Shown here: positions 1-64,000 of the stretch, one piece after another
Position numbering within the stretch: position 1 is the stretch's first letter
Layout of the letters: each line of letters starts with the position of its first letter
NCBI GenBank assembly: GCA_032622095.1
Contig: CP136067.1
Coordinates: forward strand, 125,957,030-126,021,029
Source: Siphonodentalium dalli
Taxonomy: Eukaryota; Mollusca; Scaphopoda; Gadilida; Siphonodentaliidae
Direction: 5' to 3'
Length of the DNA: 64,000 bases
The notes under the pieces: model-generated
What the model saw: the letters and a program-made list of their open reading frames with translations, nothing else
Databases searched by the model: none
What the model was told of the DNA's origin: nothing
Made by a program: the position numbers and the translations under genes

Positions 1-464
1 TCAATACTTGCTGCGCTCATGTGTGCGTACACCCGAGAAAAAAGTTTGAAAATGTGCTGAACGGTCAGTCATTACCATGAGGAAAATACAGCGAGAGCAC
101 TCACAGCTATCCTTAAAGTAATTGATCACCTGCAAAGTGGTGTCACTCTGATAAATACTGCGTTAACCACCAACACTGTCTTAATGTTACCACTTCAACC
201 GAGATGTATCCAGGATTTAAAGCAATTAAAAGCAAAATTTTGAATATACATGTAAATGTCACAATTAGGCCAAAACAAATTTAATTTGTGTTTCCTGTAA
301 CCCAACCGACCGTCTTCAAAACCCACGGACCCAAGTTCATTTGATTGGTTTTAAATAAAAAAAATCAATCTATAAACCGACCGACCGCACTGTTATCCAA
401 ACTGTGTACACGTGGTTCCATTTTATCGGATTCACCCTGATTCACCTTGAAATAAATTATATCT

Positions 465-1010
465 TTGATATATTTATATATTTTTTGCAAAGCTACATCG
501 TCACTCTTCAAACGAAAGTCAAATTACGACCGGACGCTATACTGGAAGATCACAAGTTATCGCTCCTCTTCGGTCCCACCTGACCATAACCAGGCTGCAA
601 GGATGGTGGTGCATCAGGATATTGTTTCTCGGTCTCCAATAGAATTGGGATATTATGGGGCAGCCCTTGTGGCCATTGATACCTGTGCCCATTGTGCAGG
701 ACTCCCAATGGGATGTAAAAACATCTCTGAAAAAACATTACAGGACAGTTTTCCCTATTTGTATTAATTGTTTCAATGCAGGACTGATGCCTGTTGTGGC
801 CAAGCCACATGGCAAGGCAGTGCCTGTTTCAGGTTTATTAAAGTAATTTTAGTAAACTGTCTACTGTTTAACTGTTTTATATGTTTCCCCTCAATATATC
901 AGTTGCTCTGGGTCATTGTATGGTGTTTGATGAAATTGATGGTGGTTAGGTATGGCCCACAGGAGACCATAAAAAAATAAAATGAAAAAATAAAATGAAA
1001 TGAAAAGCCT
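465..1010 (+). other. Possible retroposed sequence with A-rich tail
   Basis: A stretch with a modest open frame (465-767) is followed by a region ending in a run of AAAATAAAATGAAA units at about 968-1005, resembling a poly(A)-type retroposon tail. I do not recognise any protein. It could be a 3' end of a LINE/SINE or a retroposed transcript. Confidence 0.25.
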
Positions 1011-1102
1011 ACCGCCAGCAGCCGCCAGCCCATATTTTTTTGGGCTCGTTAACGGAAACACGCATTCAATTTATTTTGGCCTTACAACAGTAAACACATT
1101 AC

Positions 1103-2770
1103 TGATGAAAGTGCCAATGACACTGTAGCTCAACTTGGAAAGGGAATAATTTCATGTGTTAAGGTCAATGGAGTGATTAGGAATGTGGAAAGTTGAAAGG
1201 CCTACCGGTAGTTATGCAAAGATTAAAATCCAAGATGGCCACCAGCAGCCATGCTTTTTTGCCAAATGACCACAAAAAGACTCGTTCACATTTACATGTC
1301 ATTGTTAACATCCATCACAAATTTCATGATGATCCGACAAAAGATATGACTTGTAGCCCTTGCCAAAGGATTTAGTCATGCAAAGAGTAAAATCCAAGAT
1401 GGCTGCTGGTGGCCATATTTTTCGGCCGAACGACCCCAAAATTACCCGTTCCCATCTACATGTCAATATTAACATCCATGACAAATTTAATGATGATCCG
1501 ACAAAAGATAAGACATGTAGGCCGTGCTAATGGATTGAATTTTGAAATCCAAGATGGCCGCTGGCAGCCATGTTTTTTGGCCGACCGACACCAAAATGAC
1601 TCGTTTCCATCTACCGGGTACATGTCAATGTCAACAGCCATGACAAATCTCATAATGAACTGACCAAAGGTACGACCTGTAGCCTGTGTCAAAGGATTTA
1701 GTCATGCAAAGAGTAAAATCCAAGATTGCTGCTGGCGGCAATGTTTTTTGGCCAAATAACACCAAAACGACTCGTTCCCAACTACATGTCATTGTTAACA
1801 TCCATGACAAATTTAACTAGGTGTGACTGTCCCAATGGGACTACGGATACCCCCGTTTTTAAAATACTAAGATGTTTCAAATGTCAGTAAACATTTAGTT
1901 AAAATAATAAAATAACAGTTCCCATTGCAGGTGTACAACCATAACCCTAATCTTAAACCTATTGACCGAAAAATGTAGGAATAAAAGCTTGGACAAAATT
2001 ATGTATGTTGCGAAAAAGGGGAATAACTCCACACAAAAAATGTCGGACAGACGTCATAATCGCAGGTGCACAGGTTCCCATGGTACTAAATATCAGTGCA
2101 AAGATTAAAAAACATTGACCGAAAAATGTAGGAATAAAAGCTCGGACAAAATTATGCATGTTGCAAAAAAAGTTTCTAAGTCGAAAAAGGGGGATAACTC
2201 CACCAAAAAATGTCGGACAGACGTCATAATCGCAGGTGCACAAGTTCCCATGGTACTAAATATCTGTGCCTCGTTTTTTAAAAATTGACCGAAAAATGTA
2301 GGAATAAAAGCTCGGACAAAATTATGCATGTTGCAAAAAAAGTTTCTAAGTCGAAAAAGGGGGGATAACTCCACCAAAAAAAGTCCCGACAGACGTCATA
2401 ATCGCAGGTGCACAGGTTCCCATGGTGGTTGATGTCTGTACCAAGTTTCACGTAAATTGATAAAAAAAACGGGGGTATAATGAAGATCCGACCAAAGCTA
2501 TGACCTGTAGCCCACCCCAAAGGATTTAGTCATGTACATGTAAAGAGTAAAATCCAAGATGGCTGCTGGTGGCCATGTTTTTTGGCCAAACGACCCCAAA
2601 ATCATTCGTTCCCATCTACATGTCAATGTCAACATTCATGACAAATTTCATAAAGACCAGACAAAAGGTACGACAATTAGCCCGCGCCAAAGGAAATTGT
2701 TGACAGACACACGCACATACGGACGCCAACCAATGGCAATAGCTCAAACTTACAAAGTAAGTTGAGCTAA
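1103..2770 (+). mobile_element. Pearl-like core-repeat element, with a nested insertion
   Basis: The element starts with a head also found at 8373 (GACACTGTAGCTCAACTT) and ends with a tail shared with 7349 and 10013: an ACAGACACACGCAC-type stretch followed by AAGTTGAGCT. Between them lie 4-5 diverged core monomers of about 163 bp carrying an AAAATCCAAGATGGC motif. AGCTCAACTT at the head and AAGTTGAGCT at the tail are inverted. One core is split by the element at 1816-2481. No protein is encoded; it is non-autonomous. Confidence 0.7.
1816..2481. mobile_element. Nested repeat element with tandem internal units
   Basis: This segment interrupts a core monomer, whose flanks continue with 'gacaaattt' on the left and 'atgaagatccg' on the right. 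Near its ends are TACCCCCGTTTTT (1849) and AAAAAACGGGGGTA (2464) in inverted orientation. Inside are three tandem units (starting about 1961, 2114 and 2284) of roughly 150-170 bp that share the start ATTGACCGAAAAATGTAGG. Confidence 0.65.
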
Positions 2771-3230
2771 AAACCACAGGGGCCTGTAACGTGCTCCGCT
2801 ACCCGTCCCCTGTTGTGCTGCCCATATACGACGCTTCTATACGGGCCTGTTCACATTAGTCGTAGTATACTAAGGACAAGGTGAACTGTAGATATTTCCA
2901 GCCCCCACAATCCCCACCCCTGATGATACTATATTGTCCTACCCGGTAAGTAAATGACTAATTGAACCTGAGTGACAGCCCAGTTAGACCAAACAATCTG
3001 AATTAAGAAGGCTGCCATCCAGACAAAGTTTTGGCCTAAATTGAAATTTGCTTTCATTTACGCCACAGGTGTAAGATGTTTTGGTAATTTTATATACGCG
3101 TGGACCAATGGGCGAATGCATTATGGGTGATTAGGTATTTCTCGTACTTGAGTAAACCGTACCGATAGAGTCACGATAGTCCGACACAGATTAGCACATG
3201 TGTTTACGCCACCGGTGTAATTGGGGGACA
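2771..3230. other. No recognised feature
   Basis: I see no gene, RNA or clear repeat in this stretch. Confidence 0.5.
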
Positions 3231-3237
3231 TGTCTCT

Positions 3238-3292
3238 ATTCTGAAGGTCGCTATTCCGAAGGTCCACTATTCCGAAGGTTCTCTATTCCAGG
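3238..3292 (+). repeat. Short array of a 16-bp CCGAAGGTT repeat
   Basis: Three to four copies of the unit CTATTCCGAAGGTTC, the same unit as in the larger array at 5007-5128. Confidence 0.75.
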
Positions 3293-4165
3293 GTTTCCGC
3301 CAGGCCGGCTGCGGGTCCGTCACATGGACCCATTCCCCTCGCAGATGATCTGTTTGATTCATGCATGTACCAAATGTCAGTACCGGTAGCAATATGTCGT
3401 AAAAAAAATTTGGCTGCAAGGGGAGTTCGGGGGTTAAACAGAATACTGGTGAAAAAGCGGGCCAAATAGCGACATTAGATACAGCGTAACATCAGCGAAG
3501 AATGCCGGACTGTTGAGTACGGATGTTTTTGTGCACGGGATTCCATGGATGAAACTACTCAGACTCGAAGACCCCGTCATATCGTACAATTACATAATTG
3601 GATCAAATAACACCCAATTGCTGAGTCGGGACATTTTTATACACAGGATTTTCGTGGATGAAACTACTCAATGTTGATCATTTATCTTATTGCTGTATTA
3701 TCATTTGTTTTGAGTTCGATGTCAGTGAAGTTCCTGAAAAAAACATGTGATTATTATGCGTATATTGCCATGCATACTCAACAAAATCCCAAAGTGATTT
3801 ATTTCACAATTGTCAATAATACGGAACCTGTCCTGTCTTTATAGCGCGAATTCATAGTGACAACACCATTCATTTGAGCCATATTACACGCATGGAGGAT
3901 AAACACAAACAAATACCCCCCCCCCCAATATGGAGATAAAGTCAAAGTACAGTCAATAATAGTTTCGTTGTCCCGCCTGGGTCCCCAAGCACAATCAACG
4001 ACGCACATGTTCACATTTCCAGCCGAAACTCAATTATATTTTATAAAACGTTGGCTAAAACTCTGTTCTATAGCTGCGGTCGATCGTCAGTTGTTGGCCT
4101 ATACAGGCTATTGAACAAGCTACGGTGTGCATCAGTATCGGTAGACTAATTAATACATGTAGGTA

Positions 4166-4812
4166 AAATCGAAAAATGACTAATTAAGGGCTATAACTCT
4201 ATCAAATTTTATCGGGCCAGGCTGGTTTTCGAACTCGTCAGAAATATTCTTGGCAAGTATGTCTATTCCAAATTTTAAACAAATCGGAGGACGTTTGTTG
4301 AAGTTATCGCGCTAACGAGCTCAAAATTCACGAAAAATGATTAATTAAGGGCCATAACTCTATCAAATTTTATTGGGTCAGCTGGTTTTCGAACTCGTCC
4401 AGGATATTATTGGAAGACACTTATATACGTTTGTTGAAGTTATCGCGCTAACGAGCTCAAATTTGGTTTTCTAACTCGTCCGAGGTATTCTTGGGAGACA
4501 CCAATATATCAAAATTTCAATCAAATAGGATGATGTTTGTTAAATTATCGCGCTAACGAGCTGAAAATTTGTGAAAAAATGACTAATTAAGGGCCATAAC
4601 TCTATCAAATTTTATCGGACCTGACCGGTTTTCGAACTCGACCGAGATATTCTTGGGAGACACCTATATACCAATTTCAATCAAATCGGATAACGTTTGT
4701 TGAAGTTATCGCGCTAACGAGCTGAAAATTCGTGAAAAATGACTAATTAAGGGCCATTACTCTATCAAATTTTATCGGACCTGGCCGGTTTTCGAACTCG
4801 ACCGAGACAAAA
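4166..4812 (+). repeat. Tandem repeat, about 162-bp unit
   Basis: Units start at about 4171, 4333, 4572 and 4733 with (C/G)GAAAAATGACTAATTAAGG and continue through a TTTTCGAACTCG segment and a TTATCGCGCTAACGAGCT segment. The second unit carries an internal partial duplication, which explains its longer spacing. No coding potential. Confidence 0.8.
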
Positions 4813-5006
4813 TTTCATATAATATGAATGTTGCGGTATATATGGACCCTCCTGCATTGGGACATGACACAGGTACAGTTGACTTAAGTTCTGTTCTGTG
4901 CGGGCTCCAATTTGGGGTTCAATATTTTAAGGGCAACATTTTAAAATTTATGGGCCCATACCTTTTAACTCTGGGCATATAATATGAATATTGGGGGCAT
5001 GTCTCT

Positions 5007-5128
5007 ATTCCGAAGGTTCGCTATCCCGAAGGTCCACTATTCCGAAGGTTCTCTGAATGTTCGCTATTCCGAAGGTTCACTATTCCGAAGGTTCACTATT
5101 CCGAAGGTTCGCTATTCCGAAGGTTTTT
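5007..5128 (+). repeat. 16-bp tandem repeat (CTATTCCGAAGGTTCR)
   Basis: About seven copies, some with small indels. Because 16 is not a multiple of three, all three frames read through, and the short ORF here (with repeats of LFRRF, YSEG and IPKV) is an artefact. The unit matches the array at 3238-3292. Confidence 0.85.
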
Positions 5129-5129
5129 G

Positions 5130-5740
5130 TTATTTTAAGGTTAATTCTTTTTATGAAGGAAATAATTTAAAACATTAAATATGATTTTGTTTTGTTTTCG
5201 CGGGTTTTCTTGTTAAGTTCATTTACCTCACAAAATTAACATGCTGGTCATCCTAGAATACCAACTGCGGACAGTAAACCCCGGTTCAGGCGTCGGTAAA
5301 CAGCACATCGGGCTATAAAATTTAAGAGTTTTCCACACCAGGGCTAGTCTAATTAGATACATGTACATGTAGTCAATTTAGAAGTTATACCAACCAATGG
5401 AAGATGTATATGATAGGCAATGTCTATTTAAAGTATGCTGTGGCAGTAGTTCGGAGAAAATTCAGATATCAGTTCTTGAGAAAAACACAATCTTAGTTGA
5501 TTGCATTTGGAATTTCGGGGTAAATTTAAGTTTCATTCAGTAAAACTTTCACTGCAGTCTCTTCTCGAGAATTTGAACAAAAAACATGGGTCATTCTATA
5601 TGGGACACTCTACCAATGACGTGTTTTGATGATATAAAACCCCAAATCCATATCCAGTAACTCGATGAAATACATCTTACCATACATGTACATGTACATC
5701 GATAAAGTAAAACATTAATGCGAGCAGGAGTAAACTCCGA
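5130..5740. other. No recognised feature
   Basis: AT-rich sequence with several ACATGTACATGT micro-palindromes; nothing else supportable. Confidence 0.4.
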
Positions 5741-5754
5741 GGCGGGCAAAAAAA

Positions 5755-6650
5755 AAATTCCAGGCATGTACCGGTATATCGGGGAGGGTGGGTCATCCAT
5801 GGGACCAACAAACAATTTTTTCCGCAACTCACCATTTTTTTTTCCTGCAAGTCTTTTGGCTGTTTTTGCAATGAGTTTGGCTTAAAACACCTTAGAATAA
5901 GAGAAATTATGTAATTCTAACTGCTAAACTGAATACAGGCAGTTATCATGTTGTATTTTGTTGCAAATTTAGAAATATAAGATGACCACTGGCAGCCATG
6001 TTTTTTGGCCGAATGACCTCAAAATGACTTGTTCATATTTACAAGTCAATGTTAACATCCATGACAAATAGTATGCACAGAAATTCATATACCGGAACAG
6101 ATGTTTACAGTTAATGCCCCTCCCCCCGAAAATCTGTTTTGGTATTAAAGGGGGGGGGGGGTAAAAAAATGGTCAGAAAAATCTGCCAAAAACAGGGGGG
6201 GGGGGATAAACATTTTTCCGGGCACGTATGCCGGGGTGGGTGGTCCATGGGACCAACAAACAATTTTTTCCGCAACTCAAATTTTTTTCCTGCAAGTTTT
6301 TTTTTGCAATGAGTTTGGCTTAAAACACCTTAGAATAAGAGAAATAATGTAATTCTAACTGCTAAACTGACTCCATGCAGTTATTGTGTTGTATTTTGTT
6401 GCAAATTTTGAAATCCAAGATGGCCACTGGCAGTCATGTTTTTTGGCCGAATGACCTCAAAATGACTTGTTCCTATTTATGGTACATGTCAATGTTAACA
6501 TCCATGATAAATAATATGCACAGAAATTCATATATCACTATGTACAGCAGAATTCACCCCCCCCACAAATCTCTGTTTTAGTGTTAAAAGGGGGGTGGGT
6601 GAACAAATTTGTTTCCAGGCTGGGTGGTCCAGTTATCGGGTTCCAAATTT
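5755..6650 (+). repeat. Direct duplication, about 440-450 bp, of a G-run plus core-repeat block
   Basis: The block with GGGACCAACAAACAATTTTT, CAATGAGTTTGGCTTAAAAC and a core-repeat fragment (CCATGTTTTTTGGCCGAATG) occurs twice, at about 5800-6080 and 6249-6520. Poly-G runs of 10-13 bases sit between and after the copies (6149-6206). A related block lies at 48.07-48.5 kb. These are pieces of composite repeats that include pearl-like core fragments. Confidence 0.7.
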
Positions 6651-7139
6651 TGAAATCCAAGATTTTTTCCCGACCTCCCCAGGAGCTACAAAAAAATTGA
6701 AAACAAATTGGACGCGGGGTGGGTGGGTCCCGACAAGGGTTGAAAGTAAAAAATCTATATATAGTAAAAAATCTATACATGTATATGTGCCTGAAATTTT
6801 TTTCAGACGTGACAGCATGACCCCACCGCCAACGTTTATTGTATATTTAACAAGATCCTCATGGACGTATTGTTTTCTTCAATTTTTGGTATGACGACCA
6901 TTGACCTTTTAGCATTTCAGATAGTCTTGCTTCCATGTTGGAAATTGCCACCCTGTACTGTTATTCCGCCCCGTACTCTTATTGCATTTAGCAGAATTGT
7001 CCACCCTGTACTCTTATTCCGCACCGTATGCTTATTTGGACCCCGAGAGTATGTTAGCAGTCATGTTGTAAATATAGAACTACTAGTACTAGTATATGTA
7101 AAACTTAGAAGTCTGATGACTTCTCTGCGCAAGTCTGAT

Positions 7140-7349
7140 GACTTTTTTTGGATGTTTTTTGGCCGAATGACACCAAAATGACTCGTTCCCATCTACATGT
7201 CAATGTCAACACTCATGACAAATCTCATAAAGATCAGACGAAAGGTACGACCTGTAGCCCGCGCCAAAGGAAATTGTTGACAGACACACGCACACACGGA
7301 CGCCAACCCATGGCAATAGCTCAAACTTACAAAGTAAGTTGAGCTAAAA
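7140..7349 (+). mobile_element. 3' fragment of a pearl-like element
   Basis: The last core monomer plus the complete tail (ACAGACACACGCACACACGG, then AAGTTGAGCT) matches the ends at 2770 and 10013. The 5' head is missing. Confidence 0.75.
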
Positions 7350-8140
7350 AGGAAACTAATGTTACGGAAACTATAAGTTTCAGTGAACTTTCAGAGCATG
7401 GATAACAATTACAAAGGTGGGCCCCTGCCCGCAAATTTCAGGACTCAGAACAAGTTAAGTATTTGGTATAAGATAGTTAATTTCATTTAGCAGTCACCAC
7501 ACTATAAGCGATAGCCTGTACTAGTAACATCTAAGCATACTTATAAATACAAACAAAGTACATGTATACTAGTACTTGCTGCAAATGACACCGCCGAGAA
7601 TATCGCTGATTAAAATGCCGTAGGTTCCCTGATTTCGAGAGAATGTCAATCAACTCCCCTTTGGTCCAATGAGATTCAAGGGTGAGGTCATTCAGTTCAC
7701 TTTCAGACAGCCCATTTCAAAGACATAGCACTTGCCGCCTTTCTTGTAGAAATATACAACGATGTCGGCATAAGTTCAAAGCTGCAGTGCCGCCATGCAA
7801 TTTGAAGAATATACAATGACTCGAATCTCTTTGATACATGATGTTGTATATTAAACTGTGTAAAACAATCAGGGTATTCAACAATAACCGGCATTTTCCA
7901 ACTACCGAAATAAATAACGCAGATTAATCGACGACGGAAATGGTGTCAATTATCGGCTTTATCAAGGGTTCATCGATTATACGATTAATCGTGGCACCCC
8001 TACTCGCTTTGGCAGCTGCCAGCTGGGGCCAGGCTATATAACGACATTGCTGGTTTTATGTGATGGAGGAAACCCGTGTACGCCATACTAGTAGGGTTAA
8101 ACAATTAATCAACTCGGAATTTTGCTGTCCACTAGTCGAA
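7350..8140. other. Intergenic, with a possible hAT-type terminus
   Basis: CGATTAATCGTGGCACCCCTA at about 7982-8002 resembles the hAT-type end that reads TAGGGGTG-N-CACGATTAATCG on the other strand. I did not find a convincing partner terminus, so this is at best a remnant. Confidence 0.3.
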
Positions 8141-8149
8141 ACATTATTA

Positions 8150-8290
8150 GTTATCTTCGGCAACATCGGGGGTACATGTAGATTTAATACCTGGATGTCG
8201 ATTTTGAACCCTGAGGCGAGCAGAGGGGTTCAAAAAGAGACATACAGGTATTAAATCTCCATGTACCCCATGATGTTGCCGGAGATAATG
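8150..8290. mobile_element. Fold-back MITE, about 140 bp
   Basis: The left arm (TTATCTTCGGCAACATCGGG, then GTAGATTTAATACCTG) is mirrored by the right arm (CAGGTATTAAATCTCCATGT, then GATGTTGCCGGAGATAA). Related copies lie at 17921-18025 and 45937-46075, so this is a family. Confidence 0.75.
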
Positions 8291-8372
8291 ATTTTGTCCC
8301 CACAACAATAACCATGTCTCCTTAATTGAAGTGTGTTTTTCATAGGTTATCGGATTAATTCACACCAATAAG

Positions 8373-10013
8373 AATGAAAGTGTCAATGACACTGTAGCTC
8401 AACTTAGGTAAGGGAATAATTTAATGGTTGAATTGTCTAACCTACATGTACATGTATGCTGTAGCTGTGCCAAAGGATTTAGTCATGCACAGAGTAAAAT
8501 CCAAGATGGCTGCTGGCGGCCATGTTTTTTGGCTGAATGACCTCAAAATGACTCGTTTCCCATCTACATGTCATTGTTAACATCCATGACAAATTTCATG
8601 AAGATCCGACTAAAGCTACGACCTGCAGCCCACGCCAAAGGATTTAGTCATGTAAAGAGTAAATCCAAGATGGCTGCTGGTGGCCATGTTATTTGGCCGA
8701 ACGACCCCAAAATGACTCGATCCCATCTACATTTCAATATTAACATCCATGACAAATTTCATGATCATCAGTCGAATAGTACGACCTGTAGCCCGCACCA
8801 ATGGATTTAATTTTGAAATCCAAGATGGCCTCCAGCGGCCATGTTTTTTGGCTGAATAACCTCAAAAGGACTCGTTCCCGTCTACATGTAATTGATAACA
8901 TCCATGACAAATTTCACGAAGATCCGACTAAAGCTACGACGTGTAGCCCGCGCCAAAGGATTTAGTCATGCAAAGAGTAAAATCCAAGATGGCTGCTGGC
9001 GACCATGTTTTTTGGCCAAACGACCCCAAAATGACTCATTCCAATCTACATGTCATTGTTAACATCCATGACAAATTTCATGAATATCCGACTAAAGCTA
9101 CAGTACGACCTGCAGCCCGCGCCAAAGGATTTAGTCATGTAAAGAGTAAAATCCAAGATGGCAGCTGGCAGCCATGATTTTTGGCCAAACGACCCCAAAA
9201 TGACCCGTTCTCATCTACATTTCAATATTAACATCCATGACAAATTTCATGATTATCAGTCGAATAGTACGACCTGTAGCCCGCACAATGGATTTAATTT
9301 TGAAATCCAAGATGGCCTCCAGCGGCCATGTTTTTTGGCTGAATAACCTCAAAAGGACTCGTTCCCGTCTACATGTCATTGTTAACATCCATGACAAATT
9401 TCATGAAGATCGGACTAAAGCTACGACCTGTAGCCCGCGCCAAAGGATTTAGTCATGCAAAGAGTAAAATCCAAGATGGCTGCTGGCGGCCATGTTTTTT
9501 GGCCGAACGACCCCAAAATGACTCGTTCCAATCTACATTTCATTGTTAATATCCATGACAAATTTCATGAAGATCCGACTAAAGCTACGACCTGCAGCCC
9601 ACGCCAAAGGATTTAGTCATGCGAAGAGTAAAATCCAAAATGGCTGTTGGCGGCCATGTTTTTTGACAGAACGACCCCAAAATGACTCGTTCCCATCTAC
9701 ATGTCAATATTAACATCCATGACAAATTTCATGATGATCAGACGAACAGTACTACCTGTAGACCGCGCCAATGGATTTAATTTTGAAATCCAAGATGGCC
9801 GCCAGCGGCCATGTTTTTTGGCCGAATGACCCCAAAATGACTCGTTCCCATCTACATGTCAATGTCAACATTCTTGACAAATTTCATAAAGATCAAACCA
9901 AAGGTACGACCTGTAGCTCGTGCCAAAGGAAATTGTTGACAGACACACAGAGACACGGATGACGGATGCCAACCCATGGCAATAGCTCAAACTTACAAAG
10001 TATGTTGAGCTAA
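8373..10013 (+). mobile_element. Intact-looking pearl-like core-repeat element
   Basis: Head (GTCAATGACACTGTAGCTCA at 8381), then nine to ten head-to-tail core monomers of about 163 bp (units at about 8468, 8633, 8797, 8950, 9120, 9284, 9439, 9602, 9767), then the tail (ACAGACACACAGAGACACGG and GTTGAGCTAA). Two monomer subtypes alternate: one with TTTAGTCATGCAAAGAGTAA and one with TTTAATTTTGAAATCC. Open frames of 60-80 residues repeat because monomers are similar; they are not genes. Confidence 0.8.
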
Positions 10014-11572
10014 TAATTCAGTAGCTGACCTAAGGACCTGGGGTCAGGTGACGTCAAATTCGGAGTGCGAGAGCAACATCACGATTGGTGGAAACTGCGA
10101 GTTCAAGGGTCATTCATATACCCCTGATGTTTCACGTGCTCATATACCCCCGATGTTTGGCGCACATTCTCTTATACCCCGCCGTCAAGGGTGACGGGGG
10201 GACATGGTGATTTAAACGTGGCGTTGTAGCCAATCAGATTGCTAGTTACAACCGGATGTGGGGACAAAGTGTATTAGTTACATGTATAACATTTTCAAGA
10301 TCGATTCCGGCATAAACGGTGTAAACTGCGTGTAAGTTACGGTAAGTATAACGTTTGGTGGCACCCTGAATTGACAGTGTTACTAGTACTAATATAGATG
10401 GTGACCCGACTATTAATTGAAAGAATGAAATTGACAAGACAATGTCTCACTCGTCGTTTGAGGTCAAAGACATCACTGCGACATGATGGCAATGATTGAT
10501 GCGGCTTTATCGTTTGTCGGAGACCGCTTTGATCTAGACACTGTGTATATTTCAATTGATCTCGCACCGTCGGGTTATGATGCGATCTGTGTGAAGGTCG
10601 CTTAAGGATGAAGTTAAGGTGACGTCAATGTCACGTTATTGGTGCTACCGTATATAAATGATACTGGATTTAAGAACTGGTTATCGTACCGGTATTCTAC
10701 AACGTCGTAGCCTATACTATAGGGCGTATTTAGTCGGAACATTAACATTTTATAGTGACACCGCTCGGCACCAGTTTATTGGTGATCCCTAAACGAAATC
10801 TCGAACGCCGATAATAAATTTAATACCTGTATAAATGATCGTGTTTTTAATCATTATCCACCACATGTCAAATTATATAATTACATTCAGTGTGTTGGAT
10901 AAATATTAAGATGTTTACTGTATTATTTCCCAAATAAATTGGTGTCTATGCAGGGAAATGCGCTATGCAATAGACTGTCATTGCATCAGTCATCAGTGTA
11001 CGCCATGTACAATGAATTTTCCGTACCATGTTATGTTTGAAAGTTTTGATATCGGGTACCGACCAGTCGACGCAACGTGACTTTTGTACCTCGACTAGTC
11101 GACTTTGAAATTCACTAATCGTTTCAACACTAGACTGCGCCACGATTATGGTACAACCGTGATGAACACGCGAACCATCACAGACCTACCGGTACCTGCA
11201 GGTTGCACAATAACACACAGACCTTCCACGAGTAACCAGCGCCGGGACTGGGAGGCCAATACATATGAACAGTGGGTTATTGAGCAACTTAGCCTATACT
11301 ATAGATACACATTGGACTATACGGAGGTCCCCGATGGTCGTGGAAGAAGACTCAAGGGGATATAATGATTTTTTTTATATAAATTTATTATGCAGTCTAT
11401 TCCCGGTGATAAAAGACTTGTAAGTGGTATACAAAGATTCGAAATATCCCTAATCACACGACCGCTTTCAAATCAGAATGTAAGAACTAAGATTCGAAAT
11501 TGAATTGAATCTTCGTCAGGCCCTACCACTGACTGTACCAGTACCCCAGGGGTTAACTTTAAAGTTACTCAG
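10014..11572. other. Intergenic sequence
   Basis: There are short internal echoes (CATATACCCC(T/C)GATGTTT twice near 10110-10160). The 11105-11365 frame is uninterrupted but shows no recognisable domain. No gene is supported. Confidence 0.4.
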
Positions 11573-12580
11573 CCGTGGTCAGGTCGGGCACACATCAAAA
11601 ACCGTCTACGTAGCTCGTTTTGTCTACTGTAGCCGGCCGATTGAGCTACGTTTTTAATGTGATTTACACGCCTCCTGCGATTATCGCCATACCACGACAA
11701 AAGCGCATTTCGAATTTTCGTGCATTAGTTGTGTACCACTATCACGTCTACAAAGAAGCAAAAAACTCAACGACTCACCACGGCTTTAATACCTTTTGAG
11801 CGATTCAAAATCGATTTGTTTTGGTCAATTTACCATGAAAAACCGTAAGAAATGATCATCAAAATCTCTTGATCAAAATGTAAATCTTCATCAAATCTGA
11901 GGTAGTTCCGGTCGCAATTGTGTTCGTAAACATCCGTGTGCAGGCGATAATCTGATTGGTTGCATTTAGCCGGGGATTAATGGTACCGGTACGTTCTTAA
12001 TGGAATTTCAGTGTAACATCTATCTGTTGGAATGTACGGAACGACAAATGGACAACCATATTTGTATAACTGTAATGTTATGCGAGGTGCTTCCAAATTT
12101 CAAAGTAGAGTTGTGAATCGTGTTTCCGTAGTTGCCTTCTCTGAATGGCGGTCGCCAAACATTTAACAAATACTCGTCTCCGAGTGAAGCTGTTCGCTTT
12201 ATCCAATCACTAATCAGGTGAGCCACATGCATAAACTGGACGTTCTTGACCTTCAAAAATAAATATCCTGCAAAAACTAATGGATTGTTCCCTACTTTTT
12301 ATGGCAAAATCTGATATTTTCTGGAAAGTCAAAGTTACCAAACGCTAACAGGTCTTAATTAAAACATCGTTAATTGCGCCTAAGCCGCGGTGAGTCGTTG
12401 GGTTTTTTGTTTCTTTGTAGACGCAATAGTGGTACACAACTAATGAACGAAAATTCGAAATGCGCTTTTCTTGTGGTATGGCGTTAATAGATGGAGGTGT
12501 GTAAATCACCTCAATCGGGCTACAGTAGACAAAATGAGCTACGTAGACCGTTTTGGATGTGTGCCCGACCTGGTGGTAGC
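11573..12580. mobile_element. Inverted-repeat element, about 1 kb, with 215-bp arms
   Basis: The left arm 11573-11790 and right arm 12368-12580 are inverted copies: GGTCGGGCACACATC with GATGTGTGCCCGACC, and AACGACTCACC with GGTGAGTCGTT. The 580-bp centre has no recognised protein, so it is a non-autonomous fold-back element. Confidence 0.75.
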
Positions 12581-14974
12581 ACCTGGACCAGTGTGCCTCT
12601 AACCAGAATTGGTTGCTGCACTGAAATATCAACACTGACAACAGTGCGAAACATCATTTCTCAATTTATATCATGATTAGCAATTTAGCGGTCATTTGTC
12701 AAAGGCATTGCCATTGTTATTTTTTTTGCGAAATCGCTGAAAATTTCAGTGAAATTGAAAATCGTCGGCAACCTTTGAACATTCTTGTGCCAAGTTGTGG
12801 CTTGTCTGGCTAAACTTTTCTATCAAATATCATGTTCAAATTGTGTTCGTAAATTGGCACAAAATGCTTACCACAGTGACAGTGATGTGTATTTCTCCGT
12901 CTTGACAAATATTCGTGTTCTGTCGATCAGATTACACAATATAGACATTTCAATGTCATGTCTGCGGACTATTGACATAATTGTTTTGCGTAATAATTCA
13001 CCACAAATTACACAAACTTGTATTTGATTCGCTTTTGCACAAAAACACAAATTTGGCCAACAATTTAATACACTACATAATTATATTCCTTCTTTCCTGT
13101 GTGAATATAATGACTCAAATGATAAAAATGTTGCGAACTATTTTTTATCTCGCCGATGTTAGGATGAGCAGTACTTTGGATTTCCTTAGTAACCGTCGAT
13201 TTAAAGGGGAACCGCTGAATATTGGTTGATTAAGTTATAAATATAATTCCGGTTTGTTGGCTTCGAGCTTTGCCACTATTCCATCAATCTTTTATGTGAA
13301 AACGTCTATAGAAAATTAAAGACAAGCTCCAAATGTACAATAGGCAAACTAGAATTGTGTTTCGAGTCAAATATTTGTAATAATTGAATGAAATATGAAC
13401 ACAAAACCTTTACAGAACAATTACAACTTACTACAAATTACAATTGTCGTTTCGAATTTCAGCACTTTTAGTCTCTTGTAAGTTGTAACAAATGTAAGTT
13501 GTTGACATTTTTATGGAAAAATATCATCCACAAATTTACAATATTTCGATATTTATAATGGAGTCTAACTCACCTTTGCTCCTGACCACTTTAATCAGTT
13601 ATGTTATTGTTAATTATTATGAACTTTGAGGTGGAACCGGATACTGGAATATCTAAGTCTCTAGGTCACTAGGTCAACCGTCGTAACTAATAAGTAACGT
13701 TAATTTTGATTGGCAATTGATAAGTAACGTCAATTTTGATAGGTCAGTATTTTAGTAACACATCGCTATTTATAGATTTCCCGCCAAAACATCGAATAGT
13801 ATAGCGTTCATCTCGCGTACACGTATATGCTTATCGCTCGCGAACGAGACCCCTGCGGGGTCTCGTTTCGGGCTCGCTATAATTAGAGCATTCCAACGAC
13901 ATTGATCGGAAACCTCAGGTTATTAGATGAACTAATATCAAAACAAAATTCAAGTTGTTGTTCATCCATCAACTCAGAAAAATGAGATTAACCTGATCGT
14001 GTTCATTGAGGCTCGCCTGAATATGAAAAGCTGGCTACAAATGTGATCGCCATAGAAAAGCTGGCTACATTTGTGATCGATTTAAAAAGCTGGCTACGAA
14101 TGTGATCGATGCCTTGTGACAATGACCACATCAGCCATAATATGGAACATTCAGGCTCTCCCTCCTCCCAAAATGCAAACAAAGATATGGTCATACACAT
14201 CGAATGGCTATCGTGGTAGGATACATCGATAAAAAGTTATCAGAGGATCTTCAGTTACAAAAAGTTAATTAAACGTACTCTAACGAAATAACGGAGATAT
14301 GTGTGAAAGAATTAATAACACTTTGGTCTACAATTAAGTAAACTTCTCATATTGGGTGGGGGGGGGGGGTGAGCCTGTTGGAGGTTTGGGATACGCTCTT
14401 TAAAAACACGTTTGTCAAATATGTCCGTTATTTCGTTAAAAAAATCTGCAAATATCCCCGTTATTTAGTCAATATTAATTATTTAGAGTTATCACCCTTC
14501 ATTCTGCTTTAACTGAAAATGTTCAAACAACTTTTATCGATGGATCCTACCTAGATAGCTATTCGAGGTTGATATCCCACGTATGTTTTCGGAGTATCTG
14601 CCCCGGGACACCTCGTATTTATACGAGGTATCCTGTCAGCATTTCCTGGTTATAAATTAAGGGGGTACTGCACTCTAAATCCGCCCATTTATTGGACCAT
14701 CTCCTTTTATTTTCAACAAAATGTATGCAACAAAATGTTATGCATGAATTTGAGCCATGTATCAGTTCTAAATACACTCGTGTGCTCTATGGGCGATGCA
14801 ATACACATGGTAATTATAATGAAAATGAATAAATGGCTGGAGTCATAAATTCAATTGCGTTTCATAGCATAGACACATGATTTGATACACACCCCACATG
14901 TAGCCCCAGTTAGACTGAAGCAGACGACTATCACCAGCGCGTGTTTGTATGTATGTGGGGCTCTCTGTGGGTCA
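12581..14974. other. Intergenic upstream of the VirK-like gene
   Basis: It contains an 11-12-bp-stem hairpin (13842-13868), a duplicated phrase TTGATAAGTAACGT near 13680-13740, three AAAAGCTGGCTAC units (14021-14100), a G-run (14352-14370) and a small palindrome ACCTCGTATTTATACGAGGT at 14611. No gene is supported. Confidence 0.45.
13842..13868. repeat. GC-rich perfect hairpin
   Basis: GAACGAGACCCC and GGGGTCTCGTTTC flank a three-base TGC loop. The stem is unusually GC-rich for the surrounding sequence and lies about 1.2 kb upstream of the gene start. Confidence 0.7.
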
Positions 14975-15022
14975 GTTTTATATATGAACCAGTAGACACA
15001 GCCTGAATATATTGTCTTATCA
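14975..15022 (+). promoter_or_regulatory. Possible core promoter of the VirK-like gene
   Basis: A TTTTATATATG motif at about 14977-14986 and an Inr-like TCAGT about 35-40 bp downstream precede the start codon by 80-120 bp. The motifs are short and the region is AT-rich, so this could be chance. Confidence 0.2.
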
Positions 15023-15100
15023 GTGAGATACACATATTTCTCTTTGAACGAAACGAGTGTTGGTCAACAATCCAGACCGCTATAGCTGGCACCTCTAAAC

Positions 15101-15180
15101 ATGTGTGCATTTTCTCATACCAAATCAGTAGGAATACTATGGATTCCGCTGCTTATAGCATGTGTTTTGTTCTGTCAAAG
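15101..15180 (+). CDS. Exon 1: start codon and signal peptide
   Basis: The exon encodes 26 residues plus two bases: MCAFSHTKS, then a hydrophobic core (VGILWIPLLIACVLFC), then Q. This is a typical signal peptide. The donor is AG|gtgaga at 15181. It ends in phase 2, which is what exon 2 needs (one base, then the frame of TCC GCG GCC). The joined sequence gives a small-residue SSAAG stretch suited to signal peptidase cleavage. This exon is too short to be seen as a long ORF; it was found by searching upstream for a phase-2 signal-peptide exon. An in-frame ATG further 5' is not apparent. Confidence 0.8.
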
Positions 15181-18100
15181 GTGAGACACAATGCGCAATG
15201 TTAACTCTTTCATGTCGGGAGATGCTCTGGTGGAGCATTCAAGACCATGTGTCAGTGCATTATCGTATATATGCGAGTCTCTCATAGAATGTACTGGCTT
15301 ACAATGTAAAGGCAAGTATTGTTAGGTCAATGTATTTCATTATATATGTGAGGCGCCCTGTGTGCGACTCGCGTATATAATAGCATGCATTGGCACAGGG
15401 TTTTCGCAAAATTTGAGGGAGCTCCAGTCATGAAAGGGTTGAAACAATCGCATATGCACATATTTTAAAAAGAGTTTATTCGTGCAAATGTACAATAACA
15501 AGGAACCGTGCCAGGTCACCAGGCGAGCCCATATAAACCCGACCCCAAAATCTCATAAACAATGACCCCTCATGTTATATTGCTCCGAATATGAATGAGT
15601 ACTGCTGGTTGAATTTATAAATGGACAGGATACAAAGGCCTGTCCACCCCCGTGTACGTGGTATCGCCAAACCCGAGGGTATAACCAAACCAGACCATTC
15701 AGTTTTGATAAATAAACGTAACTTCCCTCAGATGAATCTATATATCTCCCATTTAAATGGTGATATCCAGTATTCAATACATAATTTCGCAAAGCGGAAT
15801 GTTCCCTCAATGGGATAGCGACCATAGCTTGCTCTCACCCCGATAAATTTAATGTAAATTCTGACTAATTTGCGATTTTATCATAAATAATAGACACTTT
15901 TTGACGTTAGGTAGTTCGTTTAAACACAATTATCAGCCATAGATGGCGGATAATGCGTATATCAATATAACAATATATGTTTAATTAACCATAACATTTC
16001 TAGATTGCAGAGCGGTTCGCAAAAATACTATCTGCTTCCGAGTGTGCGAACACCATAATTTCGAGTATCAAAGCCGCAGATCGAGATGTCACCAAACCAG
16101 ATCTGGGATGTCAATAATGCGAATGATATACTTAACATTTTGACCGTTTTTGCTTGAAAATATCCCAATTACCATTCGGACAGGCCTGTACATGAATCAT
16201 CTTTAGGGTGGGGTTGTATGTGCAAGGCTGAAAACGTGTAAGTTTGTCATATTAATAGTATGCATGTAGGCTATTTATCATGCTAATTACTCGTAAGTAT
16301 TAGAACTCCTGCAACAATTATATAAATCATCCGCCAAATGAGTTCCCGGCCTATTCTCCCGAAAACCCGCCCTTTATCTGCTTATAATAGAACTTTCTTT
16401 AGTCATTTTATCGACTCATAATTAGGCGATTCTAAGCAGATTATGTGCGGACGAATAAGCCAACTCACGACTTTTCAGGTGAACGTTCTTTAATATGTGT
16501 TTTCACTATGGCCTGCGCCTTAAAACGAAATAACGGATATGAGTCCAGCATCTGCTTATTTCAGAATCTAATAATCACATTATGTACCCATTTTACATTA
16601 TAAGTCGATTATGTGCGTATTTGTACGCGGATATGTTGCAGTTACAGATAGCAGATCCGACGGTCTGAAGCCACGGTTTAGAATTTACATTAGTGACGCA
16701 GGTTCCTGGATGTCTGAAGCGACCGTTTAGAGATTACATTAGTGACACATAGGTCCCTGGACGTCTGAAGCGACCGTTTAGAGATTACACTAGTGACATA
16801 GGTTCCTGGACGTCTGAAGCGACCGTTTTGATATTACATTAGTGACGTAGGTTCCTGGACGTCTGAAGCGACGGTTTAGAGTTTACATTGGTGACGCAGG
16901 TTCCTGGACGTCTGAAGCGACGGTTTAGAGTTTACATTGGTGACGCAGGTTCCTGAACGGACTTTCATTCAACACATGTACAACATGTACACGTGTAGCC
17001 CGATAATTTACGTAAACCTTGAATGTGATTAATGACGCGAAAAATGATTTATCACATAATTAACCCTCAAAACCAGCTTCATAATTATTGGTAAGACACA
17101 TGAGTAATATTAGCGTGTGCGATGACTTCACGCCATTATTTTAATGACATGCGATTGCTGAAGTTTATGATTGTTGTTTTCGATGAATACTTCGCGTTGC
17201 TTCGCGTTTATTTGATCATGTGATAAAATGTATCTCAGACTCGTTCTATTTTATACGTAATTTATCAACCTCGTCCATTAAATTTGATTTGAGCTCGGTG
17301 AACCTCGGCTCAAATCGAATTTAGTTAACTCGGTTGATAAATTCTGTATAAAATAGAAGCTCATGTGAGATCCTCTATATATTATCTACGGTGATAGAAA
17401 TATGTATAATGATGATACGATCGTTTAATGCATTATTTACAAAATGCATTTTCTGATAGCGAAACAAATCGATTTTTTTGGACAAAAACAAGGCTTTATT
17501 TACTTATAAATCTTGATGCTTTGACTTCCAACGGACCTCTGATATATCCATGTTTTATATCAGCATGCTTGGAGAAGGCTGCGCTCTTTGGTAATATACA
17601 AAAAGCTTCCATTTGACTTAATCCGAAGACATACAAGCAAGATAACTCACGCCCACGATTATGGGCGTAAAATCCGTTATAGAAGAGTAACAGGACTGGA
17701 CTCGGTCCAAAACAGAATCAACCCAACCGTTATTCCCAACTGTTGTGGACCGAGAAGAACTGGTCTATGGTGATTGGGGAACTTTCCATAAATATCACAC
17801 TGCGTAATCGTCTAATTCTGTCCTGTGGAACTTTTGTCAAGCAAATCGTCAACATGCATATATGTGCACATATGAATTGTCGCGTGAATTAATCTTACAT
17901 GGCATATACGTTCTCCCAGGAAACATTGGGGGGTACATGGAACATTTTATACCTGTCGATGGAACCCGCGAAGCGGAGCCAAAGGTACCAAATATCCATG
18001 TACCGCACGATAGTGTCCAACGGAAAAATGTCCCACAACAATGGACCTAAACATTCCATCCATGACTGGAGATTCCGGAAATTTAGCGAATATCCTGTGA

Positions 18101-21100
18101 CAATGCATTCTCTTTTATATGCGAGTCTCCCAAGCAACCCAGAATATGTGTAATTCTTACTAGCATTTGAACATCGTCGACGTTATTTGCCATGATTGCA
18201 ATTGTACGTCGCTTGGCGATGAATGATGGTTTTGAATTTTTTATATTGGTTGACCGATTGTAAATATATATGCCTACATGTATAGGCGTAATTGTCTATT
18301 AACCTTTCGCAATGTGCGTAACTTATCAACATAACCCTCGACCTTGTTACCCCATGTGGTCAGGAGTCGTACTATTTTTCGCTTAGTTTTAATTTTGCAC
18401 ACTGACGGGTGCGCGAAAAATAGTACTGCGCGAATTTTAACACGGCGAAAGGTGTTTATTTAACACATTCTCATGTCCACCCTTTCAGTTCCGCGGCCGG
18501 ACCCATGCGGTTGAGCACACCAGAAGAGGTGGTCGAATGGTTTCAGGGTAAAGCCGTGATACGGTATATGATAAACATGACGGCGTGTCGCCACGAATAT
18601 CAGCCCAGCCTGCCGTTGTATGTGACGTCAAGTGACATGTTTATCGGAACGACCCTCAAAGTTGACGAACCACCTGTCAGCATGCTAGATACCTTCTTCA
18701 CTCAGGACATAAACGGAACTCGCTACAACCTTACAGGTAAGTTGATGAAGTACCGGTCAGCATGCTAGATACCTTCTTCACTCAAGACATTAACGGAATT
18801 CGCTACAACCTTACAGGTACATGTCGCAGGCCCCTGGGGAAATTACTAAAATACCAATATAGACTATACCAGTGTAAAGATTCCAATGGTCGATTTTGGC
18901 TAAAATGACACCCACTAACAAAACCCTAATCAATTCTAGAAATAGATAATTGCAGCCAAAATATCCTCAGGTGTGTCTTATTGGAAATGCAATTCCCTTC
19001 TATTTGATATATAACTCAGCGAAATTGAACGAATCGAAGTCGAGATATCATATAGGAAACTAGCCAAATCTCTAACGGAGAAATCGGATCGTATCTCCAT
19101 GTCCGCTCATTAGCCTTTGACCTAGTTATAAAATAAATATTTCGAGCAATAATTTGTCGCGAACGTGTACGTAAACGCGATGACATAACCTATAAATGTT
19201 CATATTTTTCCGCAAGTGATTCCGAAGCCATCCATTGTAACTTTTTTATTTCATCCGATGTGTTTGTGCCCAATTTTTCAAGTTTATTCAAACGAATTCC
19301 AAACGAGGAATGGATTATGTGCATTTTACGACAATCTATTGAATGGTTGAGGCTGAGTTGTCTAGCTTTTAAAATCGGGGTAGAATTGACACCCATTTTC
19401 CTGGTAAAATTCAGATATAAATATGAGTTTTTAACGATTACTGATTTGTAATGTACATTGCGAAGTTCCACAGCTCATGTACTAGTTTTTATCCACCGCT
19501 CACTATCTCTATTGCTTACACAAAGCCTGCCTAATAAACGTTACGTTTATTACGTCAATGTAGCTTTATAATGTCAACGTACCTTTATTAGGTTAGTACT
19601 ACTTTCATGACGTAATTGCATATGCAAATTGCGCAGATAACTAGGGACGCCAACGTCATTGTGATTTTGGGACATTTTTATCGTACATAATTCACCGCAA
19701 TTGATAACAAATTCGTAAACAGATATGTGTTTTCGCTCTAAAACATCTATAAACCAGTAGAATACAAGGCCAGCTTAGAACGACTATTAAAAAACCAACG
19801 AACTCTTTCCCTCTAAGCAGCACTCCGGTTTTTGTACGTCATGAATGCTAATTAGTTTGCTTGATCTAATAAATGTAAGGGCGTCATTGGAGTAACCAAT
19901 GTAAACTGAGAAACATGACATATTTACTTGACAAAAGGGAAGTTTTGTGCGATGGATAAATAAAATATATAGCTAATGTTGTCACTTAAACTGTTTATGT
20001 CCGCTCGGGGGATTTGGCATCTATATGACTAGCCAGAGCCTCGCCCAATATATGGTCAAATCCCCCTCACGGACATAAAGGCCCGATTCGTCATCTCAGG
20101 TTTAAACCTGGTCTACGTAAACCTCTAGGTTTAAACCGCCGTGAGTCAGCAAAATCCGTGGTTTAAACCCGCGACCGCAGGTCTAAGTGACACATTCGTC
20201 ATCTCTGGTTTAAACCTGGTCTAGCCAGACCAGTGGTTTAGCAGTAATGTCTCTCTATCGTCGAGATAAATAATCGTACTTTCCTAATGCGGACCGCCTC
20301 ATTTTATTGATTGCGGAAATCAATAATTACGACAGCGACCATATTTTGATTGGAAATTTATAAGCGAGAATCACTCACACCTATAAAGCATATGGGGATA
20401 AGTTTTTGTCAATTTCGAAAATTTGTTTGCGTTTTATAAGCTTAAACCGGCAACTAAACCATCTAATTCGGCGGTCCAGCTAAACCAGCTGTACCGAGGC
20501 TAAACTTGAGATGACGAATCCGTCTTTTCTTCATCGCGGTTTAGAATTGTCAACAATCAATCAAAGGGTGGAGCTGTAAATTATCTCGAGTGGGGGCGTG
20601 TCTAAGTGGCGGCTGCCGACTGGTGTTATCATGTCACAGTTGATTCATTCGCACGCTAGCTTTGCTCAGATATGGACATGTTCCTTCAATAAGATTTTTA
20701 CTACCTTGCAATTGTGTGTTTTTTTTTGTTTTTTTTTGGCTTGTGGCAATCACAAATACTGGTGTTTTCTACGAATTCATTTGAATGGTTCAACGTTTTA
20801 ATTTGGCACCAAAACCATGCTACTCCATGCCCAGATATGCTATACACATAGTTTGCAATCCTAAACTTATATTGCTATACGAGTCAAATTTGATAACATA
20901 TTTTGATGTAGATCATGTCACAAAGCTCTACTCTGGCTCCGCCCATAAATTCCTATAATATTCCACCGTTCAAAACCTGGGAACTTTTTGATATTATGCA
21001 CGACGGAAAATTTATTATATTGGAAAAAAGCAACGCATGCAATATGGTTGCCCACTTCAAACAGTTCAGATGTCACTTCTGGTGTGCACTCATAAGCAAA

Positions 21101-24100
21101 TTGCTTTTACTTGCCTGACCTCTTGGTCCAGTATTGACCCGATTATGGAGACTTTATTCAGCGTCAGAATGGCCTGTGGCCCCTTCGCACGAAATGAGCC
21201 TGCGTCAAATTTACGCACTTTTGATCATTTGAACATTTTAATTTAAAAAAATACTTAATTCAATTTAAAACAAAAAGTGATTAATATATATTTTAAATAT
21301 TGTTTCTTGTTAGATACAACTCCTTACTCTTATTTTCAAATCAGTTCAAGTGTAGACGAGTTGCGAACAGACAAACGGACATACAGATCCTATACCCTTT
21401 AATATATACAGATATAAATGCAAATACACCAAAGTTTGTCTTTGCGGGTAAAGCATCGTGTAGAACATCTATCACACACAAAGTGATAAACATCGCGCGA
21501 AACTCGTGCTGATAGACATGCCCTTTGTCAGACGATTTAAACCCACAAAGAGATCGGATTAATGGTCCAGGAGCGATACTCATTTCTCAATGAATAAATC
21601 CATTGAGCGTGCACGTGTTCGCGATCATTTATGACATGTCAGTAACCATTATATCGGCTTTTTGTCCGATTTGTAAGAGGGTAGTTTGACTGCTTGCTCA
21701 TATCACCGACTCGAGTTGTCAATTAGCTGGAAACTGAACGACAAAAACGCCCCCTTAGACCCGGTTTGGCTGGACCGCCAATGTAGGTTTAAACCAGGTT
21801 TAAACTCGGAGGTTTAAACCTGAGATGACGAATCCGGCCATACAGTTTAAGCGACGACACCAGGTACATCTCATATATATATTTGAAGACCTCTGTATGT
21901 TTGTATGTTTGTATGTATGTTTGTTTGTCATTTATACAAATCTACGATTCTCGACAGATCGGGACGAAACTTGGTACGTGTGTGTAGTTTGACCAGGCGG
22001 TGAACGTTGTCGTATTGGCGAGCCCGTGCTGCGCCCACTTCGCGCATGCGCAGACGAGATCTCGGAAACGGGTGGAGCTATCGACTTGAAATTTGCTATG
22101 TGAATGTATCTTGCCCCGGATACGAATTTTATCGGGTCGCCGAGCCCGTGTGACGTCAGCTTCGCGCATGCGCAGACCAGATCTCGGAAAAGGGTGGAGC
22201 TATCGACTTGAAATTTGGTATGTGAATGTATCTTGCCCCGGATACGAATTTTATCGGGTCGCCGAGCCCGTGCGACGCCAGCTTCGCGCATGCGCAGACC
22301 AGATCTTGGAAACGGGTAGAGCTATCGACTTGAAATTTCGGGCTGGGTAGAGCTATCGACTTGAAATTTGGTTTTGAATAGCCCGGACAACGTCGGGCTC
22401 ATCGGCTAGTCTCATATATATTTTGAAGACCTCTGTCTGTTTGTCTGTCTGTCTGTTTGTCATTTATACAAATCTACGATTCTCGACCGATCGCGACGAA
22501 ACTTGGTACGTGTGTGTAGTTTTACCAGGCGGTGGACGTTGTCGTATTGGCGAGCCCGTGCGGCGCCCGCTTCGCGCATGCGCACACGAGATCTCGGAAA
22601 CGGGTGGAGTTATCGACTTGAAATTTGCTATGTGAATGTATCTTGCCCCGGATGCGAATTTTATCGGGACGCCGAGCCCGTGCGACGCCAGCTTCGCGCA
22701 TGCGCAGACCAGATCTCGGAACATTCTCGACCGATCGGGACGAAACTTGGTACGTGTGAGTAGTTTGACCAGGCGGTCAATATGAGCTCATCAGATTTCA
22801 GATCCGAGATCAACTTTTCACGTGCCGAGGTCAAATCTGTTTTTACGCCGTTTTGCGCTAATATATTTCAGTTCTGTGCTCACAAATCGATTCGATATAG
22901 CGCGAATAATAAATTGCCAGTCATATAATTTGCACGGTTAGAATATGTGGCGCTTCCTCCTTCCAACGATGTATCACACGCCTGTGTCCGTTTAAAGTGT
23001 CTACCTTAATTATCGGGAAAAACGCAGGACCATGCTTCAGTGATCGAAAAACATTCCGTAAATATATTACGCCGTCGAGAGATCGTGACGTGATCGCGTT
23101 TAACTCTTAACCGGCCGATGTCGCGTTAACTCATCACCAGCCGAGGTATCCGCAAATGACATTGGGCAATATATATATCTCGGAAACGTGTGGAGCTATC
23201 GACTATACGAATTTTATCGGGTCGCCGAGCCCTGCGACGCCAGCTTCGCGCATGCGCAGACGAGATCTCGGAAACGGGTGGAGCTATCGACTTGAAATTT
23301 GGTATGTGAATGTATCTTGCCCCGGATACGAATTTTATCGGGTCGCCGAGCCCGTGTGACGCCAGCTTCGCGCATGCGCAGACCAGATCTCGGAAACGGG
23401 TAGAGCTATCGACTTGAAATTTGGTTTTTTAATAGCCCGGACAACATCGGGTTGGGTAGAGCTATCGACTTGAAAGTTGGTTTTTGAATAGTCCGGACAA
23501 CGTCGGGCTCATCGGTTAGTCTCATATATATTTTGAAGACCTCTGTTTGTCTGTATGTCTGTCTGTCTGTCATTTATACAAATCTACGATTCTGGACCGA
23601 TCGGGACGAAACTTGGTACGTGTGTGTAGTTTGACCAGGCGGTCGTCGTTGTCGTATTGGCCAGCCCGTGCGACGCCCGTGCAGCGCATGCGCAGACGAT
23701 ATCTCGGAAACGGGTGGAGCTATCGACTTGAAATTTGCTATGTGAATGTATCTTGCCCCGGATACGAATTTTATCGGGTCGCCGAGCCCCGTGCGACGGC
23801 AGCTTCGCGCATGCGCAGACGAGATCTCGGAAACGGGTGGAGCTATCGACTTGAAATTTGCTATGTGAATGTATCTTGCCCCGGATACGAATTTTATCGA
23901 GTCGCCGAGCTCGTGCGACGCCAGCTTCGCGCATGCGCAGACCAGATCTCGGAAACGGGTGGAGCTATCGACTTGAAATTTGGTTTTTGAATAGCCCGGA
24001 CAACGTCGGGCTCATCGGCTAGTCTATTATATATTTTGGAAGATATGTCTGTCTGTGTGTCTGTCTGTCTGTCTGTGTGTTCGCGATGGACTCGAAAACG

Positions 24101-27100
24101 ACCGATCCGATTTCGATTAAACTTGGTATCTGGGGGTACTTTCGGTCGTGGAGTGGCATGGGCCTGCTAATTTGCCCGTGCGACGTGACCTTGATCTTGA
24201 AATCGGGACATTTCAAGGTCAAACGCCCGAATATCACGGGATTTCGATGAAACTTGGTATGTGGGGGTACTTTCGTATGGGGAGTCCCATAAGCCTATTC
24301 ATTTGCCCGTGCGACGTGACCTTGACCTTGAAGTCGGGTAAATTCAAGGTCAAATTGCGAATTTTGATAAGATTTCCACGGAATTTGATACATAGGGTTA
24401 CTTTTGTCCACTGAGTGTTTTGGACGGGTCAAATCGTGATCCCGACCTGACCTTCAAAATTATCAATTATCAAACCGGATAGATTTCGACGGGTACTTTT
24501 GTCGGGTAATTTTGTCCGGGCAGTATTTTGGACGGGTTAAATCGTGGCCCCACCTGACCTTGACCTTCAAAATGGACAATTCAAGGTCAAATCGCGCAAT
24601 TCGCTGAAAAGCAGAGGGGAAACAGCCCGGACGAAGTCGGGTCCACCTGCTATATATATTTTGGGACTTCTGTTTGTTTGTCTGTTTGTCTGTTAGCTAT
24701 GGCCGGGAAAACTGCCGGACGGATTGAGCCCAAACTTCCTATCTAAGGGTAAAATACCAGATGGAGTGTCATCGCACCGCTTCTGAGAACGTCAGATCAC
24801 TCACTCTCCAATCCCCCGCCACAGCAATGGCAATTCATGGGTTAATCGCGTGATAGTTAAAGACCGTTCGTATCCGCAGTGTCGTTGATAAAGAGCGTGT
24901 GTGTGTCCAGACCAGTCTGGGTGAACGTCGACTCTATATTTGAAATATAGAGTCTGGAGCTTATGTAGCCAAAACCATTTCTATTCAGCGAAGAGCTTCC
25001 CCAAAATGACGTCACGGATTTAAAAAAATACATCGATGATTGACAGGTGTCCCCACGTGTTATTTGTTGTGCTTCGCAATAATAGTAATGGCCTGTGTCG
25101 CGACATAAGATTACAGCAGATAATATTTGTCGTGTGTGCGACTATGCTTTTTCGGGAGATGAACTCGCTGCATCACCAGGAAAGCTGCATCCGAGAGCAA
25201 AAAATAAGGTCGTCATCAAAAATGATGCTTTAGAACTATTTAAAAGCATAAAATTAAGTCATTTCCTCGGTGTTAACTTTCAGATGACTTTTTTACGACA
25301 AATAATTTGATTTGCAAACCATGGTACAATAAAGTAAATCAAATACACGGACGTGAGTGAGTTCTATTTATATTTATGGGAGGCCAAGTTGGTACCATGC
25401 GCAGGCCTATCTATCAGGTCTAGCACATCCTTCAAATTAATCCGAATCGTACCGAATATATAATTTCGAAGCCATTGTTTCTGTCTGTTGTATTTGCAAG
25501 CATCGCTTTCGATCGGAGAAATTCCGCTCTGTTACTATATTTAGAGGTGACATTATGGGAGTCTAGCTCCGCCCACTGACACTTGTTTATTAACCCATAC
25601 GGTTTCATTGGACGGAAAATAATTTACGCAATCAATCAGATTACGGAATCCCGAGGACTTGGAAATGAAATATCGATGTTATCCGTCAGACCTTATATTC
25701 AATGTTGTAATGAATATTTAGGTATGAGTTTACTCAGACTGTGTCCAGACATGAGCGTGTTGTGTCTGTGTACAGACATGAGCGTGTTGTGTGATTATGT
25801 CTGTGTTCGTACTTAGGGGTTCCTGTGAATGGGGGAGATTTTCATCGGGTCAGTTTTTCCGCCCGAGATGACCTTCACCTTGAAACGGGTACCCACAAAT
25901 GATCTAATATATATTTTCGGACTTCTGTCTGTTTGTTTGTCTGTTAGCTATGGCCGGGAAAACTGCTGGACGCATTTCGACGAAATTTTATACCTACCGG
26001 TAATTTTGTCCGGGGAGTGATTTGTCCGGGTCAAATAGTGACTCCGACCTGACCTTGACCTTCAAAATGGTCAATTCAAAGTCAAAGCCCGGACGAAGTC
26101 GGGTCACCTGCTAGTATGCTATATATCACGTCAGATGAACATTACGCAATCAACGTCGCGAATGAACTACACAAAAGCAGGACACCACACCCGTAAACTA
26201 TTAAACTGCATTTGCTGGAGTAAAATTCACTTATTTAAAACGATTCTAGAACATCTATTGTCATGAAGACACTCAGAGTCGATAGCAATTCCCAAGCGGT
26301 ATTCCCAAACTTCCCCACCGAATTTGCGGTCTCCGTTGAAAAATCGAAAGGTAAACAATCGCTACAAAGGTGCGTGCGTTCTATGCTCTCATGACCACTC
26401 TGATGTCATAGAGTCGATAGCAATTCCCAAGCGGTGTTCCCAAATTTCCCCACCGAATTTGCGGTCTCCGGTGAAAAATCGAAAGGTTAACAATCGCTAC
26501 ACAGGTGCATTATATGCTCTCATGACCACTCTCGTGTCATATTAGTATTGCTAATACTAATGGTGAACTAGTTATGTAACACATTCCTTTATCCCTCGAT
26601 ACTAAAGTATCGCATTTCATAGTTTCGATGATCAGTCTCATTCGTTAATTTTGTTTTTCACGGTAACTATGGACGCGTTTAGGAAATTACGTCATGATGT
26701 CGGGCGACTGTTGGTACATGTCGCCCAATTTCTTAAAGTATCACTGCGTGTTGTGATGTGGGAAACGACATTTCCATCGGCTGATAGAGATTGTCACTAC
26801 CAAGCGTATCTAAGGGCATTGACCAATCAAATGCAAGCATTTAAGCGAACGCGAAAGTAGTTGTAATTATATATGATTTCACCCTTTCAGTGCCAGGGGC
26901 CGATCGCATCGGCCCTAATTTACGGTCTGTAAAATTGGCCCTAAAACAAATTTAAAATATTTTTTATTTTATTTATTTATTTATTTTTTTAGATTTTTTT
27001 GGGTTGAATTTTTTTGGGTATGCTTTAGCATGCTATAGCGAATTTAAAAACAAACTGGATAAAACATTAGGGGCATGTTATAACTCAAAACTATCACCAA

Positions 27101-30100
27101 GTATTCATAGTAATAATTTTGATGCCCATGAAAAACGTAAGATTCCCTGGCACTAAGGGGGTGTTTATACATTACCCGGCGAAGATCGCATTCGCTTTAG
27201 CCGGCAGCGATAACAATAGAGTGTTTATACTTCGCCGGATAAGAATTACGGCTATCCGGATACTCAGCTATACGGTTTTCAACTTTTGGATAAAAATGAT
27301 TTAGTACAAGCACCTGATTATCATATGGATTCTAATTCGCTCTGCGGTTAAGTTAGATGTTTATCTGGGGTCATGCCGTCATGGGTGATTTCCTTTCAAC
27401 AATTAACTCGAACACTATTATTGTGCAATCGCTGATAGACCAGCCCGCTTTTCACCTGTGTATATATTGGTCAGTGTGCCAGTTTGATTGTCTCTAATCA
27501 GCTGTCAGGTCGGTGGTCACGCACCTTGGTTATAAGCTATTATTATAAATACTAACCGATGATGGTACACGTACTCTGCATGTGCATGATACATTTGTTG
27601 CGCATTCGAGGGAATTAATTCATGTACATGTATGTCCATATATATATATATGGAAAAAATGGGATGGCACGTTTCTGTGGATACAAACTTAATGGACAAT
27701 TAGTTCAATAATCTAAATCCGAGTGCGCCGTGGACATATTTACACAGGGACGGGTCTAGAGGGCCTGATTTGGAGGTGTGGGACTGTTCATCTTTGGAAT
27801 TTATCGACCGACCGTGGTTATGGCCAGGTGTGAGAATTTGTTTTAATCTGAACCCTGAAAATTGCAAAATCCTAGCATCCAGCCTTAAGATTTCCAATTG
27901 TTGGACATTTTCCAAACTTGACGCACCTCTAATAAGGTTGGATCATTTCCAACTGATGGTCATTTCAGTCCAACAATTTGGTAAAAAAATAAGCAAATGT
28001 TGCCTAAAGAAATCACCAATAACAAATTGTTGAAAATAAAACTACGAGAACAATTTCAACATATTGCTGATATCAAATGTCCAACTATTGCCGTGTCAGG
28101 TATGAAATTTCCAGCTTTTGAATATTTTGATTAAAGTTGGGATGAGACACCCCCATCGCCACGGCCCTATATACATGGACATGGTGAACGCCCGAGTAAA
28201 ATGAAAAACATATTTTATTGTATAAGGTGCAAACGGAAAATGTGTCACATTTGATTCGCGATGTTGAAACTTATATATATAATATAAAATCCAATCCGAA
28301 TGATTAGACACCAATTTGTAGATGTATGCGACGAAAAGATCTCAAAACTGACAATGGCCATGCTTTTGGTGCGACACTCACTTCACAGGCTGTGTGTGAA
28401 CCCAAACAAACCATTAACAATGTTTTTTAAATATCTATAAAATTACCAATAGCAATACCTGGAAGTTTGAGTTGGATATTAATAATTTCGGCATTTCCAT
28501 TTCTAAAAAGTTTCATTTCACTATACTGCCAAACCATATCTCTAACAGAAAGCGGCTAGATGTTTACACGTGTACAGCAATATCATATTGCAGTTCAGTG
28601 AGAACTAAAACGAAAACTATTAACAAGTAAAGGAGACACATGAATATATGCGTATCTTCGCCGGCGATGTGTAAACACTCTGCCCAACCTTCGCCGGCTA
28701 ACGGGTTCGCCGGGTAACGGCTTCACCGGCTATGTGTAAACGTCACCTAAACATACAAAATAAGTCTGTTAAAGAATATAAGAAAAAATTATTAAAATTG
28801 TAAAAAATTGTTAAAAATTGTTAAAAATAATAACAAATGATGAAAAATTGTTAGGCCAATGCATTCTCTTATATATGCGAGGCGACCTATGGTCGGCTCG
28901 CATATATAAGAGAATGCATTGGCACAGGGTATATGGGTTGATACAAAAATCGGACCTGGCACTCAAAGGGTTAGTGACTTTATTGGTGACGTAGGTTCCT
29001 TGCACTGGTTTTTAAATTGATTTCGTGTTTGTAAACTAATCCAGGTGCAGCAAAGAGAACGGTGTATTCTTCACTGGACATATTGAGCGGAATACTCAAT
29101 GTTTATGTAACCGACACGGAGCAGAGCGATTTTTCTCGCATTCTTGGGTCAGCGAAAATGGAATGTCCGATGACAGGCAAAGACATGTGAGTGAAGTATT
29201 CCTGTATTTGTACTGACGAATGGCAGTTTTATATAGAGCTTAATCCATAGAGGCAATACGAGCTTTTTATATGCATTATAAGTTTCAGATTCTGTAGAGT
29301 TATCACCCGGGTCAAGTGGTCCTGCTAATGTGCTATGATGCTGGTTAGTCCTGCTGAATTGCTATGATGCTGTTAGGGCAAACTGATGCTGTTAAGAAAA
29401 ACTACCCATATTTTTTTTAAGTTGTCATTTTCGCTGTGTTCTGATAATCTGAACATATATAGAAAAAGCCGTTATGTGTATAAAACTTCAAGAACATATA
29501 TATTGCGAAACAGTTTAATTCTGGTTGTATTAGTTGTTGCAGATCGACTACGACCAATATGCCTGTTCGTGTCGTTTTGCACACACAAGCGCAGCCATTA
29601 TTAATATGTATGTATATATATATTCTGTTCTTGAGTGTTTCATACACACACACTGATTTTCCTAAAATCGTTCGGTTAGCCAAACACCGCGAAAATAACA
29701 ACTTTAGAAAAAATAACGGTACTTTTTCGTAATGGTATCAGTTTGCTATAATAGCATCATAGCATTTCAGCAGGACCACCAGCATCATAGCACATTAGCA
29801 GGACCACTTGACCAGGGGTGATTATTCTCAGTGTATTTCTTTGGGTATATTTTTCTACATGTATAAATTATTTCGAATTATTCATTACTGTAACAAGTAC
29901 AAAACAGATGCATGCATCAGATCACCCATGAATTAATTTACAAAGAATTAATCACGAAAATTTGGGAAATACTGTAAATTTAATATTGAAAGTTCAAATA
30001 ATAATAGAAAATAACATTTGAGGTATATAAATATCTATATATGATGTCAATGTTTCATTGCGTTATGTCAATAAATAATCAAATTCGTTACCCGTGACTG

Positions 30101-33100
30101 AAACACGACTCCATAATGCACCGGTCGGTGAAGTTTCCACCCGACCCATTACCTATATGCGAAAAGCACATAAGCCGCTTACACCCATTGGGTCAGCCGT
30201 GTGTCAGAACGAAAACAACCAAATTGTCATTCCATACCCAATACGGACATAAATTCCAAATTTCATTCATATGTCACAAAGTGATATCAGCAGGGTAGAG
30301 TTAATTTCTTCTTGGAACGCAAACTTCCATTCGGTGGTAAATTCATTGTGATTTCTAACCGCAACGCGACTTGTGGAATGTCATACCTATCAGCATATAC
30401 GACATTATACTCAGAAACAACTAATTATACCACCTGTGAATAATGAAAGTCCGGTATGGCTTGCTGGGGAGTAATTTGCATTTAGTGGATTATGAATGCG
30501 GATTATATAATTGCGCATTGAGATACACAGTCACAGTGACACCCGGTGGTCATTTTATTCTAAATTCCAACTAATAAACAGCTTGTATAATGTCAAGCGT
30601 GCCAGCATATATCAACTCTGCATAACAGAAGCACGTGTGTTGACTGCCATGATTATTAGCATTTAGTGGATTATGCGTGCATGTAGAATTGCACATGATA
30701 ATATATTTGTTACACATGGCATGCTATCGAGATAGTTGACTTGTTACTCGAATATCCATGTCTAATTGGCGATAAGCAATTCTGTATAATCACCTTTGAG
30801 CAATTGGTTTAACAGACGAATCAATTTGGTCAGAAGGGACTTCCATTTTGAGAGCGGGAAGTTGTGGATTGGAGAGGAGAGATCTGCGAATGATACCTTT
30901 TGATATGTAGCAACCATATGCTTGTATTTTGCTGGCCCAGGTGTGGCAATGTTAGTCTGCCATGGCTTAGCTTTTGTTCACTTCACATTTGTTTATAATC
31001 GGAAATAAAGATGTGCATCGATATGACTATTTGCGTCCCAGCTATATTCCCCGCTGTGACACATATTCATTGAGAAACACATTGGAAGAATGCGACATGA
31101 CCCCCGCTTACACATTTTAATTTGCGCTGGCCGTTTACGTATACATTCCACATCATAACACGGACATATATTCAAAATTTCATTCATATCCATTGATAAC
31201 AATGTAGAAAAGGCAAAACAACACCCCGCTTACACCTTTTATTTGGAGCCGGCCTCGGCTAACACTTTGGTGTGTCCCAATTGACACGTGTCAATATATT
31301 TGGGTTGGTTTAATGCAATTCGGTATGATTACTATCGATTAAGCAACATAACCGATGATACTTTTACAGGTATTTGGGCTAACGTTTACTCATAATGGTC
31401 AACCGAAACACATACGATTTCGGTTGGCACGCCATTGACATTTCCCTAAGCTGTGGACACCTTTGTGTGCAATACATGTTTCCCGATCTACCTGCAGTTT
31501 AGCGTTGTCCCCTTTATATTACCTGATAACAGGGCCAGCTAGTTAAGTTGCAACCACATATAATATCACTTAACACGGTGGGGAAATCACGTGGTTTCGA
31601 GGTTGGTGAGTAGCTCAAAATTTGCAAACGCACAGAAACATAATATACGAGGAACTGACACAAAACTTAGCAGTTTGACTGTTACGAGCATATGCTAGTT
31701 TATTTTTGAAACAAGTTGATACCTTATTTGTTCTGAAATACTTAGTGGTTTTCTATAACATTCTGACCAAAGTTGCCAGTCGGAGGTGCATGGAATACAC
31801 CAGTCCATACATCTTGGAGAATCCTTCGACTTACAACTTTGGTCAGAATGTTAGAGCAAACAGATATGAGTTTTGACACAAATGAGGTATCAGCTTGTTT
31901 GAAAAATAGTATAGCATCTGCTCGTAGCTATCAACATAATATGTAATATGTCATATCTTATTTTATCATATGACTCAATCATTATTTACGTTGGAAAGTA
32001 TGTCATAAATCAATTTCATATGAACTACTAGTTCATATCACCTTCCGATAATTTGATTGGTTCGTTGACAAAAAGTGTGTTTTGATTGGCTGAATGGCAG
32101 CCGGTGCCGAGCCGTATCTCTAACTAAATGCAGGTCAAATTCGTGCGCGTCAATCAACGCGATGCCGAAATTCTCGCAATTATAATCTTGAAATATATAG
32201 TTTTGGACATTGTTATACGATCAATAGAATATGTAATTCGTATTTATCTAATAAACATACGATATAATGTCACAAACTGAGAACAGAATAGCCCACTATA
32301 TCTTCGCGTGCATATTATTTCTGCTAGTTCACCAGGTGTAATTGGGCTTCCGGTGCAATGAAATGACGTCACATTAACTTTTTGCTGCCGATGTCATATA
32401 GCTATTTAGTGATTTGTGTGCGGTTTGGACATCATAATCAATTTATAGGTGACATATGATAAATAGAATATGTAATTCGTGTTTCTCTCATATGATATTT
32501 ATGAAACTCGTCACGAATTATTAGACTCGTTTCATAAATATCATATGAGAGAAACACTCATTTCATATCCTCTATTTATTAACTTTCTTCCTCGCGTCTG
32601 GTTGCGTTTTAGATCGCCTCGGCTATTTTGAATGCGTGGTACTCATCAACTCGAAGCCACGTGATCCCCCATCGTGCTTATATGTTCAATGGGATTAAGT
32701 CGCAATAACGACTTATTTATAACATTTTAATCAGTTGTACAAACGTCTTATGATTCCCCAGTCGACAACAGCATACTACATTTAAGTTTAGCCAATTATA
32801 CATCCATAGATATATGTTTGTTTATATATTCAGTCCGCCGCAAGTTTACATCTTCTATTCAATTCAACTTCTGATTGGGCAAAAATGTCTCACCTTTTGA
32901 AATTGAATTACAATTTACATTAATTTTGTCTTATTATCCACATGGTACAGATCAGCCTTCTTCTATGCCGACACGACGCAGCCAGCGAGTTCTCTCTACG
33001 TGACCAGTTACGACTGGCTGAAACTGTAAGTGCCGTAAAACGACGATTCTTCGCTTAGGGTACGTTCATAGGCTGGCAAAATTGCACTGCAAACTGCAAA

Positions 33101-36100
33101 AATGCCATGCCCGGTTGTCGTTTAGTAAGCTGGCATTTTTGCCGGCTGCCGACTACCTCGTGCTCCGTCGTGGCTGACTGACAACAATCAACGATGATTT
33201 GTGATAACGGCGTGTACCACTTAGCCGGTTACCACAAAACGAGGCCACTAACAATAATTGCTAGTGTCCCCGTTGTCCTTGGTACGAATTGTGTATCGGA
33301 GAGGTGCATTGGTAGAACAGTTTGTTCTCGACGATTGTCATACACACTTAATTATACATGTATACGCTTCGCCGTTATTCGCGAGGAATATCATGACTTG
33401 GTATAAAGATTCCCGAATGTGGTAGTTCTCAAGTCAGAAACGTATACAACTTCACCAAACGTATATAATATTTATGGAGGCACGGACTCAGTATGAGTAT
33501 TCGTTTTTCAAATGTGCTTAATTCAATGAACTTGATCAAGTTCTCATTTATTATCGACATTGTCACGTATCGAACGGAATGGCACATTGAGATGTCCCGA
33601 TTTTCGCCCATGTGGGGGTTGGAACCCATTCAAACATCGTCTAGCCCAGACTGCGATGATCGTATCCACTGTATTGATGTAACATAGTTGTTTTGAAAGT
33701 GATGTTGCTTGTGTCATGGTGTGGGTCTTGGCAGTAGTGATACTGGTTAGTCTTTGGGGCATTGGTAAAGTATATACATGTATATACATGTATACAACTG
33801 TTCAGTCAATTATGATGTGTATATGTATAGGCTATTATTACGTAAATAATAATAGGCTGACATAAAGCATAACAAATACAATCTAACTCGCATGAACAAA
33901 GCCGGATAGCCCAGTTAGTTGACATATCTGAGCATTCTCAAGTAAACCCATTTCAATCAAGGCAATACTTTACCACCAGGGACGTGTGTCAGGGGTGGAT
34001 CCCGAAAGTAAAACAGTTGGACATTTCATGCCTGACACAACATTAGTTGGCAATTTCCGACCAATATTGTTTGAATTTTGTGTCGATAATTTGATATATC
34101 AAACAGTACTGTAGTAGGTGTGATATTTGTTGTTATTAGACCAAAAAACCGAATTGCTTTACTGATGTATTATCTAGCAATCAGTTGAGAATTATCAACT
34201 TTAGGGGTGTTACGATGGGAATATCAAATATAGTTGGACAGTTTTATAATAGATATTAAGATTAAATAATGTATGTATGTTACAATGGGGACATTACATG
34301 CATACAGTGGTAATTTTGTTTAGTAAATTGACAATCTTGGATGTTAGGTTAGGAATTTCCATCGACAGTTATTTTGCTTGTGGTACCAGTTAAAAACACC
34401 AATACAAGGCGGTGGGTACCAATGGGATTTCTCGATTTCTTCGTTGAGCCAAGTGCGGACCCACCGTATCCTCTCTAGGTTGCGTTTATGGTACTCATAT
34501 ATGAGCAACATCCCATCGATGGAACTGGCCGCAGCTATCTCACATTCCAACTTATTAAGTAACATTATTTTGACTGGCCTAAGAATACTAACACGCACTG
34601 TGTTCTTAATATATTGTGAACAACTCAGCGATATCACCAATCACGCAAAAACCGCTGTCGTTCGTTGATCACAACTAACGCTGATTTGTTGACAACTGGG
34701 AGAAATTAATCCGTGTTGACAATTTTGCAGCTGGCATTTTTGCAGTTTGCAGTGCAATGTTGCCAGCGTATGAACGTACCCTTAAGGAGGAGGTCAAGTG
34801 ACCAATTCTGAATGGGGATTTCCATGCAAATCGCCCCAGCAAACAAAAGTTATGCATGAAGCAATTGACTGGGAACTACATTGTTTGAGAAATGCCCGTC
34901 GCTTTAACGGTGTCATACCGCGCAACATCGCTGCCAACATTTGACCGTTAAACACACGGTCAGGCTGTAACATTTTCCACGCTACGAAACTGTTTAAGTA
35001 ACTGACAGACTTTAACCATGCAGTAACAGTCAGACCGTTGTATGTTTTACGGTTCAACCCGTTTAATTAATATTAATACCGTAACTAATAACGGTCAGAC
35101 GAATGGTATTTTTCACGGGTCACCACCAATTTTTGTTATCTTATTTTGCTAATTCACCGTTGTGACAATATGTAATACAGTGTATTCTCGAATAGAAAAC
35201 AAATATGCCGAAATCAGAAACTAACTCGCGAGGGGCACCCCTGGTTGAGTCTGGGATATTTGGCACTCGGGACTTGGCTAGAGGGCTTTCGTTGTGGGGG
35301 GGGGGGGGTCTCCACCTTGGAATGTCCACTGCACCACATCCCTTGACCCACACCAAACTCCCAAGTTTGCGTAATTGAATTTGTACACCCCTGGGGCTTT
35401 GATTTTTCCCAAATGCTCCCTCACAGACTACTTTATGTTAGCCTATTGTAAATGGACCAGTAGTCTTGTGGCCACTAGCCATGCAGGGGGTGAAAAGGAT
35501 GGTTCGGCCCAGTATGAGAATATTGTTTAGATGTTAACCTGAAAATAAAAACATCCTAACATCTAGTGGTAAAACGCCAGACAAATTCACACCCCGATTT
35601 ATTTGTCTTAAATTAATTAGCAAGTAATTACTGGCAAGGCCACAGGACACACGGGTCGAACGATGGTTCGGCCCGGTGTGAGAACATTTTGAAATCTGAA
35701 CATTTGACAATCCTAGCGTCTAGACTGACCTCGAAACTTTCCATGTAGGGGACATTTTCAACCTGACACACACCCTAAGGTTTGCCACCTGATGGCCATT
35801 TCAGAACCTAATGTTGGTGTGAAATTTCCAACTAATGTTGTATTAGGTTTGACTACAGTTGGGTGTTGTAAGACCCCTGCATAACCACCCTTGTCGGCAC
35901 GTCCCTGCTTGGCACCCATGCTAAGAGCGCGTCTTGCATTCACTGAAGACGAGAACTCGTCGATACTAAATTATGTTGGAAAACATGGGTGGCACATGGG
36001 GAGGGGTCAGGGGGCTACATCCCCACCGCTGTCGGGGAGGGATAGCCACCCCGTCGGTTAGATCTGCAACGTTCAACCAGGTAAAGCCCCACTCCTGCCA

Positions 36101-39100
36101 GGGAATCATATAGCCCGTGTGTCGGGGATACCTTGGCGCCACCCATGTTTGAAATCATATAGATATTGTAAAGGAGAATACCACATAGAGCAAACACCAG
36201 AGGATGGGGGAATGAACTCTCATAACCACAAAACTACACTAAAGACATCCCTATCAACCCAAATTGGATTCAGTCGCATATGGTATATATATGGTATATC
36301 GTTCTGTTGGCTCTATACATCATATAACTTACTTTTCTACAAACCCTTAAACCAACTCGACGTGCGATTTCCCTGCGCTCCTGTTGCAAAAATTATAGTA
36401 TGAAATGTGCGTCTATTTCAGACAAACTTCATGACCAGACCGATAATCTCATTACTATTGTAACAATGCCAGTAGAACATGATTACCCTTAAAAGCAATA
36501 ACACAGGGAACCAGGTTACAGACCACCAGAGGCACACACACACCATGAACAAGAAAACCATAGTCAGAAATGGTAACGCGCTCAATATCATATAGTATAT
36601 ACCCATGATTGTAATTATAGAATCTTTTTTATTTATGTTATTTGTAATTGGCATAGCTTATCACAAACCAAAAATCAACATATTAACATAATGTAAACGA
36701 CAATAAACGAAATTGAAATGCTCAACTACACATTTTACCAGGCTCGGCCTCGGGATCGCACTACAGCTCGATCTTGGGGTCGCACTACAACTTTTAATGT
36801 GTCCCAATAATTAACATTTTATAAATAGAACCCCCAGCGCTATGGCAGGGCCCAGGCGAAACAATAATTTGTACATTAGTATATTACAAGAAAACCATAG
36901 TCAGAAATGGTAACGCCCTCAAGATCATATTATTAGCCATAAATATAAATTATAATATAAACTATATTGGTTACATTACAATTCCGTTAAAACAAATAAT
37001 CCTTCAAATTATTACAAAAAACTACGGCTTATTACTGAAGGTTTCCCATTCACCACACCAGAAAGCTTCTAAATGCGGATCAAAAATCGGAGGCATTGTG
37101 TTCCCGCCATAACATCTTCAAGTGCATGGCCTAGCCATTGTCCATACCTAAACATCGAACGCAATTAACGCGGTCATGATAATTACATACTGCAACTATA
37201 AGACATCCAGCGAATACACACCCCACGAAAACCCGAAGTGTGTTGTCCTGCGAGATATCCCATCGCTATGGCTCAATTTGACACGGCCAGATTAGCCTTC
37301 CTACAATATCCTAAAACAATAAAGCTTCTCAAATCATCGACATAGTCAATAGAACTTTCACGAACTTGGACATCGATACTTTCTAATCGATCTACATAAG
37401 CATGGTCATACCTATCATGTAATACTGTAACTCTGCATGGAGCCCACATCACAAATACCAAAGCATTGTGTTAGCGAAATACAAAGAAAAGCAACGAAAC
37501 TAGTTCGTGAAATCAAAACTCTATTCTACCGAGACCGAATGATAAGACTCAATCTGATGTCTTTAAAATGTCGAAGATTTAGAGGAGATCTAATCGAGGT
37601 ATATAAATGGTCATTACAATATCAATGCCTGTGACTTATTAGAAATACATTCATCAGGAAGAACAAGAGGACATAATAACAAGCTACAGATGCCCATTTT
37701 TAACAAGGCCATAGGAAAATATTTATTCACGCAGAGGGTGGTAAATAGCTGGAACTTTCTGCCAGACTTCGATGTTGAGGCTCCAATAATCGATCATTTC
37801 AAGACATAGACTCATTTTTCTGGTATATAAAATACGAGTTCGACGACAATAATTAGTTACTAATATGTTCAAGTGACTCACAAGTAAATATCGAATGACG
37901 ATACATATATTTGTAAACAAACATTGCAAATAATGTTATTGGACGAAAGGTTGCAAGACATTTTCCGTATTATGATGATGATGATGATGATGATGATGAT
38001 ATGATTGATAGAACAAACCACTATTATGATGATCGTGTCGATATTTGTTTAAAATACGTATCAATTGACATATACGCACCCGTTCCTTCATTAAAATCAA
38101 CATATTTCGACCATTTTATGGGATCTCCGCGAATTCGGGGATTTCCGCAAACAGGGAACTACTGCAAATTGTCACACCGATCAGCACAAATTAACGAACC
38201 GTGGCTGACTCGGCTGTATCCGACTAACCTCTTTAAAATATGTATCAATTGAGATATACGCACCCGTTCCCTCGTTAAAATCAACATATTTCGCCCATTT
38301 TAGGGGAACTCCGCGAATTCGGGGACTTTCGCAAATTTACCTCCGCAATTTGGGGACCTACTGCAAACTGTAACACCGATCAGCACCTAGTTAACGCGGT
38401 GGCTGACTCGGCTGTCTCAGACTACACTCTTTAAAACACGTATCAATTGACATACGCATTTTACAAATTATATTTTTCATTTCTTCTTTTTGTAATTGGC
38501 ATAGCTTGTCATAAACCAAAATCAACGACAATACACGAAATTGAAATTCCAACTACACCTTTTACCGGATCGGGGTCGCAGTACAACTTTTAATGCATCC
38601 CAAAATAACCGGATAAACCCATTATCTATAAATAAAACGCACAGCGAACCATAGCTATCTAGAATCTCTAGGACAGTATGCACGCGGCGCGCGTAATAAA
38701 TACACGATAAAAACCACGGCGGTTTTTGTACGGTTATATCTGGCATATATACACCCATGGCTATTACATGAGTGTGCACCCCCTACAAACGAACACATAT
38801 TGTGTAGAATTTATACACATCTGTTCTAAGAGTACCCAATACGTCCCCACGACAATGAAGTGCTTGCGTAAGGATCAGTGCGTTAGGTCTGCCAAATGAT
38901 TAATATAGCGTTCCAGTGTATATTTTTATAACTGAATGGGAGTATCCATTTAGGTACACGATTTATCGGGTTCTAGGGGAGGGGTCTGAACAATAAAACA
39001 AATATATATCTGGGGCATAGCCTGTGTTGAATGTGACAATACTGATTTGATGGTTTAATAATTTTTTTACAAAACTCGGAAAGTTCACAAAAGAGTGAAA

Positions 39101-42100
39101 CATGTGGATACGTAACATGATTTCCGTATTCAGTGAAGGACAACTCTGTGTTTTATTTTACAAAAAATAGCCCGATATCTCTCCCATGAATTCTGTCATC
39201 TGTCTTGCAAGATATTTTTTTTTTAATTGCTACGATAACCTTTTTTCTATTTCAAATATTTCTCAGCTCTGACATACTGTAGCTCTAGCAGATGGAAGAA
39301 GCTTATTTACTAACATTCGCTATGTCATGGTCTGTTGTGTTGAAAAATGGTTTAAATTAAACATTTTGTGTGTGGCAACCAAGGGGCATAACTCAATGAG
39401 CAGTTGTACGAATAAGATAAAGTACATACATTTGATTACAACTACGATTTTTGTCGACAGTAAACATGCTTGATGGGCCATATACCAAAGATAATGGCTC
39501 AACATACATGTAGATTTGAAGTAAGGTACAACCTCCTATGCCGATTGTCCAAACAATTTCTGGAAATTGTGTATTGTTACCTTAGTACAGAAAGGGATAA
39601 CACCGAAATAGTGAAACACTCGAAAGGTAATTTCGAGCTTACCAGGCAACACACACAAAAAAGGAAAATAATTTCAATGACATCATTGGTTTAAACATTA
39701 TTGATTTAACGCTTTCAGTGCCAAGTACGATTTTTGTATCAACCCATATTTCCTTGATACAAAAATCGGACTTGACACTGAAAAAGTTAAAATTCGTGAG
39801 TAGTAGGTATATACGGAGCGCAAACGCGCTGACCTGGGTGCAACCCAGAATACCCGACAGTCCTTGTCCGAAAGTATTCATTTTTTAAATCGAATATTTA
39901 CTTTCCTTGCAATGATGTGTGGACCGGTCGTCGGCAGCGAATGTAGTCAGGGACTCCGCACTTACTGGATATTTGTCCATGCATGGGGAAGTCCGGGACA
40001 TGTGTCAATATGCAGGACGAACACAACGACGGAAGGAACCCAGGGACAGATTCTTCAATACGAGATAGGGAGCAGAAACCTCCTTACGCCCTGCCAATGA
40101 CGAGGACGACTCCATTAGATATACACATCGCATAACGGCAAATCTACAGATATAATCTTAAGATACAAACGCGTGGTCGGTCACTCGACACGAATGCCCG
40201 GAGCAGGTCTGCAAAATACTATGGACTGGCTGACCACACGAAACAATCTGTAGATAGAATCAAGAAGATAGTACCTGGCAAACTCCATACAGCGCCCTAT
40301 ACGCTATCGCTGCGATATATCGCTGCCACAATGAGTGTACTTTGCAGACGATAAATCTATTTCTAAATATCGTCGCGGAACTGTATTTACTACTATTTAG
40401 TCACCTATTATCTTGTTTTGACCACCACATTTTTTTAAAGTTTGCATTAATGGTAATTCGTTCGGTATTGATAAGAACAATATGAACTGAGCCAGACATA
40501 GACAATTTTAATCATAAAACATAAGAACTAAAAACACGTGAGAATTCCTTACCAATTAATGTCATTATGGCAGTGGTATCTCAGCGGAGCGATGGGATAT
40601 AACTCTGCCTGGAGTTTGAGTACCTGTTTGGCTGATCTCGGATCCGCGTCGACGATCGCTCGACAAGAAAGCCTTAGGCGCGCCGCGTCGGAGAGAAGTA
40701 TAAGTAACCCGAAAATTCGTATTAAGTATGCAGTATCCTCTGAGACATCCAGCAGTCAACACAGTGCACGTTCCCACAACGACGACAGCAGATACACCTC
40801 GAGAAGAAAAGACTAGCAAGCGAGATGGCCGATAAATCAAGGTAAACTAAAATGCTTGTAGTTCTGAACAACGCATCCCCGGTGTATCGACGACACGGCA
40901 CACCCAACGACAGCAGACGACAGGCCGACATACTCAAATAGAGATCAACGACTCAATCCACGAAGGCACAAGATATCCCCGATTCACGCAGACGACAGGA
41001 TGACGCACTTAACATATGAAGACACGAGAAGCCCCACGATTCATGCAGACGACAGGAAGACTCACCAAACTAGGAGAAGCCATACCGACTACCCGAAGAT
41101 ATCTTATTGAACTGTTTGTAAATAAATGATCAAATCATTTTAATGTCTGAACGTGATATGTCCCCCGTCTTGGCACAGTTGTAGCCAATATACTGTTTAT
41201 ACTCGAAGTCGATATATATTTTGTTCACAAGGACCGACGCATGCAATTGTTTATATTTGGGCCGACCCCCACCTTTTTATGTTGTTCTATAAGTGTATAT
41301 GCATGTGATAATTATCCTTCAAATTTCAATGTAATGCTTGTAATGATTCAATGATTGTTTTGTTAAATGTGAACCAGGGGTCGGTCTGTCTATGCATGTA
41401 TATGTACTTTCTTTATATCATATGATGTGTGATTTATGAGGAATAAACTATTTTAGTTCCTTGTAACATTTACACATATTATAATTGATCATTGACAAGA
41501 AGGCTATTATTTACAAACCGCAGGTACACGAGTGAGGGCTACGACATGCGCTTCAGTCTGAATCGATCGGCATGCGACGGAGGAGAACCAACGCAGAACG
41601 AGTACATATGGGCCGGCCATATACCAGGTACTATACTTACAGTACAACATTCATATCATGAACCAGTTATAATCACAGCTGGACACGTGGTTCGATCAGA
41701 TAATGTGCCACTGACATGTATATGACAGCTATGATACATGTGGAGGGCGGGGTTATATTAAGAAAAGGTACCGTAAATGTTTGAATTATACGAATCTGAA
41801 CGATTTGAGAAATATGCCAGTGTCTGCATGAAATATTCAAGAACATAATACATATTAAAAAACCTTGCTTATAAAATAATAAATTTTATTTTCTAGGCAA
41901 TCTAAGCAATCGATTAAAATATAATGGGTTTTCCCCTTATTGCATGAGCTTTTATGTACGATACATCATATACATGCGCAGTCATTTAATTGCAATGACA
42001 TAATTGATTCGGGAATATAAAAATTAATTGTTTTGGGAAAAATAATTCCCATATTCCTTTGATTATCAGGATTAATTTTCCCACCCTCCCTCCCCAATAG

Positions 42101-45100
42101 TATGTTAGCAGCTTGAGAGTTATGTTGCATCTCACAGCAATATTAAACTACATATAGGCATACTTAGATTCTGAAGAACATAAATTATTTAACGATCCTA
42201 TTTGTCGTCTATTATGTGAGCAATAATCAAGGCTGCACAATTAACCACGCCTTTAATTTAGTTCGTGCTACGAACGGTTACTTCAACTATCATAATAAAG
42301 ACACGTGCTCGGAACCTCATGTATGGCTGCGGGCACACGTACCACAGTGGCGATGGCATAGTAGGTGTGACAATTTATTATGGTGGAGTTTGGTGACAAT
42401 TGGTCGTCGTAATTCTGTACCATAGCTAGCCATGTTGCCCACTGAGTTTCCGCACAATGAGTTGACTGGACCAATTGACCCATTGCGTTTCACCAAAGTT
42501 GATCTCTACTCATTACGTTTTTGCTATATTGTATTCTCTACGATATATATAATTGCTCGATCGATCGTCCAGAATTGTGTTTGATCGTGGCAATCCCTCA
42601 CTCACTGACATATCATGTAGTACGTTTTATTGATATGATCTCAATGCTTGTTTATCTACATATATTAATTTCATGCGTATTAAGACAGTTCCACAATTGC
42701 GAATGAGAAACTGTCTCCTTTTTTTGAACAAGCAATCCCTCCTGGGTTCAATATTTGGTTACACAGTATATACATTTAGCTAATGTCTTAAGGCATACAA
42801 ATAATTATAACTAATCATAATCCTAATCGTGGACGTTATATTTGCGGAACGAGTGGCTGCGGACACACGTACCACAGTAGCTATGGCAGAGCAGGTGTGA
42901 CAATTTATTATGGTGGAGTTCGGTGACAATTGGTCGTCATAATTAATAAACCACAGCAAGCCATGTCGTCCGCTGCATATTCGCACAACTAGTCTTCCAA
43001 AGTTCGTAATAATCAGCCTTTTTCTTGTTTTGGTCCTTGTATATATATAGTTCGCTTTGTTTATTCTAGACACTTTCTCTCAACTGCATTTCCGCCAACA
43101 TTTCCGACACAGCTTCATCGCCCCAGCTGATAATGCTAGCGGAATAATGCGTAGAACTAAACGTCGCAAAATAAAAAACGCATTTGGGGAACTGTCTGAA
43201 TACGTATGAAATTAATATAAGTAGATAGGCATGTATTGAGATAATATCAATAAAACTAATTCGTGTATGACATGTGAGTGAATGAGGGATTGACACGGTC
43301 AAACACAATTCTGGACGATTGATCGTGCAATTATATATATCGTAGAAAGGCGTAATGAGTAGAGATCAACCTTTGTTAAACGCAATGGGTTAATTGGACA
43401 CTATCATTGCGTTGCGAAAGCTCTCTATTTAATACGACAATGCGTGGATAGGCATGGGGAGTCAGATTCTTGCTCTGCACGATCTACCAGATTAAAGATG
43501 CCACATATTGCTTAAACATGGCAAAACGATTTCTCCCCCAAAACGCACTCAAAACCCTTTATTTCGCTCTCATTCACAGTCATCTCGTGTACGGCTTAAT
43601 AATATGCGGCCATACAAATATAACCGGATCATTATTCAAGTTTCAAAAGAAAGCCATACGCATTATATGCAAGACGAAATATCGTAGCCATACCGAACCA
43701 CTTTTTAAGAGGGAAAAGATCCTCAAACTGCATGATCTGTATCATCTCCAAATCGCATTATTTATGTATAATTGGAAAAAATAAAACTCTCCCATCATCA
43801 TTCGATAAAACATTCAAATATACACCCATATCTATAACCACTGTCGGATACCCGTTTAGGTTCGGACATTCCAAGATGGCGGCGCCAACTAAATCAGATA
43901 AACGGCAAGTGTATATATTGTCTCCAAGCAGCCATCAACGACATCTTTCGGTGATACACCTTGAAACAGTTATGTAGGAATTTGTATGCCCAACACATAC
44001 GTAACACGCCTTTTGCATAACAGGCATGTGAATTGTTGTATTTGGCGTGTCAATTCGTCATAATTTTTCGAAATTTTATCGAGGCGGCGAAATGTTCGCT
44101 TTTTCGTATTTTTCTGGCCTTGGGCTCATGCATCCGCAAATTTATGTATTGTTGTGGGTAGATTAGGTCACCACACATCCTCGGAATGCAAAACCGGCGA
44201 TATTTTTATTGTCTAACTCCGAAAAATGACCTTTGAAAATTTCAAAATGTTCAGGTTCGGATTCGCAACATTCGCGATGATTTTGTTCAGGTTCAGACAC
44301 AATATTCGTTCAGGTTCGGACAAATTTGGTTCAGGTTCGGACGCATCAAAAACTTCGCATAAAAATGACACACCGAGGTACAGTCGCGTTCTTATTGCGT
44401 TTTTGTGCATTTGATTTTCTTCCATTCGTAAAAGAAACGATAAATGGGGAACACGAGGCATGGTTTTAGCCCACTCGTGAATAATTTGGGCGGACTTTCT
44501 TATTTTATGCGCGTGAGATCTATGCGATCACGTGATACCCCTCCACATCCACATACGATACCACGAAGGTCGCCGATGAGCAGATAGCTGTCCATAACAT
44601 AAGTTACACGGCTTTTTGATGGGATACTGTGTGGTATGCCCCGGTAGAGGCTCGTATCCCCCGAGGCGATCCCCCAGTCCCTATTGACAATATATTCCCA
44701 GACATAAAGCGCAGAAACGAGCCACGAACAGTAATTATATTTTGTTAGACTGCTTATACGATGAGTGTGATTATATAGCTGTTCCCACAATTTGCCCATA
44801 AATACTTGCTGATAGATAGACAATATATATTTTGTATCAATAATTGGATGATATATTTGGGTATTCACACGAAACATATTCTTTTCAATATAAGCCTTAT
44901 GTGTTTTGCCTCATTTCTAAATGTTGAATCCAGTTACAAGTTAACCATTTGTCACACGACTATTATGCCGGACTATTAATTAGAGCCCGAACATGTTGCG
45001 TTCTATTCAGCACTATGCGAACATAGAGAATACCTATATATGGTTTGCCGAATAATACCTGCAATATGCGAATCTTCACGAGCGGCGATATTTCAGGAAT

Positions 45101-48100
45101 ATATTATTCGAGAAACCATATGTGTTCTCTGTATGTTATGCTTATGGTAAGCAATTCTGCAAAACTACAAGTATTTATTTATCAAAACAAGAATTTAGAC
45201 GGCGAATTAGCGAAACTTATGCAAGCAACATCAGCTGTTCCGTTGGCAAATTAAGCATCTTTAAATTCTGGTGGAAAATTTCCTTCATGTGCTTAAGAGA
45301 ATAGTGCCTACCCAATGGTTAAATATTACACACATAAACCCAATTAACAAAAATGAATACGTAATAAAACGGGATCATTTGTTTTTCTATAGAACTTATC
45401 GCAGTAATAAACTATTTTCAGTCTTCCGCGGAATTTCGCGTAGTTTCATTGATAATACACGCGTCAATAATTGTGTACCCTTTTTTAAACAGAAGTATCT
45501 ACAGTGAGATAACGTTTGAAAATTATTATCCATGCCAAGGTCCTGACGAAAGAGAGCGCATCGTATGTCATTTAAAATTACAGCTATTTCATAGGGAAAC
45601 ATTTTACAAACAGCGCTTGTCCCCACACCCGGTTGTAACTAACAATCTGACTGACAACAACGTCACGTTTAAGTCATGCACCATGTCCCGTATAACTCTT
45701 GACAGTGGGCGTATAAAAGTACGTGAAACATCGTGGTTATGAATTACCCTTGAACTAGCAGTTTCACCAATCGTGACATTGTTCTAGCGCGCTGAGCTTA
45801 ATTGACGTCACCTAAAACAGGATCGATAGGTCTGCTAATGAATTATTCTTATTGGTGCTGATTGGTGTGAATTTATCTATAAAAAACTATAAAAAGCACA
45901 CCACATGGTAGCTATTGATGTGGAACAAAATCGTTAGCTCCTCCAACATCGTGGGATACTAGGAGATTTAATACCCGGATGTCTCTTTTTGAAACCTCTT
46001 GGCTCCGCCTCGGGGTTCAAAATCGAGAACCAGGTATTAAATATCCATGTATCCCCGATATTTCAGAAGATAAGTATAATACCACTGTTGCTCATATGTA
46101 AAATGTAATAATTCCCACTAGCTGGTTTATAGTAGACATTGCTCGAGAATATTCAACTGTGGCTTTTATCCCATTAATTCGGAGAATTTACCACCTATAT
46201 TTGGAAATTTCAGCTGCCATATTTAGAAATAACAAATTAACAGTGCATGTTCGTTAATAACACGCACAATAAGATCGAGACTGCACCTCGGCATGTCATT
46301 TATAGGTCAGGTTTTGATGCGTCCGAACCTGAACTAAAATTGTCCGAACCTGAACCATATTTGTCCAAACCTGAACGAAAATTGTGTCTGAACCTGAACA
46401 AAATCATCGCGAATGTTGCGAATCCGAACCTGAACATTTTGAAATTTTCAAAGGTCGTTTTTCGTAGTTAGACAATAAAAATATCGCCGGTTTTGCATTC
46501 CGAAGATGTGTGGTGACCTAATCTATCCACAACAATACATAAATTTGCGGATGCATGAGCCCAGGGCCAGAAAAATACGAAAAAGCGAACATTTCGCCGC
46601 CTCGATAAAATTTCGAAAAATTATGACGACTTGACACGCCAAATACAACAATTCACATGCCTGTTATGCAAAAGGCGTATTACGTATGTGTTGGGCATAC
46701 AAATTCCTACATAACTGTTTCAAGGTGTATCACCGAAAGATGTCGTTGATTGCTGCTGGGAGACAATATATACACTTACCGTTTATCTGATTTAGTTGGC
46801 GCCGCCATCTTGGAATGTCCGAACCTAAACGGGTATCCGACAGTGATAACCAGACAAGCCGGAAGTTTGATGATGACAAAACCGAAAACCAATTTCTCAT
46901 TAATACTACCAAAACACGCATTCCTCAATGTATGGAACTGCTTGAACACTTCGCACAAAAATTCTCCAAACAAAACACAATTCAAAAAGTATATCACCAA
47001 TAATCTATTATCACAATATAGTAATTATATCATATGTAAAAATCGAGAATGTAAATCCTGCAGAGTAACAAGTGGAAATTACTGAACTGTTATTGGCAGT
47101 CCCAACAAGTATGAGTCACCCTGGTACCCTCACCTACAATGGGCAATTTAATAATACATATATTTCCATGCACGTACATAACTAGCTTAGCCCTAACATT
47201 AAACACATATTCGAATGTCAAACTGTCGGATGTTGTAAATACTCATTATTCACCTATGAACGCCATCTTAATTAAACATTATGTTACAGGGTGACAGGAA
47301 GACGGCCTGCATTGGCCATGTCACCCATGGCTGCACATGTAAATTTGTACCACTGATGTATTGTATAAATGTGCAAATAAACATTCAAACATTCAGAGAT
47401 GCATAATCCGATTAAGCGCCCCTCAATTACTATTTATTTGGATTCGGGGGTAAAACATATTTGATTCGAGTGGAGGAACCCACCTATCAAAGATCAGAGT
47501 TATTAGATATCGATACTTGAAATCTATTAATTTTAACCATCGAGAATTATTAGTGGCCCAGTAAACAGTCGACGAGCCGACGGTATCGGGCCAAATTGCG
47601 GATGAAAATGGATGCCTATAAAATCAAGAGGCTTTCAATTGACAATAAGGCCAAATTTCGTCGAACAACATGTTGATAAATAACACGTTTCGGGCAATTT
47701 TATACTATAGTTGACAATGGTTAACATAATTTTTTGATGATCCCACACAGCGGGCTACATCACACAATTCACCATCTGGGGACCGCATTCTTCGTGGCCT
47801 CATCTGCTATGAAAGACATAGACTCAGATTGAAGTTCCCAAATGGTGAATATTGTGATGTACACCCATTGGGAACCTCGATTATACAATGTGTCGTCTGC
47901 CAATTTGGGGATATAGAAAAACTAATCTAAAAAAGAAATAGAATCTATGTGAAGAATTTCTATTGACATTTAATAATAAAGAATTTTTCCTGAGAAGATG
48001 AGTCCAAAACAGAATGAGGTCGCCAGACGGTGAATTTAGTGATGCTAGCCAGATATGCAGATTTTAATGCAATAATTGGATAGCGGGGGGGGGGGGGTGG

Positions 48101-51100
48101 GTATGCGAAAACAAAAATCCATACACAGCGGGGGGGGGGGGGGGGTGGAAAAACGTTTTTTTCCGGACACGTGTTCCGGGGTGGGTGGGTGGTCGATAGG
48201 ACCAACAAACAAATTTTTCCGCAACTCAAAAAATATTTTTCCAGCAAGTCTTTTTGACTGTTTTCGCAATGAGTTTGGCTTAAAACACGTCTATATGTCA
48301 ATATTAACATAAATGACAAATTTCATGATGATCAGACAAAGAGTATAGCCTGTAGCCCATGCTAATGGATTGAATTTTGAAATCCAAGATGGCTGCTGGC
48401 AGCCATGTTTTTTTTGGACCGAATGACCCCAAAATGACTTGTTCATATTTACATGTCAATGTTAACATCCATGACTAAAAGTATGCACATAAATTCATAT
48501 ACAGCTGTTTACAGTGAATTTTCACCCGCAAATCTCTGTTTTAGTGTTAAAAGGGGGGTGGGTGTCCAAAATAGGTCGGAAAATACTGATGAAAATGGAA
48601 AAAAGTTTGGACGCGGGGGTGGGTGGGTCACAACAAGGGTCGAAAGTCAAAACTCAGCATACGTGCCTGCAAATGTTTTCCGACTCCCCCCCTGTACACA
48701 GGGGTGAAAAAAAAAAACTCCGCCCAACCGGGGAACCACCATCCGCTACGTGAAAAAAACATGTTTTTCGTCCAACAAATTGGGAATCCACCCCTCTTCC
48801 CATAAATTTTACATTTATAGCTGCTATTTTAAATGAAATAACTCCAAACGTGTGCCTGGGACAATTGGATTATTTAGATATCACCCTTAATTCTTATTAA
48901 TTTATAAAAAAAATCTCTGTCATCACTGCAGTGATAGCCTATTTGATGCAGCTACAAAGTTACTTCTCTCGATATATTTGCCATTGTATATCTTTGGAAA
49001 GCAGGGGTGGGTCTGCAACAAAAATTACGTACACAGGGTGAACAAAATTGCCGCCCAACCGGGGCCCACTATCTCGTACGTGCAAAAACAAATATGTATG
49101 TCTTAGATGACTTTGCACATAACATTGTGATTCAAATTGAATGGTTTACCTTTGATGATTTCGAGTGATATATAGTAACTATTTTCATAAAATCCCATGG
49201 TGCCCGCCAATGTTATTGTTCTATCTTGTGTTTTTTATATAATTTCAAAGTGGAATAGAATATGTATAATTTATACATCTGCTGTTATTTGGCCACCCCT
49301 ATGTTGATAACCAATTGATGCATATGTAGACAGAGTGCTCTATCCTGTTCCATTCTGCTATATAAAATGTATTGATTATACATGGCTTTGGATCACTAAT
49401 GGCATAAGTCTGTGAACATTGAGCATAGGCATCGATCTGCATTAATTGGATCATTACAGAGTGGATCTTATCTAGTTATCTCAGGACAACTGATATCATG
49501 TTCTCTCTATATTAACAGGATTTCTTAGGAAATTATATTTTGTTGCTAATTAGAAAAATATATTTTGTTGCAAATTATTTATCCAGTTAATTATAAAGTA
49601 TTTCCTCAAAACTGATGTTATGTTATGCTAGTGAACGGTACCAATCACACTGTAATAGACTTAAGACCTCCGTTCAATCTGAATCAAATTAAAGCGCCTC
49701 AGTATTGCAACATACATGTATATATTCACCTTATAACCAAAAGGTTGTTATTTAGGCTGATGAACAGCATAGTTTCAGTGTTTGTAAATAATTGCTCGTC
49801 GTCCTGTTCATCCGGCATCTATTGTTTCCGATAGGTGTTGCAGTGGGTGTCATAATCCTCAACATCACATAATTGCCGACCAAATCACACACCCACCCCG
49901 GCTCTGTGTACGGAATATTTTGTGAGACCCCTCCCCTGTGGAAAGCCATAAATTTAATATTTTACCCCACTTTCGCAAATCTACTTAAACTAACAAATTC
50001 ATCTGATTCCCAATTCTTTATTTTATTTTATGTATATTGTTTTTATTTGGTTAATGTACTAATTCCTGCTAATAAACACTGTGTTGCAATTATTTTGAGG
50101 AAAAACCACAATTGCGCTGGATTACTGGGCCCAATTTTATGAAAGCAACCTATGTCCACTTGAGATGGTCATAAGTTCAAACTACAGGTCTTAACTTTAA
50201 GTCTGATGTGAGGTGTCTTAAGATAATCTGTAAGTTAAGACATTAGTTATGATCCGCCTTTTGTCGGAAATATGGATGGGATCTTATTCGTATGTTATTA
50301 TAAATAAATTTAACTGAATAACATCTTGCGAACACGGAGGGATGTTTCGGAAATGGTAGTAATTAATAACCAAGCAAGGACGTGGCCGGAGGTTGCGCGA
50401 TTGGCGGGGTGTGACCGGGTGTCCATGCATTATACGAACTGACCGCCCATATCGGACTGTACATTTCTAATTGCTGTAACAAAACATATAGTTTCATAGA
50501 CTTGGCCATTATTTGCGATTAAATCACACAATCGTACCGTAGACAGTAATCATGTTGTAACAATTGGTCCGAACGTTTTCACATCTTTTTAGGATATAGC
50601 GAATCTCATATCCAATGTATAACATTTATTAGCACGCCAGCGTGTATACTGTTCTTGAAAATATAAAATCGACTGGTGTTATGGGGGATTATGGGGGATT
50701 AATGGGGGATTATGGGGGATTATGGGGATTAGGTCGACGTAAAAGTAAAAATGGGTCGCTTTAAAAGCTGTAGTGTTACCCCGCTCAATAAAATAATGCG
50801 ACACATATTAGCACATGTTCTGATACTGATATTACCGCACCCTTTGGAAAGCATGCGATCGTGTGGTAATCAAAGATGGATTTCGACGAAATTTGATACC
50901 TATGGGTAGTTTTGTCCGGGAAGTGTTTTGAACGGGTCAAATCGTGACAACGACCTGACCTTGACCTTCAAAATGGTCAATTCAAGGTCAAATTGGGTAA
51001 AACGGACGGATTTCGACGAAATTTGATACCTAGGGAAACCTTTGTCCGGGGAGTGTTTTGGACGGATCAAATCGTAACCCCGACCTGACCTTGACCTTTA

Positions 51101-53767
51101 AAACAGTCAATTCAATGTCAAATTGGGTAAAACGGACGGATTTCGACGAAATTTGATACATAGGAGTACTTTTGTCCGGGGAGTGTTTTGGACGGGTCAA
51201 ATCGTGACCTCGGCGTGACCTTGACCTTTATAATGGTCAATTCAAGGTCAAATCGGGTAAAACGGACGGATTTCGACGAAATTTGATACCTAGGGTTACT
51301 TTTCTCCGGGGAGTGTTTTGGACGGGTCAAATCATGACCCCGACCTGACCTTGACTTTCAAAATAGTATATTCAAGGTCAAATAGCGCCTTTCGCCGGAA
51401 AGCAGGTGGGAAACAGTCCGGACGAAGTCGGGCCCACCAGCTAGTGTAATAAAAAAGACAGCTTGAAGAATGTAATGTATAACACGAGAAACGGGAAAAC
51501 TTGATATATGGAAGTATCCAAATTTCCCACATGGAATTTGAAAGCTAGTTTATATTATAATTATATTATAATTTATATTTATGGCTAATAATATGATCTT
51601 GGTGGCGTTACCATTTCTGACTATATATGGTTTTCTTGTTACATCTGCATCACATTTTTACGGAAGCATGGAGCCGCCACATACAAAAATAAATTTCACG
51701 CCCAGATCGGCGTCAATCTCTACCAGAGCGCGCCAGTGATACTTCCTTTCTGGCTATGTTACCGGCTGGGTACTAGTCTGTGGTTTATATATTTAGCATG
51801 GGATTTTCCAGCAAAATTGGCGAAAACCGATCGCCCGAAAGTAAATTTTCCTATGTGCTTTGAGAACAATTCCTGCATTAAATCTTAAAGACAGAATTTA
51901 GGATCAGAGACAAGGGGGGGGGGGGTCTGCATTTTTTTACAACACTAGGCGAGGGTGGGTGTGTGGCTCAGCAACACAATTTTTCCTGACTCCGTAAATG
52001 TTTTCCTGTAGTAATTTTTCGTAAAAATAATACTATTATGTAATAGGTATGAACTTAACTCTTAGTAGGGGGGTTTGAGTTCATTGTCAGTTAATAATGA
52101 GGGATGACACCAATAGGTAATAAAAAAGTCAGTTTGCTAAATGTTTTCATCAAAGATCTACCAATGCACATTGACATGGAAAGGCTCAGGTTTAAATAAT
52201 TCTATTAAAAATCGTTTATTCAACCTGATACAAATGAAAACATAACACAATAATAGATTCATCAAATAAAAGTAAACTCTACTAGTAAAAATAGACAATT
52301 CAAAAAACCATAAAAACATAAAACATAAATGTGTTAAAACAAACTTTGAAACCGATTTCAATGCTGTTCAGTACACGGGACTAGAATCACCTCCACATGG
52401 GAGCTCTGAAAGTTGGAACGATTTTCGATGAAAAACATGGCCACCGGCAGCCATCTTGGATTTTACTGTTTGCACCACTTAATCATTTAGCACACCATAC
52501 AGAGCTTATCCCTCAACCATTCATCACCAAACTGCATACGAATCCTCGGTGTGACCTCTCAATGGGTGCCAACCATTATTTTTTATTTTTTTTTACGAAT
52601 TGTGTTAAAATCATGGCTACCAGCGGCATCTTAGATATTAATCTTTGTATGACTAAATCCTTTGCTACACCTTACGGTCACATTTCTCATTCAATCATCA
52701 CCAAACTTCATATGGATATTCGGGATAACCTCAAGACGGAAGCCTCCCCTTTTCCCCCCGAATGTGTTCAAAACAAACATGGCCGCCAGCAGCCATCTTG
52801 GATTTCAAATGTGAATCCATCAGCACAACCTACAGCCCACATTTATTGGAGCATTGCTTTGAAACTTTATAGCCTTATTGGTAAATCAAAAGTATGAATG
52901 CTTCTATAATCATGATATGGAACATAGATCGGTAAGATCAGGACAACTAAGTAAAATAGTCATTTGTAACAGTTTGAAGGGGTGGGTCCCTATCCCAGAA
53001 TCGGAAAAAATAAACATTAGGGGGGGGTGGGGTACACAGAGGGCGAAACAAATAAAACAAAAGCGCCTAGTGTCCGGAATTTTTTTCATGACCACCCCCT
53101 GTCAGAGCGGTAGTTTTGTTCACGATTTTCGCAAGCTACTCGTCAAAATTGCAGCAAATTAGAACTCTTGTGTTTAATTTGCCACGCGTGTTGTCGTGAC
53201 ATTGTCGTCCATGTGCGTTTATACTTTTGTGTTGATAAAATAATCGGAGAACCAAATCACACCGTTTCGCAATATAGTTCTTTGATTCTGGTGGGACTTT
53301 CCAAACTTAAGGCACGAATCACACAAATTTTAATCGATATTTAATGTGTTTAACAAGGGCAGCATGTTGCTCTACTCTCTTAGTGAATGTCTTAATATCA
53401 CGGAAGTCCACCAAATGTTGGTAAAATGTCGCCGGTAGCAGCGGTCTTACCGAGTCATCAAGGGGGGTAAACCCTGCACGGAATTTGGATCGGCGTATAT
53501 ACAATCCTCCTTTCTCTTTGTCTCATTTCAGTGTTACGGCAAAGCAACGATGGAGGTCACATTGTGTTTAATCCACGCACAGAAGACGCGTTTTACGTGT
53601 ATGATATGCAGGTCTACACGAACGAGACTGCTGTTAGAATCACAACGTACAAGACAGCGAAATCAAATGGGCAGATCGTACACTCGCCAGATCTAACGTG
53701 TACATTCAACAAAGAACTGAAGATTACTTTACGGGAGTTTCAATATTTATCTGCTCATAGTGTGTAG
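15101..53767 (+). CDS. Secreted two-domain VirK-like glycoprotein, six coding exons (whole gene)
   Basis: The gene is assembled from six exons whose junctions are all phase-compatible (2, 1, 2, 2, 1), giving about 294 residues. Residues 1-26 form a signal peptide. Domain 1 spans about residues 36-155 and domain 2 about 174-277. Each domain has a basic/hydrophobic segment ending in an N-glycosylation sequon plus cysteine (NMTAC, Cys60; NRSAC, Cys199) and a later cysteine (Cys150; Cys273). Further sequons are at Asn102, Asn107 and Asn247. There is no other membrane segment, so the product should be secreted through the ER, with Cys60-Cys150 and Cys199-Cys273 as likely disulfides. The pattern of an N-terminal helix, a strand with 'sequon-Cys' and a C-terminal strand ending in Cys resembles the VirK-like family (Pfam PF06903), which occurs in bacteria and invertebrates. 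Family assignment is from memory of the pattern; the biochemical role is unknown. The 38.7-kb span is nearly all transposon-filled intron. Gene structure is confident; family is moderate. Confidence 0.8.
15321..15400. mobile_element. Short hairpin MITE (ATATATGCGAG family)
   Basis: This imperfect palindrome is built from a CAATGTATTTCATTATATAT arm and an ATATAATAGCATGCATTG arm and is followed by GCACAGGG. The same layout, with perfect arms, is at 28850-28929. Half-copies are at about 15250-15290 and 18100-18135. Confidence 0.65.
16661..16959 (+). repeat. 50-bp minisatellite, about six copies
   Basis: Units of 49-51 bp start at about 16662, 16712, 16763, 16812, 16861 and 16910. Each contains GTCTGAAGCGACGGTTTAGA, a TTACATTAGTGACG segment and CAGGTTCCTGGAC. 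A related single phrase (GTGACGTAGGTTCCT) appears near 28990, just before exon 3. Confidence 0.85.
17232..17370. mobile_element. Long imperfect palindrome, about 139 bp
   Basis: Arms of about 60 bp: TTCTATTTTATACGTAATTT pairs with AATTCTGTATAAAATAGAA, and AATTTGATTTGAGC pairs with GCTCAAATCGAATT, around a short centre at about 17297-17306. Fold-back MITE. Confidence 0.7.
17921..18025. mobile_element. Fold-back MITE, copy 2 of the GGGGTACATG family
   Basis: The left part AAACATTGGGGGGTACATGG and the right part CCATGTACCGCACGATAGTG are inverted. The layout, with a central AAC-CCGCGAAGCGGAGCC hairpin, parallels 8150-8290. Confidence 0.6.
18489..18736 (+). CDS. Exon 2: first half of VirK-like domain 1
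   Basis: The acceptor is the pyrimidine-rich ccctttcag ending at 18488; the donor is ACAG|gtaagt at 18737. The exon encodes SAAGP, then STPEEVVEWFQGKAVIRYMI and NMTAC, and further on the NGT and NLT sequons. The ATG at 18505 lies inside the exon and need not be the start, because the frame is open back to the acceptor and joins the signal-peptide exon. The last 80 bases, including the donor, are duplicated directly downstream (18739-18818). Confidence 0.85.
18739..18818 (+). repeat. Tandem copy of the exon 2 end and splice donor
   Basis: These 80 bases repeat 18659-18738 with few mismatches. They reproduce the last part of exon 2, the ACAG/GT junction and the first intron bases; the copy's donor is gtacat instead of gtaagt. 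The period (80) is not a multiple of three, so reading through the first donor reaches an in-frame TAG at 18766-18768. It is therefore a decoy exon fragment and not extra coding sequence. Confidence 0.85.
19994..20079. mobile_element. Hairpin element abutting the GGCC TIR element
   Basis: TTTATGTCCGCTCGGGGGAT pairs with ATCCCCCTCACGGACATAAA across about 35 bp. It ends exactly where the next element begins (20080). Confidence 0.65.
20080..21839. mobile_element. TIR element(s) with GGCC-GATTCGTCATCTCAGG ends
   Basis: The left end GGCCCGATTCGTCATCTCAG pairs with the right end CTGAGATGACGAATCCGGCC at 21820-21839. A second, related pair lies inside at about 20190 and 20498-20522. The TTTAAACC motif recurs next to each end. 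This looks like either one 1.76-kb element with an inner copy, or a 330-440-bp MITE plus separate fragments. No transposase is recognisable. Confidence 0.55.
21869..22409 (+). mobile_element. Helitron-like non-autonomous element A
   Basis: It begins with TCTCATATATATATTTGAAG after an A, continues with a TATG/TTTG microsatellite, then three core units with a 122-bp period, and ends with a GCCCGGAC-AACGTCGGGC hairpin followed by CTAG and a T. The 5' TC, 3' hairpin plus CTRR and A/T target are hallmarks of Helitrons; the microsatellite plus tandem cores resemble mollusc 'pearl'/HINE elements. No Rep/helicase is present. Confidence 0.7.
22410..23519 (+). mobile_element. Helitron-like element B, interrupted
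   Basis: It starts directly after the CTAG of element A with TCTCATATATATTTTGAAGA and ends in a GTCCGGAC-AACGTCGGGC hairpin and TTAG. Core units occur at 22450-22780 and 23160-23450. About 380 bp between them (22780-23160) is unrelated and not recognised; it may be captured or inserted DNA. Confidence 0.6.
23520..24022 (+). mobile_element. Helitron-like element C
   Basis: It shares the TCTCATATATATTTTGAAGA start, a CTGT microsatellite, three 122-bp cores and the GCCCGGAC-AACGTCGGGC hairpin with CTAG. It abuts elements B and D with no spacer. Confidence 0.7.
24023..24652 (+). mobile_element. Helitron-like element D, with a different core
   Basis: It starts with TCTATTATATATTTTGG and a CTGT microsatellite. 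Its cores differ from A-C: each carries TGACCTTGACCTT and TTCAAGGTCAAA. It ends in GCCCGGACGAAGTCGGG and CACCTGCTA; the final G of CTAG is missing, probably lost at the junction with the next fragment. Confidence 0.65.
24653..24790 (+). mobile_element. 5' fragment of a Helitron-like element (E)
   Basis: A TATATATATTTTGGGACTTC start with a TTTG/TCTG microsatellite and TAGCTATGGCCGGGAAAACT matches element F, then the similarity ends. No 3' hairpin follows. Confidence 0.55.
25903..26114 (+). mobile_element. Complete 212-bp Helitron-like element F
   Basis: A|TCTAATATATATTTTCGG at the start and GCCCGGACGAAGTCGGG with CTAG|T at the end. One core only (TGACCTTGACCTTCAAAATG). It is the smallest complete member and defines the family's ends. 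Confidence 0.75.
26275..26541 (+). repeat. Tandem duplication, 135-bp unit, two copies
   Basis: Copies at 26275-26409 and 26410-26541 begin AGAGTCGATAGCAATTCCCA and end in ATGACCACTCT-GTCAT with few differences. No function is apparent. Confidence 0.85.
27157..28747. mobile_element. Harbinger-like non-autonomous element, TAA target duplication
   Basis: The left end GGGGGTGTTTATACATTACC and right end (GGTGACGTTTACACATAGCC on the other strand) are related inverted repeats, flanked by TAA on both sides (27154-27156, 28748-28750). Further subterminal 'CGCCGG' segments repeat inside. A 3-bp TWA target duplication is typical of PIF/Harbinger. No transposase was recognised. Confidence 0.6.
28850..28929. 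mobile_element. Perfect palindrome, 25-bp arms
   Basis: CAATGCATTCTCTTATATAT-GCGAG is mirrored exactly by CTCGC-ATATATAAGAGAATGCATTG around a 15-base centre. It belongs to the same family as 15321-15400 and also carries the trailing GCACAGGG. It lies 115 bp before exon 3. Confidence 0.85.
29045..29186 (+). CDS. Exon 3: second half of domain 1
   Basis: The exon encodes AAKRTVYSSLDILSG, then ILNVYVTDTEQSDFSRILG and SAKMECPMTGKD. It starts in phase 1 and ends in phase 2 at the consensus donor gtgagt (29187). Cys150 here is the likely partner of Cys60. Two acceptors 6 bp apart, ccag ending at 29044 and gtgcag ending at 29050, are both in frame. The first gives Gly-Ala-Ala-Lys and the second Ala-Lys, so two residues may be optional. 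An actaat branch-point-like motif lies just upstream. Confidence 0.8.
29303..29821. mobile_element. 519-bp TIR element, TTA target duplication
   Basis: The ends TCACCCGGGTCAAGTGGTCC and GGACCACTTGACCAGGGGTGA are inverted and continue through CTGCTAATGTGCTATGATGC for about 75 bp. The flanks are TTA on both sides. It sits about 115 bp after exon 3. No protein. Confidence 0.75.
31681..31930. mobile_element. Fold-back element, about 250 bp
   Basis: CTATAACATTCTGACCAAAG pairs with CTTTGGTCAGAATGTTAGAG at the inner arms, and GTTACGAGCATATGCTAG with the right-hand TAGCATCTGCTCGTAGC at the outer ends. Each arm is about 100 bp. Confidence 0.75.
32458..32580. mobile_element. Fold-back element, about 120 bp
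   Basis: TTTCTCTCATATGATATTTA is mirrored by TAAATATCATATGAGAGAAA around a short centre. The outer AATAGAATATG motif recurs at about 32225. Located 370 bp before exon 4. Confidence 0.75.
32951..33025 (+). CDS. Exon 4: interdomain linker and start of domain 2
   Basis: This 75-base exon lies between a weak acceptor (tggtacag) and a consensus donor (gtaagt at 33026). It starts and ends in phase 2. It encodes SAFFYADTTQPASSLYVTSY and then DWLK. The alternative frame also has no stop but does not match the phases of the flanking exons. A Harbinger-like element begins only 32 bp after the exon end. Confidence 0.75.
33058..34781. mobile_element. Harbinger-like transposon, degenerate, 1.72 kb
   Basis: The ends GGGTACGTTCATAGGCTGGC and GCCAGCGTATGAACGTACCC are inverted (about 55-bp TIRs including GCAAACTGCAAAAATGCCA) and are flanked by TTA on both sides (33055-33057, 34782-34784). 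On the minus strand at 34344-34640 an open frame contains RIRWVRTWLNEE, reminiscent of the RxWWVRPWL motif near the start of PIF/Harbinger transposases. The rest of that protein is not recognisable. It inserted 32 bp downstream of exon 4. Confidence 0.6.
35500..35900 (+). repeat. Dispersed repeat with GGTTCGGCCC motif
   Basis: Two related blocks at about 35500-35570 and 35660-35740 share GATGGTTCGGCCC(A/G)GT(A/G)TGAGAA and AA-CATCCTA(A/G)C-TCTAG. A third diverged copy is inside the element at 27.8-27.95 kb. It may be a SINE-type repeat; no A/B-box pair could be confirmed. Confidence 0.45.
35970..36155. mobile_element. Short inverted-repeat element
   Basis: GTTGGAAAACATGGGTGGC and GGCGCCACCCATGTTTGAAA are inverted around about 140 bp of GC-richer sequence. 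MITE-like. Confidence 0.5.
37425..37825 (+). pseudogene. CR1-like LINE reverse transcriptase C-terminal remnant
   Basis: The translation has SEIQRKATKLVREIKTLFY, then CRRFRGDLIEVYKW, and in other frames further on RTRGHNNKLQM and TQRVVNSWNFLPD. This series is the typical end of CR1/jockey-clade reverse transcriptases (QRRATKL, RRLRGDLIEVYK, RGH-KL, RVVNxWNxLP). Stop codons and frameshifts divide it. It is 5'-truncated and dead. Confidence 0.75.
37971..38003 (+). repeat. ATG/GAT microsatellite
   Basis: About ten ATG triplets in a row. Confidence 0.9.
38047..38440 (+). repeat. Tandem duplication, about 185-bp unit
   Basis: Two copies begin TTTAAAATACGTATCAATTG and share CCGCGAATTCGGGGA, CACCGATCAGCAC and GTGGCTGACTCGGCTGT. 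The second has a 20-bp extra segment; a third partial start follows at about 38430. Confidence 0.8.
39708..39790. mobile_element. Hairpin element, about 83 bp
   Basis: CTTTCAGTGCCAAGTACGAT pairs with ATCGGACTTGACACTGAAAA across a short loop. The GATACAAAAATCGGAC half also occurs after the palindrome at 28930-28960. Confidence 0.75.
41524..41627 (+). CDS. Exon 5: core of VirK-like domain 2
   Basis: The exon encodes YTSEGYDMRFSLNRSACDGG and then EPTQNEYIWAGHIP. The acceptor is aaccgcag ending at 41523; the donor is CCAG|gtacta at 41628. It starts in phase 2 and ends in phase 1. The segment GYDMRFSLNRSAC aligns by eye with GKAVIRYMINMTAC of exon 2 (aliphatic strand, sequon, Ala-Cys), which is the main evidence that the protein has two related domains. 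Confidence 0.8.
42310..43000 (+). repeat. Direct repeat of about 150 bp (42310-42470 and 42850-43000)
   Basis: Both copies contain GTGTGACAATTTATTATGGT and GGTGACAATTGGTCGTC. The first lies just outside, and the second inside, the fold-back element at 42470-43402, so part of its interior was probably copied from flanking sequence or vice versa. Confidence 0.7.
42470..43402. mobile_element. Fold-back element with about 220-bp arms
   Basis: The left arm 42470-42690 and right arm 43187-43402 are inverted: CCCATTGCGTTT with AAACGCAATGGG, GTTGATCTCTACTCATTACG with CGTAATGAGTAGAGATCAAC, and CGATCGTCCAGAATTGTGTT with AACACAATTCTGGACGATTG. No coding capacity. Confidence 0.8.
43455..43838 (+). pseudogene. 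CR1/L2-like LINE RT remnant, 5' part
   Basis: The frame reads ALKTLYFALIHSHLVYGL, then FQKKAIRIICKTKYRSHTEP and LHDLYHLQIALFMYNW. This is the end of the thumb region of CR1/L2-clade reverse transcriptases (LYYSLIHPHLxYG, LQKKAIRxI, SHTxPLF). A length change in an A-run near 43780 shifts the frame. It is 5'-truncated and is interrupted at 43839 by a 3-kb DNA transposon; the rest continues at 46846. Confidence 0.8.
43839..46845. mobile_element. 3-kb long-TIR DNA transposon inserted in a LINE
   Basis: Perfectly inverted ends CACTGTCGGATACCCGTTTA and TAAACGGGTATCCGACAGTG continue as arms of about 520-590 bp (43839-44405, 46248-46845). A 5-bp direct repeat ATAAC flanks it (43834-43838, 46846-46850). 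Inside the arms a CAGGTTCGGA phrase repeats several times. The 1.85-kb centre has no recognisable transposase. CAC-type ends with a 5-bp duplication would fit Transib; a 3-bp (AAC) reading would fit CACTA. Class is undecided; boundaries are firm. Confidence 0.8.
45937..46075. mobile_element. Fold-back MITE, copy 3, nested in the 3-kb transposon
   Basis: AGATTTAATACCCGGATGTC and the right-hand AACCAGGTATTAAATATCCA are inverted, with TTTGAAACCTC and GGGGTTCAAAA inside them. It is the same family as 8150-8290. Confidence 0.7.
46846..47395 (+). pseudogene. CR1/L2-like LINE, 3' part and tail
   Basis: The LINE frame resumes exactly after the transposon: TRQAGSLMMTKPKTNFSLIL, then VWNCLNTSHKN, then TQFKKYITNNLLSQY, matching the usual W-N-x-L and FKKxLxxxLL end of these ORFs, stopping near 47083. 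About 300 bp of 3' UTR follow, ending in AATAAACATTCAAACATTC, a CR1/L2-style short tandem 3' tail. Confidence 0.75.
47752..47876. mobile_element. Short inverted-repeat element
   Basis: GCTACATCACACAATTCACC and GGTGAATATTGTGATGTACA are inverted. A related half (GACGGTGAATTTAGTGATG) is at about 48025. Confidence 0.55.
48080..48500 (+). repeat. G-run block plus pearl-like core fragment
   Basis: Two poly-G runs of 13-15 bases (about 48085-48098 and 48130-48146) and the phrases GACCAACAAACAAATTTTTC and CAATGAGTTTGGCTTAAAAC match the block at 5.8-6.3 kb. It is followed by core-repeat sequence with AAATCCAAGATGGCTGC. Confidence 0.7.
50681..50732 (+). repeat. 10-bp G-rich tandem repeat (ATGGGGGATT)
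   Basis: Five units give five runs of four to five G separated by 5-6 bases, a pattern able to form a G-quadruplex on the + strand (intronic RNA sense of the host gene). Confidence 0.85.
50870..51444 (+). mobile_element. Helitron-like element G, 5'-truncated
   Basis: Four tandem cores with a 123-126-bp period, each with GGATTTCGACGAAATTTGAT, TGACCTTGACCTT and TTCAAGGTCAAA, end in GTCCGGACGAAGTCGGGC and CCAGCTAG|T. It is the same core type as D and F. The start with a microsatellite is missing. Confidence 0.7.
52390..52880 (-). repeat. Diverged antisense pearl-like core units
   Basis: Three units carry CATGGCC(A/G)CCAGCAGCCATCTTGG-type sequence, the reverse complement of the core motif at 8-10 kb, at about 52436, 52614 and 52782. 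The 166-residue open frame across them is repeat read-through. Confidence 0.7.
53532..53767 (+). CDS. Exon 6: C-terminal half of domain 2 and stop
   Basis: The acceptor is the strong ctcatttcag ending at 53531. The exon completes a Val codon across the junction and encodes 77 residues, including DAFYVYDMQVYTNETAVRIT, SPDLTCTF and a short charged tail, ending at TAG (53765-53767). Cys273 is the second conserved cysteine of domain 2, and Asn247 is a sequon. The open frame has no start codon at its 5' end, which supports it being an internal/terminal exon. Confidence 0.85.
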
Positions 53768-53976
53768 TGATTTGTTTAAAAATAAGGATAATGCAAAACA
53801 AAGCAAGGGATTTTTTTTTCAAACAAATGAGGGAGGGAGGGTTTATTTTTATTTTTTATTGTTTCTTACACATAGTAAGCATGGACTAAGATACTTTTTT
53901 CTGTCTAGTAATAACCATAAATGTAGAGGGAACTATTATGCATATAAACTAAGTAAATCTTATATCAAATGGTTGG

Positions 53977-53982
53977 AATAAA
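53977..53982 (+). terminator. Polyadenylation signal of the VirK-like gene
   Basis: A canonical AATAAA lies 210 bp after the stop codon and is followed by a T/G-containing stretch. It would give a 3' UTR of roughly 230 bases. No nearer canonical signal was seen. Confidence 0.55.
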
Positions 53983-53989
53983 TATGTTT

Positions 53990-55298
53990 ACACCAAATGG
54001 CATTGTACTACCAGTGTATGACTGGGATTACCTAACATTATATAATGCCCCTGACATTCACTATTGTTGTTGTTGTCTAAAACTGATATCTCTCCATTCT
54101 AATATGTGATCCTAAATTTCATCCTTTGCCTTCCAATTGTATGGAGTTTCAATTAGTGTAATTTAGTTCCCCATGACTAAGAGGAGCATGAGGGTCAGCT
54201 AATCATTTTCTTAATTGTGGTCATCTACTTCATGTTGTAATCTCGCAAGTCACTTTTCACACATTACACATACATGTTAGAGCTCAATGCTCACTAATAT
54301 CCAACACATATCTACTATGGTCATGTTTGTAAAATAACAAACATTTTTCGTTTTTTTTTCCAAATTATTTTTCGGAAGTTTTTTGTCATAACATCAGGCA
54401 TCGCAATAAAAAGTCATAACGCGGCCCTTTGTATTCAATGCAGGCGGGGCCAGAGAACCAAAATCTTTTCTTTTTTTTTTGCCTAACACTGATTAATTAA
54501 TATTGTTTCCCTGACAAATTGTGCTACATGCAAACCTTATTATATCGCGTTTAAATTATCATTATTTTACATAGTACATGCACGCGTCTGATAATCCATA
54601 GTAATCCTTATATTTTCATGAATAAACTAGGGACACATAATTATGAACAAAGCAGAAGATACATTATAGTTACGGCGAATTTGGTCAATGGGGAACGCTA
54701 TGAACATGATGACATTGTTCTTCAAGTATCGTTGAAATCGACATTTTATGAATGATATGAACATGATGAAATCGACATTTTATGAATATGATGAAATCGA
54801 CAAGCCTCTCCGTCTAGTACTGCATCGGATTTCTCTCACAGCTCGTCAATAATATAATGGATAAAGGTACACAATCCGATTCAATTGTCCTCATGTCATC
54901 AAATTCCAACAACAACAACAACAACAAAACCACTTCAGTGATCAGTAAGATTAATTGACAAAAATAATGCTATCCACTGTCATCTATACACCCTAAATCT
55001 AGTTGGATAAGAAGTTATCCAACAGCCAATCAACCGTTGTATGCCCACAGCACCTATCTACGTTGTGTGAAAAGTTGCATGACAATTTTGTTGGATACAC
55101 TTTTACACAACGTTGCATATATATTTACTAACAACGGTTGTATGTTAATTATACAACGTGTTGGATGAAATTTCACACAACACCCTATCAACGTTAATTG
55201 CCCACAGCACATATCTACGTTTATTGAACTGTTGGGTGTTGGGTAGAGTTGGATGACATTAGTTGATTGGAAAGTTTACCCAACGTTGATTGGAAAGT
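53990..55298. other. Intergenic downstream of the gene
   Basis: It contains an AACAAC microsatellite (54909-54928) and, at 55000-55270, a degenerate set of short phrases around GTTGGAT and CAACG(T/G)TG. No gene is seen. Confidence 0.45.
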
Positions 55299-55592
55299 AA
55301 AATGGGGCAAGACGTCGTGGATAGCTTTGCCAGTATAGTATACCTTTGTTATAATTATTCTTTGTATGATACACGGATTATGTAGGCTTTATGTGTTGAG
55401 TGTATGAGTGTACTACTTTAGTCAAATTAGTGCCGTAGTTGTGTGTACATTTGTAAACTTCAAAATTTGGCATATATAAATAAATATACACTCAATACAC
55501 AAAGCCTACATAATCAGTGTATCGTACAATGAATAATAATAACAAAGGTATACTATTCCGGCAAAACTATCCACGACGTCTTGTCCCATTTT
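55299..55592. mobile_element. 294-bp MITE with about 105-bp TIRs
   Basis: AAAATGGGGCAAGACGTCGT pairs with ACGACGTCTTGTCCCATTTT, and GATTATGTAGGCTTTATGTG with CACAAAGCCTACATAATC. The arms cover two thirds of the element. No coding capacity. Confidence 0.85.
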
Positions 55593-55732
55593 CCAGTCGC
55601 TCAGGAGTGTTTTCACACAGTCGTCCATCTTGTTTTGAAATATTTGGAGCCAAAAACTCGCATGCTCGCCCGCACCGGAAACGCGCTGCTATTGGATGAC
55701 CAGGTCACGTGGCGACAAAATCGGCTCCATTG

Positions 55733-55766
55733 TTTGGCGCACACGGTCCCGATCGTGTGCGCCAAC
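55733..55766. repeat. GC-rich hairpin
   Basis: TTGGCGCACACG and CGTGTGCGCCAA flank an 8-base centre: a 12-bp perfect stem in AT-rich surroundings. Confidence 0.7.
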
Positions 55767-55899
55767 ACTTAACCAAAGCATTCCAATATGGCCTCCATGG
55801 ATATGTTTATCAAATTTAAATATTGGTAGAAAAGTATCAAAAATGTCACAAAATTCACAGAAAACAACTAGCAATATTGTCATATGTAATAAATAACAC

Positions 55900-56690
55900 T
55901 ATACTGGTATCAAGTTAAAAAAATATGTGGCACTTACTAACCAACCAAAATAAGAATGTGTGTTCACATACAGACACAATAGTCTGATAATTTCCATAAG
56001 ATACAGTATATTTTGATTCAGGAGAACTCCATAAGAAACGCTTTGTTCAGAAATCCACATTTTATAGTACAAAAACATATTTAATTTCAATTTTCCAAAG
56101 TGAGGGTATGAGTTTTGACTCAACTTCAACATAAAGTAAACAGCCATGTTTGGTACCGACTGTAGTGGCTTGTTTATACAGTAGGCCAAGTTCACCCAAC
56201 CGCCCAAGTATACAATTTAACATATCCAACCTGGTCCAAATCCCAATCAGGATTAATCAAGAGATTGTTCAATGTTTTCCCACTGGCAGAAAGAAACTGA
56301 ATACAGTCATGGTCAAACAGATATGTGATATACCTTGTTGTGTCAATTCAAATTTCAAACACTCACTTCAAAAACATGAGAATAAAGTCATGTTCTGTGG
56401 CATAATGTTTGGATTTCTCGACAAAGCATTCCCAAATCAGGATTTACTTTTATTTATGGAAATTGTTCAACTACAAACCCTTGCCTGCGCACACAAAGTC
56501 GGATTTCATATGTGAAGCAAGTATCACATGTTTCCAATTTCTGTCACAGGTAAAGTGCTATTTACTGTATATAATGCATGTATAGTTGTTTTGAGCCACT
56601 TCTGTAAAGTTTGTTCCATTTTTCTTCTATTTTAAAATTTATCAAAATTGTTCTCGGGGACAATTTTGGAGCGGTTTGGTAAAACCTTAA
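55900..56690. other. Unassigned intergenic sequence
   Basis: Overlapping open frames on both strands (121 and 102 residues) show no domain. The sequence is not obviously repeated in the window. No gene is supported. Confidence 0.4.
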
Positions 56691-56697
56691 GTGATAG

Positions 56698-56793
56698 AAG
56701 CGTTTCTGGACAGGAGTCTTCAATTCATATTTATAATTGTTTACCCACGCAACAATTTCAAATTTTTTACTTAAAAAGATAATCCATCTTTAA
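56698..56793 (+). repeat. Dispersed GGACAGG-AGTCTTC repeat, + orientation
   Basis: This block reads TTTCTGGACAGGAGTCTTCA and then CCCACGCAACAATTTCAAA. It is the inverse of blocks at 59665-59758 and 61727-61826, and partly matches 62160-62255 in the same direction. It may mark ends of a larger element. Confidence 0.6.
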
Positions 56794-57186
56794 AGTATTA
56801 CTCCAATGATAAACTGATATTACAATCAGTAGTTTAATCACATTGGCCATGTGTTAATATTTTATTCCAATGATATACTGATATTACAACCAGTAGTGTA
56901 GTCACATTAACACGTGTTAATGTGTTACTCCAATGATAAACTGATATTACAATCAGTAGTGTAGTCACATTGGCCATGTGTTAAGGTGTTATTCCAATGA
57001 TATACTGATATTACAACTAGTAGTGTAGTCACATTGGCCTTGTTTAAGGTGTTACTCCAATTATAAACTGGTATTACAAGCAATAGTTTAATCACATTGA
57101 CCACCTGTGAAGGTGTTATTCCAATGATATACTGATAATACAAACAGTAGTGTAGTCACATTGGCCTTGTGTTAAGGCGTTATTCC
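56790..57186 (+). repeat. 64-bp minisatellite, six copies
   Basis: Units start at about 56802, 56865, 56929, 56993, 57056 and 57120 with CTCCAATGATA(A/T)ACTGATAT, then ACAATCAGTAGTGTAGTCAC. The period of 63-64 bp is very regular. Confidence 0.9.
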
Positions 57187-57792
57187 CAAAGTAGCTGTAC
57201 TGTGGCTCATGTACTATCTTTCTCACCGAGGACAAATATTTCGAAAAAGTCAATGGCAAGCCATACATTTTGTCCAGGAGCCGATATGGTACCAGTGCAC
57301 CCATCCGAATTTAACTTTTACCTGTAGCAATATCCAATAACAGCTGGTAAGCCGTGAGTATGTTAAAATAATTTAGTTTGTAATTCCAGGAACGATAATC
57401 TCTCCTGATTAAAGTGTCTAAAATGAGACTGAATCTCAGTAGAAAATTGATAGGCCATCAGTGCCCCTTTGTCTGTATTGCACGTGCGTGGTAATAGTAT
57501 TCCTACAAGGTGAAAATGGAATCATTAAAGCTTATTAGAAGACTGTGCCTCAATGTGAGTCATACTGAGTCATCAAGTCTCTAAGCGCCAGGATTCTTTG
57601 ACACGAACGCGGGCAATCATGGAGAAGAAGGTAGGAGGCAATTTGCTTTTGGCTGGTTCACATCCCTTCATAGACATTATGTCGATATTTTTGGTTTTTA
57701 AATTTGTTGCGTCAATTTGGCATAATTTAGACATGTTTAGTGAGTAGAGATTTGAAAACTAGTGAACATTGTGTAGTGCTAATTCGTCTTAG

Positions 57793-59860
57793 TTTCTCTT
57801 GTTTGATGTATATGTGGAATGCGTTGTTTTAGAATCATTTCGTCGATTTGGCATAGTTAGACATATGTAAGGAGTCAAGTTTTGAAAAATAATGAAAATA
57901 TCATTGAGCCTATTTCCCTTAGTTTTTCTTGCTTGTGGAGTAATGTCGCTAAATGTTTGGGAGTCTATTGCTTATTTTGAGGTATTTGCTTAGCTATGAG
58001 GTAATCTATTTAGACTTAAGCATGCAGTCCAATAGATAATGTTTAGTTGTTCCCGTTGAAAGGAAAGTTAAAATAACTTGTCAAAATATCAGTGTATCAA
58101 TGCAAGTTGAAGTAAAGATGGCTTTTTTCAAGGTCTTCATATTTCTTTGTTATAAGGTTATATAATGTTATATATTTAACATTTCGACCATGGATGCATG
58201 TGGTATTTATTAGTCATATGTAAGCTCGGTGCGAATAATTTAAATATGACAAGTGTTACCATGTGTAATTTGTTCATTGTGTACATAATTACTGTGATAC
58301 AATTAGTGGCCATCGTTATATGGTATCTTCACGACAATGAGTCCCAGTGAATTATGAGATATTATGCATTATGCAAATGTGTTGAAAACATTTCACAGCA
58401 AGTAATCAGGTGACTAGTAGTTTGTTTGAACAGTATGTGGGTTAATCAAAAGTTGTTCAATGAGTAAGCAGTTAGTTTGTCTGTCTGCTTGTTTTCAAAT
58501 AAGTCTGATTTAGTTAAATGTTTTCACAGTAAATATTTGTCACAGAGTTATGGTTATGGACATGTAGTTTCAACAGGGTTTACAAAAACCTATTATGGTA
58601 TATAGTGCATGGGTTTGTCGAACAACAAATGTAGGCTGGTGTATGACTCAGAAGTTTTTAGAATTTGGTTTTGGTTTTAGAAACAGTTTTAAGTGTTTCA
58701 AAAAATATTTTAAAAATAAAGCCTTTGTGTTCGTTGTAGTTTTGTTCTGACCAAGTCGAAGTCGTTTACAGATAGTATTAACGCACTTTTTGTAAACTAG
58801 GTTGAGGTTTTAACAAATTGGAATTTTTTTTTTGGTAATTCGGGTTAAACAGGCATTAAATGGTCTTAACTATATGCCGGTTATAGGTCTGTAAAAAAAT
58901 TGGCTTATTTTAGAATGTTGTCAAGTTAATCAGTATGATTTTAGTGTGTCCCGGTTTGGAAATTAGATAAAATTGTTCTGTCAGTAAATTAAATTTAGTG
59001 TTACTGTGCTCGGATAATCTATATAGTTATATTTATAAGTTTGTTAAGAGACTGGTTGCGCCAAGAGAGAAGTATTTGAAAATAAGTCAGTTCAAATGAA
59101 ATAAGTGGTTCACGAAATCTAAAAATAAATAATTCGTGGTCAAGATATAGATGTTTGAAATTTGATTTATTGAAAACATTGGTGCTGGAATTTTCAGTTC
59201 TAGACAATAGTTCCAAGGTTTTGCAGGTATATCTACACACATGATTAGTTGGTATTTTGTGTTAACACATGCTCAAAATAGGTTAAGATTTTGATTCAAA
59301 ATGGTATAGATCTATGTGCATGTATCGTCATTTGTGGGTTTGTGTTAATGAAGTAAAAGGATTTCGCATAAACATATGTGAACACATGCTTCACATATGA
59401 TTATGTGAGACCCTTTTACTTGTATAACACAAACCCACAAATGGCGATACATATAACATGGACAGTTATATGCGGTTGGGAGGATGTTTACCAAAGTATT
59501 GATTGTCTTAATGTGTTCAGGTTTTAAATAAGCCGAACTTGATCAGGGTTGACAAGTTGGTTATTACTGATTTTGTAATTATCAAGTTATGATATCTCTG
59601 TTTCAATTGACGACAGAGAGCCCTATTGTGAAATGAAATTGTGTCAAAATTGTTCATGCATGCTAATTAATGATGGATTATCTCTTTAAATAACAGATTT
59701 GAAATAGTTGCGTGGTTATAACATAATAGATATGAACTGAAGTCCCCTGTCCGGAAAAGCTTATGTCAATTAATGTTTATTTTATTTCGAATATTTTATT
59801 GGGACCGTTTGTTTGTCTATTTATAGAACAGACCATTCGGGTTATACAATATAGTGATAG
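57793..59860 (+). repeat. 2.07-kb tandem duplication, copy 1
   Basis: Begins TTTCTCTTGTTTGATGTATA and ends GGGTTATACAATATAGTGATAG, directly followed by copy 2. By eye only scattered substitutions and few 1-2-base indels separate the copies. It includes a fold-back element (59321-59453) and the inverse GGACAGG block. No gene lies in it. Confidence 0.9.
59321..59453. mobile_element. Fold-back MITE inside the 2-kb unit
   Basis: TGTATCGTCATTTGTGGGTT pairs with AACCCACAAATGGCGATACA, and AAGTAAAAGG with CCTTTTACTT. The duplicate is at about 61390-61521, so the MITE predates the tandem duplication. Confidence 0.8.
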
Positions 59861-61927
59861 TTTCTCTTGTTTGATGTATATGTCGAATGCGTTGTTTTAG
59901 AATCGTTTCGTCGATTTGGCATAGTTAGACATATGTAAGGAGTCAAGTTTTGAAAAATAATGAAAATATCATTGAGCCTATTTCCCTTAGTTTGTCTTGC
60001 TTGGGGAGTAATGTCGCTAAATTTTTGGGAGTCTATTGCTTATTTTGAGGTATTTGCTTAGCTATGAGGTAATCTATTTAGACTTAAGCATGCAGTCCAA
60101 TAGATAATGTTTAGTTGTTCCCGTTGAAAGGAAAGTTAAAATAACTTGTCAAAATATCAGTGTATCAATGCAAGTTGAAGTAAAGATGGCTTTGTTCAAG
60201 GTCTTCATATTTCTTTGTTATAAGGTTATATAATGTTATATATTTAACATTTCGACCATGGATGCATGTGGTATTTATTAGTCGTATGTAAGCTCGGTGC
60301 GAATAATTTAAATATGACAAGTGTTACCATGTGTAATTGGTTCATTGTGTACATAATTACTGTGATACAATTAGTGGCCATCGTTATATGGTATCTTCAC
60401 GACAATGAGTCCCAGTGAATTATGAGATATTATGCATTATGCAAATGTGTTGAAAACATTTCACAGCAAGTAATCAGTTGACTAGTAGTTTGTTTGAACA
60501 GTATGTGGGTTAATCAAAAGTTGTTCAATGAGTATGCAGTTAGTTTGTCTGTCTGCTTGTTTTCAAATAAGTCTGATTTATTTAAATGTTTTCACAGTAA
60601 ATATTTGTCACAGAGTTATGGTTATGGACATGTAGTTTCAACAGGGTTTACAAAAACCTATTATGGTATATAGTGCATGGGTTTGTCGAACAACAAATGT
60701 AGGCTGGTGTATGACTCAGAAGTTTTTAGAATTTGGTTTTGGTTTTAGAAACAGTTTTAAGTGTTTCAAAAAATATTTTAAAAATAAAGCCTTTGTGTTC
60801 GTTGTAGTTTTGTTCTGACCAAGTCGAAGTCGTTTACAGATAGTATTAACGCACTTTTTGTAAACTAGGTTGAGGTTTAAACAAATTGGAATTTTTTGTT
60901 TTGGTAATTCGGGTTAAACAGGCATTAAATGGTCTTATCTATATGCCGGTTATAGGTCTGTAAAAAAATTGGCTTATTTTAGAATGTTGTCAAGTTAATC
61001 AGTATGATTTTAGTGTGTCCCGGTTTGGAAATTAGATAAAATTGTTCTGTCAGTAAATTAAATTTAGTGTTACTGTGCTCGGATAATCTATATAGTTATA
61101 TTTATAAGTTTGTTAAGAGACTGGTTGCGCCAAGAGAGAAGTATTTGAAAATAAGTCAGTTCAAATGAAATAAGTGGTTCACGAAATCTAAAAATAAATA
61201 ATTCGTGGTCAAGATATAGATGTTTGAAATTTGATTTATTGAAAACATTGGTGCTGGAATTTTCAGATCTAGACAATAGTTCCAAGGTTTTGCAGGTATA
61301 TCTACACACATGATTAGTTGGTATTTTGTGTTAACACATGCTCAAAATAAGTTAAGATTTTGATTCAAAATGGTATAGATCTATGTGCATGTATCGTCAT
61401 TTGTGGGTTTGTGTTAATGAAGTAAAAGGGTTTCGCATAAACATATGTGAACACATGCTTCACATATGATTATGTGAGACCCTTTTACTTGTATAACACA
61501 AACCCACAAATGGCGATACATATAACATGGACAGTTATATGCGGTTGGGAGGATGTTTACCAAAGTATTGATTGTCTTAATGTGTTCAGGTTTTAAATAA
61601 GCCGAACTTGATCAGGGTTGACAAGTTGGTTATTACTGATTTTGTAATTATCAAGTTATGATATCTGTTTCAATTGACGACAGAGAGCCCTATTGTGAAA
61701 TGAAATTGTGTCAAAATTGTTCATGCATGCTAATTAATGATGGATTATCTCTTTAAATAACAGATTTAAAATAGTTGCGTGGTTATAAAATAATAGATAT
61801 GAACTGAAGTCCCCTGTCCGGAAAGGCTTATGTCAATTAATGTTTATTTTATTTCGAATATTTTATTGGGACCGTTTGTTTGTCTATTTATATAACAGAC
61901 CATTCGGGTTATACAATATAGTGATAG
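59861..61927 (+). repeat. 2.07-kb tandem duplication, copy 2
   Basis: Repeats copy 1 with an offset of 2068-2069 bp and ends at the same GTGATAG, after which unique sequence resumes (AGAGCATTAGGCTG). The short minus-strand frames at 59019 and 61088 are the same non-genic sequence in both copies. Confidence 0.9.
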
Positions 61928-62835
61928 AGAGCATTAGGCTGTTCCTGTGGCTACATAACGAACGTCAAATATCCCAGATTGATTGGTTGTATTGTTTTAT
62001 TCCATAGTTATAAGCGATAATGAGTATAATTAATGTTTAATTGCGACAAAATTACACCATAAAAATTATGGTATTTGCTAACAGTAACAACTGTTGGTCG
62101 TTAACTAAACAACCACACCTTTTTAGACCAGAATATATTCGAAATAAAATGAATATTAATCGATAAAACATTTCCGGACAGGGGTCTTCGATTCAGATCT
62201 AACATTTGATACATCCGTAACTATATAATACATGTTTACAAAGAGATAATCCACATTTAAGGTGATCTAGTCGCCCTATGTCAGGTAAAATTTAAATAAT
62301 GTTGGACAATAATTGTGTTATGCGTGCTAGTGGGTTGAGATGAAAAGTGAATCATGGTATATTATGAGGTTTTATATGGAAGTTATCTAAAGTCAGGATA
62401 ATATAATTTTGATTATTACATATTGATTGATTTTTAAAGGTACATATAATGATTGGGTAGAAATCATGTGTTTTGTATAAACAACCCATGTCAGTTATGT
62501 GAACCAATAATGCCAATAGCAATTTTTCTCCGAATGTGTCCACATATATACCGGGCAGTAGAAAATTAACCCTTGGCTGGCGGTGAGTGATGCATCGGAA
62601 AGGACTTGCAGTATATGCAAGGGCGAGTGAAATGGCCAGGGTGAAACCATTGGACTGGTTATCAAGGATACACCCATCAACTAGAACGGGTCTGCAGTAT
62701 GCAATAGCAAAGGAAATTGTTTGTGTCAATGTTATTGTCAACAGGTATCTTAATTCGACATCAACGTCAACGGTAGATCACCCACTACTGAGTCGCCATG
62801 TAGAACAATGTTATTATATAGATAAGGAATGGCTT
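61928..62835. other. Unassigned intergenic sequence
   Basis: It contains a partial GGACAGG repeat (62160-62255). Overlapping frames on both strands at 62352-62877 show no domain I recognise. Confidence 0.4.
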
Positions 62836-62838
62836 GGA

Positions 62839-62938
62839 GTTGACTATGCCAAAATAGTGGTTATCGAGGAGGGATAGTCCACGATCCGCCGGCGAGTGGA
62901 CTATTCCTCATCGAGGACCACTATTTTGGCATAGTCAA
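62839..62938. mobile_element. Palindromic element, 44-bp arms
   Basis: GTTGACTATGCCAAAATAGT is mirrored by ACTATTTTGGCATAGTCAAC, continuing to GGATAGTCCAC and GTGGACTATTCC around a 12-base GC-rich centre. Confidence 0.85.
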
Positions 62939-64000
62939 CGACAAGACATTCATTATTTATTATATTATATCGAACATTTGTGCCAATTCTCACACAATTT
63001 CTGAGTTTGATTTTGTCACAGTTTTATTTACCTTGAATTTTGGAAATCGGTCTCAGATTTTACAATATACGGCATCTCTTTATGATTCATACATTAATTT
63101 ATAATATGATAAGAACGTACTACGTTATTCGAAAACTTACTCCACCCAAGGCCATGATATGTAAATATACAATTAGATTAGATGAATAATAATTGTACCC
63201 GCACAGGTTGATACTTTGAAGTATATTCTCAAGTCGCATGTGCCGGTTTAACTCCGGTTTCAATGGTGTCGTGTATTTATATTTCACGGACACTGTACCG
63301 GTATATAACAATTGAATGTATGTTCCACGCACTGTTACTGAAAGCACACATATCATTTGGACCTTATTGGTTAAAGTCATTAGCTTCACTCCCGGTGGGT
63401 ATATATTTCATGTCAGACAGAACTGTATCCGATATACCATAAGAAAGGTCATAAAAAACTAGAAATAAAACCCCAAGGTTGCATATTATTGATGCGGTAT
63501 TCGCCCCGTATTAAATTGTTGAAAACTGCGGTCAGAGTAAGAAATCTTCTCAGATACAACCACATTTTCGGCGCGAATCATCGCGTGGAGGTCATGGAAT
63601 TATATTCGGAAGAAATCGGAACCGCCCGAAAAACGACGATCGGCTGGCACGCACGGTTGACAGAACAGCCAAAACAATAGCCGGCATGTCGATAACCGAA
63701 AGTAGATTCAACAAAACACAAACTAGATAATGTGATTATGTCTTGATTTTTGCATCGATATCTCATGTTTTCTAATTGAAATGTCGAGAATTAATTGGCA
63801 ACTAACAAAGTGTACACACTGTGTATAATTATGTTACATATGGATTGTTTGCAAATTTAGGCGTGAATGGGTATTCACAGCATGCAAAATACGATTGGCA
63901 CACCTCCGAACCGATCAGCTGTTCCAGGTCTCATCGACTGAAAATAAACAAATCGGGGAATTCCTGCCCTTCTTATCAAACGTCAACACATTTGGTCGAA
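62939..64000. other. Unassigned end of window
   Basis: A 63-residue frame at 63489-63680 has balanced composition but no recognised domain and no clear splice context. Nothing else is seen. Confidence 0.35.

Follow-up and report, generated by a model that had tools for sequence, protein, structure and literature searches.

No function is known to us for the VirK family (Pfam PF06903), and VirK-like proteins are annotated in invertebrate databases. Bacterial VirK, represented here by y4wH of Sinorhizobium fredii pNGR234a, is a secreted protein of one short domain (about 145 aa), the first strand of which ends in a conserved cysteine preceded by Asp-Leu (VTVTVDLGMC). A glycine follows 14 residues after this first cysteine, and a second conserved cysteine lies near the end of the domain. 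A description from 2005 restricted VirK to plant-associated bacteria (PMC554113). VirK is a type 2 secretion substrate in Dickeya, where a virK mutant showed no difference in symptoms on the plants tested (PMC9007343). Our search of the literature found no paper on animal VirK. A clear animal VirK branch with a two-domain secreted form would, if true, offer a tractable route to what the domain binds.

Here, we analyzed a 64,000-nt window from the scaphopod Siphonodentalium dalli (C7:125957030-126021029 in a 2.23-Gb genome of nine contigs), for which a sequence-only reading had proposed a secreted protein with two tandem VirK-like domains encoded by six small exons over 38.7 kb. The genome is that of an animal, with 35 Wnt exon matches (best E 1.1e-63). 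Rebuilding the exons from the DNA placed them as in that reading, with the same span (15101-53767, + strand) and the same counts. Positions of the features within the window are as follows:

15101-15180, + strand: exon 1, start codon and predicted signal peptide (MCAFSHTKSVGILWIPLLIACVLFCQ..), donor CAAAG/gtgaga in the right phase
18489-18736, + strand: exon 2, N-terminal part of putative domain 1 with C60, IRYMINMTAC and sequons N56, N102 and N107
18659-18818, + strand: 80-bp tandem duplication of the exon 2 end, 73 of 80 sites identical
29045-29186, + strand: exon 3, end of putative domain 1 (C150), fitting phase and splice sites
32951-33025, + strand: exon 4, linker and start of putative domain 2, fitting phase and splice sites
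41524-41627, + strand: exon 5, first strand of putative domain 2 with C199, MRFSLNRSAC and sequon N195
53532-53767, + strand: exon 6, remainder of putative domain 2 with sequon N247, C273 and the stop codon
53977-53982, + strand: candidate polyadenylation signal AATAAA, a consensus match only

Joining the six exons (80, 248, 142, 75, 104 and 236 nt, in order) yields an open reading frame of 885 nt, or 294 aa plus stop, with no frame lesion. All introns are GT-AG, phases agree at five of five junctions, and an in-frame TAG lies upstream of the exon 1 ATG. Except for the adjacent 80-bp tandem copy of the exon 2 end, each of the six exons occurs only once in the 2.23-Gb genome, and a genome search for paralogues returned the gene itself as its sole match. 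The locus is very probably a single-copy protein-coding gene, with six exons scattered in repeat-rich DNA and predicted to be spliced together in vivo, that encodes a secreted glycoprotein of two related domains resembling distant relatives of bacterial VirK. It illustrates how a gene can escape ORF- and HMM-based annotation when its exons are short and lie isolated in a repeat-rich 2.2-Gb genome.

The 294-aa product carries four mature cysteines (C60, C150, C199 and C273) and five sequons (N56, N102, N107, N195 and N247). An export signal, which is a VirK trait, is present as the hydrophobic N-terminus encoded by exon 1 (core mean KD 2.96, judged by hydropathy only). The signal peptide, the cysteines and the five sequons of the sequence-only reading all check out as sequence facts, and at this level there is good support for secretion, for the sequons and for a gene of several exons.

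Agreement of phase at five junctions had also been offered as support for the exon model. The agreement was borne out, yet in-phase joining alone is weak evidence, since we counted 103 open candidate exons and 1,964 stop-free, in-phase three-exon chains that fit between exons 2 and 6 at the splice thresholds needed by the model. Among these chains, the six-exon model ranked 489th for splicing, 10th for coding potential and 22nd for a two-domain VirK score (102nd when the VirK scoring used a bacteria-only profile); when the three scores were added together, it came 3rd.

The exons differ in how firmly they are placed, with exons 1, 2, 5 and 6 being solid. Only two first exons upstream have both the right phase and a signal-peptide-like core, and exon 1 clearly outdoes the other (mean hydropathy 2.96 vs 2.18). 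Exon 2, with a perfect donor, leads the candidate exons of the region by a wide margin (combined splice score 13.8, against 9.5 for the runner-up). A VirK block scan picked out exon 5 independently, placing it second among 22,352 open windows, and this exon is present in 15 of the 20 top chains by coding and VirK score; exon 6 is an open terminal exon of 77 codons with a strong acceptor (tctcatttcag). With the remaining exons fixed, exon 3 was the best of five alternatives, and its coding score lies in the top 2% of open segments; exon 4 was the only alternative once exons 3 and 5 were fixed. Codon usage discriminates poorly in this genome, where kinase exons themselves reach only 0.06-0.12 bits per codon. 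Given this weak test and the rankings, exons 3 and 4 are the best choice on offer, resting mainly on the joint ranking and unproven.

This difference leaves room for a model in which exons 1, 2, 5 and 6 are right and the middle is not, because exon 3, exon 4 or both are another candidate or because an extra exon exists. We regard such an error as rather unlikely. In its favor, many chains fit, exons 3 and 4 have no independent support, and two chains with 37643-37740 and 40753/40756-40841 outscore the six-exon model when splice, coding and VirK scores are combined. Weighing against it are the model's own high ranks, the preference for exon 3 when the other exons are fixed, and the nature of the rival exon at 37643-37740, which overlaps an open frame in another reading frame that, by its translation, resembles the end of a retroelement (its neighbour has no Pfam match).

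Turning to the family assignment, VirK-like genes do occur in this genome, where two loci match PF06903 at E 1e-4 and 5e-4:

C2:88.394 Mb (88393954): L014, VirK-like gene, 22.4 bits
C2:88.467 Mb (88467449): L015, VirK-like gene, 20.4 bits

These loci lie 73 kb apart, on a different chromosome from the window, and resemble exons 2 and 5 in the core [V]R[YL]x[VL]xxxxC, whereas they differ in scoring just under the curated PF06903 cut-off (23.7 bits) and in keeping the Asp-Leu. The second half of L015 was not found.

The HMM search of the joined protein against PF06903, which the sequence-only reading had named as a check on its claim, went against formal membership. Neither the 294-aa protein nor either half gave a match at E<=10, so the cut-off was not reached, although L014, L015 and bacterial VirK as positive control (111 bits, E 2e-32) were found in the same way. 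Against VirK profiles built here, the joined protein scored about -1 bit when the profile was limited to bacteria and 0.4 bit when L014 and L015 were included, and the bacteria-only profile gave 20 bits for L015 and 14 bits for L014. HMMER and hhalign comparisons of the joined protein with the VirK profile were not significant, with hhalign being uninformative on single sequences, and a search of the genome with the bacterial VirK protein gave no match. Structure models were too poor for a fold search (AlphaFold pLDDT 37 for the bacterial VirK alignment and 39 for exon 2).

At a finer scale, VirK likeness emerged weakly but repeatedly, from largely independent lines. Exon 2 scored above all 228 other open segments against a profile of the VirK N-half and beat 1000 of 1000 shuffles (998 with the bacteria-only profile). 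The high rank of exon 5 in the block scan concerns the ungapped first-Cys VirK block under the profile that includes L014 and L015, where only a Cys-rich simple repeat scored better; the bacteria-only profile placed it 24th. When either half was added to the VirK alignment with MAFFT, its two cysteines fell on the two conserved VirK cysteines, one closing the first strand and the other close to the domain's end, as against 3 of 150 shuffles. In exon 5, as in L015, a phase-1 intron starts exactly 52 nt past the Cys codon, and the two share a glycine. This intron is absent from domain 1 (exon 2) and from L014, in which the domain continues in one open frame and the second cysteine is missing.

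The first strands themselves are alike. IRYMINMTAC (exon 2) and MRFSLNRSAC (exon 5) match VRYSVDLKNC (L014) and VRLTLDLSHC (L015) without gaps, and GKAVIRYMINMTAC and EGYDMRFSLNRSAC may be degraded forms of the VirK motif G-x-x-V-x-[VLI]-D-L-x-x-C, with Asp changed to Asn. The pattern [IVLM]R[YFL]x[ILV][ND]xxxC occurs only in exons 2 and 5 within the six-frame window and only in L014 and L015 within 124 kb of other loci of the same genome; having been framed after the fact, this rarity is supportive and not a P-value.

The scaphopod protein resembles bacterial VirK in its predicted secretion and in a short domain whose first strand ends in a conserved cysteine, followed by a glycine 14 residues on and by a second conserved cysteine towards the domain's end. 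It differs in having two domains instead of one, Asn (within a sequon) in place of the Asp before the cysteine, a degraded Gly-Gly turn and no Pfam match. What stands of the VirK-like label is remote similarity only, suggested by Cys register, motif, intron position and profile scores above those of shuffles; the match to PF06903 does not stand.

The second half of the original claim, two tandem domains, likewise met with mixed results. Both halves share the Cys pair and N-x-[S/T]-A-C, a motif for which exons 2 and 5 hold the only two occurrences in all six frames of the window. In each half, the VirK Asp is replaced by Asn, giving a sequon with Asn four residues before the first cysteine, and no other feature points as clearly to an origin of the two halves from a single domain. 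On the other side, a plain pairwise alignment of the halves was not significant, and exon 3 was not preferred by VirK score when domain 1 was scored alone (rank 61 of 71). Since the halves are dissimilar pairwise and the intron is missing from domain 1, the tandem, if real, would be old. We discarded a 12-aa match between the halves (QPSLPLYVTSSD/QPASSLYVTSYD; P 0.04-0.2), whose register does not agree with that of the domain repeat.

These mixed results could also be read as a real secreted glycoprotein gene in which at most one domain, encoded by exons 4-6, is VirK-like; the other half would be unrelated or too diverged, and the likeness would reflect convergence on a strand-Cys motif. The absent Pfam match, the pairwise alignment and the poor rank of exon 3 all agree with such a reading, as does the C-terminal VirK block (FLRYRI..KC), which gave no signal in an ungapped scan and was visible in gapped alignment only. 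We consider it unlikely in view of the Cys register and N-x-[S/T]-A-C common to both halves, and of exon 2, which by itself beats all shuffles against VirK. A pseudogene or a chance assembly of open segments in repeat-rich DNA, yielding no product, would suit the repeat-rich introns, the near-neutral codon scores and the failure to find a homologue of the whole protein, but is very improbable for a lesion-free frame of 885 nt with good splice sites, a signal peptide in phase, and a motif and intron position common to VirK-like genes.

The explanation that we favor, with moderate confidence, is a single-copy animal gene for a secreted, N-glycosylated protein with two tandem VirK-like domains and a non-enzymatic binding role. 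In such a protein, the signal peptide would direct entry into the secretory pathway, and signal peptidase would remove roughly 26-30 residues from the 294-aa precursor. The mature chain may then fold into a pair of consecutive, highly diverged VirK-like domains, spanning approximately residues 31-157 and 158-290 and each presumably closed by one disulfide (C60-C150 and C199-C273, as the cysteine positions suggest). Both domains would be N-glycosylated, notably at the equivalent place, N-x-[S/T]-A-C, if these sequons are used. The protein would most likely work outside the cell through non-enzymatic binding, as a matrix, mucus or defence glycoprotein; bacterial VirK offers no firmer hint at its role. 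More speculatively, the gene might belong to an animal-specific branch of the VirK superfamily, perhaps derived from bacteria, in which tandem duplication and the Asp-to-Asn change put a glycan next to the first cysteine in each domain and so created a new class of two-domain secreted glycoproteins. We hold this wider scenario to be doubtful.

Several other matches were rejected. The sole Pfam/NCBIfam match among the exons, the halves and the whole protein, LIM_bind (E 0.16), arose by chance on an artificial join of exons 2 and 6, and a match to ribosomal S19 in a PDB sequence search was also due to chance. Viral contigs yielded nothing that could be confirmed, and a phage search gave two chance matches (E about 1). 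A search for the mollusc haemocyanin family returned no match and was uninformative.

The 80-bp duplication at the end of exon 2 bears on the splice donor of this exon. The present donor of exon 2, the strong consensus site ACAG/gtaagt, arises where the two copies meet and scores 8.1; the donor that ends copy 2 looks older and is weak, scoring 2.5. Reading through to the copy 2 donor meets a stop, and use of that donor would shift the frame. It seems that the duplication supplied a new splice donor in place of the former one and left the protein unchanged.

Further elements were observed in the window. Intron 5 contains a foldback-like element, consisting of a 504-nt inverted repeat (43839-44342 / 46342-46845; 97% complementary) with its arms 2.0 kb apart. 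A direct duplication of about 2,068 bp (98% identical) occupies 57790-61927. Introns of both VirK-like loci carry a dispersed repeat with units of about 122 bp, at 21902-23966 in the window and downstream of the exon in L015.

Elsewhere in the genome, at C2:149.83-150.59 Mb, a single-exon ORF of 281 aa with a kinase domain is repeated in tandem close to 100 times, in almost identical copies spaced about 2.4-2.9 kb apart. About two dozen cytochrome P450 domains are located on several chromosomes in single open frames of roughly 500 aa, making intronless P450 genes common in this animal.
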